64,000 bases of DNA from Bimastos eiseni (lineage: Eukaryota; Annelida; Clitellata; Crassiclitellata; Lumbricidae), in the NCBI GenBank assembly GCA_959347315.1, contig OY365814.1:1802033-1866032 (forward strand), read 5' to 3'. The notes below the pieces were generated by a model. The model saw only the letters and a list, made by a program, of their open reading frames with translations, had not been told where the DNA came from and did not search any database. Made by a program: the position numbers and the translations under genes. The number at the start of each line of letters is the position of its first letter. Positions within the stretch are counted from its first letter, which is position 1. Shown in pieces: positions 1 to 64,000 of the stretch.

Positions 1-61
1 GCTTATATAATTATGTCACTGACTTGTCGTCATGCACTATAAGTCTACACATAATCTTTAA

Positions 62-135
62 TCAATCAATGAAACTTGATATAACGCCTCTTCAAGAAAT
101 CTACTCAGAGTCGCTCTCTGCGCTAGCTGCAAGAT
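62..135 (-). repeat. 3' tail of a CR1/L2-like non-LTR retrotransposon
   Basis: On the minus strand this reads a conserved tail (TTTCTTGAAGAGGCG, then AAGTTTCATTGATTGATT) also found at 9,330-9,370 (+) and 20,020-20,105 (-). At 9.3 kb it follows a recognisable retrotransposon C-terminal fragment, which identifies it as a 3' end with a TTGA-type tail. Confidence 0.6.
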
Positions 136-1059
136 GTTAAATGTCATTTCAATGAGTGCTAGAACAGTTGACAAGACAGTGCACAGTAAGTCGCCAATGG
201 CTGGCACTCACACAAGCGTGGAACCAAACAACGGATTCCCGCCAACAGCTGAAGGATGACATGAATGTTCAGAGTCTCTTGGCCAGGTTGCGTTGAAAGG
301 TAGAGCGACGATTGCCGAGATCGAATCGCAAACACGAAGACGGGGTCGACGAGTAGACTCTCACTGGTGGAAGACGAAGCATGTCCGAATATTCGTCGAG
401 GCACGAGGAGGACGTAGAAAAAGCATTCGTCGGATGTTGGTCGGTAGATTGAACACATTGCATCGCTCTTGAGTTTGCATACATCTATAAAGCGCATTTT
501 ACCACTCTAAAAATTGATTTCGAAGAATAATGAACAGCTGCGTTCTTAACGTAGCTAGAAAAAGCAACTTCAGAAGAGTCTAGACGACAGCTCGAGCGGC
601 AAATAGATGAGATAAACCACCGCACAAGAATGCAGGTTCAGCTGAGTTGACGAACGGCGGCGAGGGAGCAGAGCTTCGTTCAGGTGCCTGGGAAGACATT
701 TAACTCGCTTTAAAGTGACTGTCGAAGTTTAACGCAGCGTAAACTGACTCCAATTATTTGTCGTTATTTCACCGAAGCTTTTATAATTACCTGTTAATTA
801 AATCTGACTTCCAAAGCCATTTCTATTTCAATTCTAATAGACAACATTCCAAGAACATCAGGATACTTTTTACCCTCTTGCATTTTACTTGGCTTGCGTA
901 CATTTTGTCACGCTTTTTTCGGACAAATTAACCCTCAGAGAATAACCTCTAGAAAAGTCACATATTGGCTAACTTGGGGTGAATTTTCACTTCACACTAT
1001 TTGAGGCTCCTGTCATAACCATGCACACAGTTTGGTGAAAAGTGATATATATATCTATA
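136..1059. other. Unassigned sequence
   Basis: No gene or recognised repeat can be supported. Overlapping minus-strand ORFs around 159-497 have no recognisable domain or splice context. Confidence 0.4.
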
Positions 1060-1415
1060 TATACTTTACATAGTTGACATTGGTAAACCTTCTCTCTGGT
1101 ATGGATTCTTGCATGATTCCATAGACTGAAACACCCAGAGAAAAGTTTTTGACATAGCTGGTACTGGTAAGGCTTCTCTCCAGTATGGATTCTTGCATGA
1201 CGTACTAGAATGGAAAACTGATAAATTTTTACATTGGTAAGATTTCTCTTCGGTATAAATTATTTCATGACTCGTTAGGTTGGAGCGCACAGAAAAACGT
1301 TAATGACATACTTTGAAATGAAAAGGCTCTTCAGTATGCGTTCCAATGTGTTTCAGTAGGTCAAAGGTGTTTGAAAAAATATTTTGGCAACATTCACATT
1401 CGTGTGTATTTGATT
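1060..1415 (-). pseudogene. Degenerate C2H2 zinc-finger remnant
   Basis: The minus strand, read across several frames, gives broken finger and linker pieces: HECECC...[29 protein letters not shown] and [13 protein letters not shown]. Stops and frame changes separate them. It is an old relic of a Kruppel-type finger array, more decayed than the copies at 47.6-49.0 and 57.9-58.7 kb. No function is expected. Confidence 0.6.
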
Positions 1416-1780
1416 TTGGAATGCGATGTTTTCTAATTCTTTTTCTTTGAATAACTATCCAAAACAAAGTTAAAGATTTTCACATGTTTGGCAACTTTCT
1501 GTCATATCATTTTCTGTAGAATTCCTTAACAAATGCTTGGACGAAATGCTTTTGGACAGCCTCGATAATGTAGGTGCAGCGGTAGGCTCTATAGTTGAAA
1601 AAGATCTATCCCCTTGCAAATTTTAAACGTTTGCCTATATTTAGTATGAATTTCTGTAAGCATCCATAAAAAGATTAAGGAAGTACTTAACTGATTTTGC
1701 ATATATTTGGTCGTGATGTTAGCCTAAATAAATAGAAAAGGTCGTTTTCACAATATACACCGTCAAAAATGGGAGGAAGC
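1416..1780. other. Unassigned AT-rich sequence
   Basis: Nothing supportable is visible between the zinc-finger relic and the foldback-type repeat that starts near 1.78 kb. Confidence 0.4.
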
Positions 1781-1848
1781 GAGAATTCCGTCGTGTTGAT
1801 GGTTCTATGTCTAGGCTATAGACCGAAGGCTCGCTGGTCGGATGGTTC

Positions 1849-3558
1849 TAGGGTGACCACATGTCCCGAATTAGCCGGGACAGTCCCGGATTTGATCGAA
1901 ATGTATCGCATCCCGGGCAGCTCCATTCCGGGACAATGTAAAGTCCCGTAAATGCTTTATATGATCACACATGTAAAACATGCCATTTTATTGGTAACAT
2001 TATCTGACAGTAGAAATAACATTCAGTGCCGAAGTTAGTCTCCTTGTCGCCCTTGGGCTTAGTTTTTCAAGACACCCCTTTCAAAATGCAAAAATGAATA
2101 AAGCATGTTGATTCATTGTGACCAACTCATTAGACGTTCTTATTGTCCTACATTCTCCAATAGGTGGTAAAAAGTTTGTCAGATCGCAATCATAATCGTG
2201 AACCCCATAACTTCTCAAGTGTCACACGAAGTCAAGCGCTGGGCACTGTTAATTATCGAGCACCGCGTCAAGTCAGAAGGGTTGTCTAAAAGGGTTGTCC
2301 GAATGAGGTCCTAGTCTGACTGCCTGATGGTGAGAGGAGGCATAGCACCTGCTAAGGTGGGTGTTGTTTAGATTTGAAAGGTGAAGGATCGAATGAGGCG
2401 GGGTAGGAATTCTTGAAGAGGTCATACTTCAGTTCTTAGTGGAAAGTTCGAGGGATGATGGAATCTGGGGCAGATAACGATCAACTGATTGCCATTGACG
2501 TAAAGGAACTGAAGAGATGCGAGAGACAAGGTGTAATGTAGGGTACACCTCGGTTGGAGAACTTAAGATGAGAAGTGACCTGAGATCGAGATATATTAAC
2601 ACAGAAGATGATCGAGTAGAATGAGTTGGCTGGATGGTAAAGAGTTCACGAGCACATTTGAACTTGCACTCTAGAGAGTAGCAGGTTGGTGATAGGACTT
2701 GCTTGTGGATAGTGGCGTCGCTAGGGCTAGAGGAGGCAGATCATGTATGAATGGGTTTTGACCTCTCTTACTGATCTCCTCCTAAACCCATAAATTTTTT
2801 CAAAAATAACACTGTAGCAATAATCATTTTTTGGCTGTGATGCCGTCAAGTGATACTATTCAAAGCTAGATAATGTAAGTAGGGCCTATGCAGTAGGATG
2901 CAGGTTTATGAAACGAGTATCACGCAGAAAATTCCTGTCACAGCAGAATGATTACAGCAAGCTCTCAGCAGTCTCTGCGCTAACGCTGTGCCGAGTGGCT
3001 CAGGTTTTTCAATGGAAAAATATTCAAGTGCAAAGAAATAAAAAATGCCAGAGGAGTTACGCGCCTCTGCACCTCGATGATAGCGCCCGTCACTGGGTTG
3101 TGGATTCACTCATTTTCAGTCAACGCAGTTATTTTAGGATAGGATTGACGAGATGCTACCCGGGCATTCTGGCAGTAACTTGGACTAATAAGCTTTGGAT
3201 AGGGCCTAAGTTGCAATCGCTTGAGGTGCGTGAATTGCAAGGTCTGTAGGTCATAGGTCCTATGCATCATCGCCGTAGTGTTGCAATCTACAGAAGGCCC
3301 TACCATTACACGGCTCTGATTTTCAAAATGATTAGCTTACATGATCATGTGACATTTGCCTTCTTAAAATTAGAGTTCATAATTTAAAAAAACTTCAAAT
3401 AGATGGTTTTTTAGTCAAAAAATCTTTAAATGGATTTCAGCTGGCTCATTGCGCAAGTATAGCGTTCATTCAAGTGAACCCAGCTCCCAATTGAACTTCA
3501 TTTAGATTGGAGAAAATGTGGTGTCCCGGAATGGCAGAATAGAAATGTGGTCACCCTA
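1849..3558. mobile_element. hAT-like non-autonomous DNA transposon, 1.71 kb
   Basis: The ends are inverted: TAGGGTGACCACAT at the left and its reverse complement ATGTGGTCACCCTA at the right. An 8-bp target duplication flanks them with one mismatch (GATGGTTC at 1841-1848, GATAGTTC at 3559-3566). End sequence and duplication length fit the hAT superfamily. Internal ORFs (such as 2908-3249) show no transposase motif, so it is probably non-autonomous. The insertion splits a foldback-type repeat: the 16-bp word array resumes directly on the other side. Confidence 0.75.
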
Positions 3559-3566
3559 GATAGTTC

Positions 3567-3790
3567 GATGGTCTGAAGGTTGGATAGTCCGAAGATTGCA
3601 TGGTGTCCGGTCGAGAGGTGATAAGATTGTGTGGTTTTAATGGCAGCTGGATTGATGGAAAGAATTCTGTTGGGAACTCTATTGGTGAGAAGCTGGATTG
3701 CACCATTCTTTTCTTTCATCCTGTTTCCATTTAGGCATGATTCTTTTCATATCAACAAAGCTCTCAGTTTTACACTTACTTTGCATCAAT
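3567..3790. repeat. Foldback-type repeat with 16-bp words and palindromic 35-bp core
   Basis: Begins with 16-bp units of the form GTCnGAnGGTTnGATn (continuing 1,801-1,848 across the hAT insertion). A core follows with AGCTGGATTGATGGAAAG in forward orientation and TTCCATTTAGGCATGATTCT in reverse orientation. The same core recurs at 5.44-5.68 kb and in many arrays in this window. Confidence 0.55.
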
Positions 3791-4690
3791 TAATCAGATT
3801 ACTCAATTAATCAAACAATTGATGAAAATATCTACATGGTATTCTCATTTATTTTTCACAATTTTCATCTGTTCAATGCACCTGATGCATTATTTACTTA
3901 ATGGCTAATAACAAGGCTAATGCCCAGAAGAGCAGTGCGTTGTTCGTCTTGTGGATAAACGCAACAAACTTATTATTGCTCCAAGATGTACACATTTTAA
4001 GACTTTTCCTCTTGCTGCATCACTTAATTTCTTCTAGGAACGTAATCAAATAGATGTTTTAAAATATGACTAAAATGCCTATATTGTGAGTGTTTCTGTT
4101 GGATCACTATGCTGAGAATGTTGTCTTATGACATCGTGTAAAACATTTGCAAAACTGATTTAAACAGTACACAATATACGCAAAACATGTTGGGGTAATT
4201 GATATGCATTGTATTGCACGTACACCAGCAAATGTGAGATAAAGTGGTGTAAACACCAGACGGTGTTAAAGATATGACCATTTTGAATTTTCATACAGCG
4301 AAACTCTCGAATGACTTAATTCTGGACAAGTTTGATTGCTAACAACTCAGAAAATGTTTTAGCAATTGTCAACCAAAAATTAAGCTCTATTATTATATTC
4401 TAAATATGTAAAAGCCTAGGAGGTTCACCTATTTCCTGTTTCTCGAGATCAAACGCAGCCGTGATCTTTATTGGGCTTTCTGTAGATGCGTCTGATCGTC
4501 TGACGTAGGCCTATAGTTTACTCACACGGGTCCAAGCAGAGATGATTCATAATTATATTCCTTACCAACCCCCATCCCTTCAGCGAAGACAAAGTAATTT
4601 CGTTGTTTAGGCCTAAGCTATGCCTTGCCCTTAGTGTAAATCTGGGTAGCATGCGAATAGACTTTGAGTGATTTCAGAGCCAACAGGACA
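3791..4690. other. Unassigned AT-rich sequence
   Basis: No coding signal or recognised element could be supported. Confidence 0.4.
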
Positions 4691-4985
4691 CTCGTGCGAA
4701 CGTCTCGCCTAGTGTAGCCGAAGAGTAGGGGTGGACACACAGGGACGGAGAGCTTGAGGTACCGAGATCGAGACCCGTATCCCCCAAAGGTTGACTTTTT
4801 TCCTTCCTTCGCTAGGCCGCGGCGTTTTAAAAAAAATGAAGATGTATAGCGTAATGGGCGCCCTGCGTGGCTGCTGACGGTTAAATTCGACTCCTGAAAT
4901 AACTCGTCATCATTCGCTCATACTGTTCTTGTAATCATTCTGCGGTTTGTCAGTTTGGGATTAAACGAAAATATTATTGATATTA
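4690..4985 (+). repeat. SINE-like dispersed repeat, copy 1
   Basis: A stretch near GGTTAAATTCGACTCCTGAA, followed by a region resembling TCATCATTCGCTCATACTGT, is shared with about 46,640-46,740, so this is a dispersed repeat. An internal box resembling a pol III B box (GAGATCGAGACCC) suggests a SINE, but I see no clear A box. Confidence 0.35.
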
Positions 4986-5409
4986 TTAAGAAGTGGTCTG
5001 TGAGTTGACTTTCAGTTGCTTGCAAACTAGTCTGCTATCGAAATATTAGAGACAGTAATTAAGGAGCTTATTGTGCTTGTGTGTGTGTTTGTGTGTTTGT
5101 GTGTATAGTCTACATTTAGAATCAAAATATTGCAGAACTTGAATACGAATTCACTTGTAACTTAAACGTGTTTCTAATTGACATTTGCTTATCAATTTTT
5201 ATAAAGTTAGAGCATTGCGATAAAAAAGTTAGTTCTGCTCAAACAAACCATTATATCACTCTATTCCTGACTAGATGTTATCCCGTGAAAAATCAATGGC
5301 TTACTTAGTTTTAACCTTACATTATAATTATGATGTATTACTCAGACAGGTTAAGGGATGGCGTCGTCTTTGCAAATGATATTATGCGAAGAACTTACGG
5401 CCGCATAGT

Positions 5410-5734
5410 GTTATTTTGCCGAAAGTTCGATAGTCCGAAGATTCTATACTCCGATATTAATTTAACTAGAATCTAGATTAATTGATGAAAAGAGTGTGTA
5501 AAACTGGGTGACCGGTCGATAGATGATAAGATTCTAGCTTTAATGGTAGATCCGATTGATGAGAAGAATTATATGTTTGTTAGAAGCTGGATTGCAAAAT
5601 TCTTTTCATTCATCCAGCTTCCATTTAGGCATGATTCTTTTCATATTAATCCAGCTGATTGATTTGAAAAGAATCACGCGTTTTTGCCAGCTGCAAACTC
5701 AACACCATGAACAGTCACGATTTGAACGGTACGT
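5410..5734. repeat. Foldback-type repeat core next to the 15-bp array
   Basis: The left edge has 16-bp units (CCGAAAGTTCGATAGT, CCGAAGATTCTATACT). The core shares the GATTGATGAGAAGAAT and CCAGCTTCCATTTAGGCATG blocks, in opposite orientations, with 3.6-3.78 kb. It runs directly into the 58-copy 15-bp array, suggesting one composite element. Confidence 0.5.
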
Positions 5735-6605
5735 GACGTTTTAGCGCAGGACGTTTTAGCGCAGGTCGTTTTAGCGCAGGACGTTTTAGCGCAGGAGGTT
5801 TTAGCGCAGGACGTTTTGGCGCAGGAGGTTTTAGCGCAGGACGTTTTGGCGCAGAACGTTTTGGCGCAGAACGTTTTAGCGCAGGTCGTTTTAGCGCAGG
5901 AGGTTTTAGCGCAGGACGTTTTGGCGCAGGAGGTTTTAGCGCAGGACGTTTTGGCGCAGAACGTTTTGGCGCAGGACGTTTTAGCGCAGGACGTTTTGGC
6001 GCAGAACGTTTTGGCGCAGAACGTTTTAGCGCAGGTCGTTTTAGCGCAGGAGGTTTTAGCGCAGGACGTTTTGGCGCAGGACGTTTTAGCGCAGGACGTT
6101 TTGGCGCAGAACGTTTTGGCGCAGGACGTTTTAGCGCAGGACGTTTTGGCGCAGGACGTTTTGGCGCAGAACGTTTTGGCGTAGGACGTTTTGGCGCAGG
6201 ACATTTTGGCGCAGGACGTTTTGGCGCAGGACGTTTTGGGGCAGAACGTTTTGGCGCAGGACGTTTTAGCGCAGGACGTTTTGGCGCAGGACGTTTTAGC
6301 GCAGGACGTTTTGGCGCAGAACGTTTTAGCGCAGGTCGTTTTAGCGCAGGACGTTTTAGCGCAGGACGTTTTGGCGCAGGACGTTTTAGCGCAGGACGTT
6401 TTGGCGCAGAACGTTTTAGCGCAGGTCGTTTTAGCGCAGGAGGTTTTAGCGCAGGACGTTTTGGCGCAGGACGTTTTAGCGCAGGACGTTTTGGCGCAGA
6501 ACGTTTTGGCGCAGGACGTTTTAGCGCAGAACGTTTTGGCGTAGGACGTTTTGGCGCAGGACATTTTGGCGCAGGACGTTTCGGCGCAGGACGTTTTGGC
6601 GCAGA
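5735..6605 (+). repeat. Minisatellite, 58 copies of a 15-bp unit
   Basis: The unit is GACGTTTTRGCGCAG. Phase is constant for the whole 871 bp, with no insertion or deletion, and substitutions fall mainly at a few fixed positions (A/G in TTTTRGC, G/A after GCAG, ACG/TCG/AGG). Because 15 is a multiple of 3, several frames stay open on both strands, giving long pentapeptide ORFs that I do not regard as genes. A block starting GTAGGACG...ACATTTT recurs after 360 bp (6181 and 6541), indicating higher-order duplication. Confidence 0.95.
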
Positions 6606-6611
6606 ACTCTG

Positions 6612-8025
6612 ACGCAATAATATTGTATATTATGTATTATATAAATATATTATATGTCATCAGAATACCTAAGCATCACCATTACACTCCTGACATTAAG
6701 TCACTGCAATGGCTGATAATCAAGGCAAGAGTGCGTCCACTTCATGGCAGATTGTGACACCGTAGTCTCAGCCCCCTCCCACCAATTCTGCCACTGGCCC
6801 ATTGTCATCTACTTTGGAAGGTTCCTCTCCTCTTTGTCACCACAGGCTTTACAATCCAAATTAAAGTCACACTTCTTTCAGAATCTTTACCCCCAATGCA
6901 TCCAATTCTTCGCCTTCCAAGCTCTCAAGTCACCAATGAAATCCACATATTGCAATCCATCTTGTATTTATAACACGCCTTAATAAGTATCACTCAAACG
7001 ACATGTTTACAACATAACCATAGTGATTAATCACAGCCTAAGCAGCTGCTCTGAAACAGAGGCTGTGATAAGACGGTTGAGTGAGCAAGTGAATAGCCTA
7101 CGTTGGCTCCATGGCACCCGCGCGGAATCTATATCTCTGGCAACCTTTCGAACGCAACGCAGCACATCCGAATCAGCTGGTGCTCTGCAGTTAGATTTAT
7201 GTGGTTAAGAAATTTGGAGTTTACATTTACCATTGTGAGAAGTTCCATTGACGGAACTGTAGAAAGGCTGCTTTCTGCAACTCATGACGTCACCGGCTAA
7301 AATTTGATGTTGGCATAGAAAATTTTCTCTACACCTATTCTTAGTCAGTGACTGTGTGTTCTCCAATACTCTTTGGTCTACGTCCTCCATAAGCAAAATT
7401 ATTCAGTGTTTCGACGACGAAAATCTAAAAATAATAACCAATAACTACGGACCAGATCGACCACGTGGTCTTTGTTCTTAGCTGCAACTCGCCATATTAT
7501 AGGATACATGATTCGACTCGCATCCGTTATCGTTTCTCATTTTCGAAATTTCATAGAAATCCAATAATTTTTAATACATGCATCTAAGAGCATCGCTAAA
7601 TCGACAAGTAACATAGACTTCTTCACAGTAATTTTCTGCAAACGAGCAGCATGGGTGTCTGTGCAGGAAAGCACAAGCGAACCAAAAACGAAAGTAATCG
7701 TATTTTAAACTCATATTTTGGCCTTCAATTTCGAAGCATTTGCTGTTGTAATTTTGTGTGAATGCAAATATTAACAATTTATTATAAAATAAGTCGAGTG
7801 GTTTAGTGTTTTGAAACATGTTATACATCGACTAGGTTACGTAGTTTTTCATCGACAACAGGTAGGATGAGACGGAAAATATCATCATGAGTCTGATAAC
7901 TATGTATATATATCCTCCTTCCTATATATATATATATAGAAAGGAGGCTTGTTTTGCGCCAGCTGGATAGGCAGATCGGCAGATCCTGATTTGTTATCAG
8001 CAGGAACTTCACCTAATTGCTTCAA

Positions 8026-8028
<3 letters not shown>
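6612..8028. other. Unassigned sequence
   Basis: Small ORFs only. One at 6744-6983 (+) contains LQSKLKSHFFQN, reminiscent of the extreme C-terminus of CR1/L2 elements, but it is too short to assign. A small hairpin with TA-rich loop lies near 7,910-7,950 (CCTCCTT...AAGGAGG). Confidence 0.35.

Positions 8029-8029
<1 letters not shown>

Positions 8030-8096
<67 letters not shown>
8030..8096. repeat. (TA)n microsatellite
   Basis: About 67 bp of uninterrupted TA dinucleotide. Shorter TA runs occur near 10,957-10,978, 31,541-31,563 and 41,745-41,777. Confidence 0.98.
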
Positions 8097-8099
<3 letters not shown>

Positions 8100-8755
8100 T
8101 CGTAATATATAGTATATTATAGTAATATATTTATATACATATTACTATTTAGTTGAATTTGAGAATCTTAGTTTGTTTAAAAATGAGGTCAGTCGACAGA
8201 GAATAGCCCGAGTCATTTACCAAACGCAGTGCTCTTTTCTGAAGTATAACCAGTCTTGACAATTTTGAAGGATAATAGGAGGCCCAAGTTAAGGTGCAGT
8301 AAGAGATTATAAGGGAGGATCAGTGTATAAGTTCAAACGGACTTGCTTATCTAATAAATGGGTTATTCTGGATAAAACGCCTAAGTTTTTGGCAAATCAA
8401 CCAAGGGATAAGGGCTTCGATCTGTCTTCTTTGAAATTCCAAATTGAAACAATGTGCGACTACTGAGTTTTGCCTTTCCACGAGAGTTACGGTAGCTTAT
8501 TCACCTCATTTTTGTGCTCCAGAATTTAGCTGGTATTCCATCGATGCAAAAAAAATTATCCTTTTTTTTTATTTTTTTTGGGGAATGGCGGGGTCCCTCC
8601 TCGGGCCGGAGCCCTAAGCCATTACTTAGTTGACTTAAGCCTTAATCCGGCCCTAACGATAAATAGTTCACGGATGGGTGCCAAATAGTTATTATTCGCC
8701 ACTGCATTCCGTAAATTATTAGATGAATTGATTATAATGATTGCAGCTGTTTTTA
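8100..8755. other. Unassigned sequence
   Basis: AT-rich, with a homopolymer-rich patch at 8,560-8,580. I see no supportable gene or element. Confidence 0.35.
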
Positions 8756-8769
8756 CCAGTTGCGTAATC

Positions 8770-9370
8770 TTCGGGTTGTCTCCTGTTCTGCAGCTACTCT
8801 TGTCCACGCTTTCGTCACGAGTCGTCTTGACTACTGCTCAACCTTATATTTATGCTGGCATTGCACGTGGTAGGATTGGGCAGCTGGAGAGAGTTCATCG
8901 AGTTTGTGCTCGCCTGAGAGGGGCATTTCCAAGACCGACCGCGTGTCCACTTATGCGGGATATTTGACATTGGTTAGCCTTTCCTCAACGCATTGCATTT
9001 CGGATTTCTTCCGTTGTCTAGCGCTGCCTCTGTGGCGCTGCACACACCTTACGGAGTTTTGCTGTCCTGTACAGTTGTCGGTAATATAAATGCTGGCAGG
9101 ACACTGCGTTCTGGCTCAAAGGGTTTTCTTACTGTCCCTTTCTCTCGGACCTCTACGAAGCAGTAACCTTATCGTGATTTTTGTGTTGTTGGCCCAATTG
9201 CTTGGAATCCATCCAATTGGATCTTCGACTCTTACCTAACAACTCTCTACCCTATTTTTATTCCACTCTGAAATCTGTCTCATATGGCCGTGGTTGGACC
9301 GATCCCTAGGCTACAAAGTAGATTTCTTGAAGAGGCGCTATATTAAGTTTCGTTGATTGATTGATTAAAT
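8770..9370 (+). mobile_element. CR1/L2-like non-LTR retrotransposon, 3' fragment
   Basis: Plus-strand translation gives TLVHAFVTSRLDYCSTLY, the conserved C-terminal block of CR1/L2-type reverse transcriptase polyproteins. A degraded region follows, with matches to L.RVHRVCAR. The copy ends with the TTTCTTGAAGAGGCGC tail and TTGATTGATTGA at 9,330-9,370, shared with copies at 62-135 and 20.0-20.1 kb. Frameshifts and stops show it is dead. Confidence 0.7.
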
Positions 9371-9510
9371 AGATGTTGGATTGATGAAAGAACTCATTGA
9401 AAAATTGAAGATAACTATATAGATGAAAATGATGCTTGATGAAAGAGAAGTTGGATTTTTTACAAGAATTCTTGCTTAAATTTAAGTTGAATTTATTAAA
9501 ATAATTCTTG
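9371..9510. repeat. Foldback-type 35-bp units, forward orientation
   Basis: Several degenerate units of the GATGAAAAGAAT / AAGTTGGATT type adjoin the retrotransposon tail. They belong to the same family as the arrays at 15.2-15.9 and 51.0-52.3 kb. Confidence 0.45.
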
Positions 9511-11640
9511 TTGAAATAGAAGATGGATCAGCAGGCATTCGTCATCAATGTAGCTTCTATCAGTCGAAATGTTTGAGTGATGTAACAAGATAAGCGTTTT
9601 AAAAACGAGAATTTGTGAGCATATTGTTTATTATATGGAATCCCGTTTTATGATATTTTAACATCTTGTGATTTGAAGATGAACACCAAAGATTTCTGAT
9701 TGGAAAAGATGAACATAATGATACAGCGTCTAATACAACGGTAAGACAATGTAGGTCTATTCTTCTATCTAAAGAAATAGTAACAGTTTTTTTAGTAAAC
9801 ACTCGTTAAATGGTTCGCTAGGTTGTTATTCGCTAGGTGGCTGGCCTCGCTGATTGCAAATATTGAAAATATTTGCGGCCACTCAGTCTAAGTTGGTTTC
9901 TGGCACCTGGACGCGGGGTTATTCGGCCAATTTAGGATATGTTGAAGCTGTCTATTCCTTGCAAGTGACGCTGAACTCTTCGGTGAGATAACAGCATTTT
10001 AAATTCGACCTCGTATCGTTGGCACACTGCCAGTGATCGATACCTTAAGGCAACGTGGACCTTTCCTCGACGCCATCTTGGAAGATCAGATGATTGGTTT
10101 CACCTGTCGGTCGCTGGACAGTGTTCATGTGCGTAGACCGTCTAATTTACATTTTCATCCGAAACCAACGCTCAACATTTTACCGACGCTACCTAACTAA
10201 ATGATATCGGCGTCTAACCCTGGCTGGCCGACTTCGCCCCGTTCGCTTCCAATTCCGACTCTATGGCGTTAACATCTTGGAGCCAGCACCTTCACCCGAT
10301 GGCGTTATCGGCCCGATTGGGTCTGGCCCCAACACCATCTCTCGGGTTGCGTTCTAATCACTCCAAATGATGTTTCTGGAGTGACTTGCGCCGATCATGG
10401 CTGCAGTTTTCATCTAAATCGCCTGGCATCTTAAGGTCACCCATTGTGCCTATGTTTATTTCTCATCCCGGCCCTTTTCGTGTTATTTTCATTTACTTAT
10501 TATTGCGAAATATGAATTATTGAAATGAACACGTTCTTTTACAAATTTGTATAACTTTTATAGAAATATTATTGTTTTTGTCATGTACCCGTAGTGCGTT
10601 TGCAGATGGTATTGAAGAATATACTTACTAACTTACTTAGATCAGTGCTTATTATTGAATACAATCTTGAGTTTGGAAATCTGGGAAATGACATAATGTG
10701 CTGTCTGTGAATGCCAAAAATGTAAATTTCAAAATCAAAAGACGAGACTAATAAAAATAAACATTACACCGGTTTCACATTATGCAAGCAGCCCGTTTTA
10801 TAAAATTACGAATCACCCGGAACTTAAGACAATAACCGTTGCATTTGATATCCAACAAAATATTCCACTGCAAAAAACTTCAATTTCTGAGGCTTTTTAT
10901 GCATGTCAAGTCTTGTCCACTCACCAACGCCATTCTCTTCACCTTATATACGCCTTATATATATATATATATATATATGATAACTGTTTAGTGGTTACTT
11001 TTTCCATCAAGACAAAGCATTGCGAATGGAGATGGGTGACTTTTTAGAATGGACAATTTTAATCACTCTAAATAAGAATAATAAAACGTCACACTTTTAT
11101 TGTAAAAAGACTTAAACAAAATACAAATTTATTATAAAGATATTATAGTATTGTTCTGAACGGACATAATTCTATTTTCGCTTGAATAATTTTTTCAATA
11201 TGATCTTTTTGTTGTCGACAGTTCCACTATTTCTGAATGACTCGGCTATTTATTGCACTACTTAGTTTAAGTTTATCAAATGGCTTCAACTTTCGAGTGA
11301 CTTCTATCTTCAAACAATTTTTTTTATAAATAAGCATGATGTAGCTCAATAATGGAGTTATTTTTTTCTCCAAATTGCAGATTTTTCTTTACAAGTAAGT
11401 GTCATGATCACAATATGTGATCAAAGAATTCTAAACAAGTACAACAATATTTAAGTCAGCACTTATATTATTTATAAATTATTATTATATTTTTCCATAT
11501 AATTTTGTTACTGAAATTTACTGTAAAGGGTAGATTTTGAGATATGGAAAATTAGTGTTAATTTGCAGCCAGACTCTACTGTTTAAACTTTGTAAAACAT
11601 AATGTTAATGGCTACTGAAACCCTAACAACTAAGAATGTC
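9511..11640. other. Unassigned sequence with a GC-richer block
   Basis: About 9,820-10,450 is more GC-rich than its surroundings and could be an old element, but no ORF or motif identifies it. The rest is AT-rich. I see no exon with supporting splice sites. Confidence 0.35.
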
Positions 11641-11654
11641 TCAGAGCCGCGACC

Positions 11655-11970
11655 GTGAAGTCAGCACCGCGACTGCTTGCATGGTTGCAGTCGCGGTGCT
11701 AACGGTTGCGGTGCTGACATTTTGCTTGAAGTTTGAATGCTACGCCAATTCCTCTTAACGTGCGTGCACAATACTAGGTCTAGTTTCTTCAGTATTTTCT
11801 CTATATCCTCTGACATGCCATTTCACATTACTTAAACATGACTGGTCAATGTATATCATTGGTTGCGGTGCTGACATTGAATAAGCGTACACGTCCAGGG
11901 GCGATCAGTATAAACACAGCTGACTAATAATAGGTGTGCGCCGATAACGGAACTTGCGGTGCTGACATTA
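11655..11970. repeat. Hairpin plus recurrent TTGCGGTGCTGACATT motif
   Basis: AGCACCGCGACTGC (from about 11,665) and its exact reverse complement GCAGTCGCGGTGCT form a 14-bp inverted repeat with a loop of about 10 bases. The related word TTGCGGTGCTGACATT then occurs near 11,706, 11,862 and 11,953. The words stand out from the AT-rich background and probably mark ends of a small element. Confidence 0.6.
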
Positions 11971-12960
11971 ATAATTGTAAATAAGTAACGAAATTTAAAA
12001 ATCATTGTAAGCTGAAAGCACATCCCCGGTGCGTAATTATTTGCACTCTCTAATAAAAAAAGTGTAGTTTCTGTTAGATTGTTTAAGGTGCATAATAATT
12101 ATTGCAACGCCTTAGCAACTACCTGGAATTTAAAATATGAAACCAGCATTGGGTACCGGTTGTGGTTCTCACAGTTTACATTATTTATTTCAATATATCA
12201 GAATAATAATTACTTTTAAAAAGATGTTTTAATGGAAATGAACCTAACAGTTGATATGTATCTAAAAATGAGTCGCGTTTTATAATATGATGACCACCTT
12301 TTGACTTATAATGCGGTGACTGAATTTCGCCACTCTCAGAATATTCACCCAGATCGTCAACCACCAATGGCAGTATGTATCACTCACGGCTCCAGTTGAT
12401 GTTGCATTCGACGGATTCTACGCATTCATTACGGAATCCTTCGATCGATGAGAACCAGTGAAGCGGATGACAATGCGCCAGTCTGATCAGCTCTACATGA
12501 CCCTATACATTCATCATCTGTTGTGCCGTCGCAATTTTCTACATCGTTGCGGCCAGTTGGGAAAGGCGAGCGCTCTTGACAATTGCATAAACCAGTCCAT
12601 AGCAGTCATGTATAAATAACCTTTAGATATTATTTGAAAATGGTGAAATTAATTAGAAAAGTGGCGCCAATTCTATAGTTTGTCAACGAACGCAAAGCAT
12701 CCTAGCTACGCTTCAGCTATCAACTCTGGATGAGTAACCGTTGGCTGGGCTCTACGTGTGTTCGGGACCTTTTCAAATGTGACTCTTGTAGCAAGTTGTT
12801 ATTTGAGTAGTGCTCGCTGTTGATTGGATACTTAATCATATTGATTTTAACATGCTGTGGTGTAGATTAGCACCTAGAAGTATAAATCTTGAATGGGTGT
12901 TTGACATTTAAGTTAATTTTTGTTTGCAGATGTTGAACTGTCAATTTTTAACAAGACGCT
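11971..12960. other. Unassigned sequence
   Basis: A minus-strand reading at about 12,185-12,560 looks protein-like in short pieces (GEYSESGEIQSPHY; ENCDGTTDDECIGSC) but spans two frames and has no clear splice sites. I do not call a gene. Confidence 0.3.
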
Positions 12961-12974
12961 TTATTATGTGTTTT

Positions 12975-13090
12975 GGTGTACTTGGACTCGGACTTGGACT
13001 CAAACATTTGGGACTCGAACTCAAGCAACTCTGGACTGGGACTCTTCTTAGCTGGACTCAGACTTGACTCGGACTCGGCTTAAGTGGATT
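12975..13090 (+). repeat. Short GGACTCGGACTT-type minisatellite
   Basis: Repeated GGACTCGGACTT, GGACTCAAACAT and GGACTGGGACTC blocks form a degenerate 6/12-bp periodicity. Confidence 0.7.
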
Positions 13091-13404
13091 CGACTACACC
13101 ACTACCGGTCGCATGCATGGCTATGCTGCCTTAGTTTCCTTCACCCACCAGCTTTAGGAACTGCTCCATTCTGAGCCTAAAATTCGTCTTACATCACTTG
13201 ACTTTTCTAGGACACTTGATACGGTCGGTCACTCCTCCTTGTTTGAGCAACTGCGCAAAATAAGAATATGAGCCTCCTAACAGCATTGCTGCATTTTGCT
13301 ACGGTATGCAGGCCTGGCATTCGTGTTCAGCATTGCTACCCTGTAAGAAGCCTCTCCTGCATGCCACCGGATGCGAGTGTTTGATTTGTGCTTAACAAGT
13401 TTTG

Positions 13405-13510
13405 GGACTCAGTCCCTCAATTGCTCTGCAGTACAACTGCAATTGCGCCGTCGAAGCGTGTGCACCTCTGAGCAAAAAATGTCGGAAGAAGGGCGATATC
13501 AATTTCATAA
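13405..13510 (+). repeat. SINE 3' portion, copy 2
   Basis: Shares about 90 bp with the tRNA-derived SINE at 20,483-20,720, including CTGCAATTGCGCCGTCGA and CTGAGCAAAAAATGT. The tRNA-like head is not recognisable here. Confidence 0.65.
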
Positions 13511-13780
13511 TAAATGTAAACATATGTTTCATCAATCAAGCCTCTATTTGAATACGATTACTTTTTCCAAACTCACTCTATCTAAGTACATTTTTCATCA
13601 ATCCAGCTTCTATTTAAGAATTATTATTTTCCTCAATCAGGTTTCCGTTCAGGTTTACATTCTAAAGGCTTATTAAAGTATGAGTTTTTCATCAATCCAG
13701 CTTATACCTAAATGTAGGCACATTTTTTCATCGATCCCGCTTCTACTTTTATAAACCTTTTAGCCGTTTAGACATTTCTT
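13511..13780. repeat. Foldback-type units, reverse orientation
   Basis: Several units of the TTTCATCAATCCAGCTTCTA type, the reverse complement of the forward unit, directly follow the SINE fragment. Confidence 0.6.
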
Positions 13781-14112
13781 TTGACAGTTAACATTTTGCA
13801 GTATTCAAAATTCAGTTGAACGATGCAAAATAATTTGAGCACTTAAAATGCAGGATTACCGATGAGTCTAAGTTTAGTCGAAAAAGGAATAAAGTAGTCA
13901 TGGGGGTGAGTAAGGAGGCACGTTAAGGCCACCTAGTAGGATACATGTGACATAGAAAAGTGATATCCGGTTGGAGGAGATGTTAGGGAAAGATAATGAA
14001 TTCCACGATGTGCAGGCATAAATGTAACTAATCTTAACTAACAAAATATAGCTAGCATGACGAGAGGCGAGATAATAACTTCAAACAATAAATTCGATGA
14101 TACTGGTTTCTA

Positions 14113-14375
14113 TTAGTCAATTAACTGTTTAACCCAGTTGAGTTGAGTGCCACGTATTTCATAATGGTTGACTTTCATTGATAGGATATCATGATCTATA
14201 GATTCAAAGGCCTTTGCATGATCTATAAAGATACCAAACGAATATTCATTCCAATCCAAAGCTTCCGTGACCAGATGCTGCAAGGAAAGTAGAGGCGCAG
14301 AGGAAAATACATGAGGAGTGATTAAATTGAAATCCTTGTTGGATTGAAGGGATTGGATGGGCACAGGAAAGATCG
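14113..14375 (-). mobile_element. Non-LTR reverse transcriptase fragment
   Basis: The minus-strand ORF reads EYSFGIFIDHAKAFESIDHD, then an intact stretch with GIRG-like and LNWVKQLID motifs. This is RT motif A (FIDxxKAFDxxxHD) of a jockey/CR1-type element. The same family is represented at 31,756-32,489 (-), where the same block reads EYSLGIFIDISKA. It is a short dead fragment. Confidence 0.75.
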
Positions 14376-14543
14376 TTCATCTGGTGTATTTTGAAGTATT
14401 GGTTCATAATACAATTTCTATCAACGAAGAGAACCTTCAAACTGATATCTATTAAACTCCACTGTCTCTAAGCTTACTACCACCAATAAAACGCAATAGA
14501 CCTAGACGTTATTCAAACTTTTGCATAGATGGCTGATTGAAAA

Positions 14544-14861
14544 GGAGGTGACCGTTCATTACGTCGCAGCTCCATTAGTCGCAGATCATTTCGTCGCAAT
14601 TCATTTCGTCGCATATAGGTTTGTTAGGGTCAGGTGAAGCATCGTGAGGGTCGGTTAGGGTCAGGTAATGCATGGTGAGGGTCGTTTAGGGTCAGGTTAC
14701 GAGTGGTGAGGGTCGGTTATGGTCAGTTTATGCGTGGTCAGGGTCGTTTTCGGTCAGTGCATGCTTCGTGAGGGTCGTTTAGGGTCAGGTTTAGGGTTAG
14801 TGTGGTTTCTAAAAATCGATTAAATGATCTGCGACAAAATGATCTCCGACGAAATGAACGG
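14544..14861. mobile_element. Small composite element with 15-bp-word inverted termini
   Basis: The left terminus has GTCGCA recurring at exact 15-bp spacing (GTCGCAGATCATTTC-type units). The right terminus carries the inverse of the same word (GATCTGCGACAAAAT, GATCTCCGACGAAAT). Between them sit about five tandem units of roughly 37 bp containing GTGAGGGTCGGTTAGGGTCA. An imperfect direct repeat (GATTGAAAA at 14,535, GATTCAAAA at 14,862) may be the target duplication. No ORF is present. Confidence 0.55.
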
Positions 14862-15097
14862 GATTCAAAAAGGATGAACAGAATAAAATATAGGCCCACA
14901 TGGTTTAGTATGCGGATTCGAAATATTTTAAATGGTAGGCCTACTTTGAAGATATTGCCAACATGTTATTATTTTCTATTATTCTCTTTGCAGACGACAC
15001 AAAGCCGTTAAACCAACTGAGTTCATAAGAGGTTAATTAACATATTTGTAACTCCCATAACATACTGGTTAAACTATTCATAATATCTTAGTTTGCA

Positions 15098-16002
15098 AGA
15101 CCCGATAAAAGAGCGCGCGACAAAACAGCACCCCAACAAAGTGTGCCCAGACAAAAGAGCGTGTCTGTATTGATGAAAATAATTCTTCCTAATATGGAAA
15201 TTGGATTAATGTAAATAGTCATGCTTAAATGGAAGCTGGGTTGATGAAAAGGAATCTGCTTAAACAGAATATGTATTGACAAGATTATCAGCATTATTAA
15301 ATGAGCACAATTAAAAGAATGACTTAACGCAAGCTGGCGCGATGAGAAGCTTCACGCACAAGTTGAAGCTGAACTGGTGAAAAGTATTATGCTGCAGTGG
15401 AAGCTAGAATGATGAAAACTTTTCTGTTTAGCTAGACTCATGAAAGTGAGTCTGTATAACTAGAAACCTTATTGATGAAATGAATGTCGTTGAACTAGGA
15501 ACTGGACTGAAGAAAATAATTATGCCAAACCTAAAGCCTCAATGATGAAAATGATGTTGTTAATCTAGAAGCTGAAATGAAGAAAATAATTCTGTCTAAC
15601 TTGAAGCCTAATTGATGAAAAGAATGCCGTTTAAAAAGAAGCGGATTTGCCGAAAAGAATCTACTTAAATAGAAACTGGATAGTACGATTCCTTTCATCA
15701 ATTCAACTTACATTTACCCATTATTCTTTTCATATCAATCCAGCGCCATTTCTAACGGTATTCTTTTCATCGATTCAGCTTTTAGTTTAACAGCATTTCT
15801 TTCATTGCTCCAGCATCCACCTAAAACATTCATTTCATTAATCCAGCTTCCATTTAAGATATAATTCTTTTAATTAGTCCAGCTTCTGTTTTCAAATTGT
15901 CTGGGCGCTATTTTGTTGGTGCTCTTTTGTCGGGCACTCTTTTGTCGGCGTTCTTTTGTCGGTGATCTTTAAATTGGTCTGGCGCTCTTTTGTCAAGGAG
16001 TC
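15098..16002. mobile_element. Foldback-type transposon with minisatellite inverted termini
   Basis: A perfect 11-bp direct repeat CTTAGTTTGCA (15,087-15,097 and 16,003-16,013) flanks the element and looks like a target duplication. The left terminus is a run of 15-16-bp words (AAAAGAGCGCGCGAC, AACAAAGTGTGCCCAG) and the right terminus is their reverse complement (GCTCTTTTGTCGGGC). Inside, units of about 35 bp (TGATGAAAAGAAT...GAAGCTGGAT) run forward to about 15,680 and then reverse to about 15,890. There is no ORF. Duplication length would fit Mutator-type or foldback elements. The right end lies about 40 bp before the splice acceptor of gene A's F-box-like exon. Confidence 0.7.
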
Positions 16003-16042
16003 CTTAGTTTGCATTGTCAATGTGCATCTGTTTCCACTTTAG

Positions 16043-16229
16043 TCGTACAATCTTCCTCTCGAAGTATTGGACATCATCTTACAAAAGTCCTATCTACATT
16101 GGATGTTGAATTCATCAACAAAGCAAAGAGACGAAGATGTTATCAGATCTCTCATGTCAGTCGACATTTGCTTCAATCGAAGATTTACCAGACGCCATTT
16201 CAAGAAAGCAATCTGGCGTTATTTGAAAG
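16043..16229 (+). CDS. Gene A, F-box-like exon (internal exon, 187 bp)
   Basis: The exon follows a strong acceptor (TTTCCACTTTAG, ending 16,042) and ends before the donor GTAAAT, phase 0 in and phase 1 out. The translation starts YNLPLEVLDIILQKSYLHW, continues through EDVIRSLMSVDICFNRRFTR and ends near KKAIWRYLK. The LPLEVLDIIL start and the later V..C..R core look like an F-box with an insertion, which would recruit SKP1/CUL1 ubiquitin ligases; this assignment is by eye. Gene B has the same exon at identical length (39,802-39,988) with about 56% identity over the first 55 residues. The upstream start exon was not found; a foldback transposon sits just upstream. Confidence 0.65.
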
Positions 16230-17903
16230 GTAAATGTTTCGAAGCATTGCTATCCAACCGATGTAACTAGCCCACAAACGATTACTTTGATATATTTTAA
16301 TATTTTCTTACATTTTCCATAGTGTCATTACCATCAGCCATAATGGTTGGCTAGTAAGCCAGAATTTGAGTTTTCAATAGCTCAAATGATGTGATCAGTG
16401 CTTTTTTTCTAGAAAAAAAGATGTCGGAACTCATCTGAATTGTCGGATAAAATTACGCCAAAATTAGGTACCAAATACAATAAATTTTATAGAACACAAT
16501 GATCACAGTCTATAAACCTACACATATAGATTGTAGACCGAAAGTAATTGAGATAGGGCCCAGTAAAGTTAGATATAAAATCCCAGAGTTTATGACAATT
16601 TTCGTTCAAATGTTTCCTGTCGCAATTTCCTAACGCGTCAAACACTTTTAGAAAAATTAATGTTCTCAAGTTATTCCTTTTTAGATCTGCGACCATATTT
16701 AATATGGCTTCGTGTTTAGCAGATTCATTGTGTAGCTAGTTTTGCAGTCATGCATCTTTTTTCGAACGCAGAGCGACTCGCTTTTTGAACATAAATCAGT
16801 TTTTTGCTCTGATATCCAGTAACTTGGCCAGTCATCATCGTGTGCTCATCTGTGTAAATGAAATCCCACGCCGTAATCTGAATTTTTTCTGTTTCTTCTA
16901 TGCTTGGTCTAACTTTTATCTTGATTGGGAAACCAGATGAAAAGAAGCTGGTGATGCTTTTCATTTTGAAATTTGTGCTAGTTTTTTAATTAGCGTATTT
17001 ATTTTATAAACTTATTGTCTTCAACTTTATTTTCAGATATATTTATTAATTTACAACGCCGATAACAGAAGACGATATTAACGACGTAATATTTACCGTG
17101 GCGCGTTTTACATGATACCACAGATGAAGCACTTAGGCCTAGTTCGCTTGTTTACTGGCATAGAAGTTAGTTAGATCACAAAAGTCCAGTCAGTTATAAA
17201 TAATAGGCCAAAAACAGAACCTATAATTTGTCAGAGGCGCATTTTCAACAATTTTCGCAACCTTGGAATAAAGAAAATTTATTACTGACGCCTCGTCGAC
17301 AGATGCAACACGGTGTCATCGTTCTTCCTATGCGTATTAGGGCCAGGTGTTGAAAGCAATATTGGCCTATACAGCTTCAAGAACAAAGCGATATTTTACC
17401 ACTTGTTATCCACACACAATTAGTTTCCCCACGTTCAAACATGTTTTACAATGATTGTTCTCTCAGTATAGAAGCTTCGTCTCTTTCTGTCTTCTCTTCC
17501 TACCCAACTACCACGAATTCACAGACTACTATAGAGGTCTCTACATTTTTCAATGGTATGAAGTCAAACCGCTTTCTTATTTTCACAACTTTTAACCCTT
17601 TCATTCATCATTTTTTTTAATTCACCTAGACTACTGCGACCCACTATAGGAAATGATTCTAAAGCGGCTATTGGTATCTACAAAAACGATATTGATTAAT
17701 TGATTTATCGAGACACTGTGCGTTTGCCCTCTTCCGTAAGTTTGAATGTTGTTTTATTTAGTTGAATCGACTTCAACACTTCTGCATTACCCAAAATCAG
17801 CAGAAGTTTCTATTAACCTAAGACACAATTGTTACGATTGTGAAATATTGTTCTCTATTAAAGCTCTCAAACTTAGTAAGTATTATATCATTTTCCATTG
17901 CAG
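16230..17903 (+). other. Gene A intron 1
   Basis: Spliced phase 1 to phase 1. It holds no recognised element. A minus-strand ORF at 16,725-16,964 (79 residues, contains IQITAWDFIYTDEHTM) looks protein-like but has no homology I recognise and no clear partner exons. Confidence 0.5.
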
Positions 17904-18191
17904 ATTTCTATGTAAAAACCAAGAAGGTATCTGCAATCATTAGAAACAACGCAAAGTTTCTGTTGCAAAATATTCAACCGAATGACGAATTATTAACTAC
18001 GTTGCTATCTGCTAACTGTATCACGAAAGAACAGAATCACTTCACTCAGCGACAACATTTAGACAGAAATAAGAACGCCGAACTGTTGTGGATTGTGAGA
18101 TCCATGGACAACGCTACATATTCACATTTTATCAGATGTCTTCGACGAAACAACCAGAAGACAGTGGCAAAGATCTTAGAAAACGGAGGAG
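17904..18191 (+). CDS. Gene A, CARD exon
   Basis: The acceptor TTTTCCATTGCAG and donor GGAG/GTTTAC bound a 288-bp phase 1-1 exon. The translation (DFYVKTKKVSAIIRNN..., QPNDELLTTLLSANCITKEQ..., ending HFIRCLRRNNQKTVAKILEN, then GGG) has the helical pattern of a caspase recruitment domain: I..N...L...I.P.DELL..L.....IT.EQ, then F..CLR..NQ..VA.I. CARDs form homotypic filaments in apoptotic and innate immune signalling. Gene B has the equivalent at 38,259-38,540. The ORF runs on past the donor into a GAT microsatellite, which is intronic and not part of the protein. Confidence 0.75.
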
Positions 18192-18239
18192 GTTTACAAT
18201 TCACACTTCAGTTTACGGATTATTGGCACAATTTGATCA

Positions 18240-18382
18240 AAAATAATGATGATAATAATAATGATGATAATAATAATAAAGATAATGATCATGATAATAA
18301 TGAAAATCATAATGATAATTTTAAAATAATAATACTGGTAATGCTAATGATAATCACAATGATAATAATAACAATAACACTA

Positions 18383-18442
<60 letters not shown>

Positions 18443-18560
18443 GTGGTGATGATGATGATAATACCAATAGTGACAGCAGCAGCAGCAACAACAACAACAA
18501 TAATAATAGTAATAATAACAACAGTAACAATAACAATAATGGGCACCTCAGACTCTGAAT
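18240..18560. repeat. Complex AAT/GAT/AAC microsatellite
   Basis: Trinucleotide tracts dominated by GAT (pure at about 18,383-18,440), AAT and AAC begin 49 bp after the CARD exon donor. They create long Asn/Met/Ile-rich or Leu-rich reading frames that are not protein genes. Confidence 0.95.
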
Positions 18561-18634
18561 GAGACCAGAAACTGATTGACTCTAACGTATTTCATAACGA
18601 ACTAATGAGTCTGTATCCATGTCTGTTGATTCAC

Positions 18635-18649
18635 GAATAAATATAATAA

Positions 18650-18681
<32 letters not shown>

Positions 18682-18830
18682 ATTATAAATAATAATAAAA
18701 ATGATAATGAGAGTGATAATGATGATGATGATAATGATAAAAATAAAATAATAATTATAATAATAATAAGAAGAAGAAGAAGAAATTACAATAATAGTAA
18801 TTATGATAATAATGGTTGAAATAATGCTAA
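18635..18830. repeat. AAT/GAT microsatellite
   Basis: Second trinucleotide tract in the same intron, with AAT, GAT and AGA units. Confidence 0.95.
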
Positions 18831-19609
18831 TAATTGAAATTCTCTGTCAGCTCTTTTTAAAACATATAGCATCTTATTTTGTACAACGCTTAACATACAC
18901 AATATTAGGCTAATGATTGTGATTTGGGTTTTTATCGGTTTTGCCAATGGTTCCATAGCGATCTGACTCACCGTTGATTAATGAGTCCAAAGGCATTCTG
19001 CGCTCAGAAGGAAAGAGTAATGAAAGAATAAAACGACGCTCGTATGAGACGTAATGGTTATTGATATACTGGTGAAGTACTACCAGGAGGCAACTGCCCC
19101 AGCCGTTGGAGCAGTGACGTCAATACCGGACAACAGAACAGAAGAATTCAAAATTAGACAGACTCACATGAGTTAATCCCACTTTAGACCCTATCAATTC
19201 CATAGGCGTCTCGCTCATCAAGGACTTAGGTCGACACTTGACGCAGGCAATAGAAGATACGAAGGAAAATACCTTCTTATTCCAGAAACACTCTAAGGCT
19301 GTAATTCCGGCGCTTTTGGCGGTTACTTTGCTGACTTCAAGACGAGTTTTAGGATGGGATGAAAGGGTAGTCGATATATGCGCTAGATAATTGATCTTTT
19401 GGTCACTTGGAGAATAACAATGCCTGAAGGCAATTGCAATAATAATAGTTGAAATAGTAGCAGGTCGAATAATAATCGCAATAATAATGGATAAAATCGT
19501 ATTTTAACGTATTTTAGTTTTGTGGGAAAAATACAAATAGCGTATTTTATTGCCCCGAACATTACTGCAAGCAACGCAGGCTACTCATTCTAAGAAAACG
19601 ATGAAACAT

Positions 19610-20015
19610 CCAAAAACAGCGCAATTCATTTTATCAATCCAGCCTAAACTTAAGTATTTAATCCTTATCATAGATCCAGCTTCCAATTAGGTGCATTTAT
19701 ATTCATCAATACAACTCCCATTTAGGTATATTTCTTTTCACGTTCATCACGTGCGACGTAGACCATCACTCAACATAGTTTTCCGGCATTTTCTCATCAG
19801 TCCAACTTCCATTTATGTATATTTCTTTTCAACGACCAGCTTCCATTTGAGTAAGCCTATATTTCTTTCATGAATCTAGCTTTCATTTATGTATATTTAG
19901 TTTTATCTATCCAGCTTTCATTAGGTATATTTCTTTTCATCAGTCGAGTTTTATGGATACGGTCTTCTCTGCATCGATTACTCTTCCATCGTAACCACAT
20001 TCTTTCATTAATCCA
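19610..20015. repeat. Foldback-type array, reverse orientation
   Basis: Repeated CATTTATGTATATTTCTTTTCA and related CCAGCTTCCATTTAGG units form a degenerate array within gene A's second intron. Confidence 0.6.
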
Positions 20016-20019
20016 GCTT

Positions 20020-20170
20020 TTACTCAATCAATCAATCAACCCATCAATCAATCAATGAAACTTAGTATAGCACCTCTTCAAGAAATGTAATCAGAGGCGC
20101 TCCCAGTCCAACCTCGATCATATAAGACAGATTTCAGAGTGGACTAAAACAGAGTAGAGATTTTGTAGGT
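20020..20170 (-). repeat. CR1/L2-like retrotransposon 3' tail
   Basis: Minus-strand copy of the TTTCTTGAAGAGGTGC tail with a TTGATTGATT repeat at 20,020-20,060. Further upstream similarity to 9.25-9.33 kb (AAATCTGTCTTATATGA region) supports the same family. Confidence 0.65.
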
Positions 20171-20179
20171 AAGAGTGTA

Positions 20180-20280
20180 GTATGATATTTTCATCAATCT
20201 AGCTTCTATTCAAGCATAATTCCTTTCATCAATTCAGTTACATAGTCTTCTTTTTCATCGATCCTGGGTCCACATAAGAT
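20180..20280. repeat. Foldback-type units, reverse orientation
   Basis: Short run of TTTTCATCAATCTAGCTTCT-like units between the retrotransposon tail and the SINE. Confidence 0.5.
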
Positions 20281-20482
20281 AAAGTTGGACATCTATTCAT
20301 GTCAAATAATAAAATCAGCCAAAAATACGAGTGGATGAAACGGAAATAGGACTACGCTAAATTACGATTTTAACTAATAATGAATATGCAAATGAGAATA
20401 GTAATATTCATGACAATAGTACCCATAACACTAGCAACAACAAGTGCAGATTATAATTTCTATTAATCATGCCCTATGATAT

Positions 20483-20720
20483 GACGTGTGGCACGGTGGC
20501 CGATCGATTAGAGCGGTCAGCCTGTAACATTCAGTGTGCGCTGAGTGAGCGGGTTCGACCCTCATCCGAGGAGTCAGTCACTGTGTAGGGACCTTGAGCA
20601 AGTAATTCGCGCACAGTACTTGCTCTGCAGTGCAACTGCAATTGCGCCGTCGACGTGTGTGTGTGCACTTCTGAGCAAAAAATGTTGGGAAAAGGGCGGT
20701 ATCAAATTTCGGTAATATAA
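20483..20720 (+). mobile_element. tRNA-derived SINE
   Basis: The head resembles a tRNA: an A-box-like stretch GTGGCACGGTGGCCGATCG near 20,488 and a B box GGGTTCGACCC at 20,551-20,561, with spacing typical of pol III internal promoters. The body (GCAATTGCGCCGTCGA and the GAGCAAAAAATGTTGG block) recurs at 13,405-13,510. The tRNA part does not fold as an intact tRNA by eye, so I call a SINE rather than a tRNA gene. Confidence 0.7.
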
Positions 20721-21069
20721 AGTAACATTTAAACAGAAATTAGAAATAAAAATTGTCTTATGTACTAGAATTTGTAGGCCTATAAATAATTCCAAAATAT
20801 GTGCTTGGCCTAAACACGATTTTATTTCTAACCACTATTAATCTGTGGGCTATAACAGCGCATTTCTTTGACTGATCTATCTATTTTTTAGTCTTGTGTT
20901 TTATAAATGCCTACGCAATGATGACATTTGCATTTTATTGCGAAGAACACGGACACCTTTTTGTTTCTCATGCAACTAAAACCAAAGGAATATTTTAATT
21001 GAACAGTAGTGAACTAAATCGACGTCTGAGTAAGTTATTTGGAAATTGGAAATGCATTTCTTACTTTAG

Positions 21070-21427
21070 TTGTAATAAAAGTCGACGTGCAAAATCGTGA
21101 TGACTTCTCCAGGAGTATGATCTCAAAGGAAATACAGCGACTTCATCAAAACATCGAGGATCTCCGAAACAGTAGCAAACCGTTGTCGCAGCAAACGCAT
21201 GAATGGATGAATCAACTGAAGGATAAAGGCGTAGAAATCCTTTGCTCTCAACTGAAAGGACAGACTGTGGTCGTTTGGATCTGTTGTCAGACACAAGCAG
21301 CACTTAAATATATTCAGTCGCTGTACGAATCGAATCAACTGAAAGAGGAACTCTTTCGAACTATTCATACATCCAATTCGATGGTTATCAAAATTGAAAG
21401 GAATCAGTTCAGGAAAACTGTGGGCAA
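21070..21427 (+). CDS. Gene A, central-domain exon (unidentified adaptor-like domain)
   Basis: The acceptor TTTCTTACTTTAG and donor CAA/GTAACT give a phase 1 to phase 2 exon of 358 bp. The protein has a helical first half (FSRSMISKEIQRLHQNIEDL) and then KGVEILCSQLKGQTVVVWIC, followed by QTQAALKYIQSLYESNQLKE. Gene B has the same block at 37,041-37,404. The pattern of a hydrophobic strand, C.(T/S)Q..L..IQ..YES..L...L resembles TRADD-N-like adaptor domains; this is a weak by-eye guess. Between CARD and propeller it may link signalling and sensing parts. Confidence 0.65.
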
Positions 21428-21509
21428 GTAACTAAAAATGCACTTATTATTATTGCGAAAACTTAATGTAGATCCTGATCAACAATTAATGCACACATCT
21501 GGCGAGCGT

Positions 21510-22040
21510 TCTCAGTGAGACCGCGGTTATAAACAGTGTGTGCAAGACTTGAAACTTCAAAACCAAGATGATACCGAGACAGTGAGGTGCTCATACCAAA
21601 ACCGAGACCGAAACAGTGAGGTACCAAGACCGAGACCGAGACACTAGGTTCAAGACAGTACGAGACAGTTAGAAACAGTAAAAGACAAGTGATCCTATAT
21701 AAAATGCTGTAAAATGCTAATGTATCAGTTTTCGAGAATAATTTTTATTTGCAATTTCAATTTGAAACATATAATGTATATAGTACAAATTCCTGAGAAC
21801 AGTTTTTATATTGCCGCGCAAGATTTTAAGACAGTTCACGCGAAACTTATCGAGACAGCTTGTTCGAGACAAAACAAGACATTCACTTCAAGACAGTTTC
21901 TAAAAATTTGAGACACTACCTCGAGACCGAGATAGCAGGCCACCGAGACCGAGACACTAAAAAACTGTCTCAAGACACTGTCTCGAGACCAAGACACTGT
22001 CTCGAGACCAAGACACTGTCTCGAGACCATACAACTCTGG
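21510..22040. repeat. GAGACC-rich dispersed repeat, copy 1
   Basis: GAGACCGAGACA-type words flank a unique core of about 250 bp and end in direct 19-bp repeats of AAGACACTGTCTCGAGACC. The core (ATGCTGTAAAATGCTAATGT and following) is present in inverse orientation at 63,060-63,310, with similar words on both sides. It sits in the intron between gene A's central and propeller exons. Confidence 0.75.
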
Positions 22041-22238
22041 TTATAAAACGGACTTGCATGATTATCATAGCCATCAAATTATGCGAATGCAAATGGTGGC
22101 TATTATCATATCGAATTTCGACTAGCTTTTAAGCTCGAAACTAGAAATGTCCAAATATCGGAATTTAAAGTGACTTGTGTGCAGTTAATGGCCTCATTTA
22201 CCTAGAAATGCGTATGAGAACGTTTTGTAATTAAACTC

Positions 22239-22260
22239 ATGTCGCCAGAGCGTTCCGTCG
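22239..22260 (+). CDS. Candidate start exon for the gene A propeller
   Basis: An ATG opens seven codons (MSPERSV) and a leftover base, followed by a strong donor GTAAGC. Its phase 1 matches the propeller exon at 22,455 exactly, whereas the central exon at 21,427 ends in phase 2. If real, the propeller could be its own transcript or use an alternative promoter. I found no clear equivalent in gene B, so support is weak. Confidence 0.25.
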
Positions 22261-22454
22261 GTAAGCCATATTTTAGATACACTTAAGGCCAAGAGATAAT
22301 TATAATTCTGCTGCTTAATCAAATAACGATATTGAACAATTAAATCAATGACTGATGACTAAATACATTTTATCAGTAACATGTAATACATAATTGCAAT
22401 TAATAAAGGAGCATTATTAGTCAAATAAAAACGAATCTGTGTTTTTTATGTTAG

Positions 22455-23411
22455 TCGATTGTCCGATTTCCATCCATTTCACTCAGAGGCAACAAATAAG
22501 AATAAACGAAAGTGTGTTTGGAGTGACTAAACTGGGAAATGAAATCTACGTCCTCTGCAGAGTATCTCGTGCTAATCAACATGAATCACGCTTCTCCAAT
22601 CCTCCAACAATAATTCGTGTCTTTGAGGATCGAAACAAATTTCGTCCAAAGAAAGAAATCGAAATAAATGAGATTAAATATCCAGAAGACATTGGATCCA
22701 GTCAGAAGGAAATTTGTCTTTACGTCTCCGACTCAATAAAAAAACTGCATCTGGAAGATGACTATAAAAGCATATGAACGACACAAAATCATCAAATGGC
22801 TGAGCCTTGATTATGCTCCAGAAACTCTGTCAGTGTCCAGTGATGGTCAATTGCTGATGGTCGACGGTCGGTGGCTCATTCTGAATATCTACGGATCAGA
22901 CGCTGAACTCGTTCGATCCGTTCAGTTAGGCCTATTAGGAGACATCTTGCATCCAATTCATGCAGTGAAAACATCCATCGAACATTTCATCATCCTTTGC
23001 CGTAGGATGAATGAGAAACAGTCGCTCATATTTGAATTGACCAGCGATGGACAGACGATCATACGTCGTTTCATTCCCTCAAATGCAACGCAAAGACTGT
23101 ATTTGCCTGCCTATCTCTCACTTGATTCTGACAATCGAGTGTTCGTCGCTGACTGCACCAACACTAGGGATGGTCGAGTAATTCTATTTGATTCCGATCT
23201 TAAATGGAATCGAATTCTTTGTCCAATTAATGAAAAAGAAGAAAAGTGGAACTATCCACAACACGGATTGTATTATGACGAAGAAAGGGAACAACTGATC
23301 GTCGGAGTATGGCCGTCATATTTTTCACCAGGAGGTCTTAGAGTTTACACTTTGAGTCGATATCAGAGTAAAGTTTCATCGACAGAATCTGACAATCTAA
23401 TAACCTTTTAA
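22455..23411 (+). CDS. Gene A, NHL-like beta-propeller terminal exon (one frameshift)
   Basis: The acceptor TTTTTTATGTTAG precedes a phase 1 exon that ends at a stop. The protein reads FGVTKLGNEIYVLCR..., SQKEICLYVSDS, then, after a one-base shift in a run of seven A at 22,738-22,744, KNCIWKMTIKAYERHKIIKW, SLDYAPETLSVSSDGQLL and later LYLPAYLSLDSDNRVFVADC and LIVGVWPSYF. Aligned with gene B (GENCVWKITKETDDQHTIIK) the frame is restored by one fewer A. NHL propellers bind proteins or RNA. The gap between exons and the frameshift leave it open whether this copy works. Confidence 0.7.
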
Positions 23412-24090
23412 GAGGTCAAAATTATGTGATTAATATTCAGACACTGTTTTTGATTAGTATCTATTGTACTTCTGAACTTACAACATATAAACATCTTAAG
23501 GAATTCCATAAGAGTCGTTATACTCAAAATTACTTCATCGTTACGTCGTAATCACATGGCTCAAGTTGAATGGCAGACTCAACAAAACCTGTACAAACCC
23601 AGAACCGGTTCTGACATAAAGTTCAAAAGTGTGTTTCAATTTCAATGATCACATTTTGACAGATGTAACAGAAATTGTCCAGCAATAGGCTGTAACCAGA
23701 TCAACTGAGGTAAACTGAAATCAACGCAAAAGCGAATTTGTCCAGAGAATAGCTTTTTAGGAAGCTAACAAATAACAGCTGAAAACAACAAACTATTATA
23801 ATGGCTGACACGAGCGACATTTTCATGTGTTAGTCTATACATGTATTGCATCGTTTATGTTATTTCAAGGAATTGCTTCAGCAGCGGAGTATATTGACTC
23901 TTGTTGTCCCTTATTAACATAAATACGTCTCGCATTGTTCTATGGCCGACGTATATGGCATCGACCATGAGAGTTTGATCGAATGAGATCCTTCACCACC
24001 GCTCGTCCGTTTAAATGAAACACATGCAAATTTATGGTAGGCTTAAACCAGTTTAAGGACCGTATTAACCCGAGATTTAAATCTCTGAAA
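23412..24090. other. Region 3' of gene A
   Basis: Likely 3' UTR and flank. The first bases (AAAATTATGTGATTAATATT) recur after the decayed propeller copy at 24.99 kb, which shows that the duplication included 3' flank. No other element is assigned. Confidence 0.4.
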
Positions 24091-24510
24091 TAAGGGGCCA
24101 TCCGCATATTACGTACGCAGCGAGGGGTTTCAAATAGCGGCGATTCTACGTACGGGTGAGAATGGCAGGGCAGGGATCCAGAAAATATGTACGTACGCAC
24201 ATAATATAACCGTCTAATTATGTCGTCCAAATTACGGAATACTAAAATCAGAGCTGAAAACCCGATCACGGATTATATTCCTGCTGAATCAATTTTAAGT
24301 AGCATTAAACTTTTTTTAAATGCAAGTGTTTTAGCATTTTAGTTCCTCGTAACAGTTTACAAATTTAAGCTGTTAAATGTAATGTAATGCTCAACAAAAA
24401 TAAATAGTCTAGGGGGTCCATAAATGATGTCATGCACCTAGGAGAGAAGGGTCACGCGTTTGTGACGAGGGAAGGGGTCAAAGAAATATGACGTCACATC
24501 ATCACATCAT
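24090..24510. repeat. MITE-like sequences with GGGGCCATCC / GACGTCAC ends
   Basis: AAGGGGCCATCCGCATATTA near 24,093 and GGGGTCCATAAATGATGTCA near 24,413 resemble termini of small DNA elements, with inverse GTACGTACGCACATAATAT near 24,190. Borders and target duplications were not resolved. Confidence 0.35.
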
Positions 24511-24610
24511 TAAAACATAAAAACTACTGCCTCATTTTAGAATTTCACTCAGTGAAACAAGTTCCACTTAATTAACAGCAAGCCTCATGTGAGACACTGG
24601 TGGGAGACAC

Positions 24611-25010
24611 TCTCGGTCATTATGAATTAATCAGCGATGGAGACGCGATCATCAGTTGTTACATTATATCCAATGAAACGCAGACTGCGTAAACCTTTCT
24701 ATCTCTCACTCGATTCAGACGATCGAGTGATCGTGGCTGACTACACCTGGTGGAATATGAAGAGTCGACTAATTCTCCTAGATTCCGATCTTCGATAGGA
24801 TAGAGTTCTCTGTCCAACAATAGAGATAGAAGAAGCGTGGATCGTGTTACGATAAATAAAATCAACAAATGATCGTCGGAGGTCAATTGATTCGTGAGAA
24901 GGTCTTGGTTTTTACATTTTGAGTCTAAATTAGACTCACTATTCATCAGCAGAACAACAACAAAAATTTAATAATCTTTCAATAATTCAAAATTATGTGA
25001 TTAATATTTA
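24611..25010 (+). pseudogene. Decayed third copy of the propeller exon
   Basis: Sequence from about 24,611 follows gene A's propeller end: ATCAGCGATGGAGACGCGAT, then CTATCTCTCACTCGATTCAG, CGATCGAGTGATCGTGGCTG, GATTCCGATCTTCG and ATGATCGTCGGAGG. Stops and frame changes disrupt the reading. It is followed by the same ATTATGTGATTAATATT flank as gene A. It is a tandem, truncated, non-functional relative of gene A's last exon. Confidence 0.8.
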
Positions 25011-25014
25011 AACT

Positions 25015-26590
25015 CTATACAGTAGTGGCGGCGCTGCATGGACGCAAAATACGCAATTGCGTCCCAAAAAATATAAAAAATGACCAAAAATATTTTAACA
25101 AACCTTTTTAATGAAGCAAAGAAAATAAAATGTTTCAACAAATGTTTCACCAAACGTAAATTGAATGAAATTTTCAACTTCGTCAGAACATACTTAGTAG
25201 GCCTACTTACGGTACAAAATGTATAGAAGGACAAGTGTGCCCACTCGCGATTTTACGCGGTCTTTTTGTATTTCTTTTTGCTAGGTGGCGCCAATGTGAA
25301 ATCATGTTGGCGTTCATCAGCAATCACAATGTCAAATCGTGTTTATAGGAGGATATTTAATACATAGTATTTCCAATAAATTAGAAGACATTTCATTTTG
25401 AAATAAAAATTTATGACAGATTGATAACATATAAAAATTATCATTATAGCCAAGTCCGGTAACAAAACAGGCTAAAGAACATCAAAAAGAGGCTAAATGA
25501 TAAACTGACCCTATACTCTGTTACGAAAGGAAACTCTCCAAAATGTACCTTCACTATTAATAAATTCCATGCTAATTGGAATGCAAATTTCATAGTAAAT
25601 GATCTTGTATTAATGAAGTAAGTAAGTAAGAATATTCATTATTAGACTACCAGAAAATGCGCAATAGCCTACAATGGGAATAGACAAGGCCTACTGACAC
25701 ACACCACTTCTTCAGTCCTAGCAAGATAGAACAGTTCTCAAGTAATGTTGAGGCAGCAAAAGGCAAAGCTTGTCATTAGAAAATGCAAAGAAGTATATAA
25801 ACTGCAAATAAGGTGGTTTCTGTTGATGCTCAACCAACTGGACAGAACACCTAGGACAGAGCAAAAAAAGAGTTTGGCAGGCTAACCCTGACACAGGGTG
25901 AGTAAATAGTGGTATTAAGCCTTGTACTAAACTATGTATTGGTGTTCCATGCTGGCATGTAGGGGAGGTGCTCATGTCACTCTGGCGCTGTGGGTGTCAA
26001 TAAATCACTCCCAAGGTCCTAAACATGGAGCCAGTATACTGTTTGAAAGATGAACTTACTGAGCAGTTGTTCACAAAATCCAATAACTGAATATAATGTT
26101 TTGAAAACAAATCAATGCTGTCCACATGTTGTTCATTCATCCAGAAGACACACAAACATACACCTAAACACACTCGATACACCTTTCAATATTATCCTGA
26201 AAGACATCCAAGAACAATGAGCAAATATAAGTAACATGTAAAATTAGCACTTGGTCACAAGAAGTCTTAATAAACTCTTTACAGGTTATGCTGTAAAAGC
26301 ACACGTATGATTAACAGACAATGAATAAGTTGCTTGATAGAAATCTGTAATAACATTCTACGAAATGAAGTTAATTACATATTTGGACAATAAAGGGGAT
26401 ATGAAATTTGATTATTATACTTTTAACACGTAATCTGTCAACACAACTTTGTCTTTTTCATATGTTGCTTACTACATTTTGATGTTTTGACGATTTGACT
26501 TACTTCTTTAACATGCCAATTTAGGCGAGTGACAACTTAATAAGTAGCAATTTCTGCACAAATAGAGCTTGCATGAAGCGAACACAACTT
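25015..26590. other. Unassigned, possibly old DNA-transposon sequence
   Basis: AGTAGTGGCGGCGCTGCATG near 25,020 resembles a hAT terminus, but no matching right end was found. Minus-strand ORFs at 25,718-25,975 and 25,997-26,182 are not recognised. Confidence 0.3.
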
Positions 26591-26599
26591 TGAACGTAA

Positions 26600-26985
26600 T
26601 GGCAGGAAAACAGGCATTACCAGCTCCAGAAGCCCTGTAAAGGCCTCTGGATCCAAACCATCGGCCAAATGAGAACTAATATATTCCTCAGCCTCTCTGA
26701 GTGCCAGGAACAGTGTTTCTGAAGGTCAATGTAAAGAACCAGGTAATTTAATGTTAATGAGTGTGGTTTGCGACAGCTGGCTACGATCATCTGAAATAGC
26801 CAAAACGCAAGAGGATCAGTGAAGAACTTTAAGGCAATGTTTAATAACAAACCCTGCAACATAGAAGACAATATTGTCTTTTGTGGTGGCTGGCAAGGTA
26901 GCCAGAGGTGGCACATCAACAGCATCCACAGGATTTTCATCGTTCACGAAGGCAATAAGGCTACCAATGCATTCAGTAGCCATAT
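26600..26985 (-). pseudogene. Transposase relic, P-element/THAP9-like C-terminal part
   Basis: On the minus strand one frame reads NPVDAVDVPPLATLPATTKD, then NIVFYVAGFVIKHCLKVL and, after a stop, SSCVLAISDDRSQ and PSETLFLALREAEEYISSHL. The (Y/F)VAGFV.KH motif followed by a Cys, a PS and an AE block resembles the C-terminal region of P-element/THAP9-type transposases. Stops show it is dead. The family assignment is tentative. Confidence 0.45.
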
Positions 26986-27019
26986 AAACGGCTGCCTGAC
27001 ACCTTGTAACCTTTACATG

Positions 27020-27658
27020 TAACCTTTACGCATGTTCTGCTGCTCCACCGGCTGTTGATGCTGTCATATGTACATAAGAGGATGCGCATGTGTGAATGGC
27101 TGTTGCGTCCCATGCTAGGTGTCTGCCTCTCGCCCATGGGATTAATGTAGCGCCATCTGGTCTCTTGCCATCGGTGCGGATCAGTCCCGATGGTTTTCTT
27201 GTGCTCGGAATGTCCGCTTTCAAGAGAGCTTTCCCGATTATTTCATTTATGGCAGAGTGTCGTGCTGCTCTTCCCATTGATCTTCTGCAGACCAGACCGT
27301 GATGTCCACCTGGATCGACGCTCTCCCCGCATTGACATGGATGTGATGCACAGAGCACTAGTCCTAGGCGAAGTCCTGCCGCAACCATGATCGCCTCATT
27401 GCAGAACGACAGTGCATCAAGTACTCATCCCTCCCCATCACGCATGATTTTGTGCCAGTGGCCATCGAATCACTGGGCCCCATAAACCGCACCGGAATGG
27501 AGTTTCTTCAAGAACTGGGCCGCCGTATGACACAGGCAACGGGAGACCCACGCGAAACAACTCATCTTTTTCAACGTCTGTCTATTTGTACACAACGTTT
27601 TAATGCAGTGGCATTCAGGGGCTCTTTTGTTCAGCCCGATTGGGACGAAAACCTATAA
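27020..27658 (+). mobile_element. 5'-truncated, 5'-inverted non-LTR retrotransposon with RLE-like domain
   Basis: The right part (27,390-27,658, +) encodes the extreme C-terminus (DFVPVAIESLGPINRTGMEF to FNAVAFRGSFVQPDWDENL, stop). The left part (27,388-27,026, -) encodes the preceding region on the opposite strand: HHGLVCRRSMGRAARHSAIN, SGLIRTDGKRPDGATLIPWA and HLAWDATAIHTCASSY. The RH...KRPDG...WDAT pattern looks like a restriction-like endonuclease. The switch near 27,389 is the classic 5' inversion left by twin priming. The stop codon merges into a (TAA)n tract, so the element ends at an AAT microsatellite. Confidence 0.75.
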
Positions 27659-27660
27659 TG

Positions 27661-27736
<76 letters not shown>

Positions 27737-27746
27737 TAATAATAAT

Positions 27747-27820
<74 letters not shown>
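27658..27820. repeat. (AAT)n microsatellite
   Basis: About 163 bp of AAT with rare A insertions, wedged between two copies of the same retrotransposon class. Confidence 0.98.
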
Positions 27821-29460
27821 GAGCCACTAGAACTTCTTTGCCAAAAAGTCCTGCCCCGCCGCGTGACCGCCCAGCCATCCTTCGATCGACCTCAAGCGCA
27901 CTCTTCCAGGCCACAGAGCTAGAGATTCGCACAATGATGCGCTCTTTCCCTATGGGGTCGTCGGGCGGCCCTGATGGGCTGCGCCCCCAACACGTGGCGG
28001 AACTGATTGGAGATCCAGACGCGGGACCTAGGCTGCTGAGAACGACGACTGCTCTTATTAATCTACTACTGTACCTCTTGAGGGCATCTGCCCTCAAGAG
28101 GTACGGCCTATCTTATTCGAAGGTACTCTTTTCGCTCTCCGTAAAAGCTGTGGTGGTCTAAGGCCAACAGCCATTGGATACGTGTGGCGTCGACTCGCAT
28201 CTAAATGCGCCAACGCATACGCCGACCCACGTGTCACGCCGTACCTAACCCCTAAACAACTGGGGGTTGGCGTTCCCGGAGGCTGCGAGGCGGCAACCCA
28301 CGCCGCTAGACGATTCCTGACCAGCATGGACACGAGTTCAATAATGGTGAACCTTGACATCTCGAACGCTTTCAATAGCTTGCACCGAGACTCCATGCTC
28401 GCATCAGTGGACGAACTCATTCCTAATTTATCCGCATATTGCCATCTTGCCTACGCCGAGACGACATCTCTGAAATTCGGGAGATTCACGATACAATCGC
28501 AAGAAGGTTGGCAACAGGGCGATCCCTTGGAACCTCTACTTTTCTGCTTACCGCTACAGCCGATCCTTAATCACCTGCTTTCACCATTATCCTTTGGATA
28601 CCTAGACGACATCACCTTGGGCGGAGATCCTAAGGTGGTGGAGGCGGATGTTAACTCGATCGAAGAGGGATGTCTGCAACTTGGCCTCGCGCTCAACCGC
28701 AAAAAATGCGAACTCATATCTTTTGACTAGAAGAAAAGCTACAGGATCCCTACGACCAGGCGAGACTAAGGGCCTTGCAGTCACCGCACGCCTCGGACTG
28801 GCTATACGCTCTCCCGCTTGTTTCTTGCGATCTGAGACTGGAGGACGATACCGTGAGAGTGGCGGTCGGCCTACGATTAGGGGTGACCATTTGCGAGCCG
28901 CACACCTGAGCATGCGGCGCCTTCGTCTTTGCCAGAGGCGCACATGGCCTGTCCCGTTCATTGGGTTTTGGTCGTCAAGCAAGACACTGTAATATCAACG
29001 ACCTTATCCATCGCAGCCTCAACAGAGCCGGTATTCCAGCGGTCAAGGAACAGTCAGGTCTTTCCAGATTAGATGGAAAGAGACCGGACGGGCAGACCAT
29101 GATACCGTGGAGTGGGGGACGGGCTACAGGACCACTGTCGCTTTGGGACGCGACAGTGGTGGACACAGTGGCCTCTTCTTATATCCCCGAGACAGCTTCC
29201 ACAGCTGGAGGAGCGGCGGAGATAGCAGCTACATGGAAACACACAAAATATTCTTAGCTAGAGAAGTAATAAACTTTTGTTCCAATCGCTATAGAAACCT
29301 TCGGTCCCCTCAATAGTGAGGGCCTCGCCTTTCTGTCTGAGACTTGACGCCGACTTTCGACAACTACCGGTGACACCCGAGAGACAAACTTCCTTTTCCA
29401 GAACTTGTCGGCATTGATCCAACGTTTCAATGCGGTTGCTTTTCAGACACTCTATGTCAA
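27821..29460 (+). mobile_element. Non-LTR retrotransposon, RT plus RLE-like domain, with frameshifts
   Basis: Plus strand. RT N-terminal part: MMRSFPMGSSGGPDGLRPQH. After a frame change at a palindrome (28,071-28,104): TLFALRKSCGGLRPTAIG, motif A NLDISNAFNSLHR, QQGDPLEPLLF and catalytic YLDDITLGG. Then, with another frame change near 28,730, SPHASDWLYALPLVSCDLRL, CNINDLIHRSLNRAGIPA, LDGKRPDGQTMIPW, LWDATVVDTVASSY and TFVPIAIETFGPLNSEGLAF. The order RT then KRPDG...WDAT matches the 27.0-27.7 kb copy. RLE-type elements of the R4/Dong group are known to insert in TAA repeats; assignment to that group is inference. Confidence 0.75.
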
Positions 29461-29557
29461 GATTACAATCCACTGACAAGCGGCGACCCAGATAGCCTGA
29501 AGACAGATCCGTTGACAATGCCAATGATGAATAACACTATATGTGACATAATGTGAC

Positions 29558-29597
<40 letters not shown>

Positions 29598-29733
29598 CAA
29601 TAATAATAATAATAATAATTCAACGTTCGTAAGGATTCCCTTCCAGTGACGATGATACCGGTTCTGATCCAACAGAAGACCTGGGACAGACCCGATGGGG
29701 ACGAAAACCTATAACAGTTATAATAAAAATTAC

Positions 29734-29788
<55 letters not shown>

Positions 29789-29862
29789 GTAATAATAATA
29801 ATGATAATGATGATAGTAATAGTAATAATAATAATAACAATATATTATTATTATTATTATCA
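29461..29862. repeat. AAT microsatellites with a retrotransposon 3'-end fragment
   Basis: AAT tracts at 29,558-29,619 and 29,720-29,862 bracket about 95 bp that ends in GGGACGAAAACCTATAA, the same sequence that ends the copy at 27.66 kb. This marks a further short 3' fragment inserted in the microsatellite. Confidence 0.8.
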
Positions 29863-30660
29863 TTTTTTTCAAATCCGCTCAGAGATTCAGAGGGATAAAA
29901 GTTCGATAAAAAGTTTGCATAATTAAAAAAAAAAACGAGAGCCCGTAAGCAGGTAAGAACGAAGAACGATATCCGTGTTATTTTCTTTTATCAGGCAACC
30001 TCTCTCCGCTACCTCTGGACGTCCTCTCCTCTCTTTGATAATCTTTTCAATTTATTTGTATTGTCTTACAGTTCATCTTAATAGGTAAATTTGTTTTTCG
30101 CGAGAAAAACAAGAAAACATGAATTTTGTGTGCACTGCCTCTACTGCCCGCGTGCGCGCACATGCGCGCAGCTTAGAGGTAACATTGTTCGGCAGTCCCG
30201 CTTCCTCGCTACTTCCGCTACTACACGCAGCCAATTTAATCTAATAAACGTACTAGAGTAAAAAAATCACAAAATAAATGAAAGTTAGTTGAGACACATT
30301 TAGCCGGTAAGTTGAAATCAAATTTACATGAAAATAGTAAATATAACAAAACAGCGCAGATGATGCTGTCGTCTGCAAGTTTGTATTATATTAATCGCAA
30401 GAGAACGCTACTTAATTTAATTTCTCCATTACTTTCGCACCTGTCGAATTAAATAAATTTAGTAATGATAATAATGATGTCTAAATTCCCTTTTGCGCCA
30501 TGTCTATCAGGCCCATCTCCTGGCAAAGGTGACATGGGAAGTAGCCTAGGGCGGTAAATTTTAAGGCACTGAATTTTAGGGATAATACGGTACTCTGTTT
30601 AGGAATGAGATTTTATGATACATAAATTTTTTATAAATAGTAATTATTTGATCATATTTT
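29863..30660. other. Unassigned sequence
   Basis: A pyrimidine-rich block near 29,990-30,060 and a GC-richer block near 30,130-30,190. No gene could be supported. Confidence 0.35.
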
Positions 30661-30661
30661 C

Positions 30662-30988
30662 AACCACATGGAGCACATCATCGACATACTGAGGAGACTG
30701 CGCAAAGCGAATCTCACAGTGAAACTAAGAAAGTGCCAATTTGCCAGTAAGAAGATAAACATTTTAGGTTACATTATCGAGGATGTCTTTGTAAAGTCAG
30801 ACCCAGAAAAGGTGGCAGCTAATGAAACTTACCCAGTGCCAAAGACGAAGCGCCAGGTCAGGGCATTCTTGGGCTATGGAAATTTTTATGACCGCTTCAT
30901 TCCAGATTTTGGCACCAAAACAGCTCCTCTGACCGAATTAATTAGAAAGCATAAACCGGACAACAAAATGGCGGACGGTTTGCAATGA
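30662..30988 (+). mobile_element. Ty3-type LTR retrotransposon fragment (RT end to RNase H)
   Basis: The ORF reads MEHIIDILRRLRKANLTVKL, KCQFASKKINILGYI, SDPEKVAANETYPVPKTKRQ, VRAFLGYGNFYDRFIPDFGT, KTAPLTELIRK. This is the well-known block downstream of the RT active site (KC.F.....LG.......PDPEKV....P.P.....VR.FLG....YR.FI..F...A.PLT.L). Protease, integrase and LTRs are not seen, so it is an isolated fragment. Confidence 0.85.
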
Positions 30989-31755
30989 GCGTTCATTACA
31001 AATTGACTCTTGTGAAATGTAGAACGTGTAACAATTGATGTACGTTTGTCTAAAATGTGGTATTATTAAAGTTACTATGAGCAAATTAACGCTGATCATG
31101 TATATTATTTTTTTTAAAGTGGATGTTACTTGTGCTTTGTGTTAACTTGCTTTATGTTTTAAAAGTAGAAATTCAGATAGTAACGCAAGCCTGACGTTGT
31201 CGAGATTCGACGGCAATACAAATGAACAGTTACGTTACGCCGTCTCGACTCATGCCTGTGCTCTTGTACAGTCTTTCGTCGAATGCAATTGCTAACCTGC
31301 AAGTCAGCAAGTGCTTACGAAAGACTCAACCGATTTCCGTCAGCTTCGAAGGGTCGGCATGTAGTGTTACATTGTATATGTACACTAAGATTAGTAGAGT
31401 TGTGAATCGACGAAGGCTAAACGATAATCCGATAATCATGTGTATAAATTATATAATATTTAGTTTATGTTACTATTATTCATTCATACGAACATTTGAA
31501 TTAGCCCGATTTGAATCTAGATTTAACATTTAAACGTACCATATATATATATATATATATATACATGGAACCAGTATCAAAAGTCAACTAGAACATTATG
31601 TAGAAGTAATAAGTGATAGAAGCCCATATTACGTTACAGTACGATAAATAGGGATGGATCATGGTAAAATATGAAGTATTACGAACATTAATAGGTATAA
31701 GATACGATGTCCTTGATAATATTCCTATGTTTTTAGCAACATTTGTAGATATACT
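30989..31755. other. Unassigned sequence
   Basis: Includes a short TA run (31,541-31,563). The ORF at 31,222-31,533 (+) is not recognised. Confidence 0.35.
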
Positions 31756-32500
31756 TTAGATATGTGCGTTCCATTTAAGAAATTGGTCCACATGAGCGCC
31801 AAGGAACTTGATTGTTACTACTCTTAGTATGGGGACACCATTTAGGTTAAGTTCACCGGTTGTTGCTGGAGGGGGTCGTTTACGGTGCGAAGTAAATAGG
31901 ATGTGATTTGTTTTGTTCACGTTACGAGATAATTTATTCATATTGAACCATTTGTTAACAAGATCAAGTTCTCGGTTCATCATGCTAAATAATATCTAGT
32001 AAAATTTGTGAGAGGCAAGGATATTTGTGTCATCAGCAAATAACAGGAAATGTATCAGATTAGAGACATTGGGTAAGTCATTGATGAAAAGTACGATAAG
32101 CAGTGGTCGGAGGATTGAGCCCTGAGGGAAGCCATATTTGATAAGTTTAAGTTTAGACGAGAATCCATTACAAAACACATATTGGTGTCTATTAAATAAA
32201 TAGCTCCGGAACCAGTTTATGGCTTCCCCTCGAAGCTCCATATTCTCCAATTTTAATAATGGGATGTTATGGTTTACATAGCCTTTGAAATATCAATAAA
32301 GATACCAAGAGAATATTCATTGCGGTCAATAGCTGCTGATATATTATCCTGAATGCTTAACAGAGACATTATTGTAGAATGGTCTGGCTGGAAACCATGC
32401 TGTGAAGGGCAAAGGACATTAGATTTGTCGATAAAGTCAAAGAGACGGACATACATGATTTTCGCAAGCAGTTTAGCAAAGTAAGGCAAGATAGAGATGG
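31756..32500 (-). mobile_element. Non-LTR retrotransposon RT fragment (jockey/CR1-type)
   Basis: Minus-strand ORFs in series: SQHGFQPDHSTIMSLLSIQD with EYSLGIFIDISKAM, then INWFRSYLFNRHQYV, KYGFPQGSILRPLLIVLFIN, catalytic LLFADDTNILASH, then LDLVNKWFNMNKLSRNVNKT with NHILF. These are RT motifs in correct order across frame breaks, so the copy is inactive. It is the same family as 14,113-14,375. Confidence 0.85.
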
Positions 32501-32784
32501 GTCTATATCAGATTCATTCGCACGCGGACTGCTGCGCTAAGCCTGACATTGGGTGAGTATTCGTATTCTGGTGTCACTTTTCCTTAAGCATGATTTAGTG
32601 TGTTAGCTGCGAAAGCTTCGTTTTCAGCCAGCTGGCCTCTTTCGTGTGTTGTATTTGATCATAATTGGATTATTGATAAACTTTGCAGCCTAGTGGAAAC
32701 TGAAAGGAGTGTTAAGAGCTTTGAAGATAGATCGATGCAGGGAGGCTATAAAGGATTGAGTTGCGCCCATCAATTCTCGAAGGT
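32501..32784. other. Unassigned sequence
   Basis: No supported feature. A small plus-strand ORF at 32,600-32,809 is not recognised. Confidence 0.3.
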
Positions 32785-32925
32785 TTACTATCAAAAGGGC
32801 GAAAATTAAAAGGGCGCAATCAAAAGGGCGAAAATCATAAAGAGCGAATGATCAAAAGAGCGCACGTTTAAAAAGGCGACAAACAAAAGGGTGCACGTTC
32901 AAAAGGGTGAAAATAAAATAAATGT
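32785..32925. repeat. 15-16-bp word array, CAAAAGGGCG type
   Basis: About eight units such as CAAAAGGGCGAAAAT, CAAAAGAGCGCACGTT and CAAAAGGGTGCACGTT. The outer edge CTATCAAAAGGGCG is identical to that at 50,874, where the array borders a large foldback-type block. It lies just 3' of gene B. Confidence 0.8.
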
Positions 32926-33051
32926 AAAGAAAAGAAAAGAGCGATTCAGAGATGGAACAATTGATAACAAAATAACCAGGACGGCAAACGAATATAATTA
33001 GTTTGCCTAAATCGATTCATAATTAAAAGGAATTATAAGCATGGAAAGTGA

Positions 33052-33914
33052 CTATATGTGATTGAACGTATAGACATAAATTGCGCCATGTATATGTACA
33101 TTTCCTCCAACGATCAGTTGCTTCTGTTTTTCATCATAGCACAATCTCCGCGGAGATCTGATCTCCGGTTCGTCTTCATTTTCCGTTGGACAAAGAATTC
33201 GAATCCATTGGAGATCGGAATCAAATAGAATCACTGCATGATTACCTTGGTCAGCCACAATCACTTCATCCGCTGAATTAAGTGAGAGATATCGAGGTTC
33301 ATTCAGTTGTTGTGCTTCATTTGAAATAAATTGACGGACAACCATCTGTCCATCGCTGGTCAACTCACTTATACACCAGTCATTGTGCCAATCAATCCAA
33401 TTTTCATCAGTTGTCACGTGAAGAATGATGTAATTCCCGGTGGATGTTGCCACGGCACGAATTGGGTTTATAATGTCAACTGGTAACAGAATCGATCGAA
33501 TAAGTTTTGCGTCTGATCCGTAGATCATCAAATTTGGCGGTGAATTGATCAACAGCAATAGCTGACCATTTCTGGACACTGACAGAGATGTAGCGTCATC
33601 AGCGGTCAGCCATTTTATTATTGTGTGTTGATCATCTGTTTCCTTTGTAATCTTCCAGACGCAGTTCTCACCAAGTTCGAAGACGTAAAGACAATTTTCT
33701 TTCTCACTGGATTGGATGTCACTTGCATATTTAATTTCTGCAGTTTCGAATTTTCTATAAAGTCGAAAAGGAGTTCGACCCTCAAAGACAGCAATTGTAC
33801 TTACACACAAAACGTAGATTTCATTTCGCAGCTTAGTCACTGCATACAAAAATTTATTGAGATCATTCGTTACCTCAATTCTCCCAGTTAAACTAACGGA
33901 CATCGGACAAATGG
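33052..33914 (-). CDS. Gene B, NHL-like beta-propeller terminal exon
   Basis: The acceptor GTACCTGTAG precedes a phase 1 exon of 863 bp ending at a stop. The intact protein includes FLYAVTKLRNEIYVLC, SEKENCLYVFELGENCVWKI, HTIIKWLTADDATSLSVSRN, GQLLLLINSPPNLMIYGSD, LNEPRYLSLNSADEVIVADQ with GNHAVILFDSDLQW, and PRRLCYDEKQKQLIVGG. The repeated 'x.L....GQLLL', 'A(D)QGNHAV' and 'IVGG' strands fit an NHL-type propeller. Unlike gene A's exon it has no frameshift. The role is inferred: ligand or substrate recognition domain of the same multi-domain protein. Confidence 0.75.
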
Positions 33915-34626
33915 CTACAGGTACAATAATAACAAATTACTGTTGATACACATTAACCGGCAGTTACTAGGCCTATCTTCATTAGTCATTAAATGTTAAA
34001 GACGTTTTATTACAATATTGACAGTCAATGGTCAAATTCACTTTCACTCTGTAGATTAAATTAACTGCCATCATATTTTTCTCATTTAAACTGTTTTCCA
34101 TCATGTTCTACATTTTGTATAAAGCAAACGTGAGAATTTAACCTATCGATCTATTACATTATTCTTCTTAATAATTCTATATATATATATACAATATAAT
34201 ATATATATATACATCTGCTGTTAATCGTCATGAACGTATAGGCCCCACTTGCTTGTAGGGCCTGCAATCGGTTACTACAGTGCTATAACACGCGCTGTTC
34301 ATTGCTGATTATTTCTAATAACGTGTTGATCTCCCTCGCATTCGCATGTAATTGTTTCTTCAAGTTACTCGCTCCTTACATATATATTATATAACTCATT
34401 CAATTTTCATCTTTAACTTTTCAACGCTCTTCATTAAAAGCTGTCAATTAAAATGTCACTCAATTTCACTGTCAGTTTCTCATTTTGACTCAAACCATTC
34501 TTGTCCTGATATAAATAAATAAATTTACCTGCCGTACACTCATTTCTCCTTTGACAGTTCACCAATTATTATCTAACTTTGATCTTAGACTAAGTCATAA
34601 TCATATATAATTCGCATCCATTTCGT

Positions 34627-34896
34627 ACATGTATCTTCCATTGTATCCATGTATCTTCCATTGTATCCATGTATCTTCTATTGTATCCATGTATCTTCCA
34701 TTGTATCCATGTATCTTCCATTGTATCCATGTATCTTCCATTGTATCCATGTATCTTACATTGTATCTACGTATCTTCCATTGTATCTATGTATCTTCCA
34801 TTGTATCCATGTATCTTCCATTGTATTCATGTATCTTCCATTGTATCCATGTATCTTCCATTGTATCCATGTATCTTCCATTGTATCCATGTATCT
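34627..34896 (+). repeat. 20-bp minisatellite, about 13 copies
   Basis: The unit is ATGTATCTTCCATTGTATCC, with a few substitutions and no length change. It lies inside gene B's intron. The multi-frame ORFs it makes are artefacts. Confidence 0.95.
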
Positions 34897-35090
34897 TTGC
34901 CATAATCCCAGTTTCTGTCCATCTGACTTTGGCCTTACTCACTCTTGATCTCATTTAAAGTCTGTTTGTTGCTATTTTTGCCATAAATCTGCTATCTAGG
35001 CTTCACATTTCGACTCTTGGTTTCTGCTTCTGATTCTATATCGACCATATCCAGACTGCCACGTCACGGCAGAAACCTTAAATATACTAT

Positions 35091-36420
35091 ATGATTCCAT
35101 CTCTAACGATGAAACATTATGTTGTTCCTCTCCTCAAGTCAACTGCTGTGGACGAAACAATGGAATATATTGATTATTTAACCACCTATACGCTCCTCTC
35201 ATCAGTCGGAAGTACAGCTGCTGGTCCCGTTTGTCTGACTGCAGGGCTTTTCAAGGGGGTAGCTCCTATGGTTGCAGAACATGTCGCAAGACTTTTTAAC
35301 ATTTCAATAATGTCCTCCTTTTTCTCGCCACAGTGGAAGACTAGCACAATCACGCCGGTTGCAAAAGTCGCTCGCCCGTCAGACGAAGCCGACTTTCGAC
35401 ATATATCGGTTACCTTCATCCTCAGTCGTCTTCTATAAAAGTTTATCGCATACCGATTTTTCCATCCATTCCTGACGCAGCCGCAATCCAACCAGGAATT
35501 TGAGGATCAATGTGCCTTTCGTCCATCGGGTTCAACCACTGCAGCCCTCATAACCTTGATCAACAACCTACAAGAACTCCTTCATGACAACCAATATGTC
35601 AATTTGATAGCCCTAGACTTTTCAAAAGCCTTTGACACGGTCGAACACGCACATCTCGCAGAGCGGTTGGCAGAGTTGTCCATTCCATATAGTATATACA
35701 ACTGGATCATTAACTTTCTTAGCAATCGCAACCACGGAACCAAATACAATGGCGTCGTCTCGGCAATCATTCGTATTAATGCCAGCATTGTCCAGGGTTC
35801 TCACTTCATTACGGCCATATCCAGGTTAAAAGCTGTCCCTCTTGCACATGGACTGGTCAAGTACGCTGACGACACATACCTGTTGATTCCTGGTTCCAAC
35901 CAGGACACGATTGAGATTTAACTAAATCATGTGTCTGGGTGTGCTGCCAAATGCAACCTACGACTAAATATTAAAAAAGACGAGATGATTATACGACGTC
36001 CTCGGGGCGGTGGGGTCGAGGAGCAGACCCATTGGAGACGCCAGGACTGCCAAGGGTCAAGAGTATGGTTATCCTGGGTGTCACCATGACTGAAAACTTC
36101 AATTTTGAACCTCATATAAATAAATTATGTGCCCGAGTACTGTAACAGTCAGTGATGAACAGACTGATTCGCCAACGCTATCTGCCAGATGATATTCTTC
36201 CATTCGAACATTTTGATCGGGTTGGCTGAAACGGCTCTATTCAAAGCGCTACTGGAGAACCTAGGTCACGTGCTGCACCGGTTCCTTCCTCCTATTAAGG
36301 CGATCTTCCACTCCCTACGTCCGCGCCCACATGACCGTGAAATTCCACAGGCGGACAGTCTTGAGCGATAATCCTTTTAATGAGAATGTCGTATTATTAA
36401 AACTAATGTATTGCTATTTA
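35091..36420 (+). mobile_element. Non-LTR retrotransposon fragment (CR1/jockey-like RT to C-terminus)
   Basis: Pieces in order on the plus strand: AGPVCLTAGLFKGVAPMVAE, FSPQWKTSTITPVAKVARPS, then FRHISVTFILSRLL (stop), CAFRPSGSTTAALITLINNL, motif A ALDFSKAFDTVEHAHLAE, INASIVQGS and catalytic LVKYADDTYLL, then the tail LRPRPHDREIPQADS near 36,310-36,370. Stops and frame changes show that it is dead. It is antisense within the intron of gene B. Confidence 0.85.
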
Positions 36421-37040
36421 AAAGATCAGCTGATCCCCACAACTGCATGTATGTTGCAGATAATCTAGAGTGAAAATTCTGTTTCAATTGTTTAATTAAA
36501 ATGCTGTACTTTTAAATGTATTGTAAACCAGAGTGCGGATAAGCAGTTGGTTCAATTAAGAATATATTTGTTTGCTTATAATATGGTAATGAAACAATAA
36601 TTAAGTAGTTCAACCCCCAATGTGCTTGCGCCTTCAACGAACAATCAGTTTTATTTACTCAGATAAAATGTATATTGGGGTATGTCATACCCCACCTCAC
36701 CCTAAGGTTACAATGCTTCAACTCACTCCCAAAGGGTTAAAAAATGAACATCACTCTTTTTGTTATAATATATGTTTTGTAACCCAGAAAAGTGTTAGGC
36801 CCTATAAGCATATCTTTCAAAGTCTATTTAACACAAGCAACACTATAGATAGGGTCCTTGAATGCTGCCATACATTAAATTTCGACTCCTATTTAAATTG
36901 TTAACATCTTGTAGCACTATATTAACCGTTACTACCGTGCACTTTTCAGCTTCAATTAAAAAGTGAACATCACTCTTTTTGTTATAATTACTTTAATTAC
37001 ATGCTTGAAGTTTTCTTATAAAGAATTAATTAACTAGAAC

Positions 37041-37404
37041 CTGCCTTCTGCGACTGTTTTCTCGAATTGACTGCAACCAACATTGATAACTTTCGACTGA
37101 ATGATTTCAGTTGGAATATTTGCCAGACCAGATAATACGTCTCTCAGTTTATTCGATTCGTATTGCCTCTGAATATATTCAAGTGATGCTTGTGAATGAC
37201 ACCAGATCCAAATGACCACAGTCTGTCTGTGAAGTTGAGAGTTGAGGATTTCAATGCCTTCATCCTTCAGTTGACTGTTGTGCTTATAGGTTTGACGTGA
37301 CCAAGGTATGATTCTGCTCCGAAGGTCAACGAACCTTTGATGAATGAGTTTATGTGTTTCGATGGAAGTGTTTGGAGGATTTTTCACTTCAACATTTATC
37401 ACAA
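37041..37404 (-). CDS. Gene B, central-domain exon (unidentified adaptor-like domain)
   Basis: The acceptor TTTTTGCATTTAG and donor GGCAG/GTTCTA give a 364-bp phase 1 to phase 2 exon. The protein runs VVINVEVKNPPNTSIETHK, then QRFVDLRSRIIPWSRQTYKH, QLKDEGIEILNSQLHRQTVV with IWIWCHSQASLEYIQRQYES, NKLRDVLSGLANIP. The second half is the best-conserved part with gene A (EIL.SQL..QTVV.WI.C.(S/T)QA.L.YIQ..YES..L). The family is not certain; a TRADD-N-like fold is possible. It sits 0.85 kb from the CARD exon. Confidence 0.65.
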
Positions 37405-38258
37405 CTAAATGCAAAAAGAAAAATAATGAAATACTAAATTCTTTGACGTAATTTTCGTTAACCTGTTATTCATTTAAGAGTTTAGGCTGATTCAAATTGT
37501 GAAAAGTGAAAAATATTTTATGGAATACAACATTCTGCAAATGAATAATGTGGCTAAAGCAATGAGTCAAGCAACAAATGCGTATTTTGCATTAATTATA
37601 TTTTGTTGACAGACTGATAAAATGGAAATACATGTATTTGCTTAAAGCGCTGAAAAAAGAAGAGATAGACCCTAAGTCTTCAACTGTTTACGAAGTTCGT
37701 CAAAAGATATTAATGGGTCCTAATATGTCCATGGCATTGATCGACACGGTGCGTGTAGAGTGTTATAGAAGGACGGTATTACAACAGTTAATGTCGCCGG
37801 CTTTGATTAATTGACAGTCGAAATACAAGTCTGTTCGATGCTAGGCTTTGAAATGTCATATTATTACATCTTACAATGGTAACTTAAGACTCAGGTGCCA
37901 TTAACCCTAAAGTACGTAATGTGATTAAGATTGCCAAATGTTTCTCATCTTGTCATTTTAGACGCATTTAGGAATTGTATCAGTGGTATGGTGTTCTTTT
38001 TTGAGTTAATTCTCACTTCCACCATTGGTTTTAAGTGATTTTGACGATTACCAACATTTTATGAGTAAGCATGGATGCAACCCAAGCCTACCAAAGGACT
38101 TCAAGTTATCAATGTAATAAACCCAAATTTGACGGATGACCTTACTACTACGATGACCCTTAACGATCAATTTCCATCTGTAAAGAATGTCACACCATAA
38201 TAGTTATCAAATAAAACGTGTTAGTTGCGAAAAATGAGATCAAAGATTTACTCTGAAC
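37405..38258 (-). other. Gene B intron between CARD and central exons
   Basis: 854 bp, phase 1 at both ends. No repeat was recognised. Gene A's equivalent is over 2.8 kb owing to insertions. Confidence 0.55.
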
Positions 38259-38540
38259 CTCCTCCACTTTCGACGATCTTTGCCACTGTTTTCTGATTGG
38301 TTCTTCGCAGACAGATGACGAAATTTGACCACTTAGTTTCGCTCAAGTCGCTCAAAAAGGACAAAATTTTGGTGTTCTTATCTTCTTTTGAAAGTCGTTG
38401 TTGAATAGATTGACTTTGCTCTTCCGTTATCCAGTTTAGAGACAACAGCAAAGCAAGTAATTCGTCGCTCGGATGAATATTTTCTATTAGATATTGTCGG
38501 TTTTTTCTTATGATGGCATATTTCCTCGTGATTTGCATAT
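38259..38540 (-). CDS. Gene B, CARD exon
   Basis: The acceptor TTGGTCTTTTTAG and donor GGAG/GTTCAG bound a 282-bp phase 1-1 exon. The protein reads MQITRKYAIIRKNRQYLIEN, IHPSDELLALLLSLNWITEE, QSQSIQQRLSKEDKNTKILS, ending in WSNFVICLRRTNQKTVAKIV and ESGGG. The helix pattern and the I.KNR..L...I.PSDELL..LLS..WITEEQ and F..CLR.TNQ..VA.I signatures identify a CARD-type death fold. It is the ortholog-like partner of 17,904-18,191. As in gene A, the triple Gly lies exactly at the donor. Confidence 0.78.
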
Positions 38541-39801
38541 CTAAAAAGACCAATAATATGACTATTAAGAAAATTACGCAATTGATTCATTAGAAAAATA
38601 TTGTTGTGTCTTCAGCAGCAAACTTGTTCTTGTCCAAGTGAATGAGGAACCTTAGTGAGTTTACATAAGCTCAACTCGTCATAGAAAAAGAAAGTTCCCA
38701 ATATCACGCACGGTGGTTTAAAAGACGCGGTGGTGATCGTAGTCGGGACTTGAATGGGGTTCTCTAGTGATTCCAACTAAATCCTGATCTTTGAGTTACT
38801 ATTTTCACAGTGCTAACCCTTTATGATGAATATATGAATAGATGTATATAAGTCTTTTTCGTTCTATAGTATGTTCTAAAATCTCTTTTTCAATTTTGGG
38901 TTTTTGTCCATTTCTTTTATTTCTAGTTTTTTAAATGTAATTTCGTTAACTTATTTACTTGCTAGTGGTGTCTGTAAATTTTTATTTTCCACGAATGATG
39001 TCTATGCGCTTTTGCTCTGTCTGGTCAGCCTAGCCTGGTAGCCGCGTGCATTCAGATTGCGTCTACTGTCAACGTTGTCTGTGAATTGGGCAGATTGTTA
39101 ATGTTGTCTTAGACGCAAGCGCAGACATCTGTCTGCTGCGTGCGAGGTCGGTTAAGCTTGGCGGCAGTATGGAAGAAGTTTGCGTTGAGGGGGGCAGCTC
39201 TGCGGTTGTCGAACAACTACAAAAGTACAAGTCTCGCAATCTTGCAATCTAACGCTTTTGACCAAATCCTGAGTGACAGCTAAAGGAAGACATGGATACC
39301 AATAAGTGTCGTCAGAGGAACATAATCTGTACTTTCATTTGTATAACTTATATCGATCAGAAATCCAAATTTATTGCTGATTGGTTAATATATTAATGTC
39401 AAGAGCACAACTCCAAAGGAAGGTTGTGGACGACAGCCGAATTTCACCATATAATGCTCAATTGGATTCACATTATTCAGTTACACATTTGAGGATGTTT
39501 TGATTAGGACTATATATTTGAATTTTAGGTACAATATGCTTAAGATATGCACTGCACGCATTAAATCCTGAAGAAAGTATATCGGTCGTTGAATTTATCG
39601 CTCATAGGTCTTATTAACACGAAAAAAGATAAAGCATTATTTGCAAATCAACGTTTTGGAATATGATTGATTGAGACACAAAATAAAATTGTTAAAAATT
39701 CTGCAAATTCAACGTAATTTCACATTTATTGTCGCCCGCGTGAAGAAATCACTTTGATATAAGTTAGATTGGCTTTACTTTTGAGAATGAAAACAACCTA
39801 C
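38541..39801 (-). other. Gene B intron 1
   Basis: Phase 1 intron. It contains a GC-richer block (39,030-39,240) whose plus strand has a short ATG reading frame (MEEVCVEGGSSAVVEQLQKY), not assignable. No other element was recognised. Confidence 0.45.
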
Positions 39802-39988
39802 GTTGCATTCGTTGCGAAATTCTCTTCTTAAATCTTGGTTTTGTTATTCGTCGAAACCAACAGAAATCGACTGATGCAAGAGTTTTGATGACATCTTCGT
39901 AGCTCGGAATTGATGAGGAGTTCAGTAGCCAATGTAGAAACGAATTTTCTAGGATGATATCCAGCAACTCCAGTGGAATTTCATTCAT
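39802..39988 (-). CDS. Gene B, F-box-like exon
   Basis: The acceptor TAATTTTTCAG sits directly before ATG AAT GAA; the donor is GCAAC/GTAGGT, phase 1. Length is 187 bp, exactly as in gene A. The protein is MNEIPLELLDIILENSFLHW, LLNSSSIPSYEDVIKTLASV, DFCWFRRITKPRFKKRIS. The IPLELLDIIL...L.SV..CW.R core resembles an F-box (LP.ELL..IL...V...W) with an inserted hydrophobic segment. The ATG at the exon start may be the initiator after a 5' UTR intron, or translation may begin further upstream; gene A lacks an ATG at this place. Confidence 0.65.
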
Positions 39989-40680
39989 CTGAAAAATTAA
40001 ATTAATAAGTACATCATTTGCATTGACTGAAGATTTGACTATTTTCTTTTCTTCTGTCTCCGTAAATGAATGTCATTTGCCACGGAATGTCAGCTTGTTC
40101 AATAAACAAAGATCATACCACAAAAATATGGACACCTGCTCTCATAGCATTTCCAGTGCTCACTTAAGCTTTCATTATTCTGCAAAAAGGTTAGAAAACC
40201 GGTTAATATGGAAATAATAACCCGCACTGATAGACTACTTAATAACCAATGGTTTCCATATTTCTGCGTCTGTTTAAATTTGCGGTGAATGACAGGGTCT
40301 TAGTAGCCTACAGAGGCTGCTCTCTTGTGCCATTTCACTAAGTTTGCAACTTATTGTGTTACATACAGTCTGTTCTAAACATAAAACTCGTCTCTTCGAC
40401 TTCACGTCCAGCATGAAATGACTCTGGTTTCCCAAATATTTTAGATTTCGTCACTCGCTTCTATGGCAATCCTAATAACTAAGCGCGATCATTTTACACA
40501 AAGCGATCACTATTTACGCCATTATCATCATGATTTCGATTCTAAGACAACATAGTCCAGGAAATCAAGCTCAAACATAGTCAACCTCGACAAAATTGCT
40601 TCAGAAGCTTTTTGAACGGTTTCCTGTTCAGAATTCATTGTTGAAAAACATACTGAAAATCCCACAAAATCCGACCATGG
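39989..40680. other. Region 5' of gene B
   Basis: Expected to hold the promoter and any first exon of gene B (minus strand), but no core promoter motif or exon is convincing. Confidence 0.35.
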
Positions 40681-41190
40681 GGTCACTTCCAAAATGGAGT
40701 TTTGAAGGTCAAAAGGTCAACATAGAAGAAAATGGCCACAATTCAGCCAAATAATGTTCTATTTTGGTGATTCTTTCTTCTGTTAGCTCAGGTCATCAAA
40801 GGCTTCAATCTGAAAGACCATGGAGTCAAAGGCTGCTTTAATGCAAGGTCATGTCAAGGTCAAAAGGTTAAAATAATGGCAAAATAGCTATAGTTCAGCA
40901 AAATATTGCTGTATTTGGGTCATTTTTTGATCCTTTAGCTCGGACCATGCTCCATATAATGCCATATAATGCTCGGATATAGCCTTTGCTTGTCCAAGGG
41001 AAAAAATAAAATGATCAACTAAATAGAACAGCATTTGACTGAGTTTTGTCCAGCATCCCATTACTTTGACCTTGAAATGACATCTTATCATGCCAGCCAT
41101 TGACTACTGGGTCTTCTTGAACGGTCTCTTACCGGTCTGAGCTAACATATAAAAAAATCACCCAAGTACAACAATATTTTGGTTATTTTA
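40680..41190. repeat. Direct and inverted copies of a GGTCAAAAGGT-type repeat
   Basis: About 95-bp stretches beginning AGGTCAAAAGGT near 40,708 and 40,855 are diverged direct copies. A third copy (near 41,128-41,180, including CAACAATATTTTGG) is in inverse orientation, giving a foldback structure. Confidence 0.55.
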
Positions 41191-41742
41191 CTATCAGAAG
41201 TTTATATAATGCGCTATGATGAACAATGGTGATTGGTTGCAGTGTTTTAGTAGGCCAGGTTCTATATTTTTTTCGTAAGTAGGCGGGATGTAATTTTGTC
41301 GCCTCGCACCACCCACACGGAATCAGACAATTGAATACGAACAAGACATAACGAGATTCTGAGCACTATTAAATTGCTAAATATACTAAGCAGTGTACAT
41401 TGAAATTATAAATATGAAAATATTCTATTGATCACATAGTCTGACACAGAGGAACTAGAAATTGAAATTACTGAATTGTTGCATAATTTTTTCTCTCAAT
41501 CGGATGAGGAGTCTTTGGCGTGATTATTTTGCGCAGCATGCGCCTCATCAGATACCGGACGCTTAATGAACTGCAGGATTGCGTCTTTCTGCCTGGCCGC
41601 AGATAGCACAGTTAAAGGAAAGTGTCTGACGGTGCTGTTTGCATTTGTATCGTAACTTAATGCTACTATTATAAATTTCTGAATATTCGAATGATGAGCA
41701 ATACATGTAGGGTACTAAATAATTGGTCAGAGAACAGAACGC

Positions 41743-41780
<38 letters not shown>

Positions 41781-41819
41781 TTCACATATATATATGTATA
41801 TATACATGAAAACATAAAA
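41191..41819. other. Unassigned sequence with TA microsatellite
   Basis: TA run at 41,745-41,777 and a nearby TATATG-rich palindromic stretch to 41,812. No gene. Confidence 0.4.
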
Positions 41820-42062
41820 ACACAGATGCCATGGGCTATACTGTATGCCCATCATCTAATTATAACACATAACTCGACTGAAATCTCAAGAGGAGCTTTA
41901 GTGGCTGGCAGAAGGCTCAAAAGTAAAGGGCTCAAGATAAATAGGCCTACAAGCAAAGCAGAAACTGTGGTATGTTCGAGGACAGCTGTGAACTTAGGGA
42001 ATAAGGACAGAAATGGAAACATACTGAAGCAAGTGGGAACCTTCAAATATCTAAGGATTCAA
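41820..42062 (+). mobile_element. Non-LTR retrotransposon RT fragment (degenerate)
   Basis: The plus-strand ORF reads MPWAILYAHHLIITHNSTEI, then RRLKSKGLKINRPTSKAE, then NILKQVGTFKYLRIQYS. It matches the RT region around motif C (normally A-D-D; here mutated to AHH), followed by LKSKGLKIN and LKQV.TFKYL. A tandem 22-bp minisatellite starts right at its end. Confidence 0.65.
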
Positions 42063-42332
42063 TATAGCCAACACAGAGAAGCAATGTAGCCAACACAGGG
42101 AAGCAATGTAGCCAACACAGGGAAGCAATGTAGCCAACACAGGGAAACAATGTAGCCAACACAGGGAAGCAATGTAGCCAACATAGGAAAGCAATGTAGC
42201 CAACACAGGGAAGCAATGTAGCCAACACAGGAAAGCAATGTAGCCAACACAGGGAAACAATGTAGCCAACACAGCGAAACAATGTAGCCAACACAGAGAA
42301 ACAATGTAGCCAACACAGGGAGACAATCGCAC
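42060..42332 (+). repeat. 22-bp minisatellite, about 12 copies
   Basis: The unit is CAATGTAGCCAACACAGGGAAG, with a few substitutions. It directly follows the retrotransposon fragment. Confidence 0.95.
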
Positions 42333-43417
42333 AAGGCGATTTCGCCACAATTGTTTGAAGTATTTTGTTTATAGTTGTAATGGTTTAATAACTGAGTTTC
42401 ATTGCAGATTCATTAATTCAACTGTTGCACGGTTACAGTATACTCGCAAATATTTGTGCATTTCCGATATAATATTGTTTGAAGTTCTAAATATAAATAC
42501 TTCTTTTGAACCACAAAACAAACAATATTCAGTGTTGCTTAAAGTAAGACCAACCGTTAGCAGCCAAGTGAGAAACTTTAAATTGGTGAACGACTGTTCA
42601 AATTCCAATAGGGCCTACGACAAAAGAAAAACATCAATATTTGAATATTTACCTACAAGTCTTGCATATAGCACTTAATATGTAGCATCTTTGCAGAACC
42701 TTGTAACTTTCCTGTAACATGACTCTACCGGAAGCTGAAAGGCACCACAATAGGCATATTTTGAATAATCTGGAGATGCTACTAATGAAATGAAGCTCAA
42801 AACCCATTAATTCTCATGGCGACCGAATATCCTCGGTTAATTAAGATTCCCATTTCGGTGTGGCCTTGCGCGCTTTGCAAATTGGATTCATTAATAATAA
42901 TTTTATATCGATTCCAAATCGGTTACCTCCCAGATCACTTGATTATCTCATCTGAAGATAATAATTATTCTATCTAGTAAGTTTCTATCTTCCCTTTCTA
43001 TGCACAAAACTCTAATAGCAACTGCTTAATGCAAGTAAAATATTAATACTTGTTGGGTGATTTCGTTGATATAAATCCACTTGATTCAAATCATCGGTCC
43101 TCAGATTTTGATCGAAACAATTGCCCGGCGGGGAGATTTTCCTCATCATCGGGATTTCACAAAGCAAGGAAACTTTTCTGACAAAGACATAATGTAAATT
43201 TGTAAACAAGAAGGTTTGTCTAGCTCCGTGTTCAGAACTAAATTGTCCTGTATTTTTAGCCTTAGGTAATAATATTCATGAAGATAGGCTAGAATTATGT
43301 CGGAGGGTACACTGGTGAAACAATTAACTGAATTTAGGTAATGACACGCAAACGATTGGGTTTATTCACGTGTTTTCTCAAATTATCCTGAATGCATAAT
43401 GTTCGCACGACACAGAC
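42333..43417. other. Unassigned sequence
   Basis: No supported gene or element. The ORF at 42,355-42,678 (+) is not recognised. Confidence 0.35.
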
Positions 43418-44890
<1,473 letters not shown>

Positions 44891-45555
44891 GCTGGACCAC
44901 TTAAAGGCCAAGTTTTTAGGGCGTGGTCTAATGAATACCTGCCGCCTGCTAGCTACCAATCAGATCTCTCCAAAGCATCTCATCCGCCTGGGATACAATC
45001 TTAAACAAATGGACCGGTGTGGTCAGCCTATCTGAATAGGCTCAAATGGACCAAGTAGACAGCTGAGGGAAATGCACTGGAAATAACAATTGAAGCAATG
45101 ATCATGCTTCATAGTCCTTATAATTATATGCATCTACACACCTGTACTTGATATGCCACTCATATGCCTTCGTGCCTGTATTCGTGTGTGTGCGTGCTTG
45201 CGCAGCTTTAGCCGTCTTGCAAGCTGCTCGTGGACAGCCTCCCGTCAAACGTGTGAAAAGTGCAACCAAACCCATGCGGGAAGTTTGTTGCAGTGTTGTA
45301 AATCGCGACTTCAAGGGTCGAAGCCATGAGCCAAATCTTGGCGGTGGCCTGTGGTCACTGTTGTTTGCGTTTGTTTTTACGTGATGATGACCGATGCGAG
45401 TGTAAATGAGAAATAGACTGAAAAGAATACTGGATGAATGCTATCAAATGCTGCATGCATATATAAGTGTGCGTATATATGTATGCATATATGTATATGT
45501 ATATATATACCGAGAGTGAGAGATCTTATTGTTCCCATGTATCATAATTGATCAT
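44891..45555. other. Unassigned sequence
   Basis: Ends with a TATATGTATGC-type microsatellite patch (45,450-45,515). No gene supported. Confidence 0.35.
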
Positions 45556-45559
45556 AATA

Positions 45560-46180
45560 AAAAAAAATATGGTTTCTCGCCAGTGTGGATTCTCGCGTGA
45601 AGTATCATATAACTGCTGTGGACAAATTTCTGACATAACTGACATTTATATTGTTTTTCTCCAGTATGGGTTCTGATGTGTATTTTCAGATCACAGCCCT
45701 TTTCATATAATTTCTTACATAAATGACATTTGTAAGGTGTTTTACTTACTAGTACAGCTGTTCACATGCATTTTCAGATGACTGCCATGAACAAATGATT
45801 TTTGAAATGACAGGTCAACAATGTATGACCTTTCTCCAGCATGAGTTATTAGAATAGTCTTCTGATCACTGAGACCTGTATGATTGATGCATGCACCATC
45901 GGCAAACATACTTCAGCAAATGATTTCTCACACATCGGACATTTAAATGGTTGCTCTCTATTACGTTTTCTCGTACGATATCTCAGAATTGTGTCTTTAG
46001 CAGATGACTTCTGAAGAGATTGATAGTTCCAAGATGTTTCTCTAAAAGTCGTTTTTATTTGCTTTTGTAAATTACCAGAATGTTGCAAATGATTATTCGC
46101 GTAATTTGGATTAACATTGCTTTTTGAAAGCAATTGATTGTGAGATATCTTCTGTTTCGGCTGATGCAAGTGCAACCTTT
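45560..46180 (-). pseudogene. C2H2 zinc-finger relic
   Basis: The minus strand encodes, in order but in two frames, [78 protein letters not shown] and ARIHTGEK. A stop and frame shift lie between fingers. An N-terminal stretch (from 46,175) lacks fingers. It differs in sequence from the 47.6 kb gene and is a separate, older family member. Confidence 0.65.
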
Positions 46181-46194
46181 CACACAGACAGTGT

Positions 46195-47480
46195 TAATCA
46201 TAATTCTTACTCACCAATAAAACAATCTTCACATTATTCACTTATGACACTAACCGGTGAAGAAATAATTGACGATACTAAGAGCTGCACATAAATGTAT
46301 CCAGTCAAATGTTCTTGAAGAAGATCAGTGGGTCTAATTAATTCAGTGCATTGAGAAGGTTTAGCCTACTATAGCGCAATGTTGTTCCTCTTCATGCACT
46401 TGTTAAAAAGAACTTATGTAATCTACATGTATTAAAAACGACGAAATAAAACAACTCGTTTACGTACTGTTTCAATACAAAGAAATTATGTCATTGTTGT
46501 TCGTATAATGGTTTAACAATGGCAATAGAAAACAGAATGGTGTCCTGAGTAGAAAAGAGAGTTCAAATCCCGTTGCCTACAATGTTGACAAACTTAAATT
46601 CGTAAGGTGGCAGTGTTGGTCAAAATGTAGTTTGATGGGGCCATGCATGCCTGCTAAAACAGTTAAATTGGACTTCTGAAATAACTTGTGATCATCCGTT
46701 CATTCGTAACCAAACTGTGCTTTCATCAGTTTTAAATGTGACCCATTTGACTAAAACCAGATGGGTGTTGCAACATGCACTTGTGAGATAGCCTAATGGC
46801 CAAATTGTGATAAGTCTTTTTTAATTTTTTGACTTTTTAGTTTTTTGATAAAACACATTTAGAATAAAATTGACAAACTCACCATCTTTGCAATTGTTTA
46901 AACGCGAGTTAAAACACTACATGTTGAGTGTATAATATGTTCTGTTTATTTCTATTGTCAAAATCGATTTTCAAAAACATTACTGATTTTGTTAAATCAC
47001 GGAAGGCTTATGGATATTATAACTGTATAATATAATATTAGCGTGCAATTGCACAATAATGTAAAATTGTTAACAGTAGAATTAAATTCAGTAGGCTGTA
47101 ATTTGTGAAAATTGGTCGTTATATTGTGAAACAGTGTAACTGAACAAGTGTTAAGAACATTTTAGTGAACTATTATTGGTAAATCTTGTTGTAATCACTA
47201 ATTGTGATATACCTGGTGTAGTGAGACAGCCCCTTCTAGCAGATCGTTTCGTTCCTTTGGGGCATACCTTTTGTTTGCTACCGCACAAATGAGTCTAACA
47301 AACAAACTAGCAGAACAAATAGTCTAACGCACAAGAAACGACTCCAATGAAATTCTGACAATAACAAAACATTTTATTTTGATGACTAATCATTGTAGTC
47401 TTAAAATCAAGTGAGAAGAAGGCAATACCTTAGAGTTGTGATGTTGTTAAAGCGGAAACTCTGGATTTGAACATCAGAGT
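46195..47480. other. Intergenic, with SINE-like repeat copy
   Basis: 46,530-46,760 shares the GTTAAATT(C/G)GACT(C/T)CTGAAATAA block with 4.8-4.95 kb and has a B-box-like GTTCAAATCCC, so is SINE-like. The remaining sequence is AT-rich and unassigned. Confidence 0.4.
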
Positions 47481-47610
47481 ACCTACTGTCAAAACATGCT
47501 GATTAGAGACTGGTACAAAGTAAATATTCATGTATGTATAGCAACATTCTTATAGCATATAATCTATATATAAAACAATTTATTTTAACTCTAATTATAT
47601 GGCGTCATAA

Positions 47611-48982
47611 TTAAGCAAATAATTCGTCTGATGGAGAAAATCGATGGCTAGAACAATGGTCCAACAATTTATCCTCATATTCAAACAATTCATCACAAAT
47701 GCCACATCCAAAAGATTTGATACATTGTTTCTCATTAACTTTAGGTAGAGGACCCACAACTCCACAAGAATCTGGATATATGATCTTTGACAAACATTCA
47801 ATTGGTTTATAAATATCGGCTGTACATCTAATGAAAGGATCAGATAGATTAGCGATTACTTCACTTCTCATCTTAGGATCGTCTGGCTGTCTTCCTGCAT
47901 TGAGTTTAAGCTGCTTCTTTGAAACATCACTCTTGGCATAAGATTTATTGCATGTGTGTTGATTCACAGTTGCATGGGTTCTTCTGTGTTTTTTAAGATG
48001 TCCAAGTTGTGTGAATCCTTTATTACAAATCTCACATATACAAGGTTTTTCTCCTGTGCTAGTTAATCTGTGTCCCTTTAGATTTGGAAGTTGTGCGAAT
48101 CCTTTATTACAAATCTCACATATATAAGGTTTTTCTCCTGTGTGAGTTAATCTGTGTCCCTTTAGATTTGGAAGTTGTGCAAATCTTTTATTACAAATCT
48201 CACATATGTATGGTTTTTTCTCCTGTGTGAGTTAATCTGTGTACCTTTAGACTTCCAAGTTGTGTGAATCCTTTATTACAAATCTCACATATGTATGTTC
48301 TTTCTCCTGTATGAGTTCTTCTGTGTACCTTTAGATTTTCAAGCTGTGCGAATCCTTTATTACAAACAGGACATATGTATGGTTTTTCTCCTGTATGAGT
48401 AGTTCTATGTCTCTTTAGACTACTAGGTTGTGCAAATACTTTATTACAAACAGGACATATGTATGGTTTTTCTCCTGTGTGAGTTCTTATGTGACGATTC
48501 AAGCTTAAATTGTGCAAAAATCCTTTATGACAAATATCACACATATATCTTTTTACGCCTGTATGAGTTCTTCCGTGTATCTTTAGAGTTTCAAGCTGTG
48601 CGAATCCTTTATTACAAACAGAACATATGTATGACTTTTCTCCTGTGTGAGTTCTTCCGTGTATCTTTAGTTTTCCAAGTTGTGTGAATCCTTTATTACA
48701 AATCTCACATATATAAGGTTTTTCTCCTGTGTGAGTTAATCTGTGTCCCTTTAGATTTGGAAGTTGTGCGAATCCTTTATTACAAATCTCACAATTGTAT
48801 GGTTTTTCTCCTGTGTGAGTTCTTCTGTGATTCTTTAGATGACCAAGCTTTGTAAATTCATTATTACAAACAGGACACATGCATGGTTGTTCACCGGTAT
48901 GAGTCCCCATGCGAATTTTCAGATGACAACATATCTTGCACCTGCTTTGTCTTTCTTTCGTGTTGTTTCCTACAGGCGCCAT
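47611..48982 (-). CDS. C2H2 zinc-finger gene, about 12 tandem fingers (one frameshift)
   Basis: The minus-strand exon begins MAPVGNNTKERQ and has one truncated finger (CKICCHLKIRMGTHTGE), then about eleven Kruppel fingers ([20 protein letters not shown] type) with TGEKPY linkers. A one-base insertion (T run 48,214-48,219 on the plus strand; six instead of five) breaks the frame after finger 9 (ending THTGEKTIHM). Fingers 10-12 continue in the next frame. A non-finger tail follows ([34 protein letters not shown]) and a last atypical finger CGICDELFEYEDKLLDHCSS H. Probably a nuclear DNA-binding regulator; target unknown. An inverted copy lies at 57.9-58.7 kb. Upstream exons may exist. Confidence 0.8.
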
Positions 48983-49343
48983 CAGTCTTCTTTATTTTTT
49001 TCCGAGGGTGTGGGTGATTCCTTGATTATAAGTAAAAAAATTGACAATTGTATATTGTAAAATCTCACATGTTAACAGTAAATTGCAAATGTATAACCGC
49101 TAAAACATTGGAAAATGTCTCAGGCTATAATTAAATACTAAAATTATCATTTAAAAGTCACAACTTAAATAAATTAGGAAAGAGAGCACTCCTACAAACA
49201 GGATATAGTGGAGGTGGATATATCCAAAGTTCAGCTAGGCTGTGTCCTACGGCCATATCGTGAGGCCCTTATCCTATTGGCTTATGAGAATGGAAACAAC
49301 ATCATATTTCATTGTGTTCTAAGATCTGGTATCATTTTCTGAT
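48983..49343. other. 5' region of the zinc-finger gene
   Basis: AT-rich. From about 49,270 a sequence (TCCTATTGGCTTATGAGAAT) is shared with 57,715 and 57,780, where it forms an imperfect inverted repeat. Here the right arm of that palindrome is separated by the hAT-like insertion that follows. Confidence 0.45.
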
Positions 49344-49351
49344 AAGACAAT

Positions 49352-50812
49352 CAGTGGTGTGTTTACCTATAAGCGCACTAGGCGCACACCTAGGGCCCCA
49401 AATCTGAGGGGGCCCCAAATAAATGAAAATATTACATACAAAATAACATATCAAGGGATCCGAAATGAGTGAAACCGTTTAATACAAAATATCATATCAG
49501 GGAGCCCACAAATGAATGAAAAGATAAAATACAATATAACATCACAGGAGGGTCCCAAATGAATAAAAAACATTAAATACAAAATTACATCTGATGGGAC
49601 CCCAATAGAATGAAAATATAAAACATCTCAGGGGTCTCCAAATGAATAAAAACATCTTATACTAAAATAATTCTCATGGGTCCAAAATATAAATGAAAAC
49701 ATTAAATACAAAATAACATCTCACGGGTCCCAAATGAACAAATACGTTAAATATAAAATAACATCTGATGGGCACCAAATGAGTGAAAATATTAAATGCA
49801 ACATAACATATCAGAGGCCGCCAAATGAATGAACACATTTCATACAAAATGACATCTCATGGGCCTCAAATGAATGAACACATTTCATACAAAATAGCAT
49901 GTCTCACGTTTGAAATATATTAAATGTAATATATTTTATATTTTATAGCCAATCATTCACATGACAAGTGTATTGTGGACATTCGTAATTGCCTTATTTA
50001 TGTCAAAATATCAATATCAGCTCGGTTGGCTGTGTTGGTAAGAGCGAAGGCTGCGTGTTATGAGCCTCTTCGCTTCCGAAAGTTGGCTCCCTGTTTAAAT
50101 GAGTGGAATTTTAGAACAAAGTTGCGTATTGCGATATTTGAAGTGATGACGTGACGTCAGATATCTCAGAATAACCTACCCTTCGTCACAAATCGTCACA
50201 TATGTATGACCCTCCCATTGAACTGAATTATTATAGGTCTGGAATGATAACGCTTCGGTTATTGGGTTACGGCCAACGGCGAATCAAACGTGACTTCCGG
50301 TCCGGGCAAACGAGACTGAACAAGATTGTGTTTACACACGAAACAATGTTATTCTTTTTTTCATAAAATCCAGTCAATGGCCAGAAAAGTTGACAAGGCT
50401 AATAGTTTTGCATATCACTCAACTCAAAGTTTCCATGCTGGTTTAAAACAAGTCTTTGTCGCTGTTGAGAAATCAGTGTTAATGCAAGCAGCGCAGCTGT
50501 TCGCCACCGATGTCTTTTATGCAAAGCACCATGCAAATTATGATATTGAAATCAGTCACAAGATCAAAATGTTTATTCATCGCTGTCTTCTAGAACAGAC
50601 GACAGCGATGAATAAACATTTTGCCTCAAAGAATCCTTGGGATCCCTTACTTGAGCGTTAATCCGAACTTTCATAGGCAATTAGCTGAGCTTGGACCCTT
50701 CAATGGGTGCGTGACGTCATTTATAGACGGCCCTCAACACTCAGCGTATAAATTCAGAGGGCCCCAAAAATGTCTGCGCCTAGGGCCCCGTTTTTTTGTA
50801 AACGCGCCTCTA
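49352..50812. mobile_element. hAT-like non-autonomous element with 8-bp target duplication
   Basis: A perfect direct repeat AAGACAAT (49,344-49,351 and 50,813-50,820) flanks the element. The ends are inverted: CAGTGGTGTGTTTAC at the left and TAGAGGCGCGTTTAC (reverse complement of the right end), followed by further similarity around CTAGGGCCCC. Inside are a degenerate array of about 45-50-bp units (GGGCCCCAAATGAATGAAAA; 49,400-49,890) and an ORF at 50,326-50,661 (MARKVDKANSFAYHSTQSFH, no known domain). The ORF region is duplicated at 54.09-54.33 kb. Confidence 0.8.
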
Positions 50813-50871
50813 AAGACAATAGGATAAGCGTATCACAAAATCTTACACTAGCTTAATACAACTCCGGTATT

Positions 50872-50975
50872 CTATCAAAAGGGCGGAACTCAAAAGGGTG
50901 CATGATCAAAAGGGCGCATGTTTAAATGGGCGACATTCAAAAGAGCCCAAGTTCAAATGGACGAAACCCAATGGA
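50872..50975. repeat. 15-16-bp word array, CAAAAGGGCG type, copy 2
   Basis: Units such as CAAAAGGGTGCATGAT, CAAAAGGGCGCATGTT and CAAAAGAGCCCAAGTT. It has the same outer edge as 32,785 (CTATCAAAAGGGCG) and leads directly into the 1.3-kb foldback-type array. Confidence 0.8.
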
Positions 50976-52300
50976 GCCGGGATCGATGAGGGAGACATTG
51001 CAAGTAGAAACTGGAATGATGAAAGACATTATGGGAGCTGGATCGATCAAAACATGATGCCTAAATACAAGCTGGATTAATAAGAAAATGCCGTTTACGA
51101 TAGAAGTGAAATCGTGTAGTCATAAACAGGATTGATGCAAAAATATAACTAAACGAATGCGGGATTGATGAAAAGAATGATTGAATGAAAGCATGAATGA
51201 TGTAAGGAAATGTAAATAAATGGAAGCGGGATTGATACCAAAAAAACCTGAAGGGAAACGGGATTGCTTAAAAGAAATATACGGAAATGGAAGCGTGACT
51301 GGTGAAAATAAAATACACAAATGGAAGCGCGACTGACGAAAAGAAATATACGTAAACGGAGCGAGACTGATGAAAAGAATGCCTAAATGGAAGCGTGATT
51401 GATAAAATAAAAAATTTCCCCAAATGGAAGCGCGATTGATGAAAAGAATGCTAAACTGAAAGCGTGAATGATGAAATGAAATGTAAATAAATGGAAGTAG
51501 GATTGATAAAAAAATGCCTAAATGGAAGCGGGATTGTTTAAAGAAATATACAGAAATGGAAACGTGACTGGTGAAAATAAAATACATGAATGAAATAAAG
51601 CGGGACTGAACGTCACTGACGAAAAGAAATATACGTAAATGGAGCGGGACTGATAAAAAGAATGCCTAAATGGAAGCGTTATTGAAAAAATAAATATACC
51701 CAAATGGAAGCGAGAGTGATGAAAAGAATGCTTAAATCTAAGCGAGATTGATAAAGGAAATATACCTAAATGGGAGCAGGATTGATGAAAGAATGCTGAT
51801 CAAGTGGATTCGGGAATGATGAACCAGACAGATGAAAATAGGTATGTCTAATTTGAAGCTAGATAGACGTGGAAGCGGGAATGATGAAGAGATTCCACTT
51901 AACCAGAAGCTGGATAATTGAGAAGAATAACAGATTCACTAGAGACTGGACCGATGAAAACAGTGTCGTTAAAGTAGAAGCTGGAATGATGAAAATAATT
52001 TGGTTTACTGGCAGCGGGAGTCCAGCCTCAATTCAAAGAGTATCCTTGTATCTCTCCGACTTTATTTTAAGCCAAATTCAGTGCATCAATTCACCTTCCA
52101 CCTTCTTCGATCTAACTTGATATTTATCCATATTGTTTTAATAAACCCAGCTTCAACTAATTCAGGATTCTTACAATTAAATAGGATCCATATATGCACG
52201 ATTCATTTAGTCGATCCAGCTTCCATTTAAACATGATTCATTTAATCAATTCAGCTTCCGTTTAAGCATGACTTTTCTTATCAATCCATTAGTGTCCGAC
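50976..52300. repeat. Large foldback-type array of 31-37-bp units
   Basis: More than 25 degenerate units of TGATGAAAAGAAT...TAAATGGAAGCGGGAT in forward orientation to about 52,010, then reverse units (CCAGCTTCCATTTAAACATG) to 52,290. The two orientations meet around a short unique stretch (52,015-52,140). ORFs rich in SFHQSRFHL are by-products of the repeat. Confidence 0.85.
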
Positions 52301-52930
52301 AGAATTTCGTTTACGTTTTCTGCACAGAAACAGCAAATTTATCAGTTTCAGCCCATTTTCGATTCTGGCCGAAGCCAGGGTTAATTTTCGGCAGAATACG
52401 AAACACAGTCTCTATCGACGACTGCAAGCAGTCTTGCAGGTACGTAGGGGAAGGTTTCTTAAGATGAGACGGCTCCTAAGATGAGACAGAGCCCAAGGCT
52501 CTCAGTATTTGTAGTTTAAGCTTCAGTCTCACTTTGGACTGGAACATCTATCTTGTGTACATCCTGTTTTCGTTTGTCAGGCGGAAAAAAGCGACATAGG
52601 TAGTTGATTGAAATATTATAAGAAACTGGTGCTAATTCTTCGTATTTCTCAATTTGAGGTATGCAATAATTGCTCATTGTGCTTCAGAGTTGCAAAACAA
52701 TCCGAAATAGCACTTTTGTTGCATGTTATTTACTGAATTAATTTCTACACTGTAAGCGATAAACTGCGCTACTGCCTATACCATGATGTGTCAAGTGTAA
52801 TGGTATCCTATTTCATAAGATGAGACACCTAGTAGTTGTCCAAGTAGTTGACGCGGCTCATCTTAGGCAACACTGCAATAAGATGAGACACATGGATAAT
52901 TTTAATAGCCTAGGCTAGCCTACTTCCAGC
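52301..52930. repeat. Sequence with recurrent AAGATGAGAC words
   Basis: AAGATGAGAC occurs near 52,461, 52,480, 52,818 and 52,890, with the inverse CTCATCTTA near 52,857. It may be an inverted-repeat element; borders were not resolved. Confidence 0.4.
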
Positions 52931-53975
52931 AAAACAATGGACATCAATTCTTTTAATCGAATCAGCTTCCATTTAAGCATATTTATTATCATCAATCCAG
53001 TTTCTACTTAAAAATACACGATATAATGAAGGAAATAATTAAATACGCTAAAATACAGGATAAGAACTGGGAAATAATTAAATATGCTAATATACATTTT
53101 TACCAAAATGTTCCTAAATGGTGCTGAATTGATGAAAAGAACTATACCTAATTGGAAGCTTAATTGATGAAAAAGACGCCTAAATGGAAGCTGGATTTCA
53201 TTTGTTTTTTTATGTTTCTTAATTTAGCTACCTAAACTATGGGAAATAGAAAAAGAAAATAATTTAACAATCTAAACTATGGTTTTGAAATATACCTAAA
53301 TGGAAGCTGGATCGATTAAAATAATATTGCTTAAATAGAAGGTGGATCGAAGTATTATTTGATAGTCTGTCTCACTTGTGACCTAAACCATGAATACATT
53401 TATTGCGACGCTAACACCATAAATTACCTAAAGTATGCCTGCTAATAAGATAAATTACAATCAACATGGTATATCCTGACTTCAATCTATCCCCCTCTCA
53501 AAGAAAACGTATAAAAATATTGACCGTTACTTACATTCTCTAGCTTGCTACATGCAGGTGATTTCTTTTCTTTGCAGATATACAAAATGGCAATGATTGA
53601 AACCAGCTAAACAAGACCATGTACGTGAGCAAAACCCCGATTGATGAAAAGATATATATCTAAATGGAGGCTGGATTGATGAAAAGAAATATACTTAAAT
53701 GGAAGCTGGATCGACGAAGAGAAATACGCAAGAATGGATCAATGGAAGCTGGATCGGTGAAAATAGCATGCATAATTAGAAGTTCGATTTTGACAAAATG
53801 GCGTCGTGATGAAATCTAGTGGAATTTCTGATCAACATTTCGTTAAATTATTCTAAAACACTTTCAAAATTCCTTTTATAGATCCAGCTTCCATTTAAAG
53901 TATCATCAATCCAGTTTCTACTTACAATATACATGATATAATGAAGGAAATAATTAAATACACTAAAATACAGGA
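52931..53975. repeat. Scattered foldback-type units, mixed orientation
   Basis: Reverse units at 52,945-53,010 and 53,880-53,930. Forward units at 53,130-53,190, 53,295-53,350 and 53,640-53,780. A separate AATACGCTAAAATACAGGAT word recurs near 53,042, 53,963 and, in part, 54,357. Confidence 0.6.
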
Positions 53976-54091
53976 TAATAACTGTGCAAAAATTGCAGGT
54001 TTACCACGATGTCAAGGGGTCTGCTGGCCGTCGAAATTACTTTACAGCTATCGTATACGGTATAGAAAATATGGCAAAAGTGTATTTTAGC

Positions 54092-54332
54092 GCATTTGTT
54101 TTAAACCAGCATGGAAACGTTGAGTTGAGTGATACGCAAAACTATTAGCCTTGTTAACTTTTCTGGCCATTGACAGAATTTTAGGAAAATAGATAAATTT
54201 AACATTGTTTCGTGTGTAAACACAATCTCGTTCAAGTCTCGTCAGCCCGGACCTGAAGTCACGTTTGATTCGTCGTTGGCCGTAACCCAATAACCGGAGC
54301 GTTATCGTTCTAGTCCTATAGTAATTCAGTTC
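54092..54332 (-). repeat. Partial copy of the 49.35-50.81 kb element
   Basis: The reverse complement matches about 50,217-50,460 over some 235 bp, including GGGTTACGGCCAACG, CAAACGTGACTTC and the MARKV(D/N)KANSFAYHSTQ reading frame. It contains neither terminus. Confidence 0.85.
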
Positions 54333-55025
54333 AATGTCTATTCACATCATATAATAAAATACGCTAAAATATACTTTTACCGAAAACATAATTAAGCTCG
54401 ACAGGTAATATTAGCAAAAGGCTCATTGACCCATGTGTCGATAATCAAATGATTGACAACTAGCGGTAAAATAAATATAAGCTGGATGAGACGAAAGTAA
54501 ATGCGCTTATAGCCTGACATCAAGCACACCTAGATTACCGACGTTAAAACCATATTTTACCCAACTAACTTGCATGCATAGCATTACATAAACCAACCTG
54601 GTTTGGCAATGAAGTTGAATTTCCGCAAAATCTGGTCCATACAGTCTTTATCAAATAAACTGTGGCAACGATCAAAGTGCTTCTGTCAATGACAGATATC
54701 CGGTATATCATAGTATGTACTGCCATCTAGCGAACAGATAACAACAAGGGTTTATAGTGATTTAGAAGACGTTTAGTACTGCAAAGTCTACGACTCAACC
54801 ATCTTTTGCAGCAAAGATGGTAGAGTCGTAAACTAAGATATGACACTTCCTATCTCGCTGTGTATCAGGTTTGTGTGGTGGTCAAAGACTCAAAGTACGC
54901 AAACCACTTCTCCATTCGCTACAAGACGCGGTATACGCCACTGCAGCTGCGCCATGTAGCGACTGGGGAAGTGGTCGCTTAGTGGTATTAATTTAATATA
55001 ATTTCTAATATACAGACCATTGTAT
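54333..55025. other. Unassigned sequence with a hairpin
   Basis: A near-perfect inverted repeat at about 54,788-54,832 (TACGACTCAACCATCTTT against AAAGATGGTAGAGTCGTA, one mismatch, 6-base loop). No gene supported. Confidence 0.45.
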
Positions 55026-55027
55026 CA

Positions 55028-55072
55028 GAGATCTGCGCCAAAACGTCCTGGGCCAAAACGTCACGTATCGGA
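55028..55072 (-). repeat. Two-unit version of the 15-bp array
   Basis: The reverse complement reads two 15-bp units (ACGTTTTGGCCCAGG, ACGTTTTGGCGCAGA). The flanks match those of the 58-copy array at 5.7-6.6 kb (CGTGACGTTTT on one side, GCGCAGATCTCTGA against GCGCAGAACTCTGA on the other). Confidence 0.75.
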
Positions 55073-56190
55073 ATTTACATGTGTAGTTTAAACAAAACAA
55101 AAAATAAACAAAAACAAAGCTTAAAAAGTCATATTATTGCAAATATGTAAATTATAGATAAAGACAAGTGAAGGCAGGTAGTAAGATCAAAGCAACCGCC
55201 GTGAGATGTAAAACGGAAGTATTCGAAAAACCCGGCCTGAAGGTAAAGACATGGGTCAACGATGCCCATCAGTGAGTCAATAGAGTGGTAATTAAGACGT
55301 CTAAGACCATTACTGTCATAAGACGTTCCTAAACGTGTTCATTATTATTGTTAGCACTTGCACTGACTTCAGCTCATAGCCCGCAATCTGTTTAAATAGG
55401 TAGTGTTGTACCGCGAACCAATCGATAAATACCTGACATTAAACCATTCGATTCTGTGGCATAGCCTACTGTAATTCTCATTTCTAGTGCAAAACAGGAT
55501 TTAAAAAAAATTGTTTTTCGATAAGAGTTACGTCACTACGATGTAATATCATGCTGTATAAGTAGGCCTACGTGTAGAAACATGGTGACAATCGTCGACT
55601 ACCCAATTATTAGTTACCGTAATTAATACAAGTGAATTTAGCGGAATTAAAAGTCCAATTATTAAGCTAATTACGTTCTATAAATCTAGTCACTATTAAA
55701 GTGCTTACTAACATTGTATTGTTATAAAAGTGTCAAATTGTGCATTACAATTATGTCGATTGTATGTCTTTTAATGTGCATATAGACTGGGGTGGGGTAG
55801 TGGGGTACGTAGCATATCTGTTATATAATATAGGGGTGGGGTCGCAGCTGCTGTAATATAATGTTATTAGAGGTAGGGGTGGGCCAAGAATTGAAATTTT
55901 GTGCGTTATACAATATGTGAACCGCCCCATACACGATATTATTATAATTATTATTCGGGATTTTGGGACCGCCGTTGACTGGATAACCTTCTTTTAGTTA
56001 CTAGAAGGTAGTGGGCCTATAGTACAAGACATCTTAAAAATTATTCAAGTAATACTAAAATAACCGGTTATTTCCGCAAAAAACTGGTTATTTCAGTACG
56101 ATAAGTACCATGTTGAATCAGTCGTCGACAAATTTAACGGTCTCACGTGCGAGATCAAGTATTTCTTCTTATTTAAGGAAATTATAGAGA
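55073..56190. other. Unassigned sequence
   Basis: AT-rich with a few G-rich patches (55,780-55,880). No supportable feature. Confidence 0.35.
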
Positions 56191-56191
56191 C

Positions 56192-56244
<53 letters not shown>

Positions 56245-56251
56245 GTTGTTG

Positions 56252-56330
<79 letters not shown>
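56191..56330. repeat. (TTA)n microsatellite
   Basis: About 140 bp of TTA with short TTG and TTT interruptions. No retrotransposon is attached, unlike the AAT tracts at 27.7 and 29.6 kb. Confidence 0.97.
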
Positions 56331-56332
<2 letters not shown>

Positions 56333-56685
56333 CAAAGTTACAGCAGATTACCTCATCTTATCGGAAATCGTTTAATTTTGAAAAAACCTTTCGACCTCAG
56401 AAACAATTATTGTGAACGTCTAATCCGATCACTTATTTCAATATATGGCTAATTTGGCTATTTTGGTACCTATTAACCCTACGCGTACCGTTGTAATTGA
56501 ATTCTATACGACTGATTGGGGAAGGAATTAGGGTGAAGCGGATCCCATGACGCTACAGCAGCGCAAAGAAGGCGCATTTTGTAAGATTTCTTTTCAGAAA
56601 TCCAACTTATATTTAAGCCAAGAACGTCTAATATTAATCCAACTTCAATTTGACAAAGAATGATTTTCGTTGCTCCAAGTTCTGA
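56331..56685. other. Unassigned sequence
   Basis: No supported feature apart from a few foldback-type units starting near 56,590. Confidence 0.35.
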
Positions 56686-57295
56686 ATTAAATGGGCGAAT
56701 AACCTTGTGCCCATGAACCATTTGTCCGTGAACCATTTGTTGTGACACGTTAGTGTCTGTTGTAGAAGATTGGTTAAAATAAATCAGTCTTAGTAATACC
56801 TTGATTGATGAAAATAATTATGCTTAAATGGAAGAGGGAACGACGAAAAGGAATCCAAGACAAGTAGAATTCTCATGTCCGTCACAATATGATTTAAGCA
56901 TGATTATTTTCATCAATCCAACTGTTTCAAAATTGAATTCTTGCATCAATCGTATTTCGATTTAAGGAAGATTTTTTCATCAATGCAACTTCTAGAAGTT
57001 TCACTTTTTTCATCAATCCAGCTTCTGCTTAAACGCCACAGCTTTTCATAATTACCGCTTCCATTAAAACCACATTCTTTTAGATCAATCCAGCTGCTAG
57101 TTAGCATAATTATTTTCACCAATCCAGCTTTTGTATTATCACTCTTCTTTTATCTGTCCTGCTTGCATTTATGCATGATTCCAGCTCCCAGTTTCACATG
57201 GTGGTTTTCATCAATCCAGCTCCCAGTTTAGCAGAATCACTTTAATGATCCGACTTCCATTGAAGCAGAAATCTTTTCATCAGCCCAACTCGCAG
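56686..57295. repeat. Foldback-type block with 15-bp words
   Basis: Starts with 15-bp words TGCCCATGAACCATT, TGTCCGTGAACCATT. Forward units (56,800-56,850) and then many reverse units (TTTTCATCAATCCAGCTTCT) follow to 57,290. Confidence 0.65.
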
Positions 57296-57940
57296 CATGC
57301 TAAAATATATGCCTGATTTATGAAGCTAAAATACGGCAGCTCGTAGGCGATAATGACTCATGACACTAAATTAAGGACAGACATTAGTGTGTTGCCCTTA
57401 GATAGGGAAAAAGGTCATTTTAGGTAGATGCAGCAGCAAGCGCCCAGTGTTGGGTCAAGGCAGTCCTGGTCCTAAGAGCAAATCAGCCAAGACGATTAGC
57501 AGAGCGCAGATAACGAGATGAAGTTACTTGATTATACAATAAAAAGGATATATCATGGCGCCGCCTAGCTGAGCTTTGGAGTGGTATGACGCTAGTGTAA
57601 ATCTTCAAGCATATAACATATGTACAAAGTGGTGAGTCGGGCGATGAGTCTAGCTGAAGCATTTGTGACCAAGTTAAAGGGAAGACTCTTTTGCGTGAGG
57701 CTCTTGTCCTATTGGCTAATCATAAAGGAAATGATAACAGATCTGTGAAGACAAGGATATCTTTTATGGTTTCCTTTCTCATAAGCCAATAGGATAAAAG
57801 CCTTCTCAAAATAGCATTAGGACAGTGAGTTGAGCTCTGGATATTTCCTCATTCACTATGTCATGTTTGTTTCAGGGCTGTTGTCCCTAATTTATTGAGG
57901 TTGTCAGTTTTTAACGATAATCTTAATTTTTTGTATATAG
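57296..57940. other. 5' flank of the zinc-finger pseudogene, with palindromic element
   Basis: 57,710-57,800 forms an imperfect inverted repeat (TCCTATTGGCTAATCATAAA against TTTATGGTTTCCTTTCTCAT...AAGCCAATAGGA) shared with 49.27 kb. GCCTAGCTGAGCTTTGGA at 57,564 matches, inverted, 49.23 kb, so the zinc-finger duplication included upstream sequence. Confidence 0.6.
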
Positions 57941-57943
57941 CTT

Positions 57944-58695
57944 ATGACATTTTTCACAGAACTTGGAAGACTAAAGAGACACAGTAAAATTCATACAGGA
58001 GAAAAACGTTATATATGCCCTGTTTGTAAGAAAGGATTCACAATATTAGGAAGTCTAAAGATACATGGAAGAACTCATACAGGAGAAAAACCATACATAT
58101 GTCTGGTTTGTAATAAAGGATTCACACAACTTGGACATCTACAGATTCACAGAAACACACATACAGGTGAGAAATCACACAAATTGAATGTTTGTAATAG
58201 GATATTCACATGACATGGCCGATTAGATATTCACTTAAGATCTCACACAGGAGCAAAACCATACATATGTGAGATTATTTGTAATAAAGGATTCACACAA
58301 CTTGGACATCTTAAAAAACACAGAAGAATTCATGCGACTGTGATCAACACACATGCAATAAATCTTATGCCAAGAGTGATGTTTCAAAGATGCAGCTTAA
58401 ACTCAATGCAGGAAGACAGCCAGACGATCGTAAGATGAGAAGTGAAGTAATCGCTAATCTATCTGATCCTTTCATTAGATGTACAGCCGTTATCTATAAA
58501 CCAATTGAACGTTTGTCAAAAATCATATATCCAGATTCTTGTGGAGTTGTGGGTCCTCTACCTATAGTTAATAATAAACAATGTATAAAATCTTTTGGAT
58601 GTGGCATTTGTGATGAATTGTTTGAATACGAGGATAAATTGCTGGACCATTGTTCTAGCCATCGATTTTCTCCATCAGACGAATTATTTGCTTAA
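57944..58695 (+). pseudogene. Zinc-finger pseudogene, inverted copy of the 47.6-49.0 kb gene
   Basis: It opens MTFFTELGRLKRHSKIHTGE and has three clean fingers, then an in-frame TGA (58,212), a finger with one added codon (CEIICNKGF) and a one-base deletion in the spacer (GTGATCAAC against GTGAATCAAC). The tail from 58,390 is in the right frame again and differs little from the gene ([26 protein letters not shown]), ending with the same CGICDELFEYEDKLLDHC finger. Homology continues about 100 bp into the 3' flank. It has far fewer fingers than the gene, so it is a truncated, recent, non-functional copy. Confidence 0.85.
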
Positions 58696-58799
58696 TTATG
58701 ACGCCATACAATTAGAGTTAAAATAAATTGTTTTATATATAGATTATATGCTATAAAAATGTTGCTATGCATACATGAATATTTACTTTGTTCCAGTTT

Positions 58800-59930
58800 C
58801 TTATCAACATGCATTGTTCTGATATTGAAAGTGGAGAGGTTCCTCTTTAAAGGCATCACCAATCTAAGGTGTTACCTCCTTCTTGCATAATCGTAAGACT
58901 AGAATTGTTGCTGGTCATCCAAATAAAATGTGCTGTGGTTATGATTGATTCAATTAAGTATTTTGTTATACGTTGCACCACTTGACGGATATATTCTTGA
59001 ATATCAGACTTTGCTGCACTTATTCTTCTTCTGGACTAAGTTGATGATGGAGCGATTTACTGCATGCACATCTGTTTGTCAGTGTTTTGAGATGTTGATA
59101 CTTAGCGCATTATCGGTGCATTCACAATGAATTTAACAAAACAGTTAAGTGTTTTATTCTACTTACATATAGTGTTTGACATTAGATATTTGTTGTTTTT
59201 TTCGATTTTTGTGAATGTTATGATAAAATTGATTCGGTTCCTAACCACTGAATAAATAAGATGCTTGTTGTGAATTCAAATAGCCTGCTTATAATAATCT
59301 CTCTGAATGAAATATATTATTTGTGTAATAGACAGGATACTTCACATTGACCATTTCCATTGTTTTGTAACAATATAAGTTGGATTGACGACAAATTATT
59401 GCTAAATAAGAGCTTGATTAGTGAAAAAATCATAACGCTCCCATAACGAAAAAGGTAAAACGATAAATTACAGAGTTATGATCCTGCTCGGCCTAATTAT
59501 GCGTAATTCTCTACCAACTTTACAGGTGTTCCGTATTATCTCTGGATCATTGCTTCTCAGTATCTCTCTTGCTTCGTTTCAGTTGTCTCCTCTCTGTTCA
59601 AGCCCTTGACGTTTACAATCAATTTCATGCATTTATAAATGTTGCTTAATTTATTTTTGAATTCGTCTAGAAAGTAACGCAGAAGATAATCTGATAATGC
59701 GCCAGATTTATAATTGTTCATGCAATATTTTAAGACAATGTTAATTGGGTCTAAAAGTCTAAAACCGAGGTTTGCTCTCTTTAAACCTGCAGAGCTGAAT
59801 TCAGTGCCAGTAAATTGGAAAAGCCCAGAAAGTTTGTATAAGAAAATTGAAGCAACAATAATGGAACAAAGTAATGGAATTTATTTGCCAAATCTGTAGA
59901 TAACTTTGACTCAACCACTGCAAGACAAGG
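58800..59930. other. Unassigned AT-rich sequence
   Basis: Small ORFs at 58,945-59,130 and 59,714-59,899 (+) carry no recognised domain or splice support. Confidence 0.35.
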
Positions 59931-60446
59931 CAAATGATGATCCATCGTCCACCTTTCCTTTCAAGAGAGGCTGCGCAAAGTGTGACATCAATGAACATCC
60001 CTGGTATGGCATTAACAGTCGACATGAAGGCCACCGTCCATGTCAACAATATACTAGCGACCTGGTTGCGGTCGCTTTTTTGCCCTGTCAATTCACGCCC
60101 TTCACGTTGTATCCAGGGCGACAACGATTGCGAAACTCATGTACGGCGCCCCCGCTTGGTGCCATCAAGGGACCGTACGCGAATAGAGAAATTCCTCTGC
60201 CGAATGAAGAGAGCAGCTTACTTTACGGAAGGATCTGAGGATGCCGAGACTGTGGTGCTGGCAACCGAAGAAGGTCTCCTACGATCGGTTGTGACAAGAA
60301 GTAGACCTACACATGTCCTAAATTCGATATTCCCACCAGTCGCAAAAAGTCGTTATGATCGTAGACCTAGACCACATAAATTCAGACTGCCTGTGAAGGA
60401 TGACAAGAACTTCATCCCTCGAGTCCTAAACATGACTCTTATGTAG
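59930..60446 (+). mobile_element. Non-LTR retrotransposon C-terminal fragment
   Basis: Plus-strand reading across frames gives LFALSIHALHVVSRATTIAK, LMYGAPAWCHQGTV, then THVLNSIFPPVAKSRYDRRP, RPHKFRLPVKDDKNFIPRVL. The pattern LHVV..AT.IAKL.Y..PAW followed by H.L...P........RPH...LP....NFI.R.L is the classical C-terminus of jockey/CR1-type polyproteins. Several frame breaks show it is dead. Confidence 0.75.
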
Positions 60447-61655
60447 AATCTCCCAACGAATTCTCTTTATTATAGTAATTTATTATAGTACTATCTCAAA
60501 CTCGATTGAATCAGACTCTGGTAATAAACAACTAACATATTGTAATGGTTTGCGGTGTGACATTCCAAAAATATCAATAAACGAATATTTTTCCGAGGCG
60601 CGGAAGGTTTTGGAACGATAAATTAAGTACCGACTAAAAGCCCTTTTCCCGTGTTTACGATTCCAAGACCCAGTGCGGTTTAATATCGCGATAAAGTATC
60701 GCAATACTTGGTATCGCAAATAACTTTGGTGAGTAGAATCTATCGCAACGAGTATCATTCTTAGACGAGTATCGCGATAGTTTTATTTTCCTGGTATCGT
60801 ATGTGTATCGCGACATTGTTCTTTAGCCTGTCTGTGATACTCGATACCAATGATACCAATGCTTTTCCCATTGAAATTTAATTGTTACGCTTCGAAAAGT
60901 TTATACGGCCGAAAGAGACCACATAAACCTTGGTGTGAACAGACGGAATAATTTGGCCTAGCCTATAAATAGGAAAATGACCGAAGTAGGGCTGTGTCCA
61001 TATGCGAACAGAGGTAAAAGTGGCTGGCCTAATTAATTTCAGAGTGCTTGCGAAGTTAGTCGATGTTGAAACCGAATAGGACTGAAGAAAGTCAAGAAAC
61101 GAAGATCGCCAGAACGGTATAAGAGCTTTGTGTTCGAACAGCTTGCCTGCAGGCTACTTCAAATTACACTGTGATTGGCCCAAGCGATCCGTGGGAGATT
61201 CTCTTTAATTGTCGGTGCATGAATTATAACTCATTCGTAGAGCGATTTCTGCAAACATATTGAAAAGTAGGCTATTGGTAAAAGCATTGGTAGGTATTGG
61301 AATTTCAATACTTTTCGGAAAAAGTATTGCTTGGCCTATTGCTATTGCAATACTTTTCTCAGGTATTACGAACAGCCCTGCCAGAACCTGTTTTCATAAG
61401 TAGGCCTAAACCTTCTCCCGCGCCGTCTAATCCAGATCCTGGCCACGGTTTAAAGTAAAGACCCTCCCCATGACTGACTATCTTATGGCTCTGCCTCCTT
61501 TTTCGATGTACATCGAACCATTCGATCCTCTGATTTTGTCTAAAACTCTAGACCATACCAGGCCTATCGAGAGGTGGGGGCAATGCACATTTGCCCATGT
61601 CCGGGGGGCTTTTGTCCGTTCCCACAATCACTCTTTTAATTTGTTTTAAACCCAC
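60447..61655. other. Unassigned, with TATCGCGATA-type palindromic words
   Basis: TATCGCGATA-like words recur at 60,680-60,860 (TATCGCGATAAAGTATCGC and others) and TATTGG/CAATAC words at 61,270-61,375, ending in ATTACGAACAGCCCTG. They resemble palindrome-rich termini of hAT-type elements; the borders were not resolved. Confidence 0.4.
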
Positions 61656-61659
61656 ATAA

Positions 61660-61925
61660 TTCACAGTGGTATGGTTTCTCTCCCGTATGAATAATCTAAA
61701 ATGAGTTATGTATGCATGCATTCACGTGTAACCATGATGGCTTATTTATCTTCAGAGTGGTTTTTCAAATCTAATGGCGTCTCATGACTGAAGTGTTTGA
61801 GAATGTGAAAGACAATGCGATTTCATGGTTTCTCTCCAAAATGCGTCTTCGTGTGATATGCTTCAAGGCATTAGTTTCAAACTTACATCATCTGCGTGAC
61901 TGCCAACATTCACACGAACTAGTTG
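61660..61925 (-). pseudogene. Highly degraded zinc-finger relic
   Basis: Minus-strand pieces ALKHITR, GEKP, VFHILKHFSHET and SYGRETIPL resemble finger helices and linkers, with no intact finger. Confidence 0.4.
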
Positions 61926-62570
61926 ATGTGATTTTGAACAAAGTTTTACTAAAATAAGTGAGTGTATACTATATACTCGGCATAAATGACAACTTTATAA
62001 GCAGAAAGGCCCGTGACGTACAGAGCTTACATAATATTGATTGCAACACTGAAAAACAATTGCAATTCGGTAGTCTACATTCGGGTTTACAATAATTATC
62101 GCTTCCTCTGGGCCAGTGTCATTGTTTTGACTGTGGCAGAACCAATTCGCCATTTTCTGTCAGACGTCTTATGAACTTGGGTTCATGTACATTTAGGCCA
62201 ACATTGAATACGTGCAGCCCTTCCGCTACCAACAGGTGCATCTGATCTGGGAGCGGACAAATTATTAATCAGCAGCCTTCATAACACCTGGTAATTTCCT
62301 GCGTGGTAGCTGTCTGTGGTTTTTAATTAAAGGTGTCGTTCAGGTACATTCGTAAGAAATCCGCTACCTTTATACACCTGCCAGACAAAGCGCTGTGCGT
62401 CTTGCCAGCTCGTCTGGTCATTAGTTCCTGCAGTTATTAGACACTACACTTTGCAATGCAGCGTAGTGTAATGTAATTTAATGTGCATTAATGAACAGGA
62501 GAGTAGGATAATTGCTCCTCTGACAATTGCCCCCCCCCCGCTTTGGGTAGGACATTTGCCCCTATATTGT
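61926..62570. other. Unassigned sequence
   Basis: Ends in ACAATTGCCCCCCCCCCGC and GGACATTTGCCCC words, resembling the 15-bp word arrays. No gene supported. Confidence 0.35.
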
Positions 62571-62757
62571 ATGTATGTATGTATGTACGTATGCATGTGT
62601 TTGTATGTGTGTATGTATGTATGTATGTATGTATGTATGTATGTATGTATGTATGTATGTATGCATGTATGTATGTGTATGTATGTATGTATGTATGTAT
62701 GTATGTATGTATGTATGTATGTATGTATGTATGTATGTATGTATGTATGTATGTATG
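62571..62757. repeat. (TATG)n microsatellite
   Basis: About 187 bp of GTAT/TATG with a few TG and GC variants. Tyr-Val-Cys-Met and Thr-Tyr-Ile-His frames are by-products. Confidence 0.98.
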
Positions 62758-62984
62758 CGTGTGCATCTGAGCTTGTATATGAAATCACATATTTATGCAT
62801 GTGAGTTTATTCATAACATCTATTCATTTATTCATACATGTAGGCGTGGCCTATATTGTAATGTAGACCTATGCCATGAAGGCTCACAACGCCAATTATT
62901 ATGTTGGCTATGATTAGACTAGAATTATATGCGCAGGTATCAGTGGTCGGCTAGTTTCAGTTTGACGACACCGTGTGACAGTGA

Positions 62985-63420
62985 TGTATGGTCTCGAGAC
63001 GTCTCGAGACCGTTTTTTAATGTCTCGGTCTCGGAAGCCTGCTGTCTCGGTCTCGGTCTCGAGGTTAGTGTCTCGAATTTTTAGAAACTGTCTTGAAGTG
63101 AATGTCATATTCTGTCTCGAACAAGTGGTCTCGATAAGTTTCGTGTGAACTGTCTTAAATCTTGCACGACAATATAAAAACAGTTCTCAGGAATTTATAC
63201 TGTATACATTATAAGTTTCAAATTGAAATTACAAATAAACATTATTCCCGAAAACTGATACATTATCATTTTCCAGCATTTTATATAGGATCACTTGTCT
63301 TTTACTGTCTCGTACTGTCTTGAACCTAGTGTCTTGGTCTCGGTCTTGGTACATCACTGTCTCGGTCTCGGTCTCGGCACCCTACTGTCTCGGTCTCGTC
63401 TTGGTCTTGTAGTTTCATGT
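62985..63420. repeat. GAGACC-rich dispersed repeat, inverted copy 2
   Basis: Its reverse complement matches 21,600-21,920, including the unique core (AGTTTCAAATTGAAATT region). GTCTCGGTCTCGG words lie on both sides. Confidence 0.8.
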
Positions 63421-64000
63421 CTTGCATACAACACTGCCGTGTCATAACAACGATCATTAACGTCGTCCTCCTCCTTTATCCAGGCTTTGGACTGACATTG
63501 CCATATTGCAAGGTGTGGTGGAGTTACCCAGGTAAGAATTTATGTCACATATTATTTAGCAATCACCTAGCAGCTAGAACCTCCGAATGGCCTATCGTCG
63601 AACCCAATGAAATGCAGGTCATCCTTAAATTCTTCCTAGTACCGTCGCTACAGGTAAATTTCAGATAGTTGTTTATTTGTATAAAAGCCACGTGTGCCTT
63701 CAACACCGATGCATAGCTGATCAAGGTGCACCCAGCGCCGAATTGGCCCACGCCCACAGCAAAGCAACTCAGTGATCAATCGACTCCGTATAGACTCGCA
63801 GACAGCAGCGCCGACAAGAGGGCTTAATTGCCTTCCGATCACGAGCTGGGCTTGGAATTGGGCACTGCGGGTATAAGCTTAGCTTACCCCTCGCAGACAA
63901 AGACGACCCTTTGCATTCATGGCATTTAGCGACAGGTATAAGCTCGCAATGCAATGAAAGGACTGCATCGAAGCATCGTTTCAAAGGCGATAACATACCA
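63421..64000. other. Unassigned sequence at window end
   Basis: A strong donor-like CCCAG/GTAAGA at 63,530 and CTACAG/GTAAAT at 63,655 raise the possibility of exons running past the window, but the coding frames are not recognised. Confidence 0.3.

Follow-up and report, generated by a model that had tools for sequence, protein, structure and literature searches.

A candidate intracellular recognition family in the annelid Bimastos eiseni that joins a CARD and a TRADD-N-like domain to an NHL propeller with a variable face

Lineage-specific expansions of TRADD-N proteins, with up to 357 proteins, are described in the main text of a 2021 survey for Amphimedon, Crassostrea, and Branchiostoma, and the propellers linked to TRADD-N were proposed there, from domain layout alone, to recognize invaders (PMC8195603). 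According to that text, TRADD-N is marked by a turn between β2 and β3 that has a tiny residue together with Ser, or occasionally Cys. The term NHL has 0 occurrences in the same main text, and no report of an NHL version of this Death-fold/TRADD-N/propeller class was found in the literature searched. In the TRIM-NHL proteins (TRIM2, TRIM3, TRIM71, Brat, and Thin), an NHL propeller is found at the C terminus. A CARD is joined to a repeat-built recognition domain in NLRs and other CARD-bearing sensors.

Here, two loci, A and B, were analyzed in a 64-kb stretch of B. eiseni DNA (the window). We put at roughly 0.6 the probability that both belong to a large intracellular recognition multigene family with a variable propeller face, B as an intact copy and A as one that is damaged or was mis-sequenced. 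This reading draws on architecture, linkage, copy number, and a one-face nonsynonymous excess with the other exons constrained, all as read from the DNA sequence. The loci lie on opposite strands and carry four exons in one shared order, in agreement with a preliminary description of this DNA. The features are as follows.

16043..16229, + strand: locus A exon 1, 187 bp, 62-residue helical domain; Ser codon at the acceptor; paralogs and homologs found
17904..18191, + strand: locus A exon 2, CARD; Pfam CARD 28.7 bits, E 1.3e-6
21070..21423, + strand: locus A exon 3, TRADD-N-like alpha-beta domain; GC donor; 76 homologous clusters
22455..23411, + strand: locus A exon 4, NHL propeller; frameshift at an A7 run near 22737-22743
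24576..24919, + strand: further NHL exon, a remnant with broken frames; third NHL in the window
33052..33914, - strand: locus B exon 4, NHL propeller, intact up to the stop; Pfam NHL 20.7 bits; 8 homologs
37045..37404, - strand: locus B exon 3, TRADD-N-like alpha-beta domain; GC donor; the modelled copy
38259..38540, - strand: locus B exon 2, CARD; Pfam CARD 27.7 bits, E 2.8e-6
39802..39988, - strand: locus B exon 1, 187 bp, 62-residue helical domain; ATG at the acceptor

Joined in silico, the four exons of locus B gave an open frame of 563 residues with exon phases of 0/1, 1/1, 1/1, and 1/stop, and the junctions of A agree, in line with the common phases reported earlier for the first three exons. 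The proteins of A and B are 59%, 49%, 46%, and 43 to 47% identical in exons 1, 2, 3, and 4, respectively. The pairing of the two loci is thus real; because the NHL exon of A is frameshifted at the A7 run, locus A is either a pseudogene or the site of a homopolymer sequencing error. The exon 3-exon 4 junction is in phase 1 across a GC-AG intron in both loci, and a search for a hidden exon linking these two exons found none. The exon 3 donors of the genomic copies, G/GTAAGT or G/GCAAGT in phase 1, ruled out both a phase-2 donor at AA/GT and the idea, from metagenome tails, that the gene ends in exon 3 at a conserved stop. Next to one exon 3, an open frame of great length proved to be a run of N and no protein. 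The 187-bp length of the exon described as the first one held in A, B, and all 8 of the 8 genomic copies parsed, but its status as the first exon did not: ATG was found at the phase-0 acceptor in B and its close paralog g2, compared to Leu in g3 to g10 and Ser in A, so that most copies probably have a further exon ahead of exon 1. SH3 exons were found upstream in 5 of the 12 loci examined, and their phases fit exon 1 in all five, though in g4 the donor is less clear and the frame contains a stop; no SH3 was found upstream of A or B within the 64-kb window. The SH3 models (PF00018 and PF07653) were over the Pfam cut-off in three of four assembled copies of other family members. The protein order is a 62-residue helical domain, a CARD, a TRADD-N-like plait, and an NHL beta-propeller, with an N-terminal SH3 in the five loci above.

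The CARD claimed earlier was borne out in both loci, where the scores listed above exceed the Pfam cut-off (PF00619, 23.9 bits) and the match covers profile positions 3 to 84 of 85; the NOD1 CARD was a weak match only. The NHL claim held in B (cut-off for PF01436, 20 bits) and fell short in the broken exon of A (17.1 bits). An NHL repeat was over the cut-off in three of four scanned homologs (28.7, 33, and 24.2 bits; none in P0004), and the NHL alignment gave 21 and 32 pattern matches in the prokaryote and viral collections, respectively, with 0 relatives. Exon 3, which the preliminary description had left as unknown, is predicted by a structure model of the B copy to be an alpha-beta plait resembling TRADD-N, whose own alpha-beta fold is RRM-like and has two layers. 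However, at turn position 62 Thr was found in 71 of 78 sequences and Ser in only 1 of 78, with Gln at position 61 in 49 of 78. Because this turn lacks the Ser typical of TRADD-N, exon 3 is classed as TRADD-N-like and not as a TRADD-N member. A Death-superfamily domain precedes it, as is typical of the TRADD-N expansions: 108 of the 150 listed CARD exons were followed by an exon 3 in the same orientation, compared to 13 and 10 in controls.

The family is best read as one version of the expansions in which marine invertebrates combine a Death-fold domain, TRADD-N, and a propeller, as these are set out in the main text of the survey (PMC8195603). Both are large families with a Death-superfamily domain, a TRADD-N or TRADD-N-like domain, and a variable C terminus that includes beta-propellers, but the propeller is WD40 in amphioxus and oyster and NHL here. 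SH3 is found in the Amphimedon TRADD-N set too, and here it is N-terminal; further differences are that the Death-fold domain is a CARD, that an extra 62-residue domain is present, and that Thr occupies the turn. The earlier view that this layout has no described family thus applies to its NHL version and not to the class. TRIM-NHL proteins share the C-terminal NHL propeller, but no RING, B-box, or coiled coil was found in the scanned exons, and the propeller here is paired with a CARD and a TRADD-N-like domain and, in some copies, with SH3. The likeness to NLRs lies in a CARD plus a repeat-built recognition domain; however, no NACHT/STAND NTPase was found in the scanned exons, and the sensor is a propeller, not LRR. 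In the 660-Mb host genome, 163 NHL matches (the 150 listed merge into 132 loci), 150 exon 3 matches, and 155 CARD matches were counted, which amounts to well over 100 family copies.

Analysis of these copies showed rapid change in the propeller. First, in codon models without A and g10 (columns with any gap removed; omega read from a grid), omega for the propeller exon was about 3.2 in B, g1, and g2 (p 0.0018) and about 1.8 in g5 to g9 (p 0.0022), compared to 0.65 in B, g2, and g4 (p 0.009) and 0.5 in g6 to g9 (p 2e-5) for exons 1 to 3, where g5 exon 3 (5 stops in the frame used) was left out. Omega above 1 was not seen among distant copies, and the combination of a fast recognition surface with a constrained signalling part is a feature of recent duplicates only. 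Second, nonsynonymous change in the propeller exceeded flanking non-coding change in three pairs, with odds ratios of 2.7, 3.3, and 2.1 when nonsynonymous sites are set at 0.77 of all sites. Third, 39 of 85 and 54 of 88 sites in the DA and BC loops were variable in the two clades, compared to 2 of 44 and 7 of 44 in the AB and CD loops; the variation is thus concentrated on one predicted face of the propeller. Finally, 34 sites were variable in both clades (from 61 and 85 in 277, p 3.7e-6).

This excess might reflect mainly sequence exchange between copies and decay of redundant genes, and not selection for recognition. The propeller dS of 0.080 between g7 and g8, compared to 0.032 in the flanks, points that way, as do the internal stops in 16 of the 150 listed NHL matches, the frameshift in A, and the broken exon 3 of g5. 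However, decay pushes omega towards 1 and not past it, exons 1 to 3 remain below 1, the changes fall on one propeller face in two clades, and between B and g2 the propeller dS (0.040) is close to the flanking divergence (0.033), yet dN is 0.089. We therefore consider this account unlikely.

Some TRIM-NHL propellers bind RNA, and the propeller here may likewise do so, the family having diversified against transposon or viral RNAs and not protein ligands. The sequence relatives of the NHL exon in the PDB include Brat, TRIM71, and Thin, and TRADD-N proteins are linked to RNA-binding domains in the main text of the survey (PMC8195603). However, the scanned exons gave no RNA-processing domain, and this improbable alternative would alter the class of ligand but leave the recognition role standing.

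According to the preliminary description, exon 1 is F-box-like and the protein would be a cullin-ligase adaptor with CARD and NHL. The start of exon 1, LPLE-LDIIL, and its Leu-rich, Cys-Phe-Arg helix resemble those of an F-box, and the best Pfam result was F-box-like_2 (E 0.056, below the cut-off) in 2 of 14 exon 1 sequences. However, all 14 were under every F-box cut-off, the exon 1 consensus matched no F-box model, a PDB profile search with exon 1 listed no F-box, and Foldseek with a low-confidence exon 1 model (pLDDT 71) gave no fold match. An F-box is thus very unlikely, and therefore recruitment of a cullin ligase through it is unsupported here. Exon 1 is a 62-residue helical domain to which these searches assigned no family.

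The exons are also linked in the genome. Among the matches listed, 103 of 150 exon 3 copies were followed within 15 kb by NHL in the same orientation, compared to 5 and 4 in controls, and 79 colinear CARD/exon 3/NHL triples were present. The four exons were in order in nine of ten fetched loci; in the tenth, g1, NHL was alone in about 18 kb. Although g1 would fit NHL exons that are separate genes merely adjoining CARD genes in a duplicated block, such an arrangement is barely credible given this linkage, the spread of family copies over several chromosomes, and the phase-1 junctions that fit together in the copies read.

If A and B belong to a recognition family, the propeller face formed by the DA and BC loops would bind a ligand that differs from copy to copy, for example a molecule of microbial, viral, or non-self origin. 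This binding would free the TRADD-N-like/CARD unit, which would then assemble and recruit CARD partners, leading to an immune or cell-death response. We infer from the sequence evidence that the genes are expressed, bind ligands, assemble through their CARDs, and serve in immunity or allorecognition. The role in innate immunity suggested earlier may apply, and it gains weight from the number of copies, their clustering, and the diversifying selection seen in the propeller. More tentatively, the genes could form a cytosolic recognition system diversified in the germline, perhaps for self and non-self, in which well over 100 NHL propellers with a hypervariable DA/BC face are coupled to a TRADD-N-like/CARD switch as the propeller counterpart of LRR-based sensor repertoires.

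The propeller bears the evolutionary mark expected of a sensor that has to keep up with many changing targets, namely, faster-than-neutral amino acid change among recent copies, mostly on one face, while constraint is seen in the exons for the CARD and the TRADD-N-like domain. If the recognition reading is true, an invertebrate would have a large recognition repertoire that is built on propellers and open to testing, with the loops to test already named.

Four homologous exons, encoding a 62-residue helical domain, a CARD, a TRADD-N-like segment, and an NHL propeller, occur in identical order in locus A (16-24 kb, + strand) and locus B (33-40 kb, - strand), as the preliminary description proposed. 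Joined, the locus B exons give a 563-residue open frame from ATG to stop with junction phases 0/1, 1/1, 1/1, and 1/stop. The claim of common phases also held, as locus A has the same junctions; in locus A, however, a one-base shift at an A7 run closes the frame before the end of the NHL exon. The 187-bp length of exon 1, noted for both loci, recurs in 8 of 8 parsed genomic copies. These and other features of the window are as follows.

39988-39802, 38540-38259, 37404-37045, 33914-33052 (-): locus B exons 1 to 4
24576-24919 (+): third NHL exon remnant with broken frames, downstream of locus A
21830-22132 (in locus A intron 3) and 62917-63186: dispersed repeat, two copies with similar translation
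47614-48991 (-) and 57941-58692 (+): two related groups of C2H2 zinc-finger ORFs with a C-terminal segment in common
44083-44616 (-): ORF resembling, we presume, a hAT/ZBED-type transposase-derived protein
27026-29316, 31756-32507, 35082-35921: fragmented ORFs, which we take to resemble LINE-type reverse transcriptase pieces
5677-6636, 34594-34958, 42046-42409: coding-like minisatellites translating into short repeated peptides

Protein searches returned 8 NHL, 76 exon-3, and 6 exon-1 clusters, each matching one exon. The NHL homologs P0003-P0006 and P0008 carry a long acidic insert in the fourth-blade loop joining strands B and C. The host assembly (660 Mb, 118 contigs; the window is C9:1802033-1866032) contained at least 163 NHL matches (133 of 727 candidates scored; 150 matches listed), at least 150 exon-3 matches (150 of 237), and at least 155 CARD matches (150 of 479; 150 matches listed), all lower bounds. 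The 150 listed NHL matches merge into at least 132 loci, 66 on C9, 30 on C13, 16 on C14, and the remainder on seven other contigs.

The exons were linked genome-wide. An NHL exon lay on the same strand, downstream and within 15 kb, for 103 of the 150 listed exon-3 copies (median, 1.47 kb), compared to 5 copies with an NHL exon upstream and 4 with one on the other strand. Similarly, exon 3 followed 108 of 150 listed CARDs (controls, 13 and 10), and at least 79 colinear CARD-exon 3-NHL triples were found among the matches listed. One exon 3 apparently lacking NHL had an unlisted NHL 2.8 kb away; therefore, the 47 unlinked exon-3 copies are an overestimate. Among ten loci (g1 to g10) chosen non-randomly from high-scoring NHL matches, nine had the four exons in order, and g1 had NHL alone within about 18 kb. 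Upstream of exon 1, g3, g4, g5, g6, and g8 carried two SH3-encoding exons and a short third exon, with phases (2, 1, 0) compatible with exon 1. Three of four assembled SH3 copies scored above the Pfam cut-off, and the g4 copy has an in-frame stop. No SH3 was found in the DNA examined upstream of A, B, g1, g2, g7, g9, and g10 (only 3.7 kb for g10). A second SH3-like exon lies farther upstream in g3 (L013-L014).

Some trends in the rates of change were apparent. First, Nei-Gojobori omega exceeded 1 in propellers of close pairs: 2.2 for B-g2 (57.5 nonsynonymous and 7.5 synonymous changes), 2.9 for B-g1, 2.3 for g2-g1, 1.5 for g5-g8 and g5-g7, 1.2 for g7-g8, and 1.3 for g6-g9. By the same method, exons 1 to 3 gave 0.32-0.81 (B-g2, g7-g8, g6-g9), g5 exons 1 and 2 gave 0.25-0.98 (values for its broken exon 3 carry no meaning), and propellers of distant pairs gave 0.41-0.57. 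Second, codon models, with omega estimated on a grid, gave propeller values of 3.2 for the clade of B, g1, and g2 (LRT 9.71, p = 0.0018), 1.8 for g5-g9 (LRT 9.36, p = 0.0022), and 1.8 for g6-g9 (p = 0.011), and exon 1-3 values of 0.5 for g6-g9 (p = 2e-5) and 0.65 for B, g2, and g4 (p = 0.009); the propellers of this last set did not depart from 1 (p = 0.39). Third, non-coding flanks diverged by 0.033 (B-g2), 0.032 (g7-g8), and 0.071 (g6-g9), and propeller nonsynonymous change exceeded them with odds ratios of 2.7, 3.3, and 2.1, respectively, assuming that nonsynonymous sites make up 0.77 of sites. On the same assumption, nonsynonymous change in B-g2 exons 1 to 3 was below that of the flanks (0.48, p = 0.02). 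Propeller dS was also above the flanks in g7-g8 and g6-g9, which means that exchange between copies contributes.

In an antiparallel four-stranded blade, the DA and BC loops lie on a common face. With strands and loops divided by hand on the g5 propeller from the NHL motif, the alignment having already been seen, variable sites numbered 39 of 85 (B, g1, g2) and 54 of 88 (g5-g9) in DA and BC loops, compared to 2 of 44 and 7 of 44 in AB and CD loops (Fisher, 3.5e-7 and 8.2e-7, respectively); strands had 21 of 153 and 32 of 154. Among 277 comparable sites, the two clades had 61 and 85 variable ones, of which they shared 34 (p = 3.7e-6).

The earlier remark that its author knew of no described family with such a layout stands only in part. 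PMC8195603 describes, in marine invertebrates, expansions joining a Death-fold, TRADD-N, and a variable C terminus, including SH3 in Amphimedon, and proposes propellers as invader sensors, so the class is known. However, the propellers there are WD40 (amphioxus, oyster), whereas those here are NHL, a term absent from that paper's main text, and no report of a CARD/TRADD-N/NHL family was found in the literature searched. For this family, we infer a ligand, expression, and an immune or allorecognition role. What is added to the class is an NHL version, its genome-wide linkage, and a diversifying signal on one propeller face.
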